NCBI GenBank assembly: GCA_903906315.1
Contig: CAIVJW010000373.1
Coordinates: 1-50,489 of the forward strand
Direction of reading: 5' to 3'
Source of the DNA: an uncultured delta proteobacterium
GTDB lineage: Bacteria > Myxococcota_A > Polyangia > Polyangiales > Polyangiaceae
Length of the DNA: 50,489 nt
Shown: piece by piece, positions 1-50,489 of the stretch
Layout of the letters: every line of letters begins with the position of its first letter
How positions within the stretch are numbered: position 1 is the first letter of the stretch
Notes under the pieces: model-generated
The model's input: only the letters and a program-made list of their open reading frames with translations
Told to the model about the DNA's origin: nothing
The model's database searches: none
Made by a program: the position numbers and the translations under genes

Positions 1-135
1 GCTCTGAACCTCTTGAAGGGCGAGAAGACGAAGAAGCTCAGCCTCGCGGGGAAGCGCAAACTGGCCGGATGGGATACCGCATATCTCCTGCGAGTCTTGC
101 AGAGTGTGGGAACGTCCGCCCCGACCACCGCGTGA
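1..135 (+). CDS. ISAs1-family transposase, C-terminal 44 residues (5' part lies outside the window)
   Basis: Frame 1 is open from the first base to a TGA at 133-135 and reads ALNLLKGEKTKKLSLAGKRK followed by LAGWDTAYLLRVL. This matches the end of ISAs1/H-repeat transposases, where a basic ALNLLK...KR segment is followed by AGWD.xYLLxVL. These DDE enzymes cut and join the ends of their own insertion sequence. Only the tail is present, so the catalytic residues cannot be seen and it is unknown whether the gene is intact. Assignment rests on one short motif, hence moderate confidence. Confidence 0.6.
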   Translation, partial: ALNLLKGEKTKKLSLAGKRKLAGWDTAYLLRVLQSVGTSAPTTA

Positions 136-164
136 GCGACAGGTGGGATGATGACTTTGCCCTG
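1..164 (+). mobile_element. right end of an ISAs1-like insertion sequence
   Basis: The transposase tail stops at 135 and is followed by about 29 bases ending in TTTGCCCTG at 156-164. A short non-coding tail ending in CCCTG (CAGGG read inward) fits my memory of ISAs1-type ends. The left end and target duplication lie outside the window, so the boundary at 164 is an inference. Immediately after it begins a different coding signature (GGSWNN...), which suggests the element inserted into or beside that sequence. Confidence 0.45.
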
Positions 165-280
165 ACCGCGGAGGCAGCTGGAACAACACCGACGCCGACA
201 ACCTGCGTGCGTCGAACCGCAACAGGAACCAGCCAGGCAATCGCAACGACAACCTCGGCTTCCGCTGCGCCCGCTCGGCG
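165..280 (+). other. FGE-sulfatase/C-type-lectin-like tail, resembling a diversity-generating retroelement template or variable repeat
   Basis: In the frame starting at 164 the DNA reads DRGGSWNNTDADNLRASNRN then RNQPGNRNDNLGFRCARS. This is the conserved end of formylglycine-generating-enzyme/SUMF1-type C-type-lectin folds. About ten AAC/AAT codons sit where such proteins in diversity-generating retroelements vary, which is the mark of a template repeat (adenines are the mutated positions). A stop at 152-154 lies just upstream in frame, and no stop follows GFRCARS before 1301, so it is not an intact gene. Two readings fit: a non-coding template repeat, or the 3' end of a target gene cut off by the insertion sequence. 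No reverse transcriptase is in the window. Confidence 0.55.
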
Positions 281-505
281 TCGCCCGTCCGCTCGCGAGG
301 TCAAGGCCTCGCGGCCCGCGCACCGCCGAACCGCTGCCCGGGGCCCGGGCCTCACCGCCCGGGCGACCCGCCGGGCCCGCGCCGCGTCTCCCGGTTCGCA
401 GCTCGGCGGAGGCCACCTGGAGTGACCTCCGCCGGGCGCGAACGCGGCCGCGGCGCGGGCGACGGCCCCGCACATCCGCTCTTCCCAGCCCGCCCGTCGA
501 CCCGC

Positions 506-511
506 TACGTT
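506..511 (+). promoter_or_regulatory. -10-like TACGTT, six bases before the ATG
   Basis: TACGTT fits the TAnnnT form of the sigma-70 -10 element. The six bases CTTCCC separate it from the ATG at 518, which would put transcription start on the start codon (leaderless). No convincing -35 is visible 17 bases upstream. The same spacing recurs before 1621, 4766 and 38128. Confidence 0.4.
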
Positions 512-517
512 CTTCCC

Positions 518-1303
518 ATGCGCAAGACGAAGCCCCTCGTCGAGTTCGACGCCTCCCCCTACGCCCACGCGCCGACCATCACCGTCTCCACGGGCATCAC
601 CCTCGCTCGTGCCCTGGTGTCGGCCTGCCCCTCGGACGCGCCCTCGAACGTCAAGAAGGCCTGCAAGCACCTCGCCGCCACGGCCGATGCGGCCGAGGGC
701 GATCTCCTCGCGCGCAACCGCGCCCTCGGCGCCTTCACGGAGGAGGACAGTCGCGCCCTCGACAACGAGGCCGACCGGGCGTGGGGCGCTCTCCGCATGC
801 GCCTCCAGGCCATGGCCATGATCGCGCCGGAGGTGACGCCGAAGGCCGCGCGCGCCGCCGAGCTCGAGGCGACGCTCTTCCCGAACGGGACAGGCTTCCT
901 CGCCGCCGAGTACGCCGAGCAGTCGGCCGCGATGGGCACGCTCCTCCGCCAGGTGGAGGAGGACGAGCTCGCCAAGTCGCTGAGCGCCGTCGCCGGCCCC
1001 GAGTTCCTCGCCGCCGTTCGCCGCGTGCAGCCTCGCTACGAGAAGATGGTCTCCGAGCGCCTGCGCCGCGACGCCGCCGTCGGGCAGAACCTGCTCGAGA
1101 CCGTGCGCGCCCTGCAGTCGGCCATCCTCAACCACGCGCAGAAGGTGATTGGCACGGTCGAGCACGATGACCCCTCCACGGTCGACGTCGTGCGCGCGGC
1201 GCTGCGTCCCATCGAGGCGCACCGCGAGGCGAACGGGCGCGCGGCGGCGCCTTCCACCGAGTCGCCGGACCCGGCGCCGGCGCCTGCGGCCCCTTCCAAG
1301 TAG
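518..1303 (+). CDS. hypothetical protein, 261 aa
   Basis: I do not recognise a family. The ATG at 518 is chosen because a TACGTT -10-like element lies six bases before it and because the sequence upstream in the same frame is the FGE-like tail and low-complexity Pro/Arg text. The protein (MRKTKPLVEFDASPYAHAPT...) is predicted soluble and mostly helical, rich in Ala, Glu and Arg. It has regularly spaced hydrophobics that suggest coiled-coil or helical-bundle structure, a Pro/Ala-rich tail (SPDPAPAPAAPSK) and no signal peptide or membrane segment. Codon use is typical of the window, so it is probably a real gene although it sits between mobile-element debris and a toxin-like pair. Confidence 0.7.
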   Translation: MRKTKPLVEFDASPYAHAPTITVSTGITLARALVSACPSDAPSNVKKACKHLAATADAAEGDLLARNRALGAFTEEDSRALDNEADRAWGALRMRLQAMAMIAPEVTPKAARAAELEATLFPNGTGFLAAEYAEQSAAMGTLLRQVEEDELAKSLSAVAGPEFLAAVRRVQPRYEKMVSERLRRDAAVGQNLLETVRALQSAILNHAQKVIGTVEHDDPSTVDVVRAALRPIEAHREANGRAAAPSTESPDPAPAPAAPSK

Positions 1304-1620
1304 CGGCGTCGGGCTCCCGGGGGCGCTGGATCGGCGTCGCGAGCCGCCGGGCCGCGCCACCGGGCCTCGCGCCTCGACTTCCAAGCAGGCGGACCCACCC
1401 CGTTCGGCCTCCCGAGGCGAGCCTCGAAGTCGCGCGCGCACCCCATCCGGCTCGACCGGCCGCCTCGCGGCCTCGATCCGCCGCCCCGGTGGGGATCGCC
1501 CGCCTCGATGAAAGCGGATCGGGCAGCCCTCCGGGGTCGGGGATCTCGATCGGGGCGGGGAGGGGGCGGGCGATGAGCCGCGCGCGTGACCGGGGGGCGC
1601 GCCGGGCGTACGGTTCTCCC
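1304..1620 (+). other. 317-base intergenic stretch, GC-rich, promoter at its end
   Basis: No gene is supported here. Open frames exist on both strands but read as Arg/Pro/Gly low complexity. The only signal I see is the promoter-like pair at 1586-1614 directly before the GTG of the next gene. Confidence 0.4.
1586..1614 (+). promoter_or_regulatory. promoter: GTGACC, 17 bases, TACGGT, then six bases to GTG
   Basis: GTGACC at 1586-1591 resembles the -35 TTGACC, and TACGGT at 1609-1614 fits TAnnnT. The spacer is 17 bases and the GTG start follows after TCTCCC. This geometry puts the transcription start on the first base of the start codon. The string CGTACGGTTCTCC recurs before the GTG at 23507. 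Confidence 0.5.
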
Positions 1621-1875
1621 GTGGACCCGGCCCTCCTCCGCGCCTTCGCCCAGCGTGATCGCGAGGCGGTCGCCCGGCAGAAGCGCGCCTTCTGGGCGGA
1701 CCGATGCGCGTCGAGCCCGCTCGCGGCGCTCGAGGCCAGCGGCGCCCTGCACGAGCACGTCCGCGCCCTTCGCCCGGACTACCCGACGGCGGCCGACCGC
1801 GAGGCCGACCTCGCGCACCACGTCGCGCTGAAGCGCCTCCTCGACCAGGCGTCGCGTGCGATCGCCCTTCGTTGA
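1621..1875 (+). CDS. small helical protein, 84 aa, overlapping a nucleotidyltransferase; possible antitoxin-like partner
   Basis: The GTG at 1621 is preferred over an upstream ATG at 1573 because a good promoter ends six bases before it and because the conserved-looking text starts VDPALLRAFAQRDREAVARQ. The product is small, charged and helical (KRAFWADRCAS, DREADLAHHVALKRLLDQAS) with no signal peptide. Its last 20 bases overlap the start of the nucleotidyltransferase gene, so the two are co-translated. Small helical proteins paired this way with AbiEii-like enzymes can be antitoxins or dedicated partners. That role is inferred from position only, and the family itself is not one I can name. 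Confidence 0.65.
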   Translation: MDPALLRAFAQRDREAVARQKRAFWADRCASSPLAALEASGALHEHVRALRPDYPTAADREADLAHHVALKRLLDQASRAIALR

Positions 1876-2482
1876 CGTCTTCGCCGCGCTGGCGACCGCG
1901 TTCGATCGCGCCGGCGTGCCCTGGTACCTGTTCGGCGCGCAGGCCGCGATCCTCTACGGCTCCGCGCGGCTGTCCGCGGACGTCGACGTCACCGTCGACC
2001 TCGGCGGGGCCTCCGCGTCGGTCCTCGACGCGCCGCTCGCCGCGGCGGGCTTCACGTCGCGCGGCGCGAGCCCCGAGCAGATCGCGGCCACGCGCGTCCT
2101 GCCCGTCACCCACGCGCCGAGCGCGATCCCGGTCGACATCGTGATCGCAGGCCCTGGGCTCGAGGAGCTGTTTCTCGCACGGGCAGGCCACGTCGACGTC
2201 GGGGGAGCGCGGATCCCCGTCGCTCGCGCGGAGGACGTCGTGGCGATGAAGCTCCTCGCGGGTCGCCCGAAGGACCTCGAGGACGTGTGCGCGATCCTCG
2301 GCGCGCGCGCGGGCTCGATCGATCTGGCGATCGTCCGGGAGACCGTCGCGCTCCTGGAGGGTGCGCTCGACCGCAACGATCTGACTCGCGCGCTCGACCA
2401 GGCGCTCGCGGCCGTGCACGGGATTCCGGCGCGGCCGCCACGCCAGGGAGGACGCACGCGGCGCAAGCCCGGAGCGAAGTAG
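1856..2482 (+). CDS. AbiEii/MNT-like nucleotidyltransferase, 208 aa
   Basis: The start is the GTG at 1856, inside the end of the upstream gene. Residues about 20-50 (LFGAQAAILYGSARLSADVD) match the polymerase-beta-type nucleotidyltransferase signature: a Gly/Ala-rich helix, then YG.aR.saDvD, with the two Asp residues that bind metal. Near residue 125, EDVVAMKLLAGRPKDLEDV is the Lys/Asp motif typical of AbiEii-type enzymes. Members include toxins that add nucleotides to tRNA and block growth or phage infection, but many relatives have no tested role. The C-terminal helical part follows, ending in a basic GGRTRRKPGAK tail. Coupling to the 84-aa gene suggests a toxin-antitoxin or phage-defence pair, though the antitoxin identity is unproven. 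Confidence 0.8.
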   Translation: MRSPFVDVFAALATAFDRAGVPWYLFGAQAAILYGSARLSADVDVTVDLGGASASVLDAPLAAAGFTSRGASPEQIAATRVLPVTHAPSAIPVDIVIAGPGLEELFLARAGHVDVGGARIPVARAEDVVAMKLLAGRPKDLEDVCAILGARAGSIDLAIVRETVALLEGALDRNDLTRALDQALAAVHGIPARPPRQGGRTRRKPGAK

Positions 2483-2954
2483 GCCCCGCGCTCCTCGACC
2501 GCCCTGCGAGGGGCCTCGGCCCGGGTCGCCATCGTCGAGGTCTACGCCGCGCGGGCGACCGCGCCCCTACTGCGCCCTGCGTCGCAGATCCGACCGCGCC
2601 GTGTCGCACGCCGGCATCGCCTCGGCGCTCGCCTTGATCTTCGCCTCGGCCAAGACGAGGTCCGCGAGCAGCGTCGGGCTCGCGGACTTCGGGTCGGATC
2701 GGCATCGTGCGGACCGTCTGCCCCTTGGCGCGACGTCGCGGAAGAGATCTCATGTCTTCTGAGCGCACTTCCGGGGAGGTTCGGCGGGCTCGACGGGGGG
2801 GTTACCCGACGGGATCGCGTTTGGAGCGCCTACCCGCCCGAGGTCGCGGCACGACGTGCCGGGCAGGCGATCGTCCGATCGCGCCGCGCGCGACGGGGGC
2901 CGCGGTGACGCCGTGGATTGCGCCCGGGGACGTCGGGCTGCGAGGGACGTTCCG
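2483..2954. other. 472 bases without a supported gene
   Basis: On the minus strand about 2567-2698 reads SDPKSASPTLLADLVLAEAK then IKASAEAMPACDTARSDL and stops at 2567-2569. It looks protein-like but has no plausible start, so it may be the tail of a decayed gene. Forward frames here are Arg-rich and unconvincing. Together with the broken genes just downstream this looks like recombination scar. Confidence 0.35.
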
Positions 2955-3330
2955 ATGGCACGCGCGATCGATGCGAAGCGCGCGCTCCTCGTCGCGGCCA
3001 CGGTCGCGGGGTCGGGCGCGGGGTGCGTGGTGGGCACGTACGACCTCGCCGCGGACACGGGCGGCGCAGGGCACGGCGGCGCGACGACGACGGGGAGTGG
3101 CGGCGCGGGCGGGGCGGTGACGACGGGCGGCGGCGGGCAGGGGGGCGCGGGCGGTGCACCGCGCTCCGCCCCCGTGTGCGACGGCCCCGGCGCGTTCCGG
3201 GGGTGCGTCGGGGGCAAGCTCCTCGCCACGCAGGCGTGCGACCCGGCGGCTCCGCACTGCGTCGAGGGCGTGTGTCGTCAGTGCGCGGACGCGAGCGAGT
3301 GCCAGGCCGGCGACGAGTGCGTGGTCGCTC
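2955..3330 (+). pseudogene. Cys-rich lipoprotein, 3' end lost at a recombination junction
   Basis: From the ATG at 2955 the protein begins MARAIDAKRALLVAATVAGS and reaches a lipobox Cys near residue 24 (GSGAGC). It continues with a Gly/Thr-rich linker (GGAGHGGATTTGSGGAGG) and a Cys-rich segment (CVGGKLLATQACDPAAPHC, CRQCADASECQAGDECVV). That is the plan of the large lipoproteins at 16-23 kb. At about 3,323-3,331 the lipoprotein text stops and integrase text begins in another frame. The frame stays open by chance into downstream sequence because of the high GC content, so I treat the gene as truncated. The intact version would presumably have sat on the outer membrane and been longer. Confidence 0.6.
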
Positions 3331-3537
3331 AAGCAGTTCCTCCGGAAGAACGGGCTACGCGAGCGCTCGTTTCACAGCCTGCGCCACGACTTCGTCACGG
3401 AGCTCGTGCGTCGCGGCGCGAGCCTCGAGGCGGTGCGGACCCTCGCGGGTCACAGCTCGCTCGCGATGACGCAACGGTGCGCCCGTGCGACCGACGCCGA
3501 CCTTCGGACGGCCGTCGAGAAGCTCGGGGCGAAGTAG
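3326..3537 (+). pseudogene. tyrosine recombinase (phage/island integrase) C-terminal remnant, nucleophile Tyr replaced by Cys
   Basis: The frame reads [40 protein letters not shown], then [20 protein letters not shown] and stops at 3535-3537. HSLRHDF carries the His-x-x-Arg of the active site and AGHSS the next His. At the position of the nucleophile, where relatives have TQRYAHA, this copy has TQRC (codon TGC, one change from TAC). The N-terminal core-binding half is missing and the remnant is joined to the broken lipoprotein. It lies 92 bases from the 3' end of tRNA-Pro, a classic integration site, and is most likely a dead relic of an integrated element. Confidence 0.75.
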
Positions 3538-3629
3538 TGCAGGCCCGGCCGGCGGCTGGGCAACGGGCGGGCAACAGCCCCGCGACCGTTCCGTTTCTTG
3601 CTTGTTACCCGGGCAATTCCGACGATTTG

Positions 3630-3703
3630 TCGGGGCGAGAGGATTCGAACCTCCGACTCCCTGGTCCCGAACCAGGTGCGCTACCAGGCTGCGCTACGCC
3701 CCG
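3630..3703 (-). tRNA. tRNA-Pro, anticodon CGG
   Basis: On the minus strand the sequence starts with acceptor CGGGGCG, has a D-arm with AGCCTGGTAGC, and an anticodon arm CCTGG-TTCGGGA-CCAGG. It then has a T-arm with GGTTCGAATC, and closes with CGCCCCG plus discriminator A. The anticodon loop TTCGGGA places CGG at positions 34-36, which reads the proline codon CCG. CCA is not encoded. The 3' end faces the integrase relic, consistent with use as an attachment site. Confidence 0.95.
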
Positions 3704-4055
3704 TCCGCCGCCAGCGACCGTGCATGCACGACGCCAGAGCGGCGCGGACGATGGACGCAGAGAGGCGTCATGTCAAGCAGAACGTGGCCGGACAGCAGCG
3801 TTCGCGCCGCGCGCCGACCCTCCGCCTCCGCCCCCGGCGCGAACGTTCCGGTCGGAGCGGGCGTGGATCGGGGGTCCCGACAGGGACTTCCCGCGGATTG
3901 CGCGCGGGGTACGGGCTCGATTCCGAGTGGGCAGCGAGGGAGCCCGTGTTAAAGTGCCACTGGAATCCGGTTGGGGCCGACGGCTCGCGGATCTGCGGCG
4001 ATCGCCCCCTCCCGGGGGGGAGCTTCCGCCGAACGGCCGTCGTGACAGGAGGAAC
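3704..4055 (+). other. 352-base leader/intergenic region before the receiver-XRE gene
   Basis: No gene is supported. The region separates the tRNA (transcribed leftward) from the regulator gene and presumably holds promoters for both. Just before the next ATG there is a strong Shine-Dalgarno AGGAGG at 4048-4053, the clearest one in this part of the window. Confidence 0.4.
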
Positions 4056-4667
4056 ATGGTGGCCATCGACATTCCCGCGGTACGCATCCTGATCGTCGAC
4101 GATGACCGAGCGATCTGCGACTACATGCAGACGTTGCTCGAGCGCGACGGCTACCAGGTCAAAGCGCTCAGCGACCCGACCCAGGTCGAGGACGAGGTCC
4201 GCGCCGGCGGGTATCACCTCATCATCCTGGACTTGATGATGCCCAAGCTCGACGGCATCGAGCTGCTCAAGCGCATCCGCAAGATCGACACGGACATCGC
4301 GGTCGTCATCTTCACCGGCTTCCCGAACCTCGAGAGCGCCGTGCAGTCGATGAAGCTCGACGCCGTCGACTACATCAAGAAGCCCTTCAACGTCGACGAG
4401 TTCCGCGAGGTGCTCGCGCGCGTGATGCACAAGAAGGGCCTCGCGCGCACGCCCGTCGAGCAGCTGCAGCGGACCATCGGGGACACGATCCGCGGCCTGC
4501 GCAAGGAGAAGGACCTGACCCTCAAGCAGATGGCGCGCAGGACGGGGCTCAGCGTCTCGCTGCTGTCGCAGATCGAGCGGGCCGAGTCGTCGGCGTCGAT
4601 CGAGTCTCTGTACAAGATCGCCGTCGCGCTCGACTCCCGCGTGCAAGACCTCTTCGGCAAGTACTGA
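4056..4667 (+). CDS. response regulator with XRE-type DNA-binding domain, 203 aa
   Basis: The ATG at 4056 follows AGGAGG at the right distance. Residues about 8-120 form a receiver domain: ILIVDDDRAICDYMQ carries the acidic pair, LIILDLMMPKLDGIELL the phosphorylated Asp, VVIFTGFP the Thr and YIKKPF the conserved Lys. Residues about 135-195 form a Cro/C1 (HTH_3) helix-turn-helix: LRKEKDLTLKQMARRTGLSV then SLLSQIERAESSASIESLYK. All receiver residues are present, so phosphorylation by an unlinked histidine kinase is expected, with DNA binding as output. Receiver-XRE fusion is much less common than OmpR, NarL or NtrC layouts. No kinase lies next to it, so its partner and regulon are unknown. Confidence 0.92.
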   Translation: MVAIDIPAVRILIVDDDRAICDYMQTLLERDGYQVKALSDPTQVEDEVRAGGYHLIILDLMMPKLDGIELLKRIRKIDTDIAVVIFTGFPNLESAVQSMKLDAVDYIKKPFNVDEFREVLARVMHKKGLARTPVEQLQRTIGDTIRGLRKEKDLTLKQMARRTGLSVSLLSQIERAESSASIESLYKIAVALDSRVQDLFGKY

Positions 4668-4730
4668 GCCCGCGCCGCGCCGGACACTCCCGACGGGCTC
4701 GGCGGCCCCTCGGGCGGGCTCGGTTCGCGC

Positions 4731-4759
4731 GTGAGGGGGCCACCGCTCCCGTGTAGTCT
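4731..4759 (+). promoter_or_regulatory. promoter of trpE: GTGAGG, 17 bases, TAGTCT, six bases to GTG
   Basis: GTGAGG at 4731-4736 and TAGTCT at 4754-4759 have a 17-base spacer, and CGGCGC separates the -10 from the GTG at 4766. This is the same layout as before the 1621 gene. No leader peptide or Trp attenuator can fit if transcription starts at the start codon. Confidence 0.45.
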
Positions 4760-4765
4760 CGGCGC

Positions 4766-6292
4766 GTGACCGACCTCGTCTTCCGCACCCTCGCCGCCGA
4801 CCTCGTCACGCCCGTGCGGGCCTATTTCGCGCTGCGCGCGCAGTCGCCGGGGCGATCGTCGTTCCTGTTCGAGTCCGTGGTGCCCGGCGAGCGCTGGGGC
4901 CGCTTCTCGATCCTCGGCTACCGCGCGCTCCGCGAGGCGCTCTACCCGGGCCTCGGCGACGCGCTCGAGATGATCGGCGAGGACCTCCGCGAGGACGCGG
5001 GAGCCGCGACGCAGGCGCCGCAAGGGCCTCCGGCGGCGGTGCTCGCGGCGAAGGTGGCCCGGTCGCTCGTCGGCTACGTCGCCTACGACGCCATCCACCA
5101 CGCGCTCCGCGTCGAGCCCTGGCCCGACGAGTCGAACCTCGCGCGCATGATGCGCGAGCCGACCGTGGTCGTGTTCGACAACCTCGAGCAGACCCTCACC
5201 ATCGCCGGCCCGAGCAAGAACGCGGTGGACCGCTGCGAGTGGGAAATGACGCACGGGCCGGAGCTGCCCGCCCTGCCGCCGCCCGACCCGAGCGCCGAGC
5301 CCGATCACGTCGACGTCTCGCTCGACGACGCCGCGTACGGAGCGCGCGTCGAGCGCGCCAAGGAGCACATCCGCGCCGGCGATGCGTTCCAGATCGTGCT
5401 CGCGCGATCGTTCCGGTCGCCGCTGCGCGGGGCGGAGGCGTTCGACATCTACCGGGCCCTCCGCGTCCTGTCGCCGTCGCCGTACCTCTACTTCCTCGAC
5501 TTCGCGGAGGTGCCGATGGCCGAGGGCATCACGATCGTCGGCGCGTCGCCCGAGACGATGGTGCGCGTGAAGGGTGGACGCATGACGCTGCGGCCCATCG
5601 CGGGCACGCGGCGCCGCGGCGCGACGCCGGCGGAGGACGCGGCGCTGGTGGCCGAGCTCCTGGCCGACCCGAAAGAGCGCGCGGAGCACACGATGCTCGT
5701 CGACCTCGCGAGAAACGACGTCGGGCGCGTGTGCGTGCCCGGCACCGTCGAGGTGACGGCGTCGATGGACGTCGAGAAGTACTCGCACGTGATGCACCTC
5801 GTGAGCGAGGTGACCGGCACGATGAGGCCCGAGGTGTCGGGGATGGACGCGGTGCGGGCCGCGTTCCCGGCGGGGACGCTCACGGGGGCGCCGAAGGAGC
5901 GCGCGACGCAGATCATCCGCGCGCTCGAGCCGTCCTCGCGCGGCGTGTACGGCGGCGCGGTCGGGTGGCTGTCGCCGGACGGCGAGCTCGACCTCGCGAT
6001 CGCCATCCGCACCGTCGTGTGCCGCGCGGGCGAGCTGCGGGTCACGGCGGGCGCGGGGATCGTCGAGGCGAGCGACCCGGCGGCCGAGGCCCAGGAGACG
6101 CGGAACAAGGCGCGCGCTGCGCTCGCGGCGATCCGCGCTGCGCACGACGCGGTCTTCGCGCGCGCGGCGGCGGCGGAGGAGCGCCAGCGGCGCCTCGACG
6201 CGAAGCAGGCGAAGGAGGCCGAAGCGGCGGCGGCGGCCGCGGCGAAGGAGGCCGGCGACGGCGACGCGCGCGGCGGCGAGGCGGCGACCTGA
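4766..6292 (+). CDS. trpE: anthranilate synthase component I
   Basis: The enzyme converts chorismate and glutamine-derived ammonia to anthranilate, the first step of tryptophan synthesis. The GTG at 4766 starts MTDLVFRTLAADLVTPVRAY. The N-terminal part has FLFESVVPGERWGRFSILG, the region of the Trp feedback site. The chorismate-binding core has RPIAGTRRRG near residue 277, DLARNDVGRV, and AFPAGTLTGAPKERA near 370. The Ala in PIAGT, where PabB enzymes have Lys, supports TrpE over aminodeoxychorismate synthase. The last ~55 residues are an Ala/Glu/Lys-rich extension (RQRRLDAKQAKEAEAAAAAA) not needed for catalysis. No trpG, trpD or other trp gene is nearby. The gene ends 4 bases from a convergent gene. 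Confidence 0.93.
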   Translation: MTDLVFRTLAADLVTPVRAYFALRAQSPGRSSFLFESVVPGERWGRFSILGYRALREALYPGLGDALEMIGEDLREDAGAATQAPQGPPAAVLAAKVARSLVGYVAYDAIHHALRVEPWPDESNLARMMREPTVVVFDNLEQTLTIAGPSKNAVDRCEWEMTHGPELPALPPPDPSAEPDHVDVSLDDAAYGARVERAKEHIRAGDAFQIVLARSFRSPLRGAEAFDIYRALRVLSPSPYLYFLDFAEVPMAEGITIVGASPETMVRVKGGRMTLRPIAGTRRRGATPAEDAALVAELLADPKERAEHTMLVDLARNDVGRVCVPGTVEVTASMDVEKYSHVMHLVSEVTGTMRPEVSGMDAVRAAFPAGTLTGAPKERATQIIRALEPSSRGVYGGAVGWLSPDGELDLAIAIRTVVCRAGELRVTAGAGIVEASDPAAEAQETRNKARAALAAIRAAHDAVFARAAAAEERQRRLDAKQAKEAEAAAAAAAKEAGDGDARGGEAAT

Positions 6293-6296
6293 CCGG

Positions 6297-7340
6297 TCAG
6301 TCGGCGCGCGGGGGCGCGCCGAAGCGGAGGGGCACGATCGCCCGGAGATCGCCGCCGATCGGCGAGGGCAGGACGAGGCCGCGGGCGGCGCGGAGGACGC
6401 ACGCGGTGACCCGCGGGTCAGGAAAGCGCGACTCGGCCTCGAACGCCTCGTCGACGCGACCGTCCGCAGCCACGTGGACGCGCACCGCGATCCGGCCCCA
6501 GAGGCCCGGGTCCTCGGCGCGCGACGCGGCGAAGCAGGCGACGAGGGCCGGCTCGGCCGCGGCGAACGCGGCGCGGGCGAGCTCGGGGTCGAGGCGGCCG
6601 CTGCCCGGGAGGATCAGGTCGGCGGCGGGCGGCAGCGGCTCGTCGCCGGGCGCGATCTGGAGCGACAGGGTGACGGTGGAGGCGGCCCGCGCGGGGGGCA
6701 CGTCGAGGCCCGCGACGCGCGCGACGAAGCAGCGGACGACCTCCGGGTCGCGCAGCGTGACCGACGCCAGGCGGGGGGCCGCGAGCTTGCCGGCGCGGGT
6801 CGCCTTCGCGACGACCGTCACCTTGCCGCGCAGCGCCCCGTCTCGCTGAGCGCCGGGGCGGTAGCACTCGATGAGCTTCGCCCACAGCGCGGCGCGGGCC
6901 ACGCGCTCGATCGCGCGGGGCGCGTGCGGGCCACGCACGGCGACGACGTCGACCCGGACGCGCGGCAGCGGGTGGCCCGTGGGAGCGGGCAGCTCGGGGG
7001 CGCCCTCGCCCCGGCCGCCGTGGTTCCAGCGGGCGAGCTCGGCGAGCTCGGCGACGCCCGCCCCGGATTCGCGCGCGCCCTCGCCGAGCGCGTACGGCAG
7101 GCCCACGGCGACCGCGTCCGCGGGGGCGGGCGGCGAGGCTGGCGCGGGGGCGGACGCCACCGCCGGCGCGGCGATCGGGGCGGGGCGATCGCTCGCGAAC
7201 GGGACGGGGGCGACGGCCGGGGGCGGAGCCTCGGGCGCGGCCGCGATCGGTGGTGGCGGCGCGCCGCAGCCGACCGCGATCGACGCGAGGCCCATCGCCA
7301 AGCGCGCGCGCGGAGGCCCGCCCGCGCGCGGCGCCCTCAC
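6297..7340 (-). CDS. lipoprotein with repeated AgmX/PglI-type energy-transducer-like domains, 347 aa
   Basis: The start is the GTG at 7340, whose GTGA overlaps the stop of the upstream gene. It yields a basic n-region (RAPRAGGPPRAR), a hydrophobic stretch and a lipobox Cys at residue 25 (LASIAVGC). The common alternative ATG at 7295 would leave the signal without its positive end. After a Pro/Ala linker come two similar segments. One has WAKLIECYRPG, GKVTVVAKATRAGKL and VVRCFVARVAGLDVPP; the other has VACFAASR, GRIAVRVHVAADGRVDEAF and TACVLRAARGLVLPSP. The pattern of Cys residues around a beta strand with G.v...... and a closing 'v..C......l.fP' matches the AgmX/PglI C-terminal family of myxobacteria, related to TonB ends. 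Envelope role unknown. Confidence 0.72.
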   Translation of the reverse strand: MRAPRAGGPPRARLAMGLASIAVGCGAPPPPIAAAPEAPPPAVAPVPFASDRPAPIAAPAVASAPAPASPPAPADAVAVGLPYALGEGARESGAGVAELAELARWNHGGRGEGAPELPAPTGHPLPRVRVDVVAVRGPHAPRAIERVARAALWAKLIECYRPGAQRDGALRGKVTVVAKATRAGKLAAPRLASVTLRDPEVVRCFVARVAGLDVPPARAASTVTLSLQIAPGDEPLPPAADLILPGSGRLDPELARAAFAAAEPALVACFAASRAEDPGLWGRIAVRVHVAADGRVDEAFEAESRFPDPRVTACVLRAARGLVLPSPIGGDLRAIVPLRFGAPPRAD

Positions 7341-9088
7341 CACCAGGGCTCGGCGCAGCCCGCCGCCGTCGCCGCCGCCAGCGCGTCGGCGCGCGCCGGC
7401 CCGAGCACGCTGGCCGCGACGAGGAGCTTGCCGCGCGCGTCCTGAGCCGCGGCGCGCGCGTCGTCCGCGCCCTTGCCGAGCGCGGCGAGCTTGCCCTCGT
7501 CGCAGCTGTCGAAGCCGAAGCCGCACGCGACGAGCGCCTGCTCGGCCGCTCGCGCCTTCTTCGTGGCGGCGCCGCAAGCCTGCCCTTGCGACTCCGCGTA
7601 CGTGCGCACGAGCGAGAGGTCGCGCGCGGCCGGCCGCAGCGCGCGGGCGGCCTTCGCGAGCGGCTCGACCGCGGCGACGTACTCGGCCTTCGCCTTCGGC
7701 CACGCGGCGCCGATCTCGACCTCGTCGAGCGGCCCCGCGACGCCGACGCGCACGGCGCCATCGGGCGCGAGATCGGCGAACGGCCACGCCAGGGCGCGCG
7801 CGGCGAAGCCGGTGAGGTCCACCGGCGCGAGGCGCCCCTTCGCGGCGGCGACCTTGGCCTTCCCAAGCTCGCGAAGCACGGGGACAATCGCGTCGTCGAA
7901 CCGACCGAGCGCGGCGCGCAGCCCGGCGGAGCGCCGCAGCTCGGCGGCACGCGGCAGGAGGGCCTTCGCCAGCGCCGCGACCGCCTCGGCCTTCGGCGCG
8001 GCCGCGGCCTTCTCGAGGCCGGCCGATAGCTCGACCGCGAGCGCCTTGTCGCGCAGGGCGACCTCGCCGTGCACGACGAGCGAGGGGAAGCGCGCGCCGA
8101 ACACCGCGTCACTCGGAGCGTCGAGGGATCCGGCGCGAACCTCGTAGCGCCCCTTCACCTTGAAGGCGCGCGCGAGCGTGATCTTGCCGCCCTGGCAGGC
8201 GCGGCGCGCGTCGACGTAGCCGGCCACGTCCGCCGGGCGCGCGTCGCATGCCCACAGCACGGCGCCCGAGCCGTCGACGAGGCCGAGCGGGACCTCGCCC
8301 TGCGGGAGGGTCGAGGGCTCGAGCAGCACACTGATCGGCTCGGACGGCTTCTGCGCTCCGACCAGCGTGGCGAGCTCGAGCACCGCGGTGGCCATCGTCG
8401 GCCACTGCTCCTCGCCCTGGCAACGCTCGCGGTACGGATCGAGGAGCTTGAGCGCCTCCTCGCACTTGAAGCGGTGGTCGCAGACCGCGGCCTTCGCCAC
8501 GTCGCCGCGGAGCTCGTCGCAGCTGCGCGGGTCGAGGGTCACCTTGCCGGGGTCGTCGAACGCGCGCTCGACGGTGCGCTCGAGCATGCGCACCGCGAGC
8601 GGCGACCCCTCGTCGCGAGAGCAGCGCGTGGCCCAGCGCTGGCCCTCGTCGAGGCAGGCTTCGTTCTTCTTCTTGCAGCCGTCGCGGAGCAGCAAGGTCA
8701 GCTCCTTCGCGCAGGGCGAGGGGTCCTTCGTGGCGCGCGCCGCGAGGTCGGCCACGAGCGGCTTCACCTCGGCGACCGACGGCGACAGCTTCTCGCACCG
8801 GACCAGCCACTCGCGGGCGAGATCGCGGGCATGCTCGCAGACGGCGCCCTGACACTTCGCCTCGCCGCGCACCCACCCGAGCGCGTGGGCGCACTCGGCG
8901 GCGTGCGACCCGCTGAAGCTCGAGGTCGCGTGCAGCCACTCGGGCGACGACGGGATCTCGGCCCACTCGTCGGGCGGCGGCTTCGGCTCGGCGGCGTGCT
9001 TCGCGGGCTCGGTCGGGCAGCCGCCGATCGCGAACGCGGCGCCCGCGAACGCGGCACACGCGAGCGCGCGAGACAGGATGCGGACCAC
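7337..9088 (-). CDS. large putative lipoprotein, 583 aa, unknown function
   Basis: The GTG at 9088 is chosen over an ATG at 9148 because GGAGG lies five bases upstream and the resulting protein starts with a clear lipoprotein signal (MVRILSRALACAAFAGAAFA, then IGGC, Cys 24). The mature part has many Cys residues (SHAAECAHALGW, KCQGAVCEHARDL, DPRSCDELRGDVAKAAVCDH), suggesting disulfides and an extracytoplasmic location. Long Ala-rich helices fill the C-terminal half (AAPKAEAVAALAKALLPRAA). I recognise no family. It ends on TGG TGG TGA, and the GTGA overlap couples it to the 347-aa lipoprotein, so the two probably act together in the envelope. Confidence 0.75.
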   Translation of the reverse strand: MVRILSRALACAAFAGAAFAIGGCPTEPAKHAAEPKPPPDEWAEIPSSPEWLHATSSFSGSHAAECAHALGWVRGEAKCQGAVCEHARDLAREWLVRCEKLSPSVAEVKPLVADLAARATKDPSPCAKELTLLLRDGCKKKNEACLDEGQRWATRCSRDEGSPLAVRMLERTVERAFDDPGKVTLDPRSCDELRGDVAKAAVCDHRFKCEEALKLLDPYRERCQGEEQWPTMATAVLELATLVGAQKPSEPISVLLEPSTLPQGEVPLGLVDGSGAVLWACDARPADVAGYVDARRACQGGKITLARAFKVKGRYEVRAGSLDAPSDAVFGARFPSLVVHGEVALRDKALAVELSAGLEKAAAAPKAEAVAALAKALLPRAAELRRSAGLRAALGRFDDAIVPVLRELGKAKVAAAKGRLAPVDLTGFAARALAWPFADLAPDGAVRVGVAGPLDEVEIGAAWPKAKAEYVAAVEPLAKAARALRPAARDLSLVRTYAESQGQACGAATKKARAAEQALVACGFGFDSCDEGKLAALGKGADDARAAAQDARGKLLVAASVLGPARADALAAATAAGCAEPWW

Positions 9089-9182
9089 CGGGCCTCCATG
9101 GCTCGCGCGCACGCGCGGCCGTCGGTCTTGGCTCATGGTGCCCGCCATCCTAGCAGCCCCGCGGGCGGGCGCGTCTCGTGGA

Positions 9183-10136
9183 CTAGAACCGCAACGTGCC
9201 GCGGACGTCGCCGACGCGCGTGTCGATCAGGTCGACCGCCTTGGCGACCTCCGGGTCCTCGACCGTCGCGACGTGCACGAGGAACTTCACGTAGAGATCG
9301 CCGGGCTCCTTGCCCTTGCGCGCGACGCCCTTGCCGCGGAGGCGCGTCACCTGGCCCGTCTGCGTGCGGGCGGGCACCTTCAGCGTGACCTCGCCGTCCG
9401 GGGTCGGGACGCGGACCTTGTCGCCTCGGTAGGCCTCGCCGATCGTGATCGGAACGTCGAGGTAGAGGTCGTCGCCCTCGCGCTTGAACTGCGGGTGCGG
9501 CTGGACATGGATGGTGAGCAGCAGGTCGCCCGGCGGCGCGCCGCCCGCCCCGCGTCCGCCGTGGCCGACGATGCGCAGGCGGTTGCCATCGGCCACGCCG
9601 GGCGGGATGCGCACGGTGACGGGCTCGCCGCCGTCCTCGGTCGTGAGGCCGAGCTCCGTGCCCTTCACCGCGGCGGCGAACTCGATGGTCACCTCCGCCT
9701 CGACGTCCCGGCCCTTGCCGCGCGGCGGGCGCGCCGCGCCTCCCCGGCGCGCGCCGCCGAAGAGGTCGCCGAAGAGGTCGCCGAGATCCGCCTGGCCGAA
9801 CACGTCGTTCGCGTCGAACGAGCCGCCCGGACCGCCAGGACCGGCCGCGCGTCCGGCGCGCCCGCGCTGCTGGCCGAACTGGCGCATGAGGCGCGCGCGC
9901 TCCTCGTCGAAGCCCTGCTGAAGGCTCGCCTCGCCGAACTCGTCGTAGAGCCCGCGGCGCTTCTTGTCCGAGAGGATCTCGTACGCGTGGTTGATCTCCT
10001 TGAAGCGCGACTCGTTGTCCTTTCCCGGGTTCTTGTCCGGGTGGAACTTCATCGCGAGCTTCCGGAACGCCTTCTTGACGGCGTCTTCTTCGGCGTCCCG
10101 CGGGACGCCGAGCACGGAGTAGAGGTCGCGGGCCAT
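9183..10136 (-). CDS. DnaJ-family co-chaperone of the CbpA type, 317 aa
   Basis: Residues 1-70 are a J domain (MARDLYSVLGVPRDAEEDAV) with the HPD motif in MKFHPDKNPGK and the downstream EINHAYEILSDKKRR helix. HPD stimulates ATP hydrolysis by DnaK-type Hsp70. A Gly/Phe-rich stretch follows (FGQADLGDLFGDLFGGARRG), then two beta-rich substrate-binding domains (VTVRIPPGVADGNRLRIVGH, GDLLLTIHVQPHPQFKREGD, VRVPTPDGEVTLKVPARTQT). The four CxxCxGxG zinc repeats of true DnaJ are absent and the length suits CbpA-type proteins. No dnaK or grpE is adjacent, so this is likely an accessory J protein. The ATG at 10136 sits exactly at the J domain. Confidence 0.93.
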   Translation of the reverse strand: MARDLYSVLGVPRDAEEDAVKKAFRKLAMKFHPDKNPGKDNESRFKEINHAYEILSDKKRRGLYDEFGEASLQQGFDEERARLMRQFGQQRGRAGRAAGPGGPGGSFDANDVFGQADLGDLFGDLFGGARRGGAARPPRGKGRDVEAEVTIEFAAAVKGTELGLTTEDGGEPVTVRIPPGVADGNRLRIVGHGGRGAGGAPPGDLLLTIHVQPHPQFKREGDDLYLDVPITIGEAYRGDKVRVPTPDGEVTLKVPARTQTGQVTRLRGKGVARKGKEPGDLYVKFLVHVATVEDPEVAKAVDLIDTRVGDVRGTLRF

Positions 10137-10295
10137 GGTCGTGCGCTCAGGGGGGAAGGGCGTCGTCACGCCGCGGCGGAACGTAAGGCCCCTGGGCGGC
10201 GTCGTCCACTCCCCGACCTGTGACGCGCGCACGTCGCGGCCACGGGCCCGGCGGGAGGAGGACGCCAGCGCCCGTCGCCCGCGGTCGCGCCGGAA

Positions 10296-10526
10296 TCAGG
10301 GCCCGGCCAGCTCGACGCAGTGGGCCGTGTTCCCCCCGCCCTTGCCCGCGGCGTCGCCGCCGTGCTTGCCGGCGCTCGCGGCCTGGGCGCGCGGCCCCCC
10401 GGACTGCGGCTGGGTGTCGAGACTGGCGCAGATCGCGAGCGCGAGCGCGTCGTGTTTTTCGGCGTCCGTCGGGTCGACGACCGCCCCGCTCGCGTCCTTG
10501 AACCAGGTCGAAGGGTCGACCGTCAT
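10296..10526 (-). CDS. small hypothetical protein, 76 aa
   Basis: An ATG at 10526 with a GGGA-type ribosome site upstream starts MTVDPSTWFKDASGAVVDPT and the frame ends at 10296. The N-terminal half (DAEKHDALALAICASLDTQP) looks folded and the C-terminal half is Gly/Ala-rich. There is no signal peptide. It lies 63 bases after cysS on the same strand and may share its transcript. No family is recognised and chance openness cannot be excluded in DNA this GC-rich. Confidence 0.45.
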   Translation of the reverse strand: MTVDPSTWFKDASGAVVDPTDAEKHDALALAICASLDTQPQSGGPRAQAASAGKHGGDAAGKGGGNTAHCVELAGP

Positions 10527-10589
10527 CGCCAGTGCGTTTCCCTGGAGGGGGCGGCCCCGTCGGCCGCTCGTCGAAAAACGCGCGCGGGG

Positions 10590-12134
10590 TCAGACCACGC
10601 CGACCCGCCAGGTCGTGCCGGTCGGCGAGTCCGCGACCTCGAGGCCGAGCGCGTCGAGCTCCTTGCGAAGCGCGTCGGCCCGGGCAAAATCCTTCGCTTG
10701 CCGCGCCGCCGTGCGCTCGACGAGCTTCTGCTCGACCGCCTCGGCCGTGAGCCCGAGCAGCCCGAGCCGACGCGTTCGCGTACGCGCGGCGTACTCCTCG
10801 GGCGGCGTCTGCAACATGCCGATCGGCTCGCAGGAAGCGCGCAGCGCCCCCGCGACCTCGGCCGCGACCACGCCCGCGCCGCGCAGGAAATACGCGTCCT
10901 TGCGCTTCTTCACGGCGAGGTCGGCGAGCTCGTTGCCTGCGCGCGCGAGGTCCTGCAGCACCGCGAGCGCGACGGGCGTGTTCAGGTCGTCATCGAGCGC
11001 GGCCAGGACCTTCGCCCTCGCCTCCGCCGCGAGCTTCTGCGTGGCGGCGAGCTCCTTCGGCGCAGGCGCGCCGTCCTCGGCGCCGGCCGCGACCACCGCG
11101 AGCCGCTCGAGCGTCGTGTAGAGGTAGTCGACGCGCCGCTCGGCCTCTTGCACGCCCGGGAACACGACGCGCCCGTCCTCGCGCTTCTCGGTGTCGAAGC
11201 CGATCGGGCCGCGGTAGTGCACGCCGAGCAGGAACCAGCGGAGCGCCTCCGGGTCGTTGCGGTCGTAGGTTTGGCGGATCGTGACGAAGTTGCCGAGCGA
11301 CTTCGCCATCTTCTCCTTGTCGACGTTGACGAACCCGTTGTGGATCCACGTCGCCGCGAAGTTGCCTTCGCCCGGGTGCGCGGCCTCGCTCTGCGCGATC
11401 TCGTTCTCGTGGTGGGGGAAGATGAGGTCCATCCCGCCGCAGTGCACGTCGAAGCCGTGGCCGAGGTAGCGGCTCGACATGGCCGAGCACTCGATGTGCC
11501 AGCCGGGTCGGCCCTTGCCCCACGGGCTGTCCCAGCCCCATGCGTCGCCGGAGCAGCCCTTCCAGAGGGCGAAATCGAGCGGATCGCGCTTCTCGTCGGA
11601 AGCCTCGACCCGGGCGCCGACGCGCAGGTCGTCCACGTTGCGCTTGGAGAGCTTGCCGTAGCCGTCGAACGATCGGACGGCGTAGTAGACGTCGCGCACG
11701 CCGCCCGCGACCTCGGCGACGTACGCCGATCCGCCCGCGATGAGCTTCTCGACGAGGGCGACGATCTCGGGGATGTGGCCCGAGACGCGCGGCTCGACGT
11801 CCGGCGCGACGCAGCCGAGCGCGCGCATGTCCTCCTGGTAGAGCGCGGCCATGCGGGCCGAGAGCGCCATCGGCTCCTCGCCGGACTCCGCCGCGCGCTT
11901 GAGGATCTTGTCGTCGACGTCGGTCACGTTGCGGACGAACGTGACCTCGAGCCCGTGCGCGCGCAGCGTGCGGACGAGGATGTCCGGCGTGATGGCCGCG
12001 CGGGCGTGGCCGACGTGCGCGACGTCGTAGGTCGTCGGCCCGCAGCAGTAGACCCCGGCCCTGCCCGCCTTCTGCGGGGTGAACGGCTGGAGCTTCTGCG
12101 TGAGGGTGTCGTAGAGGTGCAAGCTGTCGGCCAT
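10590..12134 (-). CDS. cysS: cysteinyl-tRNA synthetase
   Basis: Class I synthetase that charges tRNA-Cys. VYCCGPTTYDVAHVGHARAA near residues 28-47 holds the zinc-binding Cys and the HIGH motif (here HVGH). WHIECSAMSSRYLG and GGMDLIFPHHENEIAQSEA carry the remaining zinc ligands and the signature HHENE. KEKMAKSLGNFVTIR near residue 275 is the KMSKS loop (KMAKS). A helical anticodon-binding part and a C-terminal domain (QAKDFARADALRKELDALGL) complete 514 residues, slightly longer than the E. coli enzyme (461). The ATG at 12134 is supported by the conserved N-terminus. Essential housekeeping gene, so this segment is core chromosome. Confidence 0.97.
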   Translation of the reverse strand: MADSLHLYDTLTQKLQPFTPQKAGRAGVYCCGPTTYDVAHVGHARAAITPDILVRTLRAHGLEVTFVRNVTDVDDKILKRAAESGEEPMALSARMAALYQEDMRALGCVAPDVEPRVSGHIPEIVALVEKLIAGGSAYVAEVAGGVRDVYYAVRSFDGYGKLSKRNVDDLRVGARVEASDEKRDPLDFALWKGCSGDAWGWDSPWGKGRPGWHIECSAMSSRYLGHGFDVHCGGMDLIFPHHENEIAQSEAAHPGEGNFAATWIHNGFVNVDKEKMAKSLGNFVTIRQTYDRNDPEALRWFLLGVHYRGPIGFDTEKREDGRVVFPGVQEAERRVDYLYTTLERLAVVAAGAEDGAPAPKELAATQKLAAEARAKVLAALDDDLNTPVALAVLQDLARAGNELADLAVKKRKDAYFLRGAGVVAAEVAGALRASCEPIGMLQTPPEEYAARTRTRRLGLLGLTAEAVEQKLVERTAARQAKDFARADALRKELDALGLEVADSPTGTTWRVGVV

Positions 12135-12241
12135 GGCCGGGTCGGTCTATCAGCGCGCGACCGGCGTGTCACGGCCCCGCGCCCGCCTCCCCCGAGAGGC
12201 CCCCTGACGCAAGCGCCCTACCGTGGTTAAGCAGGGCGTAG

Positions 12242-13039
12242 ATGCTGCCGCTCCGCGACCGCCTGCCGACGCGCCGGACGCCCGTCGTCAACTACCTGAT
12301 CATCGCGGCGAACGTGCTCGTCTTCATGGCCGAGCGGGGGATCATGGGGACCTCCCCCGCGCCCGATCGGACCGCCCACGCGATCGTGAGCGCCTGGGGC
12401 CTCGTCCCGGCCGCGTTCGTCGAGGCGCCGCTGCTGGAGGCCTGGTCGGTCGTCACCAGCATGTTCACGCACGACCCGAGCGGCTGGATGCACATCGGAG
12501 GCAACATGCTGTTCCTCTGGATCTTCGGCGACAACGTCGAGGACGCGCTCGGCAGCCTCCGCTACGCCGCGTTCTACCTGCTCGCGGGCATCGCGGCGGC
12601 CGGCGCGCAAATCGCGATCGACCCCTCGTCGATGGTGCCCATGGTCGGCGCCTCGGGGGCGATCGGCGGCGTGCTCGCGGCGTACGGCACGCTCTACCCG
12701 CGGTCGCCGATCACGATCCTGAACCCGATCCCGATCCTCTGGTTCGCGTTCGGACTGTTCTTCGAGCTGCCGGCGTGGATCGTCATCGCCGAGTTCTTCG
12801 TGATGAACCTCCTGAACGGCGTCTCGTCGCTCGGATCGCGCGGCGGCGGCGTCGCCTTCTTCGCGCACCTCGGCGGCTTCGTCGCCGGCCTGGTCCTCGT
12901 CCGGCTGCTGATGGTGGGCCGCGAGCGGCGGGGCCACGACCGCTGGCAGGGCTTGCGTGCCGCGCCGCGCCGCGCCCCCCGCGACGCCCACGGGCGCGAC
13001 CCGTGGGGCCGGCGCGCGCGGGGGCCGTTCGGCGGGTAG
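12242..13039 (+). CDS. rhomboid-family intramembrane serine protease, 265 aa
   Basis: Rhomboids cut membrane-anchored proteins within the lipid bilayer. Hydrophobic segments include VVNYLIIAANVLVFMAE, NMLFLWIFGDNVEDAL, YAAFYLLAGIAAAGAQ and ILWFAFGLFFELPAWIVIAE. HIGGNMLFLWIFGDNVED is the conserved HxxxNM-type loop. The catalytic Ser is in GASGAIGGVLAAY near residue 139 and the paired His in FFAHLGGFVAGL near residue 210. Both are present, so it should be active. The tail (RAAPRRAPRDAHGRDPWGRR) is basic and cytosolic. A TACCGT -10-like hexamer lies at 12219-12224 with a short leader. Substrates are unknown. Confidence 0.93.
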   Translation: MLPLRDRLPTRRTPVVNYLIIAANVLVFMAERGIMGTSPAPDRTAHAIVSAWGLVPAAFVEAPLLEAWSVVTSMFTHDPSGWMHIGGNMLFLWIFGDNVEDALGSLRYAAFYLLAGIAAAGAQIAIDPSSMVPMVGASGAIGGVLAAYGTLYPRSPITILNPIPILWFAFGLFFELPAWIVIAEFFVMNLLNGVSSLGSRGGGVAFFAHLGGFVAGLVLVRLLMVGRERRGHDRWQGLRAAPRRAPRDAHGRDPWGRRARGPFGG

Positions 13040-13088
13040 CCCCTGCGCGGCGGCCACCGCGCCGTCCGTATGGTAGCGTCCTGCTCGA

Positions 13089-13616
13089 ATGGGACGGTGG
13101 GCTCGGCAACGGATGGCCGGTTGGATCGCCGCGGCGGCGACGGCGGCGAGCGCGTGCGCGGGGCCCACGTTCGACGGCACCACATACCGGGGCGAGGGCT
13201 TCGGGTTTCGCGTGCCGCGGCCGCCGGCGAGCTGGCGGCCGCTCGACGGGTCGCGCGCGGCGCTCGCCTTCCACGATGCGCGCAGCGACGCCACGATCGC
13301 CGTCAACGCCCGCTGCGGCGCGGACGCCGACGACCTGCCGCTCGCCACGCTCACGAACCACCTCTTCCTGCGCTTCACCGACCGCGAGGTCCTCGAGGAG
13401 CAGAAGATCCCCTTCGACGCCCGCGAGGCGATGCGATCGGTCGTCGTGGCCAAGCTCGACGGCGTGCCGCAGAAGTTCTCGATCTACGTCCTCAAGAAGG
13501 ACGGCTGCGTCTTCGATCTGCTCTACATCGCGCGGCCCGATCGGTTCGACGCCGGCCTGGCCGCGTTCGACTCGTTCGCGCGCGGCTTCGCGACGGTGCG
13601 GCGCGATGGCGAATGA
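13089..13616 (+). CDS. putative lipoprotein, 175 aa
   Basis: The ATG at 13089 (alternative ATG at 13113) yields a signal with a lipobox Cys at residue 23 (ATAASAC). The mature part (YRGEGFGFRVPRPPASWRPL, then SDATIAVNARCGADADDLPL and KFSIYVLKKDGCVFDLLYIA) has the alternating pattern of a small beta sandwich, resembling PsbP/DUF1795-type proteins in outline only. TATGGT at 13069-13074 is a likely -10. Its last 11 bases overlap the MlaE-type permease gene. That coupling suggests a periplasmic partner of the lipid transporter, but this is inference. Confidence 0.8.
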   Translation: MGRWARQRMAGWIAAAATAASACAGPTFDGTTYRGEGFGFRVPRPPASWRPLDGSRAALAFHDARSDATIAVNARCGADADDLPLATLTNHLFLRFTDREVLEEQKIPFDAREAMRSVVVAKLDGVPQKFSIYVLKKDGCVFDLLYIARPDRFDAGLAAFDSFARGFATVRRDGE

Positions 13617-14472
13617 CCTCGCCGTGCGCCGCCGCGCGAGCCAGCCGCCTCCGCCCTCCTCGCGCCTCGACCTCGCACCGCCGCCCGAGCCGGGGTGGAT
13701 GGAGCTCCAGGTCGACAAGGTCTCGACGTTCGTCGAGCAGCTCGGCGTGCTCGGCCGCCTGACCGGCAAGACCTTCCTCGCGATCTTCAAGCGGCCGTTC
13801 GAGACCCACGCGACGCTCCACCAGATGGACGCGCTCGGCGTCGCCTCGGTGGGCATCGCGTCCGTGACGGCGGTCTTCACCGGCATGGTCATGGCCGTGC
13901 AGTTCGCCATCGGCCTGCAGAAGTTCGGCGGGATGGAATACACCGGCCGCGTCATCGGCATCTCCTTCTCGCGCGAGCTCGCGCCCACGCTCACCGCCGT
14001 CATCGTCGGAGGCCGCATCGGCGCCGGCATCGCCGCCGAGATCGGATCGATGGCCGTGACCGAGCAGATCGACGCGATCCGATCGCTCGGCGCCGACCCG
14101 ATCAAGAAGCTCGTGGTCCCGCGCCTCGTCGCCTGCGTCATCGTGATGCCCGTGCTCGGCGTGTTCGCGCTCCTGCTCGGCTTCGGCGGCGCGATGGTGA
14201 TCTGCTCGGCCCAGTTCGGCATCCCGGCGCAGTTCTTCCTGCAGACCGCGCTCGAGTCGGTCGGCTTCAAGGACTTCCTGAGCGGCCTCTACAAGACGCC
14301 CTTCTTCGGGGCGATCATCGCGCTCGCGGGGTGCCACTTCGGCCTCGTCACGCGCGGCGGCACCGAAGGCGTCGGGCAGGCCACGACGCGCACCGTCGTG
14401 GCGACGTCGATCGCGATCCTGATCGCGGACTTCTTCCTGACGAAGCTGTCGATCCTCCTCTTCCCGGGCTGA
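13606..14472 (+). CDS. MlaE-family ABC transporter permease, 288 aa
   Basis: Integral membrane part of an Mla/Mce-type lipid transporter that moves phospholipids between membranes. The ATG at 13606 overlaps the end of the lipoprotein gene. Membrane segments follow a cytosolic N-terminus (SVGIASVTAVFTGMVMAVQF, ACVIVMPVLGVFALLLGFGG, TVVATSIAILIADFFLTKL). The family signature is clear: GRVIGISFSRELAPTLTAVI, then GGRIGAGIAAEIGSMAVTEQ and IDAIRSLGADPIKKLVVPRL. The ATPase (MlaF) and substrate-binding protein (MlaD) are not next to it, unlike the usual operon, so partners must be elsewhere. Confidence 0.94.
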   Translation: MANDLAVRRRASQPPPPSSRLDLAPPPEPGWMELQVDKVSTFVEQLGVLGRLTGKTFLAIFKRPFETHATLHQMDALGVASVGIASVTAVFTGMVMAVQFAIGLQKFGGMEYTGRVIGISFSRELAPTLTAVIVGGRIGAGIAAEIGSMAVTEQIDAIRSLGADPIKKLVVPRLVACVIVMPVLGVFALLLGFGGAMVICSAQFGIPAQFFLQTALESVGFKDFLSGLYKTPFFGAIIALAGCHFGLVTRGGTEGVGQATTRTVVATSIAILIADFFLTKLSILLFPG

Positions 14473-14477
14473 TCGGC

Positions 14478-14888
14478 GTGCGCGCACGCCCCGCGTTCCT
14501 CGCCTCCGTCGCCGCGCTCGCGGCCGCGTGCGGGCGGGGCGAGGCCGACGTTCGCGGCCCCGACGCCTCCTCCACCGCCACCGAGGCGACCACGGCCGCC
14601 GGGCCCGAGGTCGCCCCCGCGCGCAGGCGCCCGACGCGGCGCTACTGGATGGCGCGGAGCGGCGATCGCTGCGAGGTCGGGTTCACCGACGGCGCGCGGT
14701 CGTCGACCCCGATCGAGGCCCCCTGCCCCAGTCAGCTCGCGAGCGGCGAGCGCATCCGCCTGGCAGGCAAGGCCTGCGTCCGCGAGAGCGCGGCCGACCC
14801 GGCGCGCGAGGTGCCCGTGCTCTGCCCGGATCACGTGCTCATGCTCGAACGGAGCGAGCGCGCCCACGCGGACGCGGGCGCGCGTTGA
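14478..14888 (+). CDS. small lipoprotein, 136 aa
   Basis: A GTG at 14478, five bases after the MlaE stop, starts MRARPAFLASVAALAAACG with a lipobox Cys at residue 18. The mature region has a Thr/Ala linker (STATEATTAAGPEVAPARRR) and a short domain with paired Cys (YWMARSGDRCEVGFTDGARS, APCPSQLASGERIRLAGKAC, VPVLCPDH). No family is recognised. Tight spacing puts it in one transcription unit with the permease. Confidence 0.72.
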   Translation: MRARPAFLASVAALAAACGRGEADVRGPDASSTATEATTAAGPEVAPARRRPTRRYWMARSGDRCEVGFTDGARSSTPIEAPCPSQLASGERIRLAGKACVRESAADPAREVPVLCPDHVLMLERSERAHADAGAR

Positions 14889-14903
14889 GGCCACGACCCG
14901 TGC

Positions 14904-14909
14904 GATGAT
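14904..14909 (+). promoter_or_regulatory. -10-like GATGAT six bases before GTG
   Basis: GATGAT followed by CGCGAC and the GTG at 14916 repeats the TAnnnT-six-bases-start layout with one mismatch (G for the first T). No good -35 is seen. It could give the 347-aa lipoprotein its own leaderless transcript. Confidence 0.3.
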
Positions 14910-14915
14910 CGCGAC

Positions 14916-15959
14916 GTGAGGCCCGCGATCCCCTCGGTCGTCGCGATCGCGCTCACTTCGGCCTGCGGGCCGCAGCCACCGCGCGCCGCCGACGTCGTGG
15001 CGCCGCCCGCGGTCGCCGCGACCGAGCCGGCGCGCCCTCCGCTCGTCGTCGCCGCGCCCGATCCGGATCCGCCGCGCCCCGCGGCGAGGGTCGCAGTCGC
15101 CTCCTCCGACGACGGCCGAGTGACCACGCGAGGCTGCGGCGCGACGCGCGTTCCGCCGCAGCGCCGCGGCGGCGGCCTCGTCGTGAGCACGCCAGCGCCG
15201 AACGTGCCCGAGGTCCAGGGCGCGCGCCTGCGCACCGACACGCGCGGCACGTTGACCGCGGGCAGCCAGCGCACCTGGGCGGGCCGCGACGTCCCGGCCT
15301 TCGTGCCCCTGACGATCGGCACGCGCGAGCTCTTCCTCCTCGACGACGTCGAGGACGGCCTGCTCGCGCTCTACCGTGACCCCTACGGCGCGAGCAGCTG
15401 CACTCTCGGCGCGAACGACAACTGCGCGGTCGAGGTGCGCCTCTACGCCTGCGACGGCGCGCTCCGGTTCCACGTCGCGCCGAGCGATCGCTGGTCACGA
15501 CCGGACCGCCTCGAGCTGCAAGACGTCCGCTGGGACGGCGGCGTCGTCTATTACAACGAGGCCTGCCAGAGCTACTCCCGCGAGGCGGCGGGCGCCTGCT
15601 CGCGGCTCGTCGCGCTGGATCCGATCGCGCAGAAGGTCCTCTGGCGCAGCGCCCCGCTCCGATCGAACGGCCGCTTCCTCGTGCGCGACCGCTACCTCGT
15701 CACCGGCTACGGCTTCACGGCCGAGCCCGACGCGCTGTTCGTGCTCCGTCGAAGCGACGGGGCCACGGTGAGCCGCGCGGCGCTGCCGAGTCAGCACCAG
15801 GAGCTGACGATCGAGGGCGACGTGATCGTCGCGACCGTCTATCCGAGCGATCGACGCGCGTTCCGCATGGTCGGCTTCGACGGCGACCAGCCCAAGCTCA
15901 CGCCGCTGCCGGCCGCCACGCGCGGATCCGTGCCCGCGGAGCGACCGCCGAAGCGGTGA
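14916..15959 (+). CDS. lipoprotein with beta-propeller-like (PQQ-type) domain, 347 aa
   Basis: The GTG at 14916 starts MRPAIPSVVAIALTSACGP with lipobox Cys 17, then a Pro/Ala linker. The body has blades of the type LVALDPIAQKVLWRSAPLRS, YLVTGYGFTAEPDALFVLRR and IEGDVIVATVYPSDRRAFRM, which resemble PQQ-like propeller repeats. Earlier text (ELFLLDDVEDGLLALYRDPY) fits the same fold. Cys residues (SSCTLGANDNCAVEV, EACQSY, GACSRLVALD) may form disulfides. No enzymatic motif is seen, so it is probably a surface or periplasmic scaffold. It is the last gene of the rightward set and ends before a hairpin. Confidence 0.72.
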   Translation: MRPAIPSVVAIALTSACGPQPPRAADVVAPPAVAATEPARPPLVVAAPDPDPPRPAARVAVASSDDGRVTTRGCGATRVPPQRRGGGLVVSTPAPNVPEVQGARLRTDTRGTLTAGSQRTWAGRDVPAFVPLTIGTRELFLLDDVEDGLLALYRDPYGASSCTLGANDNCAVEVRLYACDGALRFHVAPSDRWSRPDRLELQDVRWDGGVVYYNEACQSYSREAAGACSRLVALDPIAQKVLWRSAPLRSNGRFLVRDRYLVTGYGFTAEPDALFVLRRSDGATVSRAALPSQHQELTIEGDVIVATVYPSDRRAFRMVGFDGDQPKLTPLPAATRGSVPAERPPKR

Positions 15960-16095
15960 ACCGCCGCGCTCGCCTGGCGACGAGCCGGATCGATCGAGGG
16001 GTGGGGGGGCGGAAAGGTGAGGGCGCGCCCGCGGGAACCGGGGTGCGCCCTCGAGGAGGGGTCAGCGTGCAGCGCTCCCGAGGAGCGCGGAGCGC

Positions 16096-16113
16096 GGGGC
16101 CGACAGCGGCCCC
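16096..16113. terminator. hairpin GGGGCCG-ACAG-CGGCCCC between convergent genes
   Basis: A perfect 7-bp stem with a 4-base loop lies 7 bases beyond the stop of the leftward giant lipoprotein and 136 bases beyond the rightward one. There is no T-run. Two related hairpins occur at 19711 and 19785. Confidence 0.5.
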
Positions 16114-16120
16114 ATCGCGC

Positions 16121-19100
16121 CTACGGTGCCCAGGTGCCGAACGTGGTGAACGAGTTGCCGTGCGGCCAGATGCGCCCCGCGCCGCCCGAGCAGCCCGCCG
16201 CGTAGCCGAAGAAGGCGTCGCCGGAGACCGGGGGGGTGGTCGGGCCGTAGCCCGGCCCAGCGCAATCGGCGCCGTCGAGGTAGCACTTCGCCCCGTAGCA
16301 AGCCTGGCAGGCCGCCTGCGCTTGCACGCCGTTCGTCCCGACGAGCGGGGCGCCCGGATCGCAGTACTCGACCTTGCCCGACGCGCACACGCCGCCGCCC
16401 TTGCCGACGATCGCGTGACAGTAGCCGTGGTACTGCAGCGCGTTCTTCATGATGACCGCGCCGTCACCTGCCCAGAAGTCGGCGCGGAGCGTGGACGACG
16501 GCGGGTAGAAGTTCAGCGTGGCGTAAGCCCTGCCGTTCTTCACGCCGCGCACGATGAGCGGCGCCCCGCTGCCCCACAGCGCTACCGCGACGCCGCCGTT
16601 GATGAGCGCGCCGTTGCTGCGGAACGCCGAGGTGGCCGTCAGCTTGCCGACCCCGGTGACGAGGGGGTTCGCCGGCTCGAGGATCTTGAGCGCGAGCGTC
16701 TCGGCGGGCTGATCCTGCCCGCCGGTCGCGATGAGGTGGTAGTTGCCCGTCGCCCAGCGCCCCGAGAGCACGATCGAGGCGTTGGCGAACGTCGCAACGA
16801 CGACGCGGCCGCCCCCGTCGAAGTAGTCGGCGACGTTGTTGCCGAGCGCGACGGTGTCGAGGAAGCCCGCGTCGGAATACACGAGGATCGCCTGGTACGC
16901 CTGCAGCTGCGCCAGCGTCGGCGTCGCGAGCTTGGCATTCCAGATGTCGACCTTCTGGAAAGCCGCCGTCGCGACGAGCTTCGACTGCACGTCGTTGTTC
17001 CACGTGTCCGTGCTCGGCGCGCCCACGACGAGGACGCTCTCCTTGCACGAGCCGTTGTAGCAAACGCCCGCCGCGCAGACGTTGCCGCAGGCGCCGCAGT
17101 TCTTCGGGTCGTTGTTGGCGTTGACCTCGCAGCCGTTCACCGCGTTGGCGTCGCAATTCAGGTAGGGCGCGTTGCAGGTGGCGACGCCGCACACCGACTT
17201 CGTGCAGCCCGGCGTCCCGTTGGCCACCTTCCCGCAGGCGTTGCCGCACGCGCCGCAGTTGGCCACGTCGTCGGTCGTGCTCGTCTCGCAGCCGTCGGCG
17301 TAGCCGTTCTTGCAGTCGGCGAAGCCGATGGCGCACGCGGCGATGCCGCAGGCGGAGTTCGCGCAGCCCGGCTTGCCGTTGGCGACCGCGCACTTGTTCG
17401 CGCACGCGCCGCAGTTGGTCACGTCGACCGCCGAGTCGACCTCGCAGCCGTTCGCGAGGTTGTTGTCGCAGTTCCTGAACGCGCCCGTGCACGCGCCGAT
17501 GCCGCACGCGCCGCCCGCGCACGCCGCCGTGCCGTTGGCGACGACCGGGCACGCGAGGCCGCACTTGCCGCAGTTCTTCACGTCGACTTGCGAGTTCGAC
17601 TCGCAGCCGTTCGCGACCACCGCGTCGCAGTTCTGGTACGGCGCCGCGCACGACGCGACGCTGCACGTCGAGGCCGCGCAGCCCGGCGCCCCGTTCGGCA
17701 CCGCCAGGCACACCTTGCCGCAGGTGCCGCAGTTCTTCGGGTCGAGCGAGACGTTGACCTCGCAGCCGTTCGCCGCGTTGGCGTCGCAGTCCGTCTGCGG
17801 CGCCACGCACAGCCCGACGCCGCACACGCCCGCGTTGCACGCCGGCGCGCCGCCCGCCACGTTCGGGCAGACGTTGCCGCACACCTTGCAGTTCTTCACG
17901 TCGGACTGCGTGTTCACCTCGCAGCCGTTGCTCAGCGCCTTGTCGCAATCCGAGTAGCCCGCGTTGCACGAACCGATGCCGCACGCGCCCGCGGTGCACG
18001 CCGCCGCCCCGTTCGCCACCGCCGGGCAGACCTTGCCGCACACGCCGCAGTTCGACAGGTCCTTCGACCCGTCGATCTCGCAGCCGTCATCGGGCTTGCC
18101 GTCGCAGTCGAAGTAGCCCGCGCTGCACGACCCGATGCCGCAGGTGCCGCCGTTGCACGCCGGAGCGCCGTTCGCGACCGCGCCGCACACCTTGCCGCAC
18201 GCGCCGCAGTTGCCGACGTCCTTCGTCCCGTCGACCTCGCAGCCGTTGTCGAACTTGCCGTCGCAGTCGATGAAGCCCGGGTTGCACGTCACCGCGCACT
18301 GCCCCGAGCCGCACGACGCCGTGCCGTTCGCGACGTTGCCGCATTCCTTGCCGCACGCGCCGCAGTTCTTCACATCCTTCAGCGTCGTGATCTCGCAGCC
18401 GTCGCCCGCGGTCTTGTTGCAGTCCGCGAACCCGTCGTTGCAGCTCGCGATCGCGCACGTGCCGGCGTCGCACGCGGGCAGACCGTTCGCGATCGAGCAG
18501 ACCTTCCCGCACGTCGCGCAGTTGTTCGGGTCGATCTTGGTGTCGACCTCGCAGCCGTTCGCGTCCGACTTGTCGCAGTCCGCGTACCCCGCGTCGCACG
18601 CCTTGAGCACGCACGACGCCGACTCGCAGGCCACGGTGCCGTTCTTCGTCGTGCACGCCGAGCCGCACGCCGAGCAGTTGCTCACGTCCGTCTTCGGATC
18701 GACGCAACTGCCCGTGCAGCACAGGCCGTCGACCGCGCATGCGTTCGCGCACGTCCCGCAGTTCTTCGTGTCGGCCGCCGTGTCGATGCACACGTGGTCG
18801 CAGCACGCGAACTGCCCCGCGCCGCCGCCGTCGTCGGCGGCCTTGCAGTCCGCGTCCTTCGCGCAGCCGCTATTGCACGAGTACAAGCCGTTCAGCTCGA
18901 CGCAGTACTTGCCGTCGCCGCAGTTGTCGTTGTCCGGCAGACACGGCACGCACTTGCCCGATCCGACCTCGCACCGCGAGTTCTTCGGGTCCGGGCAGTC
19001 GCCGTCTGCCTGGCAGAGCGAGCATTGCCCCGTGCCCGTGTCGCAGAGGCCCGCGTCGCCGCAGATCGGCTTCGTCTTCGAGCAGCCCGGCACGCACGCG

Positions 19101-19465
19101 CCGCTCTTGCACACCTCACCGTCCGGGCACTGCAGCTCGTCGAGGCACTCGACGCACTTGCGCGTCGCCTGGTTGCAATGGGGCGTGTCGCCGCTGCAGT
19201 CCTTGTCGGCGTCGCAGCCGGAGGTCGTCGTCGTGCCGCCGGTGCCGCTGCCCCCGGTGCCGTTGCCTCCGATGCCCGTGCCGCCGTTGCCGCCGCTGCC
19301 GGTGCTGCCGCCACTGCCGGTGCTACCGCCGCCGCCCGTCGCGGTGGTCGTCCCGCCCCCCGCAGTGGTCGTGCTGCCCGTGGTGCTTGGCGTCGATTCG
19401 CCACAGCCCGCCGCTGCCAGGAGAAGGGCGAGCGCGAGACTCGCCTTCAAGTGAGGTCGTTTCAT
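16121..19465 (-). CDS. giant Cys-rich repeat lipoprotein with Rossmann-like C-terminal module (copy 1), 1,114 aa
   Basis: The ATG at 19465 starts MKRPHLKASLALALLLAAAG with lipobox Cys 21, after a GGGGAGC ribosome site. Order of parts: Thr/Gly linker (30-85). A Cys-rich region with CDADKDCSGDTPHCNQATRK and CVECLDELQCPDGEVCKSGA (85-290). Ten repeats of about 48 residues (290-800) built on 'C..GY.DCD....NGCEVD...D..NCGACGKVC..VANG...C..G.C'. A module from about 802 to 1,015 (VLVVGAPSTDTWNNDVQSKL, ILVYSDAGFLDTVALGNNVA, DYFDGGGRVVVATFAN). A Cys-containing tail. The module's alternating beta-alpha text suggests a ThuA/glutamine-amidotransferase-like fold, but the elbow SDAGF has no nucleophilic Cys. 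Probably a disulfide-rich outer-surface protein for adhesion or binding. Function is not established. Confidence 0.82.
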   Translation of the reverse strand: MKRPHLKASLALALLLAAAGCGESTPSTTGSTTTAGGGTTTATGGGGSTGSGGSTGSGGNGGTGIGGNGTGGSGTGGTTTTSGCDADKDCSGDTPHCNQATRKCVECLDELQCPDGEVCKSGACVPGCSKTKPICGDAGLCDTGTGQCSLCQADGDCPDPKNSRCEVGSGKCVPCLPDNDNCGDGKYCVELNGLYSCNSGCAKDADCKAADDGGGAGQFACCDHVCIDTAADTKNCGTCANACAVDGLCCTGSCVDPKTDVSNCSACGSACTTKNGTVACESASCVLKACDAGYADCDKSDANGCEVDTKIDPNNCATCGKVCSIANGLPACDAGTCAIASCNDGFADCNKTAGDGCEITTLKDVKNCGACGKECGNVANGTASCGSGQCAVTCNPGFIDCDGKFDNGCEVDGTKDVGNCGACGKVCGAVANGAPACNGGTCGIGSCSAGYFDCDGKPDDGCEIDGSKDLSNCGVCGKVCPAVANGAAACTAGACGIGSCNAGYSDCDKALSNGCEVNTQSDVKNCKVCGNVCPNVAGGAPACNAGVCGVGLCVAPQTDCDANAANGCEVNVSLDPKNCGTCGKVCLAVPNGAPGCAASTCSVASCAAPYQNCDAVVANGCESNSQVDVKNCGKCGLACPVVANGTAACAGGACGIGACTGAFRNCDNNLANGCEVDSAVDVTNCGACANKCAVANGKPGCANSACGIAACAIGFADCKNGYADGCETSTTDDVANCGACGNACGKVANGTPGCTKSVCGVATCNAPYLNCDANAVNGCEVNANNDPKNCGACGNVCAAGVCYNGSCKESVLVVGAPSTDTWNNDVQSKLVATAAFQKVDIWNAKLATPTLAQLQAYQAILVYSDAGFLDTVALGNNVADYFDGGGRVVVATFANASIVLSGRWATGNYHLIATGGQDQPAETLALKILEPANPLVTGVGKLTATSAFRSNGALINGGVAVALWGSGAPLIVRGVKNGRAYATLNFYPPSSTLRADFWAGDGAVIMKNALQYHGYCHAIVGKGGGVCASGKVEYCDPGAPLVGTNGVQAQAACQACYGAKCYLDGADCAGPGYGPTTPPVSGDAFFGYAAGCSGGAGRIWPHGNSFTTFGTWAP

Positions 19466-19710
19466 GAAGAGCTCCCCGGCCGATCGTGCATGACCTGGCC
19501 AGCCGCCATGTTCGGCCAGTTCCGGCCGTGAGGGGAGACAATTCGGGCGGAATTCCCGTGATCTGAGCGCACCGGGCCAGCACGGCGAACGTCAAGCGAC
19601 GGCGACGGCGACGCGCGCCACAAGCGATGCGGGGAGCGACGTCGTCGACGACGCCCCCACGCGATGAGGAAGGCTGGGCAGGGGAGGGAGGGGGCGCGCA
19701 CCGCGTGGCG

Positions 19711-19730
19711 CGGGGCCGGTAGCGGCCCCG
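19711..19730. terminator. hairpin CGGGGCCG-GTAG-CGGCCCCG
   Basis: Perfect 8-bp stem with a 4-base loop, 79 bases downstream of the stop of copy 2 (leftward). It is the second of three near-identical hairpins here. It could be a back-up terminator or an element copied along with the gene duplication. Confidence 0.4.
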
Positions 19731-19784
19731 TCACGGTCGACGGGGCGCGCCCGGAGATCAGCGCTCCGAGGAGAGCGCGGGTGT

Positions 19785-19802
19785 GGGGCCGCTCACGGCC
19801 CC
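19785..19802. terminator. hairpin GGGGCCG-CTCA-CGGCCCC just after the stop of copy 2
   Basis: Same stem as at 16096-16113, with only the loop changed, at the same distance (7 bases) from the stop codon of the paralogue. Its conservation between copies supports a role in transcript ending or RNA stability. There is no T-run. Confidence 0.5.
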
Positions 19803-19809
19803 ATCGCGC

Positions 19810-22800
19810 CTACGGCGCCCAGGTGCCGTACGTCGTGTTCGAGGAGCAGATCGACCAGATGCGACCCGCGCCGCCCGAGCAGCCCGCGGCGTACCCGAAG
19901 TACGCGTCGCCGCAGACAAACTGGCCGGCCGCCTTCGGACCGTAGGCCACGCCGGCGCAGTCCGCGTTCTCGAGGAAGCAAGCCGCGCCGTAGCACGCCT
20001 CGCAAGCGCCCTTCGCCTGGGGTCCGCTCGTGTTCACGATCGGGGCCGCCGGGTCGCAGTACTCGACCTTGCCGGACGGGCAGACGCCGCCGCTCTTGCC
20101 CACGATCGAGTGGCAGTAGCCGTGGTACTGGAGCGCGTTCTTCATGATGGTCCCGCCGTCGCCGGCCCAGAAGTCGACGCGAACGGTGGACGACGGCGGG
20201 TAGAAGTTCAGCGCCGCGTAGGCGACGCCGTTCTTGACGCCGCGAATGATGAGCGGGGCGCCGCTGCCCCACTGCGCGACGGCGACGCCGCCGTTGATGA
20301 GGGCGCCCGAGCTGCGGTACGCCGCCGTCGCCGTGAGCTTGGCCACGCCGGCCGCGAGCGGGTTGTTCGGCTCGAGGATCTTGAGCGCGCCAGCCTCGGC
20401 CGGCTGCACCTGACCGCCGGTGGCGATGAGGTGGTAGTTGCCCGACGCCCAGCGGCCCGCGACCGGGGCCGAGGCGTTGGCGAACGTGGCGATGACGACG
20501 CGGCCGCCCGCGTCGAAGTAATCGGCGAGGTTGTTGCCGAGCGTCGCGGCATCCTGGAAGCCCGCGTCCGAGTAGACGAGGACGGCCTGGTAGCCCTTGA
20601 GGGCCGCGAGCGTGGGCGTCGCGACCTTCGCGTTGAAGATGTCGACCTTCTGGAAGGCGGCCGTCGCGACGAGCTTCGACTGCACGTCGTTGTTCCACGT
20701 GTCGGTCGCCGGAGCGCCGACGACGAGGATGCTCTCCTTGCACGCCCCGTTGGTGCAGACACCGCTAGCGCAGGCGTTACCGCAAGCGCCGCAGTTCTTC
20801 GGGTCGCTGTTGCTGTTGGCCTCGCAGCCGTTGGCCGCGTTGTTGTCGCAGTTCAGGAAGCCCGCGTTGCAGGTCGCGACGCCGCAAGCCGAGGCCGTGC
20901 AGCCCGGCGTGCCGTTGGCCACCGCGCCGCAGACCTTGCCGCACGCGCCGCAGTTGTTGACGTCGCCCGTCGTGGCCGTCTCGCAGCCGTCGGCGTAGCC
21001 GTTCTTGCAGTCGGCGAAGCCCGCGCTGCAGGCGGCGACGCCGCAGGTCGAGTTCGTGCAGCCCGGGGTGCCGTTCGCGACCGCGCACTTGTTGTTGCAA
21101 GCGCCGCAGTTGTTGATGTCGGCCGAGACCGGGGTCTCGCAGCCGTCGGCGTAGCCGTTCTTGCAGTCCTTGAAGCCGGCGTTGCACGAGCCGATGCCGC
21201 AGGCGCCGGCCGCGCAGGCCACCGCGCCGTTGGCGACGGCCGGACAGACGTTGCCGCACTTGCCGCAGCTCTTCACGTCGGTGCCACCGTTGACCTCGCA
21301 GCCGTTCACGAGGTTCAGGTCGCAGTTCAGGAACGCGCCCGTGCAGGCGGAGATGTTGCAGGCGCTGTTCGCGCAGCCCGGCGTGCTGTTCGGGTACGAC
21401 GGGCACACGGTGCCGCACTTGCCGCAGTTCTTCGCGTCGATCGAGACGTTGACCTCGCAGCCGTTGCCCGCGTTGGCGTCGCAGTCGGTCTGCGGGGCGA
21501 CGCACGCGCCGATACCGCACGCGCCCGCGTTGCACGCCGGCGCGCCGCCGGGGACGCCGGGGCAGACGTTGCCGCAGGCGTTGCAGTTCTTGACGTCGGA
21601 CAGGGTGTTGATCTCGCAGCCGTTGGCCGCGCTCTTGTCGCAGTCGGAGAAGCCCGCGCTGCACGATCCGACGCCGCAAACGCCGGCCGCGCAGGCCGCG
21701 GCGCCGTTCGCGACCGCCGGGCAGAGCTTGCCGCACGCGCCGCAGTTGTTGAGATCCTTCGAGCCGTCGACCTCGCAGCCGTTGGCCGCGCTGCCGTCGC
21801 AATCGAAGAAGCCGACGTTGCACGCGCCGACGCCGCAGGCGCCCGCCGCGCAGGCCGCCGTGCCGTTGGCGACCGCGCCGCAGACCTTGCCGCACGCGCC
21901 GCAGTTGACCGCGTCCTTCGAGCCGTCGACCTCGCAGCCGTTGGCGAACGCGCCGTCGCAGTCGAAGAAGCCAGGGTTGCACGTCACCGCGCAGACGCCC
22001 GAGCCGCAGGAGGTCGTGCCGTTGGCCACGACGCCGCAATCCTTGCCGCACGCGCCGCAGTTCTTGGCGTCGCTCAGCGTCGTGATCTCGCAGCCGTTGG
22101 CGGCGCTCTTGTCACAATCCGCGAAGCCGTCGTTGCAGCTCGAGATGCTGCACGCGCCGGCGTCGCAGCCCGCGATGCCGTTCGCGATCGAGCACGCCTT
22201 GGCGCACGCCGAGCAGTTGTTCGGGTCGGTCTTCGTGTCGATCTCGCAGCCGTTCGCGACCGAGTTGTCGCAGTCGGCGAAGCCCGCGTCGCAGCCCTTC
22301 AGCACGCAGGCCGAGGCCTCGCAGGCAACGGTCGCGTTCGTGGCCGAGCAGGCCTTGCCGCACGCGCTGCAGTTCTTCGAGTCGACGGCCGGGTCGACGC
22401 ACGCGCCGGTGCAGCAGAGGCCGCCCACCGCGCACGCGGTACCGCACGTGCCGCAGTTCTTGGTGTCGGCGAGCGTGTCGATGCAGACGTGGTCGCAGCA
22501 CGCGAGCTGCTCGGCGCCGCCGCCGTCGACGTCGGCCTTGCAGTCGGAGTCCTTCGCGCAGCCGTTGTTGCACGAGTACACGCCGTTGAGCTCGACGCAG
22601 TACTTGCCGTCGCCGCAGTTGTCGGCAACCGGGAGGCACGGAACGCACTTGCCCGAGCCGACCTCGCAGCGCGGGTTGACCGCGTCGGGGCAGTCCGAGT
22701 CCTGCGTGCAGACCGAGCACTGGCCGGTGGCGACGTCGCAGGTGCCCGCGTCGCCGCAGATCGGCTTCGTCTTCGAGCAGCCGGGCTCGCACGCGCCAGC

Positions 22801-23187
22801 CTTGCAAATCAGGCCGTCGGGACACTGGTTCTCATCGACGCAGGCGACGCACGTCTTCGCCGCCTTGTCGCAGTACGGCGTGTCCCCGCCGCACTGCTTG
22901 TCGTCGACGCATCCGCCGCTCGTGGTCCCGCCGCCGGTGCCGTGGCCCCCCGCAGCCGTCCCGCCCGTGCCGTGGCCCCCCGCGGCCGTCCCGCCGGTGC
23001 CGTGGCCCCCCGCGGCCATGCCGCCCGTGCCGCTGCCGCCGGTGCCGCTGCCTCCGCCGCCCGTCGTCGTCCCCGTCCCGCCACTTGTGTTGATGGAGTC
23101 CGTGGCGCTCGGAGTCGAGCTACCACAGCCCATGGCGATCAGGAGAAGGCTGAGCGCGAGACTCCCCTTCACGTGATTAGGTTTCAT
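19810..23187 (-). CDS. giant Cys-rich repeat lipoprotein with Rossmann-like C-terminal module (copy 2), 1,125 aa
   Basis: The ATG at 23187 is chosen over one at 23202 because it restores the same signal as copy 1 (MKPNHVKGSLALSLLLIAMG, Cys 21) and lies after GGGAGC. The plan matches copy 1 throughout: Gly/Thr/His linker with three 10-residue repeats (GTGGTAAGGH), Cys-rich part (CVDDKQCGGDTPYCDKAAKT), ten 48-residue repeats (CNPGFFDCDGAFANGCEVDG type, about 300-807), the Rossmann-like module (ILVVGAPATDTWNNDVQSKL, VLVYSDAGFQDAATLGNNLA) and the Cys tail ending TYGTWAP. Repeats align one-to-one with copy 1, and the upstream leader is also shared. This is therefore a tandem gene duplication followed by divergence, most of it in the linker and repeat loops. 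Confidence 0.82.
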   Translation of the reverse strand: MKPNHVKGSLALSLLLIAMGCGSSTPSATDSINTSGGTGTTTGGGGSGTGGSGTGGMAAGGHGTGGTAAGGHGTGGTAAGGHGTGGGTTSGGCVDDKQCGGDTPYCDKAAKTCVACVDENQCPDGLICKAGACEPGCSKTKPICGDAGTCDVATGQCSVCTQDSDCPDAVNPRCEVGSGKCVPCLPVADNCGDGKYCVELNGVYSCNNGCAKDSDCKADVDGGGAEQLACCDHVCIDTLADTKNCGTCGTACAVGGLCCTGACVDPAVDSKNCSACGKACSATNATVACEASACVLKGCDAGFADCDNSVANGCEIDTKTDPNNCSACAKACSIANGIAGCDAGACSISSCNDGFADCDKSAANGCEITTLSDAKNCGACGKDCGVVANGTTSCGSGVCAVTCNPGFFDCDGAFANGCEVDGSKDAVNCGACGKVCGAVANGTAACAAGACGVGACNVGFFDCDGSAANGCEVDGSKDLNNCGACGKLCPAVANGAAACAAGVCGVGSCSAGFSDCDKSAANGCEINTLSDVKNCNACGNVCPGVPGGAPACNAGACGIGACVAPQTDCDANAGNGCEVNVSIDAKNCGKCGTVCPSYPNSTPGCANSACNISACTGAFLNCDLNLVNGCEVNGGTDVKSCGKCGNVCPAVANGAVACAAGACGIGSCNAGFKDCKNGYADGCETPVSADINNCGACNNKCAVANGTPGCTNSTCGVAACSAGFADCKNGYADGCETATTGDVNNCGACGKVCGAVANGTPGCTASACGVATCNAGFLNCDNNAANGCEANSNSDPKNCGACGNACASGVCTNGACKESILVVGAPATDTWNNDVQSKLVATAAFQKVDIFNAKVATPTLAALKGYQAVLVYSDAGFQDAATLGNNLADYFDAGGRVVIATFANASAPVAGRWASGNYHLIATGGQVQPAEAGALKILEPNNPLAAGVAKLTATAAYRSSGALINGGVAVAQWGSGAPLIIRGVKNGVAYAALNFYPPSSTVRVDFWAGDGGTIMKNALQYHGYCHSIVGKSGGVCPSGKVEYCDPAAPIVNTSGPQAKGACEACYGAACFLENADCAGVAYGPKAAGQFVCGDAYFGYAAGCSGGAGRIWSICSSNTTYGTWAP
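22936..23025 (-). repeat. three 30-bp tandem repeats in the linker of copy 2
   Basis: The unit encodes ten residues (GTGGTAAGGH or GTGGMAAGGH), present three times with one or two base changes. It lies in the flexible linker between the lipid anchor and the Cys-rich part, so copy-number change would alter the reach of the protein without breaking the frame. Confidence 0.8.
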
Positions 23188-23506
23188 GGAAAGTGCTCCC
23201 AAGGCCGATCATTGTTGAACCGCCGAATTCGACATGCTCGGCGGTGTCGCCGAGTCCACGGGAGAAAATGACTACCTGGCGCGTGCCCGCACGTGCGGAC
23301 GCGGCCGGCGCTGGGTGAGAGGGCGCTCTCATCCGAAGCCCCCCGAGGCGAGCCAGCCTACGCCGGGCCCCGGCGGCTTGGAATACCGAGCCGGCCGAAA
23401 CGCGCGCGTTGGTGGCACCGCCCCGTACCTGCCCGGGCGTCCACGGGTCTCGGGGAAGCGCGTCCCCGCTTTCGATCGTCGGGCCGGATCGCGTACGGTT
23501 CTCCGG
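23188..23506. other. 319-base divergent intergenic region
   Basis: It separates copy 2 (leftward) from the MopE-type lipoprotein (rightward). Near copy 2 is a leader block (ATGATCGGCCTTGGGAGC read leftward) shared with copy 1. Near the other gene is TACGGT before the GTG. The middle shows no supported gene. Confidence 0.45.
23494..23499 (+). promoter_or_regulatory. -10-like TACGGT seven bases before GTG
   Basis: CGTACGGTTCTCC is identical to the string before the GTG at 1621. Here seven bases lie between TACGGT and the GTG at 23507. TTCGAT at 23471-23476 is a weak -35 at 17 bases. Confidence 0.4.
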
Positions 23507-25165
23507 GTGAACCGCACCGTCCAGCTCGTCACGCTAGCCGCCGGCCTGGCCGCGTCCGCCGCGTGCGGCGGCGGGGCCGAGGTCGAGGGCAAAGGGGGAT
23601 TCCGCTTCGGCACGGCCGGCAACGGCGGCGCGGCCGGCGCGGGCGGAGGGGGTGGCGGGCACCCCACGACGACGCCGACCGGCAGCGGTGGGAGCGCCTG
23701 CCAGGAGGGCGACGCATGCCTCCTCGCCGGCAAGCTCGGCGCCTGCGCCGCCGGCAAGACGAAGTGCGGGGACAAGGGCCCGACGTGCGCCGGCCCCGCT
23801 CCGGCCAAGGAGGCGTGCAACGGCGTCGACGACAGCTGCGACGGCGTCACCGACGAGGGCTGCGAGGTGATCGTCGAGGTGCGCCGCTACGACGGCACGT
23901 CGACGGCCGCGCTACCGACCACGGTGTTCCCGGCGAGCGGGAAGGCCTCGCTCGGCCTCGACGTCGTCTTCGGCGCGGACCCGGGCGACGGGTGGATGTC
24001 GATCACGTCGGCGTCGCCGCTCCCGCTGCTCGGCCTGGCGGCGGTGGTGCCCGGCGCCGCACCGGTTCCCACGCACGTGCTCGCGCCGACGGCGGCCCCG
24101 AGCGCGGCGCAGAAGACCATCTTCTTCCCCGCGTATCGCTTCGGCGGCGCGGACACCTGGGCGCACGCCATCTCGCTCGTGAACGACGGCGACGGCCAGG
24201 CGGCCGTTACCGTGCACGTGCTGGCCGACGGCGCGCCCGCCGAGACCGCGGTGAGCCTCCTCGTGCCTGGGCACGGCGCATGGCGATCGGACGCGCCCGC
24301 GCTGCTCGCGGACGGCGCGAAGCAGGGCACGGGCTGGATCGCGGTCGACTCCGACAAGCCGCTCATCGCCTCGTTCGAGGAGTGGAGCGGCGTGACCGAC
24401 CGGGCCGCGGACACCGCCTGGCCCGCGCCCGCGAAGAAGGTGACGATCCCCGTCGCGATCGTCGGCGGCGCGTACGACACCGTGGTCCGCCTCGCGACGC
24501 GCAATCAGCTCGCGGTGACGATCGAAGCGCGGTTCCACACCCCGACCGGCACCTTCGGGCCCGTGACCCACATGGTCAACGCGGGCGCGCGCTCCGAGAC
24601 CTCGCTCGGCAAGGACCTGTTCCCGGGCGTGTTCACGCAGCCGACCGCCGGCTGGATCGAGCTCGCAGCCGACGGGGAAATCGGCGTCGCCGCCACGATC
24701 CTCGACGGCGACCACGCGGGCATCGCCCTCGTGGGCCCTGCCGCCGCCCTCGACACCGTGCACTACCTGGCGGACGCGGCCGTCGGCGAGGGCATCGCGA
24801 CGCACTTCGTGCTGGCAAACCCTTCGGACGGGGCGATCGGCGCGGTCGTCGAGGCGTACGGCGCGGATGGCACCCCGATCCGCCGGGCGGACGTGCTCGT
24901 GCCGGCCGCAGGCGCGTACGCGGGCTCGCTCGGCGAGCTGTTCGGGCTGGCGACGCTCGACGGCTGGGTGCGCGTCGTGTCGGACGCGCCCATCACGGGC
25001 GGCTACGTGCGTCACGATGGCGCCACCGGCGTCGGCGCCACCGCGCTGCACCGGGGCCAGGGAGGCCGCGCGATCGTGCCGAGCGCGCGATCGCTCGCCG
25101 GACCGGATCGCACGATCGTGACGATCATCCAGCCGGAGCGTCGCCCCTTCCCGACCACGCCGTAG
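23507..25165 (+). CDS. lipoprotein with a MopE-type metal-binding motif and repeated beta domains, 552 aa
   Basis: The GTG at 23507 starts MNRTVQLVTLAAGLAASAAC, lipobox Cys 20, then a Gly linker. Near residue 102 KEACNGVDDSCDGVTDEGCE matches the short Cys/Asp motif of MopE-like repeats, thought to bind metal in myxobacterial and methanotroph surface proteins. The rest (130-540) is built of similar beta-rich units with recurring phrases: GDGWMSITSASPLPLLGLAA, GTGWIAVDSDKPLIASFEEW, TAGWIELAADGEIGVAATIL and LDGWVRVVSDAPITGGYVRH. Each unit has 'GW..v.sd.pi.g', as in extracellular immunoglobulin-like or adhesion repeats. Likely surface exposed, with ligand unknown. Confidence 0.78.
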   Translation: MNRTVQLVTLAAGLAASAACGGGAEVEGKGGFRFGTAGNGGAAGAGGGGGGHPTTTPTGSGGSACQEGDACLLAGKLGACAAGKTKCGDKGPTCAGPAPAKEACNGVDDSCDGVTDEGCEVIVEVRRYDGTSTAALPTTVFPASGKASLGLDVVFGADPGDGWMSITSASPLPLLGLAAVVPGAAPVPTHVLAPTAAPSAAQKTIFFPAYRFGGADTWAHAISLVNDGDGQAAVTVHVLADGAPAETAVSLLVPGHGAWRSDAPALLADGAKQGTGWIAVDSDKPLIASFEEWSGVTDRAADTAWPAPAKKVTIPVAIVGGAYDTVVRLATRNQLAVTIEARFHTPTGTFGPVTHMVNAGARSETSLGKDLFPGVFTQPTAGWIELAADGEIGVAATILDGDHAGIALVGPAAALDTVHYLADAAVGEGIATHFVLANPSDGAIGAVVEAYGADGTPIRRADVLVPAAGAYAGSLGELFGLATLDGWVRVVSDAPITGGYVRHDGATGVGATALHRGQGGRAIVPSARSLAGPDRTIVTIIQPERRPFPTTP

Positions 25166-25209
25166 CGCGGGGCGCGGTGCCCGGCGGCCCGAGGTGGGTC
25201 CGCGAAGAC

Positions 25210-25458
25210 ATGTCGCCGGAGCCAATGCTCTGCGCGCCGGACGTCGACGCCGGCGCGGACAGCTGGGGCCTCGGCTTCGCGCTCTGCGAGCCGTGCACGG
25301 CGACGGTGCCGTTCCCGGGCAAGACGGTCACGGCCGTCTGCGCGCGCTTCGCGACCACCGCGCAGCTCGAGGCGGCGATCGCCCCGTCCGAAACCGCGCC
25401 AAGCGGCGCGCCCACGCTGCCCCTGCGACGCGAGAGCCGCCGCGCCGCAGGAGGGTGA
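25210..25458 (+). CDS. small hypothetical protein, 82 aa
   Basis: An ATG at 25210 starts MSPEPMLCAPDVDAGADSWG. The next part has a CEPC motif (GLGFALCEPCTATVPFPGKT) and a stretch TAVCARFATTAQLEAAIAPS, then a basic low-complexity tail. It begins 44 bases after the lipoprotein and ends 7 bases before the convergent TPR gene. No signal peptide is seen, so it may be a fragment of a larger domain or a spurious frame. I recognise no family. Confidence 0.4.
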   Translation: MSPEPMLCAPDVDAGADSWGLGFALCEPCTATVPFPGKTVTAVCARFATTAQLEAAIAPSETAPSGAPTLPLRRESRRAAGG

Positions 25459-25465
25459 GCGCGGG

Positions 25466-28400
25466 CTAGCTGCCGAGCCCGAGGCGGGCCCGGGCCTCGG
25501 CGTACGCATCGCTGACCGCGAACACCACGAGCTCGCGCGCCTCGGTGTTGCGGCCGATCCACGTCACGCGCTCCTTGCCGGAGGCGGGAGGCGCGTTGGC
25601 GTGGCCGCCGGCGGAGGCGATGCCGACGAGCGCGAGGTTCGGGTCGCCGACGGCGAGCAGCGCGGCCCGGTCCCCCCAGCCGTTGACGACCGTGTTGAGG
25701 GTCGAGGCGCGATTTCCGATGGTGCCGATGACGTCGGAGGCGAGGGTCGCGAGCTGCGGGTCGATCGACCCGGGCAAGGCCTTGGTGAGCTTCGACTGCC
25801 AGTCGCCGAGCTTGGCCGCGTCGACGCCCTGCGGCGCGAAGGTCGGGACCAGCGTGCGCAGGTACGCCGCGACGAGGGGCCAGAGGTCGATCGGCGCCGT
25901 GCGCGAGAGCACCGCAGCGTTGGCCTGGAGCACCTTCATGGCGCGATGAACCAGGAAGTCGCGGACGTCGGCGCGCGTCGAGGTCACGAGCGCCTGGCCG
26001 AGCACGAGCGTGGGCGGGTGCGCGGACGCGGCCAGGCAGACCGCGCCGAGCACGCCGGAGACCTGCACGTGGACTGCGAAGATGCCGTACGCGGCGGCGA
26101 TCTCGCGGACGCGCTCGCCGAGCTCGGCGTGAGCGAGGGGGAGCGGGACGGCGCGGATCGACCCGAGATCGTAGGGCACCGCGGCGTCGAGCAGCGGGCC
26201 GGTGGACCGCAGCAGATCGCGGAACGCCGGCGTGAGGACGTCGGGGGCGAGGAGGTCGTCGAGGGACGGCTCGCCCGCGCCGAGCCCTGCGCCCTCGGGC
26301 GGGACCGAGTCGGTGCCATCGAGGGCCGCGACGATCGAGTGCGCGATGTTCGCGGCGTCGGGGCGGTTGCGGAGCGTCGCAACCGTCGCGAGGGTGCCGA
26401 ACAAGTACGGCTCGAAGCGCCCGGTGGAGAGGGCGCGCCGGGCGTCGGCGACCGCTCGGTCGAGCAGGAGGTGCCCGGGCGCCGTCTGGCCGGTCCGCTG
26501 GTAGAACTGGGCGAGGCCGAGCAGCGCGGCGTCGTCCTTCGGCCAGGTCTTGCGCGCGGAGAGCAGCGTGGACTCGGCCTTCTTCGAGTCGCCGGACGCC
26601 TCGTGGATGCGCGCGAGATCGACGGTCCGCTGGCACTTGGCCTCGGGCGCCTCCGCCTCGTTGACGAGCGCGGTCTGCTGCTCGAGGGCCGCGCGCGTGT
26701 CGCCGGTGCGCTGGTAGAGGGCGACGAGCCGCTCGCGGGCCGCGAGGTCGGCGGGCGCCCGCTTGAGGATCTCCTGGTACGCGAGCTCGGCGCGCTCCGG
26801 GTTGGGCAGGTGGTCGTCGTAGAGCTCGCCGAGGCGGAGGTAGACGGCGGCCTGTCGCGCCGGCTCGGGGACCAGCCTCGCGAGCCGGATGAGCGCCTGC
26901 TCGGCGCCCGTCCAGTCGCCTTCCGCGCTGCAGAGGCCAGCGAACGCCTCGAGGGCGTCGACGTGGTCGGGGCTCTCCTCGAGCGCCCGCGCGAGCGCGC
27001 GCTTGGCGGTGCCCACGTCGCCGACCTCGGCGAGGGTGCGGCCGCGCAAGACCTCCAGCTCGACGCGCTCGCTCGGGTCGGTGACGCTGTCGAGGCGTCG
27101 CTCGAGGAGCGTCGCGAGCTCCGCGCGCGCGCCCTCCGCGAGGTAGAGCGTGCGCAGGCGCTCGAAGGCGTCTTCGTACGCGGGACGAAGCGACGTCACC
27201 CGCTCGAGAGCGGCCCGAGCGCGGCCCGCGTCCTTGACGACGTCGCCCCAAAGAACGGCCGCGCGGTAGATCTCGCGGACGCTCTCCTCCGGAGCCGCGC
27301 TGACGTCGGCCGAGGCCTCGAAGGCCTCCGCGGCGGCGGCGTGATCGCCGAGCTCGACGAGCACTTCGGCGCGCTCGAGCTGGACCAGGACGTGCTGAGG
27401 AGCAAGCTCGACGGCACGGCCCAGCAGGGCGTTCGCGCGCGGGAGCTCGCCGGCCTGCCTCGCGGCCTGGGCGGCGCGGAGCAGCAGGGTCGCGCCCTCG
27501 AGCGGTCGATCGACACGCGTCGAGATCTCCTCGTCCGCCACGGACGCGAGCCTCGCGTCGCCATGGGCGCGCGCGTGAGCCGCGACCTGACGGAGCACCC
27601 AGAGCGCGCGAGGCTCGTGCTTGTACGCGACCTCGAGCGGCTCGCGCATCTCCTCCCAACCGAGCGCGCGGAGGCGCAGGCGAGCGGAGACGATCGCGTG
27701 CGCCGTCGCCTCCGGCCCGTCGAGGGCCTTGGCGATCGCGAGCGCGATGGGCTCGATCTCGCCTTCACGCCCGGCGGCCGCGAGGGCGCTCGCGACGCGG
27801 CGGAGGGTCGGGAGGTGGTCGGGCACCTCCTCGAGGATCGTGCGCCGCCAGAGCAGACCGCTCGCCGGGTCGTCGCGGCCGACCTCGTCGAGGTCGGCGA
27901 GGCGCTCGTAGACCTCGAGGCGCTCCTCGGCCGTCGCGAGCGCGCGAGCCTTCGGGAGCAGCTCGTCGACGAGCTCGCTCGCGCCGTGCCCGGCGAGGGC
28001 GGCGCGGTAGGCGAGGATCGGGGCGAGCGCGGTGTCGCCCGCTGCGACCGCCTGACGTGCGAGCACCGCGGCGCGCGCCATGTCACCGGACCGCTCGAGC
28101 TCCAGCGCAGCCTCGAGCGCAAGACGGGCGGCGTCGGGACCGACGGCCTCGGCGGCGCGCTGCACGCGCCACTCGGCTCGATCGGGCGGCGGATCGGCGG
28201 AGAGCCGCTCGTAGAGCTCACGCAGGCCCACGTCGGAGGGCCGCGCCGGGAGCGCCTGTTCCAGGAGGCTTGCCGCGGATGAGCCAGCCTCGTCGGCGAG
28301 CAGCAGCGCCTCGCGAACGAGATCGAGCGCCTGCTCGCCAGCGTCTTCGCTCGTCTCGCGGCGCAGGCGGAGCCACTCGAGGACCCGCTCGCGATCGCCC

Positions 28401-31400
28401 CGAGCGCGGGCGAGCCGCTCGCCGAAGTGCGCGGCGAAAGGCAGTCGGAGGTCGATCTCGGCCGCGGAGCGGAACAGGCGCTCGGCCTCGCCGGCTGGCG
28501 GGATCTCGGTGTCGACATCCACGTCGACGTCGGGGTTCGCGTCCGCGAGGCGGATCGCAGCCTCGACGAGCAGCAGCGCAGCGCGCGCGCCGCCGCCGAC
28601 CGAGTCGGCGAGCTCGACGAGCGCGCTCGCGGCCTCTTCGCGGCTCTGGAACGAAGCGCGCGCGCGAACCGCGCCTTCGTGGCCGGCGTCGAGCGCGCAG
28701 GCGCGTTCGTAGTCGGACGCCGCCCGGTCGGGATTGCCGCCGAGCTCCGCCACGAGCGCACCCGCGAGGGCGCGATCGCGCTCGGCGTGGTGCGCCGGGC
28801 CGGCGACGTTCACGTCGCCCCAGCTCGACAGGGCGCGGGCGACCTCGCCAACCGCCCCCGCCTCGACCTCGAGCTCGAGCGCGAGCGCGCGGGCGACCCC
28901 GGTGTCGGGCGCGGCGGCGCCGTACGCGCGCACCGCCGCAGCCGCGCGGCCGCGGTGCGCGCGATCGTTGACCTCGTCGGACGGGCTGCCGATTGCGGGG
29001 CCAGCCGCGAGCGCGCGGCCGAGGCGCACCGCCGTCGAAGCGCGGGCGCTGCCGAGCGAGAGCATGACGCGGCCCGGGTCGGACGGTGCCGAGAGCGCGC
29101 TCGTCGCGGCGACGACGAGCGGGGCGAGCTGGGCGTCGCGGACCGTGTCGTCGACGAAGGCATCGAGCTCCTCGCGCGTCGCGCCACCGAGGGCGCCGAT
29201 CGCGATGCGATCCGCCGCGCTGAACGCGGAGGCGGGCGCCTGATCGAGCGCGGCACGGGTCGCTTCCGCGTCTCCGAGCTCGATCGCGCGGGCGGCGACG
29301 GCGCGCGCCGCGAGCGGCCCGTGCGAGCCGGCAACGACCGCGCGGAGAGACGCGAGCGAGCGCTCCCGGGTTTCCGGGCGCGGCGCAGCGAGCACGCCGG
29401 CGAGCCACCCAGCGCCGCCGCCGAGGCCGCGAGCCTTGGCGAGCGACTCGACCCACCCGACGGCAGCGGACACGTCCCCGGCGCCGAGCGCGGCGCGCGC
29501 TCGAAGGAGGCGCTCGTACGCCGTCGACGCGCCGTCACGCGGCCTCGCCCAGCCCGTCTTGCTGGCGAGCTCGACCGGGGTCGCGCGGAGCAGCGCGACC
29601 TCGGCGAACGCCCCCGCGAGAGGCGCAAGGCCCGGTGCGTCGGGCACTCGGACGCGCGCGAGCGCCGCGCCGACGGCGCCCTCCCCCTGGAGGTCGGCGT
29701 CGGCAATCGCGTCGCAGAAGCGCTGAACCACGGGGCGCGGGTCGCCAGGCAGCGCGCGCGCGGCGGCGTCGAGGCGCTTTCCCGAACCCTCGCGGTCATC
29801 GAGCTTCTGGCGAAGAATCTCGGCGGCGACCAGGGAGGCGTGCGCCCGCGCCTCGGGGGTCGGCGCGAGCCGTGCCTCGACATCGAGCACCTCGACCGCG
29901 GCGTTCCACTCGCCGTCGCGCTGATACAGCCCGCGGACCTGCCGCTGCGCGAGCGGTGAGCTCGGGGTCAGGTCGCGCGCCTCGCCGGCGAGCTCCAGGG
30001 CGAGCGGCTCCTCCCCCGCGAGGGCCGCGAGCTCCGACGCGACGAGCAAGATCCGTGAACGGGCCGTCGCGTCCTCGATCGCGCCGGCCTCGGCGCGGAG
30101 CCAGGTCACGCGCGAAAGCCAACCCTCGCGCGTGCTGCCGACCCCCTTCGCGCTCGCGAGCGAATCGGGCACGGCACGAAGCGCGGGCGGGCTCGGCGCC
30201 GCCACCGCGGCGAGGGCAGCGCCAAATACGCGAGCCTCGACCTCGACGACGGGGCTCGGCGCGGGCTCGGGCGCCGACGCAGGCGGCGGCGGCGGCGACT
30301 CGGGGGGCAGGTCGATCTCGAGCGACGGGGCCACGTCGAGCTCGGGCGCTGGCGAAACGAGGGCCTCGGAGGCTTCCCCCGACGACGAATCTTCCAGCGG
30401 CAGAGGGGCCAGCGCGGGTTCGGGCGTGGACGTGGACGCGGGCGCGGGGGTCTCGGTCGCCGAACGCGGGGCGGCTCCGAGGGTTGCGAAGCTGGGCGCG
30501 ACGGAGGCGTCCGGCTCGGATCCCGGGAGGTCGTCGGCGCCCTCCCAGATCTCGGTCGCGGCTTCACCTTGCTCGTCGAGGTCGAAGATCTCCGAGTCGA
30601 CCGCCGGCTCGGGCAGCGCGAGAACCGGCGACTCCTCGCGGAGGACCTCGGTCGGCGCGGGCGCGGCCGCCAACGGGACCGACGACGGCTCCAGCGGCGA
30701 GATCGGCGCGGGCGTGACCGCCGACGGCGGCGACGGAAACGGGACGGACGACCCGGGCAACGGAGGGAGCGTCACGGCAGAGGACGTGCGCGACGGCGGC
30801 GTCCGGTCGGACGCGGGATCCTCGGACAACGGCGGATCGAGATCGCCCTCGAGGCCCGAATCGAGGTCGGGCGAGCGCGTCGCCTCGGTCAGGATGCGCG
30901 CCATGTCGGCGTCGAGGAGGGCGGTCCGGGGTTCCGCGAAGTCGTCGTCGTCGCGAGGAACGCTGAACTCGTGCTCGCTCGCGACCGCGGCGCTGAGGGC
31001 CGGCGCAGGGATCGTGATGGTCGCCGGAGCACGGGGCGGGGGATCGTCCGCGGAAGGAGGCTCCGGGTCCTCGCGAGGGATCGGTCGCGACTTCGGGGCC
31101 CCCTGGCGCGGGGGACCGGCCGGACGCGGGAGCTCGAATGCGGACGCGCCGCCCGCGAGCGGCGTCGGCGCAGGGGGCGGCAGCACGGGCCGCGGCGCGC
31201 CAGGGCGCACGGCGACCGCGGCGGGGGGCTCGGTGACGTCGGCGAACAGCGAGTCGAGCAGCGCGTCGCTCTCGTCGTCCGACGGGAGCACGTCCACGAG
31301 CTTCGGTCCGCCGCCGAGGCGGATCGACGCGGAGGGGCGCTTCTGCGCGACGGCCACGTTCTCCGCCGGCCTGTTGATCTCGGGCCGCCCGGCTGCGGGA

Positions 31401-31483
31401 GGCGTCTGCTTGGTGGAATCGTCGTCGTGGTCCACGTGGCCCTCGGTCTCGCGCGGCCCGTTGTCGCCAGTCCCGTCGCTCAC
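25466..31483 (-). CDS. giant TPR protein, 2,005 aa
   Basis: The start is the GTG at 31483, which overlaps the stop of the upstream giant gene by four bases (GTGA). The first ~450 residues are disordered and Pro/Glu/Asp-rich, with a short motif DALLDSLFADV near residue 70. From about 480 to 1,740 there are many TPR helices (e.g. AELAYQEILKRAPADLAARE, RLVALYQRTGDTRAALEQQT, AKRALARALEESPDHVDALE). The last ~260 residues are a separate domain (PTLVLGQALVTSTRADVRDF, ...RTAPIDLWPLVAAYLRTL) that resembles the C-terminus of the upstream protein. No signal peptide or membrane segment is seen, so it is a cytosolic scaffold. Partners are probably among the neighbours. The family is typical of myxobacteria but I cannot assign a named gene. 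Confidence 0.82.
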   Translation of the reverse strand: MSDGTGDNGPRETEGHVDHDDDSTKQTPPAAGRPEINRPAENVAVAQKRPSASIRLGGGPKLVDVLPSDDESDALLDSLFADVTEPPAAVAVRPGAPRPVLPPPAPTPLAGGASAFELPRPAGPPRQGAPKSRPIPREDPEPPSADDPPPRAPATITIPAPALSAAVASEHEFSVPRDDDDFAEPRTALLDADMARILTEATRSPDLDSGLEGDLDPPLSEDPASDRTPPSRTSSAVTLPPLPGSSVPFPSPPSAVTPAPISPLEPSSVPLAAAPAPTEVLREESPVLALPEPAVDSEIFDLDEQGEAATEIWEGADDLPGSEPDASVAPSFATLGAAPRSATETPAPASTSTPEPALAPLPLEDSSSGEASEALVSPAPELDVAPSLEIDLPPESPPPPPASAPEPAPSPVVEVEARVFGAALAAVAAPSPPALRAVPDSLASAKGVGSTREGWLSRVTWLRAEAGAIEDATARSRILLVASELAALAGEEPLALELAGEARDLTPSSPLAQRQVRGLYQRDGEWNAAVEVLDVEARLAPTPEARAHASLVAAEILRQKLDDREGSGKRLDAAARALPGDPRPVVQRFCDAIADADLQGEGAVGAALARVRVPDAPGLAPLAGAFAEVALLRATPVELASKTGWARPRDGASTAYERLLRARAALGAGDVSAAVGWVESLAKARGLGGGAGWLAGVLAAPRPETRERSLASLRAVVAGSHGPLAARAVAARAIELGDAEATRAALDQAPASAFSAADRIAIGALGGATREELDAFVDDTVRDAQLAPLVVAATSALSAPSDPGRVMLSLGSARASTAVRLGRALAAGPAIGSPSDEVNDRAHRGRAAAAVRAYGAAAPDTGVARALALELEVEAGAVGEVARALSSWGDVNVAGPAHHAERDRALAGALVAELGGNPDRAASDYERACALDAGHEGAVRARASFQSREEAASALVELADSVGGGARAALLLVEAAIRLADANPDVDVDVDTEIPPAGEAERLFRSAAEIDLRLPFAAHFGERLARARGDRERVLEWLRLRRETSEDAGEQALDLVREALLLADEAGSSAASLLEQALPARPSDVGLRELYERLSADPPPDRAEWRVQRAAEAVGPDAARLALEAALELERSGDMARAAVLARQAVAAGDTALAPILAYRAALAGHGASELVDELLPKARALATAEERLEVYERLADLDEVGRDDPASGLLWRRTILEEVPDHLPTLRRVASALAAAGREGEIEPIALAIAKALDGPEATAHAIVSARLRLRALGWEEMREPLEVAYKHEPRALWVLRQVAAHARAHGDARLASVADEEISTRVDRPLEGATLLLRAAQAARQAGELPRANALLGRAVELAPQHVLVQLERAEVLVELGDHAAAAEAFEASADVSAAPEESVREIYRAAVLWGDVVKDAGRARAALERVTSLRPAYEDAFERLRTLYLAEGARAELATLLERRLDSVTDPSERVELEVLRGRTLAEVGDVGTAKRALARALEESPDHVDALEAFAGLCSAEGDWTGAEQALIRLARLVPEPARQAAVYLRLGELYDDHLPNPERAELAYQEILKRAPADLAARERLVALYQRTGDTRAALEQQTALVNEAEAPEAKCQRTVDLARIHEASGDSKKAESTLLSARKTWPKDDAALLGLAQFYQRTGQTAPGHLLLDRAVADARRALSTGRFEPYLFGTLATVATLRNRPDAANIAHSIVAALDGTDSVPPEGAGLGAGEPSLDDLLAPDVLTPAFRDLLRSTGPLLDAAVPYDLGSIRAVPLPLAHAELGERVREIAAAYGIFAVHVQVSGVLGAVCLAASAHPPTLVLGQALVTSTRADVRDFLVHRAMKVLQANAAVLSRTAPIDLWPLVAAYLRTLVPTFAPQGVDAAKLGDWQSKLTKALPGSIDPQLATLASDVIGTIGNRASTLNTVVNGWGDRAALLAVGDPNLALVGIASAGGHANAPPASGKERVTWIGRNTEARELVVFAVSDAYAEARARLGLGS

Positions 31484-34400
31484 CGGACCCCCATGCCGAG
31501 CTTGCGGCGAAGCTCGAGGTAGCTTGGCGAGAGCACGAACGCGAGCAACCGCAGCGCGCGCTCGTTGTCGGCGACCAGCGCGCCGATCTCGTTTCGTGGC
31601 GCCCCGAGGACGTCGCTGAGCACCACGGAGACGTCTCCCGCGGCGATCACGGCCATCCGGTCGAGGCTGCGACGCGCAGCCGCCGCCCACACCCGCGCGT
31701 CCTGGCCGGCCTGCATGAAGCGCTGGCAGGGCTCGAGGATCGCCTTCTTCACCTTGCGCGAGATCTCCTTGCGGATCGCGCGAGCGACCTCGTTGTAGAC
31801 CGCGTAGGGCGGCGCCTGGACCGGCAACCCGGCCTCGGCGCACGCGGCGATGACGACGGAGGCGACCGTGTTGTCGTCCCGCAGCCGCACGCTCGTGACG
31901 CCCCGACGGAGCGCGAAGACCTCGCGAGCGAGGGCCGAGCGCGCGGCGGCGTCGAACGGCGCGGTGATGGCGGCGCCGAGCACGATCGCGGGCTGCTCGC
32001 CGGCGATGCCGTGCACGGCGTACGCGCTCGGGCCGCCGACGTAGACGTCGAAATCGCCCTCGAAGCCGAGGGCGCCCATCCATTCGGCGACGGCCATGCG
32101 GACCGGGTGGCCACCGCGTGCATCGATGCGCTCCTTGCGACCGACGCCGAGCGACGAGAGCGACGGGCCGAGCGCGAGGCCGAGGGTCTCGGCGAGCGCG
32201 GCGAAGAGCAGCGCGACGGGGCCCCCGTCGTGGGGGTCGGCGATCTCGGCGAGGGCTCGCGAGTCGAGCACGACCTCGGGCCGGCCGGACACGCGCGTGT
32301 CGATGCGAGCGAGCTCCTCCGACAGCGCAGGATCGACGTTGCCGAGCCCGACGAGCGCGCCGAGCGTGGCCTGCCGGAGCCCGGGGTCCTGGCCGGCGCC
32401 AGCGATCTTCGCGAGCATCGTCACGCGCGCCGTGTCCGCGGGCTTGTCCGCGAGCGCCTGCAGGAGCGTCGCCTTGCCGCGGCCGAGCGCCCGCGATCGG
32501 AAGGCCGGATCGAAGCCCGTCGTGAGGACGAGGTCGAGCGCCTCGCTGTCGTCGGGTGCCTCGTCGAGGAGCTTCGCGGTCGCGGCGTCGGCTCGCAGCG
32601 GCTTGTGTGCCTTGTCGCGCCAGATGACGAGCGCGAGGCGGGCAGCCTCGACGCGGCCCTCGCGCGTCTCGCGCTCGACCATGAGCTGCTCGAGAATGGC
32701 GGTCGCCTCGTCCCACGCGCCCGCCTTGGCGGCGACGCGCGCGAGCCGCTCGCGCACGGCGAGCGTGGAAAGGCCAGCGCGGTGCAGCCCGAGGAGCACG
32801 TCGAGGGCCTTGTCGAGCGCGCCGAGGCGACTCTCGTAGATGTCCACCGCCGCGAGGCCGGAGATGAGGCGCTGCTGCTTCGGCGCTTCCTTGATGGTCG
32901 ACAGCCGGGCGAGCGTGGGCGCGGCGTGCGCGAAGTCGCCGCGCGAGATCTGGATCTCGCCCGAGAGGGCGAGGGCGCCGACGTGATCGGGCTCGAGGAG
33001 CGTGACGTTCTCGAGCGCTTCGAGCGCGCCATCGCGATCGCCCTTCTTGCGGAGCACACGCGCGCGCTCCCAGTAGAGCTTGCCGATCTCGGCCTCGTCG
33101 TCGGCGACGTCGAGACGGCGTGCGATGACGTCGAGGAGCTGGTCATCCTCGTTGCGCGCGCGCAGCCGGCGGAACAGCTTGTCGAACGCGATCGCGCGGG
33201 ACGGATCGCGGCGAAACGCCCGGTCGAAGGCGATCTCGGCGTCGTCGTGGGCCTCGGTCTTGTCGAGCAGCGTGATGCCGGCCTGCTCCCAGAGCTCGGC
33301 GCCGCGCGCGTCGTCCACCGAGAGCGCGCCGAGCTGCGCCGCAGCGAGGGCCATCGCGACGTGGTCGCCGAGCTGCTGGGCGGCGGAGCGCGCGCCCTCC
33401 CACGAGGCGAGGTCGTGCGGGCGCTTGTCGACGACCGCCCGGAACGCCTTGTGCGCGGCGGCCGCGTCGCCCGCGGCGAGGTGCGCCCAACCGGCCAGCG
33501 AGAGGGCGTCGACCGCGGCGTCGGCGCCGAGCGCGTCGCCGAGCCCCTGGAGCGCGGCGGCCCGGCGGGCGGGGTCGCTTCCCGGCGGCGTGAGCTCGAG
33601 GTTTGCGAGGCGAATCGAGGCCGCATCGCCGGAGAAGAGCTCCTCGCCGCCCACGGGGTCGTGCAGCGCGAGGACGAGCGCCGAGGACGCCTCGAGGGAG
33701 GCCTGAGCGGAGCGAATCGCCGCGGCGTCGGCGCCGGACGCGGCCGCACCGAGGCGGTCGGCGACGGCGCGACGCGCGCTCGCCTCGGCGACTCGATCGC
33801 CGACGCCGAACGCCGCGGCGAGCCACTCGACGGCGGCCGCCAGCGCCGGCTCGCGCCCAGCCCAGGCGGTCGCGCGCTCGAGCGTGGCAAGCGCGTCGCG
33901 ATCGACGGCACGAGCGAGGCGGAAGCGCTCGGCCTCCGCGAGGGTCTGCCCTTCGCCGCCGGCGTCGGAGAGCTCCTGAAGCGCGCGCTCGAGCGCGTCA
34001 CGGTCGTCGAGCGCGGCGGGGATCACGAGCCGCCCGAGCGCGGCGGCGACGGCGAGGTCGTCGGCGCCTTCGCGCTCGGCGGTCGCGAGCGCGTCGAGCA
34101 GCGCGTCAGGCGAGTCCGCGGAGACGGCGTGCGCCACCTCGACGCCGAGGCGCTCGAGGGCGATCGAGGCCGGATCCGCGCCGGCTTCGGCCGCGACGTC
34201 GAGCGCGCGTCGACGGGCGTCGGCCCCGTCGGCGTCCGCGCCGCGGAGCGCCCACGCCAGCACCGTGGCCGCCGCACGCGCCGCGCCGGCGCGGGCCGCG
34301 TCGAGCTCGTCGAGGGCGCGAGCCTTCTCGCCGGCACGCCACAACAGCAGGGCCGCTTCGAGGTGCAGCGCGGCGGCGACGTCGTCCTCGTCGACCGCCG

Positions 34401-36273
34401 CAGCCGCCCCGGCGAGCGCGGTCGCGGCGGCGACGGGTTGCCCCGCGCGCCGCTCGAGCTCGGCCAGGAACGTGGCGGCGACCTCGTCGCCAGGCGTGGC
34501 GGCGCAGAGCTCGACGAGCACCTCGCGAGCGCGGTCGAGGTCGCCGAGGCGAGCGGCGCGGAGCGCGGCCACGATCGACAGCCCGCGCGCCACCGCGGCG
34601 TCGGCCTCGACGCGCGACAGCTCGAGGACGGGGCCGGGCGGCAGCAACCGGGGCACGCCCTCGGCGTCTCCCTCGCGGCGCGCCAGCCCGATCGCGTACG
34701 CGCCGAGCACGCGCCCGAGCCAGGCCGTGGCGCTGGGCTCGCCATCGCGGCCGCCCGAGGTGGCGACCTTCTCGAACGCCTCGGCCGCGCTCGCCTCGTC
34801 CCCACGCAGCAGGCGCGCGCGCGCGAGCTCGAACCAGAGGCTCGCCTGCTCCGCCGGGTCGGCACCGAGCTCGACGAGCCGCTTCGTAGCGTCCTCGAAG
34901 AAGGCGGGGTCGGCCGCGAGCGCGCCGCCTGCGACGCTGGGCTGACCGATCGCGGCCAGCATGCGCGACACGCGCGCGGCGAGCTCTGGCGCGACGTCCG
35001 AGAGGGACAGCGCAGCGCGAGCCCGGCCGAGATCGCCGGCCTTGCAGGCCCAGACGTACGCGGCCAGGAGGTAGGCGCGCCCCTTCGCGTCGGGCGACGC
35101 GCAAGCCTCGGCCGAAGCCTCGAGCGAGGCGGCGAGGGCGACGGGCTCCTGACCGTCGGCGAGCAGGTCGAGCTGCAGGGCCCTCGCGGGGATGCACCCG
35201 GGATCAGCGGCGAGCGCCGACGCGAGCGCGTCGAGGGCGCCGGTGCGATCCGCGCGGATCGCGGCGGCCTCCGCGACCCGAAGCCACAACGCCGCGGCGC
35301 CGGGCCCCTGGGCGCCGCGCTCGAGCTCGGCGCGAGCAACGGCCGCAGCGCCCTCGCCGTCGCCTGCGGTCTCGAGCGCCACGAGGCGCGCGCGCGCGAT
35401 GACGCTCGACCCGGGCAGACGCTCGGCCGCCCGCGCGAGCAGCGCGCTCCACCCGGCCGCGTCTCCGAGGCGCCGCTTGAGCTCCGCGGCGCGGAACCAG
35501 GCCTCCGCGGCGTGCTCCGGCGTGCGCATCGAGCGCGGCACGCCGGTCCCGTCCCCCGCGTCCGCGTCCTCGATCGCCTCGGCGATCATGTCCGCTTGGC
35601 CCTCGAGCGCGTGCGCGAGCACGGCCACGTCGCGCTCGCCCGTCGCGATCTCCTCGAGCGCCTGGCGCGTCCGGAAGCTCGCCCGGCCGCCGAGCGCGGC
35701 CGCCGCATCGAGCACCTCGTAGCCACGCGAGGGATCGCCGCTCTTCCACGCGAGCAGCGCGAGGTCGACGAGCAGCAGGGCCTTCCACGTGGGATCGGTC
35801 GCGAGCTCGGCGCGCGCCTCGATCGCGCGCATGCGCCCCTCGACGTCGCGATCCCGCGCGGCGGCGAGCTCGAGCTCGAGCCAAGCGGTCGGGTCTTCCG
35901 GGTTGGCGCCGATCGCGGCCTCGAGGGCTTCCTTCGCGCCGACGAGGTCGTGCTCGTAGTCGGCGAGGTAGGTCGCGCGCTCCCAGTGGGCGCGTGCGCG
36001 CTCCTCCGGGGTGAGGGCCGCGCGCGACAGCGCCTCCAGCAGCTTCCCGAGGTTCTTGACGGACTTGCGTCGGGTCAGGATGCGAACGAGAGCCTCGAGC
36101 GGCTCGCGGAACGTGGGCTCGGCGTTGAACGCCGCGAGGTAGTCGCGAGCCGCGATCGGCTCTTCCCCGGCCGCCTCCTCGATGACGGCGCGCTCGTGGA
36201 GCAGCGCGGCCTGAAGCGTGCGACTGTCGGTCGCTGCCTGCTCGGCGTTGATTCGTGCGACGAGCTCGCTCAT
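31480..36273 (-). CDS. giant TPR protein, 1,597 aa, coupled to the 2,005-aa protein
   Basis: The ATG at 36273 begins MSELVARINAEQAATDSRTL, directly followed by helical repeats (AARDYLAAFNAEPTFREPLE, AHWERATYLADYEHDLVGAK), so there is no disordered N-terminus as in its neighbour. TPR helices fill about 1,300 residues (DDAEIAFDRAFRRDPSRAIA, GDRDGALEALENVTLLEPDH). The C-terminal ~260 residues contain PAIVLGAAITAPFDAAARSA and LDRMAVIAAGDVSVVLSDVL, parallel to the end of the 2,005-aa protein, so the pair are probably ancient paralogues. Its stop overlaps the next start (GTGA), implying equal production and a complex. Cytosolic scaffold. Biochemical role not known. Confidence 0.82.
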   Translation of the reverse strand: MSELVARINAEQAATDSRTLQAALLHERAVIEEAAGEEPIAARDYLAAFNAEPTFREPLEALVRILTRRKSVKNLGKLLEALSRAALTPEERARAHWERATYLADYEHDLVGAKEALEAAIGANPEDPTAWLELELAAARDRDVEGRMRAIEARAELATDPTWKALLLVDLALLAWKSGDPSRGYEVLDAAAALGGRASFRTRQALEEIATGERDVAVLAHALEGQADMIAEAIEDADAGDGTGVPRSMRTPEHAAEAWFRAAELKRRLGDAAGWSALLARAAERLPGSSVIARARLVALETAGDGEGAAAVARAELERGAQGPGAAALWLRVAEAAAIRADRTGALDALASALAADPGCIPARALQLDLLADGQEPVALAASLEASAEACASPDAKGRAYLLAAYVWACKAGDLGRARAALSLSDVAPELAARVSRMLAAIGQPSVAGGALAADPAFFEDATKRLVELGADPAEQASLWFELARARLLRGDEASAAEAFEKVATSGGRDGEPSATAWLGRVLGAYAIGLARREGDAEGVPRLLPPGPVLELSRVEADAAVARGLSIVAALRAARLGDLDRAREVLVELCAATPGDEVAATFLAELERRAGQPVAAATALAGAAAAVDEDDVAAALHLEAALLLWRAGEKARALDELDAARAGAARAAATVLAWALRGADADGADARRRALDVAAEAGADPASIALERLGVEVAHAVSADSPDALLDALATAEREGADDLAVAAALGRLVIPAALDDRDALERALQELSDAGGEGQTLAEAERFRLARAVDRDALATLERATAWAGREPALAAAVEWLAAAFGVGDRVAEASARRAVADRLGAAASGADAAAIRSAQASLEASSALVLALHDPVGGEELFSGDAASIRLANLELTPPGSDPARRAAALQGLGDALGADAAVDALSLAGWAHLAAGDAAAAHKAFRAVVDKRPHDLASWEGARSAAQQLGDHVAMALAAAQLGALSVDDARGAELWEQAGITLLDKTEAHDDAEIAFDRAFRRDPSRAIAFDKLFRRLRARNEDDQLLDVIARRLDVADDEAEIGKLYWERARVLRKKGDRDGALEALENVTLLEPDHVGALALSGEIQISRGDFAHAAPTLARLSTIKEAPKQQRLISGLAAVDIYESRLGALDKALDVLLGLHRAGLSTLAVRERLARVAAKAGAWDEATAILEQLMVERETREGRVEAARLALVIWRDKAHKPLRADAATAKLLDEAPDDSEALDLVLTTGFDPAFRSRALGRGKATLLQALADKPADTARVTMLAKIAGAGQDPGLRQATLGALVGLGNVDPALSEELARIDTRVSGRPEVVLDSRALAEIADPHDGGPVALLFAALAETLGLALGPSLSSLGVGRKERIDARGGHPVRMAVAEWMGALGFEGDFDVYVGGPSAYAVHGIAGEQPAIVLGAAITAPFDAAARSALAREVFALRRGVTSVRLRDDNTVASVVIAACAEAGLPVQAPPYAVYNEVARAIRKEISRKVKKAILEPCQRFMQAGQDARVWAAAARRSLDRMAVIAAGDVSVVLSDVLGAPRNEIGALVADNERALRLLAFVLSPSYLELRRKLGMGVR

Positions 36274-36430
36274 ACCGGGGCCCCGGCTGCTCTCTCTGGC
36301 ATCATTGACCGCGCGGAGAGTAGCCAATCCGAAGGTTTGGAGTAAAGCGTGCCGGTGCGGCGCACCGGGCCTGGCGCGCGCGGAGTTTCGATCGCCCGCC
36401 ACCGCGGCTCTCCCATCTCGCGCGCTTCTC

Positions 36431-36459
36431 TTGACGACGCGCGCACGCGGGCGGACGCT
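36431..36459 (+). promoter_or_regulatory. promoter-like TTGACG, 17 bases, GACGCT
   Basis: TTGACG at 36431-36436 is the best -35 match in the area, with GACGCT at 36454-36459 as -10 (AnnnT conserved). The GTG of the FHA gene follows 13 bases later. The leftward TPR operon starts about 160 bases away in the opposite direction. Confidence 0.4.
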
Positions 36460-36472
36460 GCCTCGAAGCCTC

Positions 36473-38056
36473 GTGGCCCGCTTGATCGTCCAAACAGAAG
36501 AAGGGCCGGAGACCTTCGACCTCGCAGAAATGGCGACGCTCGGTCGCCACCCGGAGAGCGACGTCCCGGTCATCGACGCGCGCGCTTCGAAGAGCCACTG
36601 CGTGGTCGAGCACCACGGCGACACCTACGTGCTGCGCGATCTCGGCAGCATGAACGGCACGTTCCTCAACGGGGCGCGCATCGACGGCGAGACGCAGCTC
36701 GATCACGGCGACGAGATCACGATCGGCTCGATTTGCGTGAAGTTCGAGGATCCGGATCGCGAGGCCGAGGGCGTGACGGCGTCCGACCTTGCGTTCCGCG
36801 AGCTCGCCGCGCTGGCAGCCGGACGCGGGGCTGAGCGCGCTCCCATCCCGGGGGTCCCGACCGCGCGGCTGCGATCGCGGAACGATACGCCTGCCCGCGC
36901 GCCCGTCAGCCGCGACGAGACCGCCCCGACGCCGCCGCCGATGCGACCCATGGGGCGACGTGCGCCCGTCCTCGCCCCCGCACCGGCATCCGGGGAAGCG
37001 GAGAACCTCTTCGACGACTTGTTCGGGGACCTCGACACGCCGGCGCCCGCTCGGCCACCGGCACCCCCTGCCGACGTCCCGGCCGCCCCCGTCGCGCCGG
37101 CGCCGCTCGGTGGCCTCGTCGGCGTGCCCGCCCCGCCCCGCCCCGCGCGCGGCGCGCCGTCGCTCGACGCCAGGGAGCCGCCGCCGGTCGCGCCCGTCGA
37201 CCTTCCACCCGGTTCGCCACCCCAAGCGCCATTCGACGGCTCGCTCGACGGGACCGGCGCCGGGCCCGCGTCCACACGGCGCACCTCGACGCGCCCCTAC
37301 GCCGGTGAGCTCCTCGCCGACGGGGTCGCTCCGCGCGCGCTCGCCGCGGTCGGAGCGCCGAACGACAGCGAGAACCCGCCCTCGCTCGAGCACGCGGTGG
37401 TGCACCCGCAGCGCAAGCCGCGCGCGACGCCGCTGGCCAAGGCGCCCCTGGCCGCCGCGGCGCCCCCGCCGCGCGCCACGCAGGGGATGCCGACCGGCCA
37501 GGGCGTCGGACCGCTCGCGGCGGCGGAGGGTGGCCCCGAGGTCCTGGCCGAGGCCCCGGACGCGCGCGCGGCGGCGGAGCACGAGGCGCCGCGGCCGGGA
37601 GGCGCCAGCCGCGGGAGCGTCTATCGGGCGTTCTACGAGATGACCGCTGCGGTCGTGCGCGCGAGCGACCGGCATGAGCGGCTGGAGCGCCTGCTCGACG
37701 GCGTGCTCGAGCTCGCGAACGCCGATCGCGCGGTCGCGTTCGTGGCCGACGCGGAGGGCCAGCTCGCCGCCGAGGTCGTCCGCGCACGGCGCGGCGCGAG
37801 CCTCGGCGTGGCGGTGTCGGCGACGCTGCTGCAAGGCGCGCTGCGCAGCCCCGCGGCGGCGATAGCGGGCTCCGCGCCGGGGCGAGCCGCGGGTCCGGAC
37901 GGCCGGAGCGTGACGGCCCCGATGGTCCACGACGGTCGAGCGGTCGGTGTCCTGTGGGTCGAGGGCGTCGGTCCCCTGGCGACAGGCCCCGAGGCGCTCG
38001 CCCGCCTCGACGCCGCAGCAGGCCTGGCGGCGCTCGTGCTCGCCACCGCGAAGTAA
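36473..38056 (+). CDS. FHA-GAF signalling protein, 527 aa
   Basis: The GTG at 36473 starts MARLIVQTEEGPETFDLAEM, the first strand of an FHA domain. FHA domains bind phosphothreonine. Here LGRHPESDVPVIDARASKSH has the conserved Gly-Arg and Ser-x-x-His and DLGSMNGTFLNGARI the Asn-Gly. A disordered Pro/Ala-rich region of ~260 residues follows, with ENLFDDLFGDLDTP inside. The end (about 385-527) looks like a GAF sensor domain (RLLDGVLELANADRAVAFVA, VTAPMVHDGRAVGVLWVEGV). It could read a kinase signal and bring in partners. It diverges from the giant TPR pair, and the Ser/Thr kinase at 44,226 is a possible source of the phosphothreonine, though nothing shows this directly. Confidence 0.88.
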   Translation: MARLIVQTEEGPETFDLAEMATLGRHPESDVPVIDARASKSHCVVEHHGDTYVLRDLGSMNGTFLNGARIDGETQLDHGDEITIGSICVKFEDPDREAEGVTASDLAFRELAALAAGRGAERAPIPGVPTARLRSRNDTPARAPVSRDETAPTPPPMRPMGRRAPVLAPAPASGEAENLFDDLFGDLDTPAPARPPAPPADVPAAPVAPAPLGGLVGVPAPPRPARGAPSLDAREPPPVAPVDLPPGSPPQAPFDGSLDGTGAGPASTRRTSTRPYAGELLADGVAPRALAAVGAPNDSENPPSLEHAVVHPQRKPRATPLAKAPLAAAAPPPRATQGMPTGQGVGPLAAAEGGPEVLAEAPDARAAAEHEAPRPGGASRGSVYRAFYEMTAAVVRASDRHERLERLLDGVLELANADRAVAFVADAEGQLAAEVVRARRGASLGVAVSATLLQGALRSPAAAIAGSAPGRAAGPDGRSVTAPMVHDGRAVGVLWVEGVGPLATGPEALARLDAAAGLAALVLATAK

Positions 38057-38115
38057 GTAGGGAATTCGCGGTCGGCGAGACGCGCACGATCCTCCGGATC
38101 GCGAGCGCCCTTGTG

Positions 38116-38121
38116 TATCAT
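38116..38121 (+). promoter_or_regulatory. -10-like TATCAT six bases before GTG
   Basis: TATCAT then CGCGCC then the GTG at 38128. Same spacing as before 518, 1621 and 4766. No clear -35. Confidence 0.4.
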
Positions 38122-38127
38122 CGCGCC

Positions 38128-38484
38128 GTGGACGGGGAGATGACGACGTCGCAGTTCAAGAACGTCCCCGTCGTGCTCGTGGTGGGTCAGACGTCCGAGT
38201 TCGTCGACCGCTGCCGCGACGTGGCTCCCGGCTTCGGCGCCGTCGTCCAGGCCTGCGACCTTTCGGCGGCCCCGACGATGTGCGCACGGCTTCGCCCCCT
38301 CGTTCTGCTGATGAGCGAGGCGCTCTACGCGTTCGATCCGCTCGAGTTCGACGCGCTCGCGCGCGACACCAGCTCGCGCCTGCTGCGCCTCGACGACGAC
38401 GAGATCCCGCTCGAGGCGCTCGAGCTGCTCATCGGCGCCGCCGTGCACGAGGCCCAGGCGCTGCGCGCGTCCACGACGCGCTGA
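38128..38484 (+). CDS. receiver-like protein lacking the phospho-acceptor Asp, 118 aa
   Basis: The GTG at 38128 is preferred because of the TATCAT element six bases upstream. The protein follows receiver-domain layout: strand VPVVLVVGQTSEFVDRCRDV, then CDLSAAPTMCARLRPLVLLM, then DTSSRLLRLDDDEIPLEALE and a last helix. The acidic pair at the end of strand 1 is replaced by VG, and where the phosphorylated Asp should stand there is LLMSEALY. It is therefore probably a non-phosphorylated pseudo-receiver that works by protein contact. It sits 71 bases after the FHA-GAF gene on the same strand. Receiver homology is inferred from pattern and needs structure-level comparison. Confidence 0.68.
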   Translation: MDGEMTTSQFKNVPVVLVVGQTSEFVDRCRDVAPGFGAVVQACDLSAAPTMCARLRPLVLLMSEALYAFDPLEFDALARDTSSRLLRLDDDEIPLEALELLIGAAVHEAQALRASTTR

Positions 38485-38506
38485 CGATCGCGCGCGGCAG
38501 GACGGA

Positions 38507-38526
38507 GCGCGCCGCCATCGGCGCGC
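38507..38526. terminator. hairpin GCGCGCC-GCCATC-GGCGCGC between convergent genes
   Basis: Perfect 7-bp stem, 6-base loop, 22 bases past one stop and 19 bases from the other. Position between convergent genes suits a two-way terminator. No T-run. Confidence 0.45.
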
Positions 38527-38545
38527 CGCGGCCCATCCGCCAACG

Positions 38546-38836
38546 CTACTTCAGGATGTTGTCGAGCTTGCTGTTGACCTTGCCCTCGACGGTGCCCTTC
38601 ATCGGCCTGAGCAGGAACGGGAGGTCGATCTCGACGCGCACGGTCGAGGCGTCGACGATCACCGCGCCCGCCGCGCCCTTCGCCATCCCGGAGGGGGCGT
38701 CGAACTTGATGCGGTCGCCCTCCCACTGCCAGCGGATGCCGAGCTTCGTCTCCATGTCCTTCGCGAGCTCTTCGGCCCGCAACCGCACGACGTCCATCGT
38801 GAGGCTGTGCGACCGGCGGATGTCGATCGTCGCCAT
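38546..38836 (-). CDS. polyhydroxyalkanoic-acid-system family protein, 96 aa
   Basis: The ATG at 38836 starts MATIDIRRSHSLTMDVVRLR, followed by AEELAKDMETKLGIRWQWEG, DRIKFDAPSGMAKGAAGAVI and VDASTVRVEIDLPFLLRPMK. The order I.....H.l....a...v..la..l...y...w.w.gd.i.f...g..G.i.v....v.v.i.Lp.ll..lk matches the small PHA_gran_rgn family found in PHA granule regions. The family is widespread in bacteria without PHA loci and no biochemical activity is established. No PHA synthase or depolymerase lies nearby. Length is normal for the family. Confidence 0.85.
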   Translation of the reverse strand: MATIDIRRSHSLTMDVVRLRAEELAKDMETKLGIRWQWEGDRIKFDAPSGMAKGAAGAVIVDASTVRVEIDLPFLLRPMKGTVEGKVNSKLDNILK

Positions 38837-38919
38837 GCCTGGGTCTCCATTCCGATGAGGGTGAGCGAGCGGGCGCCTCGCCCGCCGCATGCGCGCCCCG
38901 GCGCGCATCCGCGAGAGCA

Positions 38920-39501
38920 TTACTCGATCCGGCGAATGATCCAAAACCCCCGCGGGGTGTCCACGGGTTCGCTGACCTCACCCTTGCCGAGACTGAAGAG
39001 CACGTACTCCGGCGCGGGCTCGAGATAGCCGCGACCGATGTGGCCCATGGTGTCGGACGAGCCCTTGTCGCCCTTGGACACGGCCGCCTTGAAGTCCGCC
39101 TTGGCGTCGAGCGCGAGCTGCTTGGCGAGCTCGAGGGCCTGATCACGCGGACGGGCGGTCGGCGGCGCCCCCTGCGCCCCGCGGTAGGTGACCAGGATCA
39201 CGCCGAACGAAACCTGCTTCGGCGCGTCGACCCCGAGGGGCGGCGGCGCCTGGCCCGTGAGGAGAGCGCCCCCGGCGTCACCGGGCGCCTCTTCGGCCGC
39301 CGACTCGGGCGGGGCCTCGGCGTCGGGCGCGCCCGCGTCGGACACGGCGGCCGAGGCGGCCGTCGGAGCGGCGCCGTCCAAGCCTGCGTCACGCGCCACG
39401 GGCGGCTTGCCGCCGGTTTCGCGGCGACCTCCTCCGGCGACGACGAGCACGACGGCACCGACCAGGAAGGCGGCGAACAACGCGGCAGTCCACTTCTGCA
39501 T
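38920..39501 (-). CDS. membrane-anchored parvulin-like protein, probable inactive peptidyl-prolyl isomerase fold, 193 aa
   Basis: The ATG at 39501 gives MQKWTAALFAAFLVGAVVLV, one membrane anchor, then an Ala/Pro/Asp linker to about residue 95. The rest follows parvulin (PPIC) order: VSFGVILVTYRG for the first strand, ALELAKQLALDAKADFKAAV, GSSDTMGHIGRGYLEPAPEY, VLFSLGKGEVSEPVDTPRG and closing FWIIRRIE. Active parvulins have His in the first strand (SHIL) and in the last (GYHII). Here they read GVIL and FWII, so both His appear replaced and isomerase activity is doubtful. It could be a holdase-like chaperone in the periplasm. It is 294 bases upstream of, and divergent from, the zinc-ribbon/TPR gene. 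Confidence 0.78.
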   Translation of the reverse strand: MQKWTAALFAAFLVGAVVLVVAGGGRRETGGKPPVARDAGLDGAAPTAASAAVSDAGAPDAEAPPESAAEEAPGDAGGALLTGQAPPPLGVDAPKQVSFGVILVTYRGAQGAPPTARPRDQALELAKQLALDAKADFKAAVSKGDKGSSDTMGHIGRGYLEPAPEYVLFSLGKGEVSEPVDTPRGFWIIRRIE

Positions 39502-39795
39502 GGAAGGCGCGAGGGCTTAGCACGTCTTCGCCGCAGGTTGGCGACGGAGTGGGAACGCGCGAGCGGCGACGACGAGGGCGCCGGCCACATGCGGCGACGC
39601 TGAAAAATTGAAGTGAGACCTCGCGTCCCGGCGCCGAACCCACCGTCGCACGCCGCCGCCGAGCCGATACTTGACGCCTATTTGGGGCCGGTTCGACCGA
39701 AAAGCTCCCATCGACGCGCAGCCCTGATAAAAGAGTTGGCTGGTTTTTGGGCGCGGATTCCGCGCGTCTTCGAAGGGGATTCAGGGTCGGACAAG
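39502..39795. other. 294-base divergent promoter region, unusually AT-rich
   Basis: Blocks such as TGAAAAATTGAAGTGAG (39601-39617), TACTTGACGCCTATTTGG (39668-39685) and CCTGATAAAAGAG stand out against the GC-rich neighbours. TTGACG at 39671-39676 is a -35 candidate but I cannot place a good -10. No Shine-Dalgarno is obvious before the ATG at 39796. Confidence 0.4.
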
Positions 39796-42700
39796 ATGGT
39801 CAAAGTCGAGTGCGACGGGTGTCGATCGCCCTACCAGATCGACGAGCGGCGGATCCCCCCGACGGGGCTCAAAATGCGCTGCCCCAAGTGCGGCAAGAGC
39901 ATCCTCGTCAACAAGCCGGCCGCCGGCGGTGAAGCGGGAGCGGCCGCCCCGCCGGTGAGTGACCCGCGCATGCAACCGACGATGCCGTTCGGCTTGCCGG
40001 GCGGTGCATCGGCGGGCAAGCCCCGCGCGACCATGATGGGCCTCGCGGAGCCACCGCCGGCTCCGCACGCTCCTCCTCCTCCACCGCTCGAGCAGGGCTC
40101 TCTCGCGGACGGGATGATGGACTTGCCCGTCGCGCGCACGGCGGCCCCGTCCGGTGGGTTCGGGGGCGGCTTCGGGGAGATCAACCTGCTCGACCTGCCT
40201 GGCTCGGGAGCGCCGGCCGAGGCCCTCGGCGCCGACGACCTTCCCGTGGTCGGCGGGCGGAAGACGGCGATCCAGTTCGGCGACATCGACCTTCCAATGG
40301 CGGCCGAAGACAACCTGCCGGCGCCGGGAGGGTTCCGCGGTGGATCCGATCCGCGGGCCGGTCGCGGCCCCACGCTGCGCGGCTTTGGCGAGATCGACCT
40401 GCCGAGCGTGTCGCCGGCCGGTGCGCCGGCCCCTCACGGCCCGCACGGCGGCGGGCTCATCGATCTCCCGGTGTTCTCGAGCCAGGCCGGCCTCCCCATG
40501 GCCGCCGGCGCGGGGCTGCCAATGCCGGCCGGCCCTGGGCTGCCCGCCGCCGCCGGGCCGGGCCTCCCGTCCGTGGCAGGCCCCGGCTATCCCGCACCCG
40601 CAGGCCCCGGCTATCCCGCGCCCGCGGGCCCCGGCTATCCCGCGCCCGCAGGCCCCGGCTATCCCGCGCCCGCAGGCCCCGGCTATCCCGCTCCCGCAGG
40701 CCCCGGCTATCCCGCTCCCGCCGTGGGCCTGCCCTCCGCCCCCGGCGGCCCGATCGGCTTCGGCGGCGGCACCGGCGCCGGGCTCCCGGCGTACTCGGGC
40801 GGCGCCGGCTTCCCGAGCCCGCAACGCTCGAGCGGATTCCCGTCGCGAAACGACGCCGACGTCGGCGAGGAGCTGGCGCTCGGCGAGGCGTCCCACGCTG
40901 GCCCGATGCCGGGCGGCCCCGAGTTCCCCCTGCCGCCGGCGCTGCCGAGCGACGCCTTCGGGCCCCCCGCCGCAGGCGGCGGGTTCGGCGGCATGAACGA
41001 CGGCTTCGGCGAGGGCATCGACCTCGCGGACGCCGACGCGATGGGCTCCGGCGGGGGCCTCGCTCGCCCCGGCGGGCGCGCCACCGCCGCGATCAAGGGC
41101 CCCGGCGGTGCGCCGCTGGTCGAGATCGCCAAGAAGCCCTCCAAGGCCCCCCGCTACATCCTGCTCGGCGCGGCGGTCTTCCTCCTCGCGGGAGGGTCGC
41201 TCACGCTGTCGAAGGACATCGGCGCCTTCGGCGTCTACTTCATCAGCGACAAGGTCAACGCCGGTCGCTACGCCTCCGGGCTCGACACACTGCGCAAGAG
41301 CGCCCAAGACAGCCTCGACACGGACACGTTCCTCGCGTCGGCGCGAGCGCTGAGCGACTCGCGCGCGGCGGCCTCGGCCGCGCCGCGCCACAAGCCGACG
41401 TCCGCGTACAGCGCGTACGTGGTCTACGGGCGGAGCCTCCGCTTCGGCCGGCGCAGCGAGGACGAGGCCTACGGCAAGCAGGCGCTCCTCGACGCGCAGC
41501 AGGGCTCGCCGGAGGATCTCGTCGCGCTCGCCGCCGCCGCGCAGGACGCCGCGAGCGGGCAGCTCGCGCGGGCCCGGCAGTCGATCGGCGCGCTCGCGTC
41601 GCGCATGCCGAACGACATCGACGTCGCGGTGCTCGCGGGCGAGATCGAGCTCGCGGCCAAGGCTCCGGACAAGGCCGTCGCGGTGTGGAAGCACTCCGTC
41701 GAGCTGAAGAAGAGCGCTCGCACGCTGTTCGGCCTCGCGCGCGCGCAGTTCGCCGCGGGGGATCCCAAGAGCGCGGAGGCGACCGCGAAGGCCGCGGTCG
41801 ACGCATCACCGAAGCACGTCGGCGCGCGCACGCTGCTCGCCTCGATCTACCTGCAGAGCGCCGGCCACGAGACGGACGCGCAGGCGATGCTGGCGAAGGT
41901 GACGGAGGACAAGGACGTGCGCGGCGCCGCGAGCGACGCCGAGCTGGTCGACGCCTACACGCTGCTCGGGCGACTTCACCTCGCGAAGTCGCGCATGTCG
42001 GCCGCCGAGCAGGCCTTCGCGGCCGCGCTCAAGCTCGACCCGCAAGCGGTCAACGCGCTCGTCGGCAACGGCGAGCTGTTCTACCGCGCGGGCCGCTTCT
42101 CGGAGGCGCTCGCACGGTACGAGGCGGCCATCAAGGCGGACGCGGACAGCGTGCTCGCCAAGGTCGGCCTCGCGAAGACGATGCTCGGCCTCGAGCGCAT
42201 GAAGGAGTCGAAGGACTCGCTCAAGCGCCTGCGCGAGCAGCGCGCGACCGATCCGCTCGTCGCCTACTGGCTCGGCCGCGCCGAGGAGGCCCTCGGCAAC
42301 CGCAAGGAGGCCGAGGCCGCGTACGTCGACGCCATCAAGATCGGCAAGAGCGAGCCCGAGGTGGTCGACGCCTACGTCGCGCTGTCGCACCTGCTCGCCG
42401 GCCTCGGCCGCGCCGAGGAGGCCGGCACGCGCCTCACCGAGGCGACGGCGAAGTTCCCGGACCTGCCCGCGCTTCACCGCGCCAAGGGCGAGGTCGCGCT
42501 GGAGACGGGCCGCTACGACGACGCGCGCAAGGAGTTCGAGGCGGCCCTCGCAAAGGAAGACGACCTCGGCTCACGGTACAAGCTCGGCGTCGCGCTGCGA
42601 CGGATGCGCGGCTTCGACGAGGCCGCGGCGATCTTCGACAAGGTCGCCGCCGTCGACAAGGACTACCCGGGCCTCGCGCTCGAGCGCGGCCTGCTCTTCG

Positions 42701-43569
42701 AGGAGACCGGGCAGAGCGAGCGCGCCCTCGAGATGTACGCCGACGCGCTCCGCAAGGCGCCGAACGACGTCGACATGAAGCTCCGCGTCGGGTCGACGCA
42801 GGTCATGGCCGGCCATGCGAAGCAGGCCGAGCCCATCCTGCGCGAGGTGCTGCGCGATCGCCCGAACTCGGGCGAGGCGAACCACTTCCTCGGCCGCGCC
42901 CTGCTCGTCAAGGGGACGAACCTCTCGGAGGCCATGCGCTTCCTCGAGCGCGCGGTCGAGATCGACGCGAACCACGCCGAGTACTGGCTGTACGTCGGCT
43001 GGGGGGCAAACGAGGCCGGTCAGCCCGCGCGCGCCGAGCAGGTGCTCAAGCGCGCGCTCGACCTCGACAAGGATCTCGGCGACGCCTACTGGCAGCGCGG
43101 CGTGCTCCTGCAGAAGCAGGGCGCGACCGCCGACGCGCTGATGGACCTGCAGACCGCCCTCGAGAGGCGGCCCTCGCGCTACGAGGCGTACGCGACGATG
43201 GCGCTCTGCTTCCAGGACCAGCAGAAGTACGGCGAGGCCGAAGAGGCCTGGCGCAAGGCGATCGCGAAGGACGAGACGGTGCCCGAGTGGCACTTCCGCC
43301 TCGGCAAGCTCTACGAGCAGCGCAACGACAAGGCGGGCATGCTGGTCGAGATCCAGAAGGCGATCGACCTGGCCGAACAGCCGGATCGGCCGTCGTCCGG
43401 GTGGCTCTTCGACGCGTACCGCCTGGTCGCGGAGGCCTCCGAGGCGGCGAACAAGGAAAAGGCCGTCAAGTACTGGCACAAGTTCATGGAGCTCGCGCCG
43501 ACCGACAACGCGTACCGCGTCGAGGGCAAGCGCACGCTCGAGCGGCTCGAGGGGCGCGCCGTCCGCTGA
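39796..43569 (+). CDS. zinc-ribbon, single-membrane-span, TPR protein, 1,257 aa
   Basis: The ATG at 39796 starts MVKVECDGCRSPYQIDERRI; Cys 6, 9, 29 and 32 (CDGC...CPKC) form an MJ0042-type zinc ribbon. A long Pro/Gly-rich linker (40-450) has several short 'DLP' motifs (MMDLPVART, LLDLPGSG, DIDLPMA, EIDLPSV, LIDLPVF) and six copies of GPGYPAPA. A membrane helix lies at about 452-471 (RYILLGAAVFLLAGGSLTLS). From about 560 to the end are TPR repeats (AEQAFAAALKLDPQAVNALV, ARAEQVLKRALDLDKDLGDA). The ribbon end is thus cytosolic and the TPR part periplasmic. The layout is like the AgmX-type and related scaffold proteins of myxobacterial motility and envelope complexes. That link is by architecture, not identity. 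Confidence 0.85.
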   Translation: MVKVECDGCRSPYQIDERRIPPTGLKMRCPKCGKSILVNKPAAGGEAGAAAPPVSDPRMQPTMPFGLPGGASAGKPRATMMGLAEPPPAPHAPPPPPLEQGSLADGMMDLPVARTAAPSGGFGGGFGEINLLDLPGSGAPAEALGADDLPVVGGRKTAIQFGDIDLPMAAEDNLPAPGGFRGGSDPRAGRGPTLRGFGEIDLPSVSPAGAPAPHGPHGGGLIDLPVFSSQAGLPMAAGAGLPMPAGPGLPAAAGPGLPSVAGPGYPAPAGPGYPAPAGPGYPAPAGPGYPAPAGPGYPAPAGPGYPAPAVGLPSAPGGPIGFGGGTGAGLPAYSGGAGFPSPQRSSGFPSRNDADVGEELALGEASHAGPMPGGPEFPLPPALPSDAFGPPAAGGGFGGMNDGFGEGIDLADADAMGSGGGLARPGGRATAAIKGPGGAPLVEIAKKPSKAPRYILLGAAVFLLAGGSLTLSKDIGAFGVYFISDKVNAGRYASGLDTLRKSAQDSLDTDTFLASARALSDSRAAASAAPRHKPTSAYSAYVVYGRSLRFGRRSEDEAYGKQALLDAQQGSPEDLVALAAAAQDAASGQLARARQSIGALASRMPNDIDVAVLAGEIELAAKAPDKAVAVWKHSVELKKSARTLFGLARAQFAAGDPKSAEATAKAAVDASPKHVGARTLLASIYLQSAGHETDAQAMLAKVTEDKDVRGAASDAELVDAYTLLGRLHLAKSRMSAAEQAFAAALKLDPQAVNALVGNGELFYRAGRFSEALARYEAAIKADADSVLAKVGLAKTMLGLERMKESKDSLKRLREQRATDPLVAYWLGRAEEALGNRKEAEAAYVDAIKIGKSEPEVVDAYVALSHLLAGLGRAEEAGTRLTEATAKFPDLPALHRAKGEVALETGRYDDARKEFEAALAKEDDLGSRYKLGVALRRMRGFDEAAAIFDKVAAVDKDYPGLALERGLLFEETGQSERALEMYADALRKAPNDVDMKLRVGSTQVMAGHAKQAEPILREVLRDRPNSGEANHFLGRALLVKGTNLSEAMRFLERAVEIDANHAEYWLYVGWGANEAGQPARAEQVLKRALDLDKDLGDAYWQRGVLLQKQGATADALMDLQTALERRPSRYEAYATMALCFQDQQKYGEAEEAWRKAIAKDETVPEWHFRLGKLYEQRNDKAGMLVEIQKAIDLAEQPDRPSSGWLFDAYRLVAEASEAANKEKAVKYWHKFMELAPTDNAYRVEGKRTLERLEGRAVR
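40581..40724 (+). repeat. six 24-bp tandem repeats encoding GPGYPAPA
   Basis: The unit CCCCGGCTATCCCGCGCCCG plus CAGG occurs six times, differing only at a few third positions and in the last copy. It lies in the cytosolic linker of the zinc-ribbon protein and keeps frame, so copy number may vary between strains. Confidence 0.9.
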
Positions 43570-43615
43570 ACGCGCCGCGACGCAGCGAGCGGGGCGGCGC
43601 ACGCGGGGGGGCCTC

Positions 43616-44131
43616 GTGATCCGCGCGTCGACGGATCGTGCCGTGATCCTGATCGGCCATGGCGCGCCCCCGAAGGACGCGCCGGGAGAGCTGGTGCAGC
43701 GGCTGAAGGGCCTCGAGGCCCGGCGGCGCGCGGCCGGCGGGCCGCCGAGCACCGAGGAGCTCGCGCTCGACGTTCGGCTCCGGCGCTGGCCCCGCACCGA
43801 GGCGAGCGACCCCTACCGCGCGGGTATCGAGGCGGTCGCGCGAGCGCTCGTCACGCGGCTCGACGGGGCGCGCGTGCTCGTCGCCTACAACGAGTTCTGC
43901 GCGCCGACGCTGCAAGAGGCCGTCGACGACGCGATCGCCGGCGGCGCGACGATCGTCACCGTGGTGCCGTCGATGCTGACGCGCGGCGGGATCCACTCCG
44001 AGGTCGAGATCCCGGAGGCGATCGCAGCCGTGCGGGCGACCCGGCCCGGCGTCGAGATCCGGTACGCATGGCCCTTCGACGGCGAGGCGGTCGCTGAGCT
44101 GATCGCCGCGCAGGTGGCGCGGGCGGGGTGA
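43616..44131 (+). CDS. CbiX/SirB-type chelatase domain protein, 171 aa
   Basis: The family inserts Co or Fe into sirohydrochlorin for cobalamin or siroheme. The GTG at 43616 starts MIRASTDRAVILIGHGAPPK, with the conserved metal-binding His in GHG. The second is in VVPSMLTRGGIHSEVEIPEA, matching the 'P.fl..G.H...dip' of class II chelatases. VLVAYNEFCAPTLQEAVDDA carries the core helix. Length fits a stand-alone short form, with one domain. No cobalamin or siroheme genes are next to it, so substrate and metal are open. It begins 46 bases after the TPR gene and could share its transcript. Confidence 0.85.
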   Translation: MIRASTDRAVILIGHGAPPKDAPGELVQRLKGLEARRRAAGGPPSTEELALDVRLRRWPRTEASDPYRAGIEAVARALVTRLDGARVLVAYNEFCAPTLQEAVDDAIAGGATIVTVVPSMLTRGGIHSEVEIPEAIAAVRATRPGVEIRYAWPFDGEAVAELIAAQVARAG

Positions 44132-44149
44132 GCGAGCAGGGTACCGACC

Positions 44150-44178
44150 TGGACGGCGCTCGGGCCGACAGGTAGGGT
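44150..44178 (+). promoter_or_regulatory. promoter of the Ser/Thr kinase: TGGACG, 17 bases, TAGGGT
   Basis: TGGACG at 44150-44155 and TAGGGT at 44173-44178 with a 17-base spacer. Unlike the leaderless cases, this leaves a leader of about 40 bases with the ribosome site GAGGAGG before the GTG at 44226. Confidence 0.5.
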
Positions 44179-44225
44179 GAACGCCGGGCGTCGCTTCCCG
44201 TGGGGGAGCGACCGAGGAGGCGCAC

Positions 44226-45923
<1,698 letters not shown>

Positions 45924-45979
45924 CCGCGCGCGGCCAGCCGACGAGCGCGCTCCGACTGGTATGGCCAGCCGCCTGCGCG

Positions 45980-45985
45980 TATCGT
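45980..45985 (+). promoter_or_regulatory. -10-like TATCGT nine bases before ATG
   Basis: TATCGT then CACCCACCC then the ATG at 45995. It could give the secreted repeat protein its own transcript with almost no leader. No clear -35. Confidence 0.35.
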
Positions 45986-45994
45986 CACCCACCC

Positions 45995-47014
45995 ATGCAT
46001 CGACGACGAACGTCCTCGATCCTCCCCGTGACGACGATGTTCGCGATGGCGCTGCTGGCGACCACGCCGGCGTGGGCGCAGCCGTCGCCGGCCGCAGCCA
46101 CCCGAGCTGCCGGCGACGCCAAGCAGAGCGCGAGGACGCTCGGCAAGGAAGGCCAGGATGCGCTCGACCGCGGCGAGTACGCGGTCGCCGCCGAGAAATT
46201 CGCCGCGGCCGACCAGAGCTTCCATGCGCCGACGTTGGTGCTCGGGCAGGCCCGCGCGCTCGTCGGCCTCGGCAAGCTCGTGGCCGCGCAGGAGGCCTAC
46301 GACCGAGTGATGCGCGAGGGCGCGCCCCCGGGCTCGACACCGGCGTTCGTGCAGGCGGTCGATGCTGCGCGCACCGAGGGGGCCGCGCTGTCCGCGCGCC
46401 TCCCCAGGGTCGTCATCGACGTCCTCGGCCCGCGCGCGCCGGAGGTGCACCTCGACGGTGTGCCCCTCGCGACGCCGACGCTGGGCGCGCCGCGGCTCGT
46501 CGACCCCGGCACGCACCTCGTGCGCGCCGCGGCCGCGGGCTTCACCCCCGTCGAGCAGAGCTTCACCGCCGTCGAGCGCACCGCGAGCCGCGTCGAGCTG
46601 CGGCTGCTCCCGACCGCGGGCAACGCGACCGCCGCCCCCGCGCCGGTCGCACCGCGGCGGACGACGTCTCCGCTGAAGCCCCTCGGCGGCACCGCGCTCG
46701 GCCTGGGCATCCTCGGGCTCGTCGCGGGCGGCATCACGGGCGGCCTCGCCGTCAGCAAGCACTCCCAGCTGAAGGACGCCTGCCCAGGCGACCGCTGCCC
46801 GACCAACGTGTCCTCGGTGAAGGACGCGCTCGACGCCTACCACACGTTCGGCACCCTCTCGACCGTCGGGTTCGTCGTCGGCGGCCTGCTCACGGCCGGC
46901 GGCGTGACGCTGCTCGCGCTCGCGCCCTCCTCCGCGCCGGCGGACACGCGAACCAAGGCCAGCGTCGTGCCCGTGATCACGCTCGGCGGCGTCGGCGCCG
47001 TGGGGAGGTTCTGA
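45995..47014 (+). CDS. secreted TPR-like/PEGA-like protein with membrane segments, 339 aa
   Basis: The ATG at 45995 gives a signal peptide (SILPVTTMFAMALLATTPAW, cleavage after AWA). Residues 40-125 are TPR-like helices (GQDALDRGEYAVAAEKFAAA, GQARALVGLGKLVAAQEAYD). Then comes a small beta domain with VDPGTHLVRAAAAGFTPVEQ, the PEGA-type 'pG.h.v.a...Gy.p' pattern. Two hydrophobic spans close the protein (LGLGILGLVAGGITGGLAVS, LSTVGFVVGGLLTAGGVTLL). This combination is a frequent neighbour of myxobacterial Ser/Thr kinases, and here it follows one by 71 bases. The last base of its stop is the first of the next start. Confidence 0.8.
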   Translation: MHRRRTSSILPVTTMFAMALLATTPAWAQPSPAAATRAAGDAKQSARTLGKEGQDALDRGEYAVAAEKFAAADQSFHAPTLVLGQARALVGLGKLVAAQEAYDRVMREGAPPGSTPAFVQAVDAARTEGAALSARLPRVVIDVLGPRAPEVHLDGVPLATPTLGAPRLVDPGTHLVRAAAAGFTPVEQSFTAVERTASRVELRLLPTAGNATAAPAPVAPRRTTSPLKPLGGTALGLGILGLVAGGITGGLAVSKHSQLKDACPGDRCPTNVSSVKDALDAYHTFGTLSTVGFVVGGLLTAGGVTLLALAPSSAPADTRTKASVVPVITLGGVGAVGRF

Positions 47015-47373
47015 TGCGAAGGCCCCGCTCTCGCGCCGCGACGCTCCCGTTCCTGGCCCTGTCTCTTGCGGCGTGCACCCAGATCCTCGGCGACTTCACC
47101 GAGGGGTCGTCGACCTCGACCTCGGGGTCGAACGGCGCCTCGCAGGCCTGCCAGGACTGCCTGACCAGCAGCGCGTCCGACGGCTGCAAGGCGCAGTACG
47201 ATCAGTGCATCAGCAACAATCAGGCATGCAGCGACATCTGGAACTGCATCAACGACTGCAACAACGCCGGGGCGTGCGTGCAGGCCTGCCCGGGTCAGTT
47301 CCCGGACGGCCAGAGCGACTTCAACGACGTCATCTCGTGCTTCACCGAGGACTGCAAGTCCGCCTGCAACTGA
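47014..47373 (+). CDS. Cys-rich lipoprotein, 119 aa
   Basis: The ATG at 47014 shares one base with the previous stop (TGATG). MRRPRSRAATLPFLALSLAA leads to lipobox Cys 21. After a Ser/Thr/Gly linker the body has evenly spaced Cys (QACQDCLTSSASDGCKAQYD, SDIWNCINDCNNAGACVQAC, VISCFTEDCKSACN). That is the layout of small disulfide-bonded myxobacterial lipoproteins, and no enzymatic motif is seen. Co-translation with the TPR-like protein suggests they work together at the envelope. Confidence 0.82.
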   Translation: MRRPRSRAATLPFLALSLAACTQILGDFTEGSSTSTSGSNGASQACQDCLTSSASDGCKAQYDQCISNNQACSDIWNCINDCNNAGACVQACPGQFPDGQSDFNDVISCFTEDCKSACN

Positions 47374-47400
47374 GGGCCGCCCACTCCGCGCGGGCGGCCC
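47374..47400. terminator. two-way terminator hairpin GGGCCGCCC/GGGCGGCCC
   Basis: A perfect 9-bp stem with a 9-base loop begins directly after the stop at 47371-47373 and ends 12 bases before the stop of the convergent gene. It is the strongest hairpin found here. No T-run, as usual in this DNA. Confidence 0.6.
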
Positions 47401-47412
47401 GCCGGGGGCGCG

Positions 47413-48885
47413 TCAGTATCGCTTGCAGACCGTGATGCGGGTGTAGCTGCCCGACTCGACGCCGTCCCAGAATTTGCAGTTCGTGTCCCCGGCGCACCCG
47501 AGGCACGGCCCCGTGTACCGCGTGCTCTGACCATCCCAGAAGTGCCACGCGTTGTCGCCGCCGCCGCAGCTCTGCGGATCCCCACAGCACGACGGGCCGT
47601 TGCCGCAATGGGTGTTCGTCCCCTCGACCGCGCGGTACTTCGCGATGACGTCACCGCACCAGCCTGCGTTCATCCAGTCCGAGTAGCTGACCTCCTGCCA
47701 GCCACCGCACTTGTCGCAGAAGGTCGGGCCGTCGGTGCCGGCGCGGCAGGTGAGCTTGATGCAGTGCCCCGCGTCGGTCTTGCAGCCGGTCGGGCCCCAG
47801 CAGTCGTTACCGCAGCAGTCGGCGTCGTTCCCGCAGTTCGCCGGGCAGCATCCGTCGCCGTCGATGCACTGGCTGACCATCGACTTCGGGTTACCGCAGG
47901 TGCCTCCGGCGCAGGTCGTCCCGACCATGCACTTGTCGGCGGCCGCGCACGCTTTGCCCTCGTTCGCGGGCACGCCGCCGCTGCAAATGCCGGCCGCGCA
48001 GGTCTCGCCGGCGAGGCACATGTTGCCGCTCTGGCATTTCGCGCCCTCGTTGCCGGCCACCGCGACGCACTTCTTCAGGCCCTCGTCGCACGTGCCGATC
48101 TGGCAGACGTCGCCGGGCGCCGCGCACGTGTTCGGCTTGCCGACGCAAGCGCCCGCCGCGCACGTGTCGCTCACGGTGCAGTACAGGCCGTCGTCGCAAG
48201 CGGAGCCGTCGGCCTGCGGCTTCTTCACGCAGCCGAGCTTGGCGTCGCAGACGCCGACGGCGCACGTGTCGTCGAAAAACGAGCAGTCCGCCTGCGTCTG
48301 CTGGACGCATTTGCCGCCCTGGCAGGCCGCGGTCTGCGTGCACGGGTCGCCGTCGCTGCAGGCGTTGCCGTCGTTGCCCGGCACGAGGCTGCAAGCCTTC
48401 TTGGCCTCGTCGCAGACGCCGAGGTGGCAGCCGTCCGCGCCGGGGCAGACCTTGGGAGTGCCTCCGCCGCAGACGCCGTTCGAGCAGGCCTCGTTGTCGG
48501 TGCAGAAGGTGCCGTCGTCGCACGCGCCGAACTCGTTGGCCGGCTGCCGGACGCAGCCGCCGTTCACGCACGCGCCCTGGTTGCACGCGTCGGACAGGGA
48601 CACGCAGTCGACCACCGTCGCGCAAGGCGCGCCGATCGCCGCGTCGGTGCCCGCGTCGACGACCGCGCCGCCGCCCGTGCCGGTGCCGGTGCCGCCCGCG
48701 CCGCCCTGGGCCTTGCCGCCCGCGCCGCCCGCGCCGCCGTGCCCGCCCGCAGCGTGCGTGGTCGTCGGGTCGTCGCCGCTGCCGCCGCTGCCGTCATCGA
48801 AGAGCTTGGAGTTGCCGACCGCGCACGACGCGGCCGAGGCCACGGCGACGAGGAGCGCACAGAGAGGGAGAAGCTCGGTCTTCAC
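47413..48885 (-). CDS. Cys-rich lipoprotein with dicluster repeats and unique C-terminus, 490 aa
   Basis: The GTG at 48885 (GAGGAA upstream) starts MKTELLPLCALLVAVASAAS with lipobox Cys 21. After a Gly/Ala linker, residues 85-355 are Cys-rich repeats (CVSLSDACNQGACVNGGCVR, CDDGTFCTDNEACSNGVCGG, CDDGLYCTVSDTCAAGACVG), each about 25-45 residues, with several disulfide-type pairs. The last ~130 residues are different: KCGGWQEVSYSDWMNAGWCG, HCGNGPSCCGDPQSCGGGDN, WHFWDGQSTRYTGPCLGCAG, then CKFWDGVESGSYTRITVCKR. I recognise no named family for this end. The Cys repeats closely match the neighbour on its left-end side (48,951 onward), whose C-terminus is unrelated. Confidence 0.8.
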   Translation of the reverse strand: MKTELLPLCALLVAVASAASCAVGNSKLFDDGSGGSGDDPTTTHAAGGHGGAGGAGGKAQGGAGGTGTGTGGGAVVDAGTDAAIGAPCATVVDCVSLSDACNQGACVNGGCVRQPANEFGACDDGTFCTDNEACSNGVCGGGTPKVCPGADGCHLGVCDEAKKACSLVPGNDGNACSDGDPCTQTAACQGGKCVQQTQADCSFFDDTCAVGVCDAKLGCVKKPQADGSACDDGLYCTVSDTCAAGACVGKPNTCAAPGDVCQIGTCDEGLKKCVAVAGNEGAKCQSGNMCLAGETCAAGICSGGVPANEGKACAAADKCMVGTTCAGGTCGNPKSMVSQCIDGDGCCPANCGNDADCCGNDCWGPTGCKTDAGHCIKLTCRAGTDGPTFCDKCGGWQEVSYSDWMNAGWCGDVIAKYRAVEGTNTHCGNGPSCCGDPQSCGGGDNAWHFWDGQSTRYTGPCLGCAGDTNCKFWDGVESGSYTRITVCKRY

Positions 48886-48950
48886 GGTTCCTCGTCAGTC
48901 GGGCTGGAAGGCGGTGCGCTGCCGGCTCGCGCCGCGATCGAGCCGGAAGG

Positions 48951-50489
48951 TCACTTGTAGAGCAACGCGTTGCGGAGGATCGCCGCACCGTCACCCGACC
49001 AGAAGTCGTTGCGCGAGTCGAAAGACGGCGGGTAGAGGTTCACGTCGGCGCGGTTGCGGCCCTTCACGACGCCGCGCACGATGAGCGGCGCGCCGCTCTT
49101 CCAGCTGGCCACCACGACGCCTCCGTTGATGACGCCGCCGTTGCTGCGAAACGCCGCGGTCGCGTTCAGCGCTCCGACGCCCTTGACGAGCGGGCTCTGC
49201 GGCTCGGCGATCACGCCCAGCGAGTCGGAGGGCTGCTCCTGGTTGCCGGGCTGGATGAGGAGGTAGCCCTTGCTCACGTCGCCGAAGGCGCCCGTCACGG
49301 GGACGCTCGCGTTGGCGAACGGGGCGACGACGACGCGGCCGCCGCCGTCGAAGTACGTGGCGAGGTTGTTGCCGAGGGTCGCCGCGTCGGAGAAGCCCGC
49401 GTCGGAGAAGACGAGGACGGCCCCGTACTTCTGCAGCTCCGCGACGGTCGGCGTCTTGGACTTGCCGTTGATGGCGTCGACGGAGAGGAACGCGCCGAGC
49501 CCGGCGAGCTTCTTCACGACCTCGGCGAGCCAGAGGTCGTCGGAGGGCGCGCCAATGACGCCGATGGCCGGCTTGCAGTCGTTGTCGGTCGAGCCGGGGA
49601 CGTCGCAATTGGCCGGGCAGCAGCCGTCGTCGGCGATGCACTGCGTGATCACGGACTGCGCGTTCTGGCAGACGCCCTTCGAGCACGTCGTTCCGAGCAG
49701 GCAGAGGTCGGCGGCCGGGCACGCCTTGCCCTCGTTCGCCGCGACGCCGCCGCCGCACTTGCCCGCAGCGCACGTCTCGCCGGACAGGCACGGATTGCCG
49801 CCGACGCACTTCGCGCCGTCGTTGCCGGGCACGGCGACGCAGGTCTTCTGCCCCTCGTCGCACGAGCCGACCATGCAGACGTCGCCGGGCGCCGCGCACG
49901 TATTCGGCTGGCCCTTGCACGCGCCCGCCGCGCACTTGTCGCTCACCGTGCAGTACAGGCCGTCGTCGCACGCGGAGCCGTCGGCCTGCGCCTTCTTCAC
50001 GCAGCCGAGCTTGGCGTCGCAGGCGCCGACGGCGCACGTGTCGTCGAGGAACGAGCAGTCCACCTGCGTCTGCTGCACGCATTGACCGCCCTGGCAGGCC
50101 GCCATCTGCGTGCACGGATCGCCGTCGTCGCAGAAGGCGCCATCGTTGCCGGGCACGACCGAGCAGGCCTTCTTGGCCTCGTCGCACACGCCGACCTGGC
50201 ACCCGTCCGCAGCGGGGCAGATCCGCGGGACGCCGCCGCCGCAGACGCCGTTCTGGCAGGACTCGCTGTCGGTGCAGAAGAGGCCGTCGTCGCAGGCCCC
50301 GAACTCGTTGGCGGGCTGCTTGACGCACGCGCCGTCGACGCAGGTGCCCTGGTTGCACGCGTCGGACAGGCCGGCGCAGTCCACGGCGCCGCCGCAGCTC
50401 GGCGGCGGGCCGTCGCTGGCCGCGTCGACGGGCGCGTCGACCGCGGCGTCGTCCGCGCCCGCGTCGCTCGCCGTGGCCGCGCCGCCCGA
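48951..50489 (-). CDS. Cys-rich repeat protein with Rossmann-like C-terminal module, N-terminus beyond the window
   Basis: The frame is open to the right edge, so start and signal peptide are not visible. At the edge the text is an Ala/Asp/Pro linker (SDAGADDAAVDAPVDAASDG) leading to CGGAVDCAGLSDACNQGTCV. Cys repeats match the 490-aa neighbour almost unit by unit (CDDGLFCTDSESCQNGVCGG, CDDGLYCTVSDKCAAGACKG). The last ~225 residues are instead the module of the giant lipoproteins: IGVIGAPSDDLWLAEVVKKL, AVLVFSDAGFSDAATLGNNL, TYFDGGGRVVVAPFAN, GGVINGGVVVASWKSGAPLI and DFWSGDGAAILRNALLYK at the end. It lacks the Cys tail found in the two giants. Presumably a lipoprotein like its relatives. Confidence 0.8.
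   Translation of the reverse strand, partial: SGGAATASDAGADDAAVDAPVDAASDGPPPSCGGAVDCAGLSDACNQGTCVDGACVKQPANEFGACDDGLFCTDSESCQNGVCGGGVPRICPAADGCQVGVCDEAKKACSVVPGNDGAFCDDGDPCTQMAACQGGQCVQQTQVDCSFLDDTCAVGACDAKLGCVKKAQADGSACDDGLYCTVSDKCAAGACKGQPNTCAAPGDVCMVGSCDEGQKTCVAVPGNDGAKCVGGNPCLSGETCAAGKCGGGVAANEGKACPAADLCLLGTTCSKGVCQNAQSVITQCIADDGCCPANCDVPGSTDNDCKPAIGVIGAPSDDLWLAEVVKKLAGLGAFLSVDAINGKSKTPTVAELQKYGAVLVFSDAGFSDAATLGNNLATYFDGGGRVVVAPFANASVPVTGAFGDVSKGYLLIQPGNQEQPSDSLGVIAEPQSPLVKGVGALNATAAFRSNGGVINGGVVVASWKSGAPLIVRGVVKGRNRADVNLYPPSFDSRNDFWSGDGAAILRNALLYK

Follow-up and report, generated by a model that had tools for sequence, protein, structure and literature searches.

A probable orphan template repeat of a diversity-generating retroelement at an insertion-sequence end in a myxobacterial genome

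The window, meaning the whole stretch of DNA analysed here, spans 50,489 nucleotides of contig C373 from an uncultured delta proteobacterium of the Polyangiaceae. The source genome is 8.8 Mb long, lies in 455 contigs and is 98.5% complete. The left end of the window is the edge of the contig, which ends inside a multi-copy insertion sequence (IS). Positions 1-164 (plus strand) are the right (3') end of this putative ISAs1-type element, and 1-135 encode the last 44 residues of its transposase together with the stop. Directly after it, at 165-273 (plus strand), lies an adenine-rich sequence that appears to be the template repeat (TR) of a diversity-generating retroelement (DGR), followed by a spacer. 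The first gene 3' of the TR encodes a DUF6261 protein (518-1303, plus strand; PF19775) and is outside the DGR. In relatives the family has as many as a dozen paralogues in a single genome. Further along are an AbiEii-like nucleotidyltransferase (1856-2482) and the C-terminal fragment of a tyrosine recombinase (3334-3534, plus strand; PF00589, E 3e-10), which adjoins tRNA-Pro(cgg) (3629-3703, minus strand). The recombinase fragment beside the tRNA suggests that the TR probably sits in the remains of an eroded tRNA-linked genomic island. An empty-site comparison through the DUF6261 neighbour found its closest homologue in relatives in a different context with no DGR, and no syntenic intact locus.

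The IS end is shared with other contigs of the genome. Window positions 1-164 are 99% identical to the right ends with which three further contigs, C237, C375 and C225, start. All four right ends diverge immediately after the terminus GATGATGACTTTGCCCTG (CCCTG), and the match of the window ends exactly at TTTGCCCTG. Left ends of the same IS, starting with CAGGGC, are found on three contigs, so that four right ends were assembled versus three left ends. The element has inverted terminal repeats (CAGGGC..CATCATCCCAC / GTGGGATGATG..GCCCTG), and 10-bp target duplications were detected at two other copies (C347/C237: AGCTCGGACC; C128/C225: GGAGGAAGGG). Comparison with the ISAs1 family covered inverted terminal repeats, a target duplication of 8-10 bp and an ISAs1-type transposase. 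The CAGGG/CCCTG ends and the 10-bp duplications at the other copies resemble that family, and the transposase type may do so; unlike in full elements, only the last 164 bp lie in the window. The 44 C-terminal transposase residues of the window have no Pfam match. The transposase N-terminus at the C195 left end gives a weak PF13808 match (26 positions, below the curated cut-off), and the C-terminus resembles, as judged by eye, a PF13808 transposase on C343. These weak fragment matches tentatively suggest a transposase of ISAs1 type. If this copy behaved like the two others, from which the length is taken, its target-site duplication would be ACCGCGGAGG at 165-174 (plus strand), inside the TR. 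A left IS junction with ACCGCGGAGG was not found in the assembly. Contig C195 was considered as the partner of this IS end and is unsupported: its flank GGGGCGAGGG differs from ACCGCGGAGG, and there is no DGR repeat on it.

Frame 2 of the window reads RQVG, two stops and LCPD before RGGSWNNTDADNLRASNRNRNQPGNRNDNLGFRCARS. The peptide of 165-273, RGGSWNNTDADNLRASNRNRNQPGNRNDNLGFRCAR, is an FGE/C-type-lectin tail (GGSW...GFRCAR), and the repeat has nine Asn codons (eight AAC and one AAT). An earlier note on this DNA had described an AAC-rich tail of this type with about ten Asn codons, preceded by a CCCTG end and an in-frame stop. The description holds with the count of nine; the stop is a TGA (152-154), with ten bases between it and the end of the IS. 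The start given there, position 156, falls inside the IS, whereas host sequence begins at 165; the observation is otherwise confirmed. After the window itself, the sequences of this genome that blastn ranks next are TRs belonging to two DGRs, those of C415 and C313 (82% over 93 nt, E 2e-19; 81%, E 7e-19), and matches of 77-80% over 102-135 nt were found at DGR loci of three related genomes. The resemblance to TRs is therefore not chance. By comparison with relatives, about 7-12 nt of the TR 5' end have been cut off by the IS at 164/165.

Adenine content and flanking sequence separate TRs from variable repeats (VRs) at related loci. At 27 A per 100 nt, the window repeat falls within the range of 11 related TRs (23-30) and above that of their VRs (5-15), and its A positions are common to the TRs of relatives. 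The reading frame stays open for 345 codons past the repeat, while most VRs stop within 12 residues. The 70-80 nt 3' of the repeat align with the 70-80 nt that follow the TRs of three relatives (G024:C477, G016:C228 and G027:C41); nothing similar to this spacer was seen in VR flanks. Because the repeat combines a TR-level adenine content, no downstream stop and a TR-type spacer with a hairpin, its identification from sequence as a TR, and not as a VR or truncated target gene, is well supported. The suggestion of an orphan template repeat in the earlier note is thus supported. Its alternative was a target 3' end cut off by the IS. For an FGE gene, ordinary or DGR-diversified, the peptide does look like the tail of the protein, but the 345 codons without a stop, the adenine content of TRs and a flank homologous to TR spacers rather than to VR flanks make this most improbable, and it is rejected.

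The spacer contains a hairpin, TCGCGAGG-(TCAAGG)-CCTCGCGG, at 293-314 (plus strand; 8 pairs). Compensatory changes are present in relatives: CGCGCGG-(TCAAGG)-CCGCGCG in G024 and CGCACGG-(CCACGG)-CCGTGCG in G016. Among bacterial TR flanks from many phyla (loci L120-L199), 34 of 61 have a stem score of at least 5 around a [TC][CTA]ANGG loop, with 0.5 expected from shuffles; none of the 53 bacterial VR flanks has the hairpin. The loop pattern was chosen after viewing some of the bacterial flanks and was therefore retested on 80 virus-contig loci (L201-L280) fetched afterwards, in which TRs were identified solely through adenine-specific mismatches. The hairpin was found in 25 of 64 TR flanks (23 of 57 after removal of duplicates) and in 0 of 64 VR flanks; the background was about 1%, whether measured on dinucleotide shuffles or on windows drawn at random from these loci. 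In 22 of the 23 virus-contig cases the loop lies 14-37 nt from the estimated TR end. One covariation count used sequences selected for pairing and is inflated; the bacterial TR and VR flanks and the virus-contig retest are unselected.

A covariance model built without the window has its top match in the 50-kb window at 278-330 (20.3 bits, E 0.011; E 0.0002 within the first kb). A second match in the 50 kb reaches 19.0 bits and is presumably chance, and the hairpin match alone is weak over that length. The folding energy of the window spacer is ordinary for its composition (z -0.16), so the argument from the hairpin rests on conservation and not on energy. A hairpin of this class is also present at the C313 TR (39.3 bits). 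Searches against Rfam 15 gave no matching family. No paper describing a shared hairpin was found in a search of mainly open-access literature, which is not proof of novelty.

Downstream of the hairpin, the trailer CTGCCCGGG (334-342, plus strand) is conserved after the TRs of three relatives. In these, a leader upstream of the TR, CCCGGGCAG, is complementary to the trailer, and minimum-energy folds join the two regions. The window retains the trailer, and the leader has been removed by the IS. Published work on the Bordetella phage BPP-1 describes a folded spacer that contains the priming adenine and to which the complex of reverse transcriptase (RT) and accessory variability determinant (Avd) is recruited (PMC12875486). 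We see about an even chance that the YYANGG-loop hairpin, placed 14-37 nt downstream of the TR, represents a general, uncatalogued RNA element of bacterial and phage DGR template RNAs, which would probably be a docking or priming part for RT-Avd and could be used to recognise orphan TRs. The hairpin is most likely the part of this work that will be of general use.

At least four other DGRs are present in the same genome, and across them VRs differ from TRs by 84 changes at A sites and 0 elsewhere. On C415 (L026) the target is a Ser/Thr kinase-FGE fusion (PF00069, PF03781) whose 3' end is the VR, accompanied by Avd (PF22296), a TR and an RT carrying the motif IGSLTSQ. Here the VR departs from the TR at 20 of 27 A sites and at 0 of 73 others. 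The C313 DGR comprises a TR, two VRs, Avd and an RT whose motif reads IGNLTSQ (17 and 20 of 25 A sites changed, 0 of 75 others). C55 (L028) has a kinase-FGE target with a VR, a TR and a broken RT, with changes at 13 of 25 A sites and 0 of 75 others. The RT gene there is interrupted by an ORF (L028 5727-6203), presumably encoding a GxxExxY protein. Both the C415 and C55 targets are Ser/Thr protein kinase-FGE fusions with the VR at the extreme C-terminus. On C223 there are a target, which we take to be DUF1566-like, Avd, a TR and an RT that is truncated at the contig edge (14 of 26 A sites changed, 0 others). Over a wider set of 46 loci, the 53 VRs matched to TRs show 852 A-site versus 16 other mismatches, a contrast partly built in, as the search admitted no more than 3 non-A mismatches in 84 nt. 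C375 (L002/L075) and C185 (L003) carry two RT ORFs of a different type, one of them beside a Cas2-like ORF; on reading, these are possibly RT-containing CRISPR loci.

The window locus shares its TR sequence and FGE-type VR class with C415, C313 and the related DGRs of G024:C477 and G016:C228 (L120, Myxococcales bacterium SKS1.bin3). The 3' spacer hairpin is common to the window and these DGRs except C415, and the trailer is common to the window and the relatives. Unlike the window locus, which has none of them, these DGRs have RT, Avd and VR. In the nearest complete loci of relatives (L076 and L080) the target is forward, RT and Avd are reversed and the TR is forward. Incomplete copies also occur. 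G027:C41 (L077) has a TR without an RT nearby, with Avd and an FGE relic, and G024:C88 (L078) has a shortened TR and no RT nearby. Decayed DGRs therefore recur in this family.

Partners for the window TR were sought throughout the assembly. No cognate VR was found by a genome pattern search with the non-A positions of 203-244 (at most 3 mismatches, A positions free). At the other compared loci of this genome the closest sequence differs from the window TR at at least 18 of 80 non-A positions, and the near-repeat differing at A positions alone that the earlier note had proposed to look for is absent from the assembly. There is no DGR-type RT (xGxxxSQ) in the window, and genome-wide no DGR RT beyond those of C415, C313, C55 (a broken gene) and C223 (truncated at the contig edge), each with its own TR. 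The x-G-x-x-x-S-Q type of reverse transcriptase that this note proposed to search for does exist in the genome, as IGSLTSQ on C415 and IGNLTSQ on C313, but at other loci with their own TRs, and neither is cognate. Genome-wide, Avd (PF22296) is confined to C415, C313 and C223, and the TR leader pattern is absent. The C223 RT fragment was also considered as the missing partner and was rejected, since C223 is a distinct DGR locus equipped with a target, an Avd and a TR.

TRs may work in trans when they are recognised by an RT, and the one in the window could be used in this way by another DGR of the genome, for example that of C313. Such use was inferred for some Thiohalocapsa PB-PSB1 loci (PMC10907252). 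The window retains the hairpin typical of TR RNAs, which is of the same class as in the C313 TR. However, the assembly contains no VR that agrees with the window TR at non-A sites, and the TR 5' end and the leader are lost, which leaves trans use very unlikely.

Positions 165-342 are thus very probably the TR and structured 3' spacer of a DGR whose other parts are gone from this place. The TR was probably beheaded by the IS and is most likely a dead remnant. In a working DGR the TR and spacer are transcribed, RT-Avd is bound by the spacer RNA, cDNA synthesis starts at the 3' end of the TR, template adenines are mutated and the product homes into the VR, as established for BPP-1. The original locus would have had the order of the nearest relatives, with a forward target, reversed RT and Avd and a forward TR. 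The IS would have entered the TR a few bases from its start and duplicated 10 bp; the left IS junction is absent from the assembly. Since RT and Avd of the relatives lie left of the TR, everything except the TR would have lain left of the insertion. A transcript of the window would be devoid of the leader, leader-trailer pairing, TR 5' homology and a homologous target. Homing is unlikely because the leader, the TR 5' homology and the VR are missing.

The fate of the other parts can be read in two ways. The remaining DGR parts may be present on the left side of the IS, in an assembly gap. The DGR would then have been intact until the IS inserted recently, and an uninterrupted version may persist in some cells. 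Multi-copy ISs commonly break assemblies, and the contig ends within one; one more right end than left ends was assembled, and the assembly is fragmented. Intact and transposon-damaged versions of one DGR coexist in Thiohalocapsa PB-PSB1 (PMC10907252). Against this, the rest of a nearly complete genome contains no RT, Avd, VR or leader for this TR, and several kb would need to be missing, beyond the junction itself. If the repeat is a TR, a gap is a serious but minority prospect. The complete DGR that the earlier note thought might sit just outside the window is unconfirmed: the assembly contains neither the left IS junction nor an RT, Avd or VR that fits this TR. Deletion of the rest of the DGR, perhaps by IS-mediated rearrangement, is somewhat favoured over the gap.

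Transposon-damaged DGRs in multi-DGR genomes have already been published, and the window locus is a new example. Thiohalocapsa PB-PSB1 has several DGRs per genome with CLec/FGE targets, and incomplete loci degraded by IS and MITE elements (PMC10907252). The genome studied here is similar in having several DGRs, CLec/FGE targets and transposons that replace or interrupt RT or TR. In PB-PSB1, however, RT or TR is replaced and VRs survive, whereas in the window the TR and spacer survive and RT, Avd and VR were not found; the window locus also belongs to a myxobacterial family, unlike those of PB-PSB1. The BPP-1 DGR (AY029185) likewise has an adenine-rich TR followed by a structured spacer, and GCCAA-CGCTACGGC-TTGGC is seen by eye about 27 nt after the TR. 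It differs in its order, mtd-avd-TR-brt on one strand, and the covariance model missed its spacer.

The locus is a myxobacterial example of a DGR template decapitated by an IS, in a genome where at least four further DGRs are present, and it extends what has been published on the erosion of DGR arrays by transposons. A TR-specific signal was needed to distinguish TR from VR at this broken locus, and the comparison yielded a template-RNA spacer hairpin that is present in bacterial and phage DGRs, with none found beside targets. If the hairpin holds, it would provide a sequence handle on template recognition by RT-Avd and a means of finding orphan or trans-acting templates.

What the first reader, a model, noticed from the sequence alone, without database searches (positions are those of the whole stretch)
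16420..49650. One Rossmann-like C-terminal module attached to two different Cys-rich N-terminal types: module shuffling in surface lipoproteins
Seen: the ~210-residue module (V.GAP..D.W...V..KL..L.., VYSDAGF.D...LGNN.A.YFDGGGRVVV..FANAS, INGGV.VA.W.SGAPLI.RG, DFW.GDGA.I..NAL.Y) ends the proteins at 16,121, 19,810 and 48,951. The 48,951 protein instead shares its Cys repeats with the 47,413 protein, which ends in an unrelated domain. Inference: a recombining family with swappable ends. The fold resembles ThuA/amidotransferase-type Rossmann domains, but no nucleophilic Cys is at the expected turn, so it may be a binding module. I know of no described function.
Basis: partly seen in the sequence, partly recalled or inferred. 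Interest (0 to 1): 0.68.

Follow-up and report, generated by a model that had tools for sequence, protein, structure and literature searches.

The report
Interchangeable ThuA-like head on Cys-rich stalks
This bacterial genome encodes predicted lipid-anchored proteins built from cysteine-rich stalks with interchangeable tips, and the tip examined here is a sugar-enzyme-like fold that seems to have lost its catalytic residues and probably binds a sugar polymer.

Summary
The ~205-residue module is real: 57-82% identical across three window proteins, and the genome holds only these three close copies. One correction: it ends only the 48,951 protein; in the other two a ~98-residue Cys-rich tail follows. 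AlphaFold2 models it at pLDDT 97.4; the best solved matches are ThuA-like/GATase1-like proteins (Z 17.5-14.3). No Cys-His-Glu triad is conserved. The same fold is a proven carbohydrate-binding domain in Agd3 (CBM87) and in a Bacteroides levan-binding lipoprotein.

Shuffling is supported. The 48,951 gene is a DNA-level mosaic: its stalk matches genes on four other contigs, its head matches the other two window copies. Six proteins of this genome share one stalk but differ in their heads. Relatives attach the module to Ig-like ASH, EGF, DUF4215, FG-GAP, subtilase, PKD, LamG, PEP-CTERM and T9SS-tail proteins in several phyla.

Best reading: a non-catalytic ThuA-like carbohydrate-binding head on a swappable stalk. 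Architecture and fold (as a model) are shown; ligand binding and surface exposure are inferred. New variant of a known kind.

The parts
16121..19465 (-). P0001, 1114 aa: signal peptide ending in Cys, Gly/Thr-rich linker, A-type Cys stalk, module copy 1, Cys-rich tail
   Evidence: Stig1 PF04885 33.1 bits over its 24.1 cut-off
17042..19216 (-). A-type Cys stalk of P0001 (NCGxCGxxC repeats)
   Evidence: 53 matches to part of it in the genome, itself included
16418..17041 (-). ThuA-like/GATase1-like module, copy 1 (208 aa)
16124..16417 (-). Cys-rich tail domain of P0001, also found after the B stalk on contig C337 and three times in one ORF on C286
19810..23187 (-). P0002, about 1125 aa, tandem paralogue of P0001 (816/1124 identical)
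20113..20736 (-). Module, copy 2 (208 aa)
19813..20112 (-). Cys-rich tail domain of P0002
48951..50489 (-). P0003, at least 512 aa, N-terminus cut at contig edge: B-type Cys stalk plus module copy 3
49575..50396 (-). B-type Cys stalk of P0003, ending in the DGCCPxxC linker
48954..49568 (-). Module, copy 3 (205 aa), C-terminal head of P0003
47413..48885 (-). P0004, 490 aa: signal peptide ending in Cys, B-type stalk, unrelated Cys-rich head
47815..48624 (-). B-type Cys stalk of P0004
47416..47814 (-). Orphan Cys-rich head of P0004; its last 115 residues have no second copy in the genome

Best explanation
The module is an extracellular, non-catalytic member of the ThuA-like branch of the class I glutamine amidotransferase-like fold, used as an exchangeable ligand-binding head. 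A Cys-terminated signal peptide sends the protein out and probably anchors it by a lipid; a disulfide-rich stalk then holds the head away from the membrane. Recombination within the genome joins the same stalk to different heads and the same head to different stalks. The head most likely binds a polysaccharide or other glycan through the cleft at the C-terminal edge of its central sheet, where catalytic GATases have their triad, with conserved aromatic and polar residues (candidates Y101, W190, R95, D193 in copy-1 numbering). SHOWN: the module, its fold as a predicted model, the lack of a conserved triad, the mosaic genes, the range of partners. INFERRED: lipid anchoring, surface exposure, disulfide stalk, position of the pocket, glycan binding.
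For: Model pLDDT 97.4, pTM 0.93. VIA-align: 2gk3 Z 17.5 (2.7 A, 192 aligned), ThuA-like 1t0b Z 17.1 (2.8 A, 192), GATase1-like 3rht Z 16.9 (2.7 A, 193). Two planctomycete relatives exceed Pfam's ThuA cut-off (43.3 and 44.8 bits against 33.4). In 85 rows no Cys column above 13% and no Glu column above 21%, but Y101 0.98, R95 0.91, W190 0.88, D193 0.83 by weight. Two carbohydrate-binding domains of this fold: levan-binding lipoprotein 8aa2_G (Z 13.2, 3.2 A, 189) and Agd3 CBM87 6nwz (Z 13.1, 3.4 A, 185) (PMC7618045; PMC7229062). Six proteins with one stalk and different heads; DNA mosaic; identity drop at the boundary. Extracellular partners such as LamG, EGF, PKD, FG-GAP, PEP-CTERM and T9SS tail.
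Against: No ligand data. The conserved residues were not placed on coordinates, which the session does not give, so the pocket is a guess. R95 is Ala in copy 3. The triad was judged from alignment columns, not from superposed structures. This fold also serves non-binding roles, and ThuA-like proteins may be enzymes. Related genomes carry stalk B with a divergent head of the same fold, so part of the pairing may be old rather than swapped. The lipobox-like ends are not in the strict consensus.
Confidence: 0.55

Rival explanations
1. The module is an active enzyme of the ThuA-like kind, for example acting on sugars, that uses residues other than the GATase triad.
For: Several polar side chains are nearly fixed across phyla: N200 0.95, R95 0.91, D193 0.83, with S182 in 84% and a His at position 125 in 78% of rows. 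Some relatives are fused to subtilase domains (L071, L120), which shows that enzymes occur in such proteins.
Against: The amidotransferase triad is absent; the 78% His is Asn or Ser in all three window copies and R95 is Ala in copy 3. The settings are those of binding modules: repeats, tandem triplets, Cys stalks.
Confidence: 0.2
2. The module is a structural or protein-protein interaction domain that docks or spaces partners, as GATase-like domains do in GH42 beta-galactosidases or in IFT52, with no ligand of its own.
For: GH42 enzymes, the IFT52 N-terminal domain (5fmr, Z 13.4) and, in Foldseek, the OST48-type subunits 6s7t_G and 6c26_B are among the matches. Tandem triplets in planctomycete proteins look like a scaffold.
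Against: The nearest matches are free-standing ThuA-like proteins. The module stands at the exposed C-terminal tip in P0003 and in 18 of 109 proteins ends within 10 residues of the C-terminus or of the contig, a place for a binder rather than a spacer.
Confidence: 0.2
3. The stalk-head pairing of P0003 was inherited rather than swapped: stalk B carried a ThuA-like head from early on, and the heads merely diverged; the different heads of the other stalk-B proteins arose by loss and replacement long ago.
For: Five genomes of a related genus carry stalk B with a divergent GATase-like head. The AU test rejects copy 3 with those heads as one clade only marginally (p 0.034) and does not reject copy 3 with four other CCP-linker proteins (p 0.054).
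Against: Copy 3 is 57-59% identical to copies 1 and 2 on A stalks and only remotely similar to those heads (18% in hhalign). Copy 3 lies in a clade of A-stalk modules (96/83). The DNA mosaic is plain.
Confidence: 0.2

Closest known systems
CBM87 domain of the exopolysaccharide deacetylase Agd3 (PDB 6nwz 147-362)
   Same: GATase1-like fold without the Cys-His-Glu triad, in an extracellular multidomain protein; VIA Z 13.1, 3.4 A, 185 aligned; proven polysaccharide binding (PMC7229062, passages)
   Different: N-terminal to an esterase, no Cys stalk; sequence kinship not tested here; its three binding residues could not be mapped onto the module
C-terminal domain of the levan-binding surface lipoprotein of Bacteroides (PDB 8aa2_G 182-436)
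   Same: ThuA-like fold as C-terminal head of a lipid-anchored glycan-binding protein; VIA Z 13.2, 3.2 A, 189 aligned; binds levan through W297 and W359 (PMC7618045, passages)
   Different: Ig-like domains instead of a Cys stalk, part of a SusCD uptake machine, no head exchange reported in the passages seen
ThuA family (PF06283) and ThuA-like structures 1t0b, 4jqs, 4e5v
   Same: Fold over nearly the whole module (Z 14.3-17.1); planctomycete relatives pass the Pfam cut-off
   Different: Window modules have no Pfam match at E up to 1 and lack the His at 125 that 78% of relatives have
GIFT domains (IFT52, OST48/Wbp1)
   Same: Structural matches (5fmr Z 13.4, 3.2 A, 188 aligned; 6s7t_G and 6c26_B); sugar binding proposed (PMC7226087, passage)
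   Different: No Pfam match of the window copies to the GIFT model at E up to 1; intracellular or ER proteins
TraA kin-recognition receptor of myxobacteria
   Same: Recognition head (PA14, lectin-like) shown on a Cys-rich stalk (PMC3325183 and PMC6372800, passages)
   Different: Other head fold, other Cys repeat family, head at the N-terminus with a C-terminal sorting tag

Membership tests
Class I glutamine amidotransferase (catalytic) | Conserved Cys-His-Glu triad | tested here: not met
   Best Cys column 13% and best Glu column 21% of 85 rows; the one His column (78%) is Asn/Ser in the window copies. Judged from columns, not from superposed coordinates
Class I GATase-like fold, ThuA-like branch | Fold over the whole domain | tested here: met
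   Model pLDDT 97.4; 1t0b Z 17.1, 2.8 A, 192 aligned; 3rht Z 16.9, 2.7 A, 193 aligned
ThuA (Pfam PF06283) | Score above Pfam's gathering cut-off | tested here: not met
   No match of the window proteins at E up to 1; of 47 class members 8 match at E up to 0.1; relatives L099 and L123 pass with 43.3 and 44.8 bits against 33.4
CBM87 | Sequence kinship with the Agd3 module | not tested
   Only fold similarity was seen (6nwz Z 13.1)
Carbohydrate-binding module | Measured binding to a carbohydrate | not testable with these tools
   Needs an assay
GIFT domain (PF23355) | Match to the Pfam model | tested here: not met
   Window proteins: none at E up to 1; in L120 a weak match (20.1 bits, cut-off 27.2) lies outside the module
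STIG1-like (PF04885) | Score above Pfam's gathering cut-off | tested here: met
   Stalks of P0001 (33.1) and P0002 (34.9) against 24.1; P0003 and P0004 have no match
MXAN_6577-like Cys-rich protein (NF041328) | Score above NCBI's cut-off of 100 bits | tested here: not met
   47.1 and 62 bits, six stretches each, in P0001 and P0002
TraA-type Cys repeat (TIGR04201) | Match to the NCBIfam model | tested here: inconclusive
   Not among matches at E up to 1 for the four proteins; I did not check that this model is in the release searched
Lipoprotein | Signal peptide with lipobox Cys | tested here: inconclusive
   By eye, hydrophobic N-termini end in Cys in P0001, P0002 and P0004 but not in the strict consensus; P0003 is cut at the contig edge; no predictor was run

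The most novel reading that the evidence does not exclude
The genome runs a head-exchange system for surface recognition: a few Cys-rich, lipid-anchored stalks are joined by recombination to a pool of exchangeable heads (two or three ThuA-like subfamilies, LamG, fibrinogen-like, VWA, propeller and orphan Cys heads), giving a repertoire of glycan or prey receptors in which heads change faster than stalks. The ThuA-like head is a new carbohydrate-binding family spread over several bacterial phyla and at least one archaeal MAG.
Probability: 0.35. Interest if true: 0.72.

Novelty: new variant of a known kind. Interest (0 to 1): 0.52.

Why it matters
No Pfam or NCBIfam model names the module in the window proteins, yet relatives occur in Myxococcota, Planctomycetota, Bacteroidota and further lineages. 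Recognising it as a triad-less ThuA-like head gives a testable function to many large secreted proteins. The one-stalk, many-heads pattern within a single genome is a clear case of modular diversification of exported proteins, and it offers defined candidates for how relatives of predatory bacteria may recognise polysaccharides or other cells.

Tried and rejected
Considered and rejected: (a) a catalytic GATase, because no triad is conserved; (b) the GIFT family by sequence, as the window copies have no match at E up to 1; (c) the 47,413 head as a decayed module (hhalign probability 1.6%); (d) chance Cys-rich similarity as the whole signal: A and B stalks do align locally in part (94 identities in 376 columns), but the modules hold few Cys, match end to end, and the model is confident.

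Led nowhere: the tail domain folded badly with four sequences (pLDDT 36.7) and has no PDB sequence match at E up to 1, so its fold stays unknown. PDB sequence searches with module profiles gave weak rows only (6 rows at E up to 10, GH42 enzymes and ThuA-like 4jqs among them; 2 rows at E 0.33 and 0.5). The viral structure library gave 2 matches at E up to 0.001, neither named; nothing was built on them. Of the ten paper searches, none listed a paper that I recognised from title or abstract as describing this module or stalk-head exchange in these proteins; they cover open-licence PubMed Central papers only and are no proof of absence.

Rows left out before counts: nine duplicate loci before the 109-protein table; 13 of the 95 module stretches before alignment A4 (82 plus 3 window rows); modules spanning under about 140 residues, and tandem-triplet loci other than five, before the 116-row tree ('quick' method). 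Partner classes come from regular expressions and one home-made ASH profile, not Pfam, so they are rough; several proteins are cut by contig ends. L051 and L127, A-type on their N side, were left as 'other' or dropped for length in the trees. The label test was not planned before the first tree was seen, so its AU p-values are weaker than they look.
Full report
NAMES. P0001 is the 16,121 protein, P0002 the 19,810, P0003 the 48,951 and P0004 the 47,413 protein; module copies 1, 2 and 3 lie in P0001, P0002 and P0003.

WHAT WAS CHECKED. The modules lie at window 16418-17041, 20113-20736 and 48954-49568, minus strand, and are 170/208, 119/202 and 117/205 identical in pairs. The genome search finds these three and no other match at E up to 0.001. 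P0001 and P0002 are tandem paralogues (816/1124 identical); P0003 and P0004 are neighbours that share only the stalk.

WHAT IT IS. No Pfam model matches the module in the window proteins at E up to 1, and NCBIfam gives only a chance-level row in P0003 (13.5 bits against a cut-off of 257). An alignment of 85 module rows (A4) gave an AlphaFold2 model with pLDDT 97.4 and pTM 0.93. The best VIA-align rows are STM3548 (2gk3, Z 17.5, 2.7 A, 192 aligned), ThuA-like 1t0b (17.1, 2.8 A, 192), GATase1-like 3rht (16.9, 2.7 A, 193), 3soz (16.8, 2.8 A, 192), and ThuA-like 4e5v (14.8, 3.3 A, 201) and 4jqs (14.3, 3.1 A, 190). Foldseek agrees (4jqs TM 0.67 by query length). Two planctomycete relatives exceed Pfam's ThuA cut-off. 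The module is thus ThuA-like by fold and by distant homology.

IS IT AN ENZYME? In 85 rows no Cys column exceeds 13% and no Glu column 21%; a His at position 125 reaches 78%, but the window copies have Asn or Ser there. Strongly conserved side chains include Y101 (0.98 by weight), N200 (0.95), D75 (0.95), R95 (0.91), W190 (0.88) and D193 (0.83); R95 is Ala in copy 3. The amidotransferase triad is absent; an unknown activity is not excluded.

WHAT THE FOLD DOES ELSEWHERE. Two structural matches are proven carbohydrate binders. The C-terminal domain of the levan-binding lipoprotein (8aa2_G 182-436; Z 13.2, 3.2 A, 189 aligned) was likened by its authors to 1t0b and binds levan through W297 and W359 (PMC7618045, passages). 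Agd3 141-364 (6nwz 147-362; [quoted passage not shown] GIFT domains, also among the matches, were proposed to bind sugar (PMC7226087, passage). These are precedents, not proof. The same fold core also occurs in a dimethylformamidase (PMC7686228, passage), a reminder that it can be catalytic by other means.

WHO CARRIES IT. In a sample of the class, 31 of 289 genomes have a match at E up to 0.001. One scan of named genome contigs gave 46 loci, mostly MAGs labelled Myxococcales, Planctomycetota/Phycisphaerales and Bacteroidetes, with one or a few MAGs of Nitrospirae, Zixibacteria, Verrucomicrobia, Armatimonadetes, Sumerlaeota, WOR-3, Deltaproteobacteria, a Thiotrichaceae, an Oxalobacteraceae and a Euryarchaeote. 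MAG labels can be wrong. Pfam partners in 20 scanned proteins include Stig1, ASH/HYDIN Ig domains, FG-GAP, subtilase with TSP3, EGF, DUF4215, PKD, LamG, RCC1, PEP-CTERM and a T9SS-type tail. In a rough table of 109 proteins, 17 have two or more A-type Cys motifs before the module, 27 have ASH domains after it, 10 have DUF4215-like repeats before it and 19 hold three or more modules in a row.

ONE STALK, MANY HEADS. The B stalk of P0003 and P0004 occurs whole in six proteins of this genome; the five others are 58-76% identical to that of P0003. Their ends differ: the ThuA-like module (P0003); an orphan Cys head (P0004; its last 115 residues have no second copy); two propeller-like ends (C365 by eye; C251 with a Kelch_1 score of 22 bits over its 20.1 cut-off); the same tail domain that follows the module in P0001 and P0002 (C337); and another Cys head (C35). 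Partial matches to the stalk exist elsewhere in the genome (18 matches in all at E up to 1e-15). The A stalk is more widespread (53 matches to part of it). I scanned 10 proteins from the 18 non-window loci fetched for it, some of which overlap: Pfam finds LamG, Kelch, two VWA, two Fibrinogen_C (one at 21.7 bits, just under its cut-off of 22) and DUF5050; L160 looks ThuA-like (hhalign 84.9%, E 6.4e-6).

MOSAIC AT DNA LEVEL. Used as a DNA query, window 47000-50489 splits: the stalk side of P0003 matches C365 (77%), C251 (74%), C337 (70%) and C35 (77 and 71%), while its head side matches the modules of P0001 and P0002 (74 and 72%). Between P0003 and P0004, nucleotide identity is 0.72-0.96 along the stalk and 0.43-0.60 after the boundary. 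On the 52-row module tree copy 3 sits inside a clade of A-stalk modules (96/83). The labels need 8 changes there against a least possible 5, and 12 against 6 on the 116-row tree.

WHAT SPEAKS AGAINST A SIMPLE SWAP STORY. Five genomes of a related genus carry stalk B with a remote GATase-like head (hhalign 97.5%, E 5.8e-12), and L197 may carry a third kind (57%, E 1.1e-4). So the pairing of stalk B with this fold may be old, and copy 3 may reflect replacement of one ThuA-like head by another. The AU test disfavours copy 3 with two of those heads as one clade only at p 0.034, and does not reject copy 3 with four other CCP-linker proteins (p 0.054). Labels are also strongly clustered on both trees: exchange is repeated but not rampant.

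HOW IT PROBABLY WORKS. Shown: genes, fold at model level, lack of a triad, partner range, mosaic. Inferred: lipid anchor, disulfide stalk, exposure, glycan binding. The closest working analogue in the wider group is TraA, a lectin-like PA14 recognition domain on a Cys-rich stalk (PMC3325183 and PMC6372800, passages), with opposite polarity and another repeat family.

CONTEXT. Neighbouring window genes are a chorismate-binding enzyme, a DnaJ-like protein, a cysteinyl-tRNA synthetase-like protein, TPR proteins and a protein kinase. They say nothing clear about function.

Noticed in passing
window 16124-16417 and 19813-20112; L151 (C337); L155 (C286): The Cys-rich tail after the module is a separate domain: it follows the B stalk on C337 and occurs three times in a 2186-aa ORF on C286. 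Its fold could not be predicted.
   Followed up: partly
L099, L102, L105, L106, L110, L115, L118, L119, L121, L123, L125: Planctomycete MAGs carry proteins of three or four modules in a row, often in two or three neighbouring genes.
   Followed up: no
L160 (C277 of the window's genome); L177-L181; L197: Further ThuA/GATase-like heads of divergent kinds sit on A or B stalks (hhalign E 6.4e-6, 5.8e-12 and 1.1e-4).
   Followed up: partly
L173 and L175 (window's genome): Fibrinogen-like C-terminal domains on STIG1-like Cys stalks in a bacterial genome (21.7 and 27 bits against a cut-off of 22).
   Followed up: no
L047, L049, L061, L068-L070, L077, L078 and others: A recurrent architecture of about 1,000-1,100 residues: one module followed by about seven ASH/HYDIN-like Ig repeats.
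   Followed up: no
window 25466-36624: Long overlapping minus-strand open frames (2416 and 1714 aa) with weak TPR matches; the gene boundaries here are unclear.
   Followed up: no
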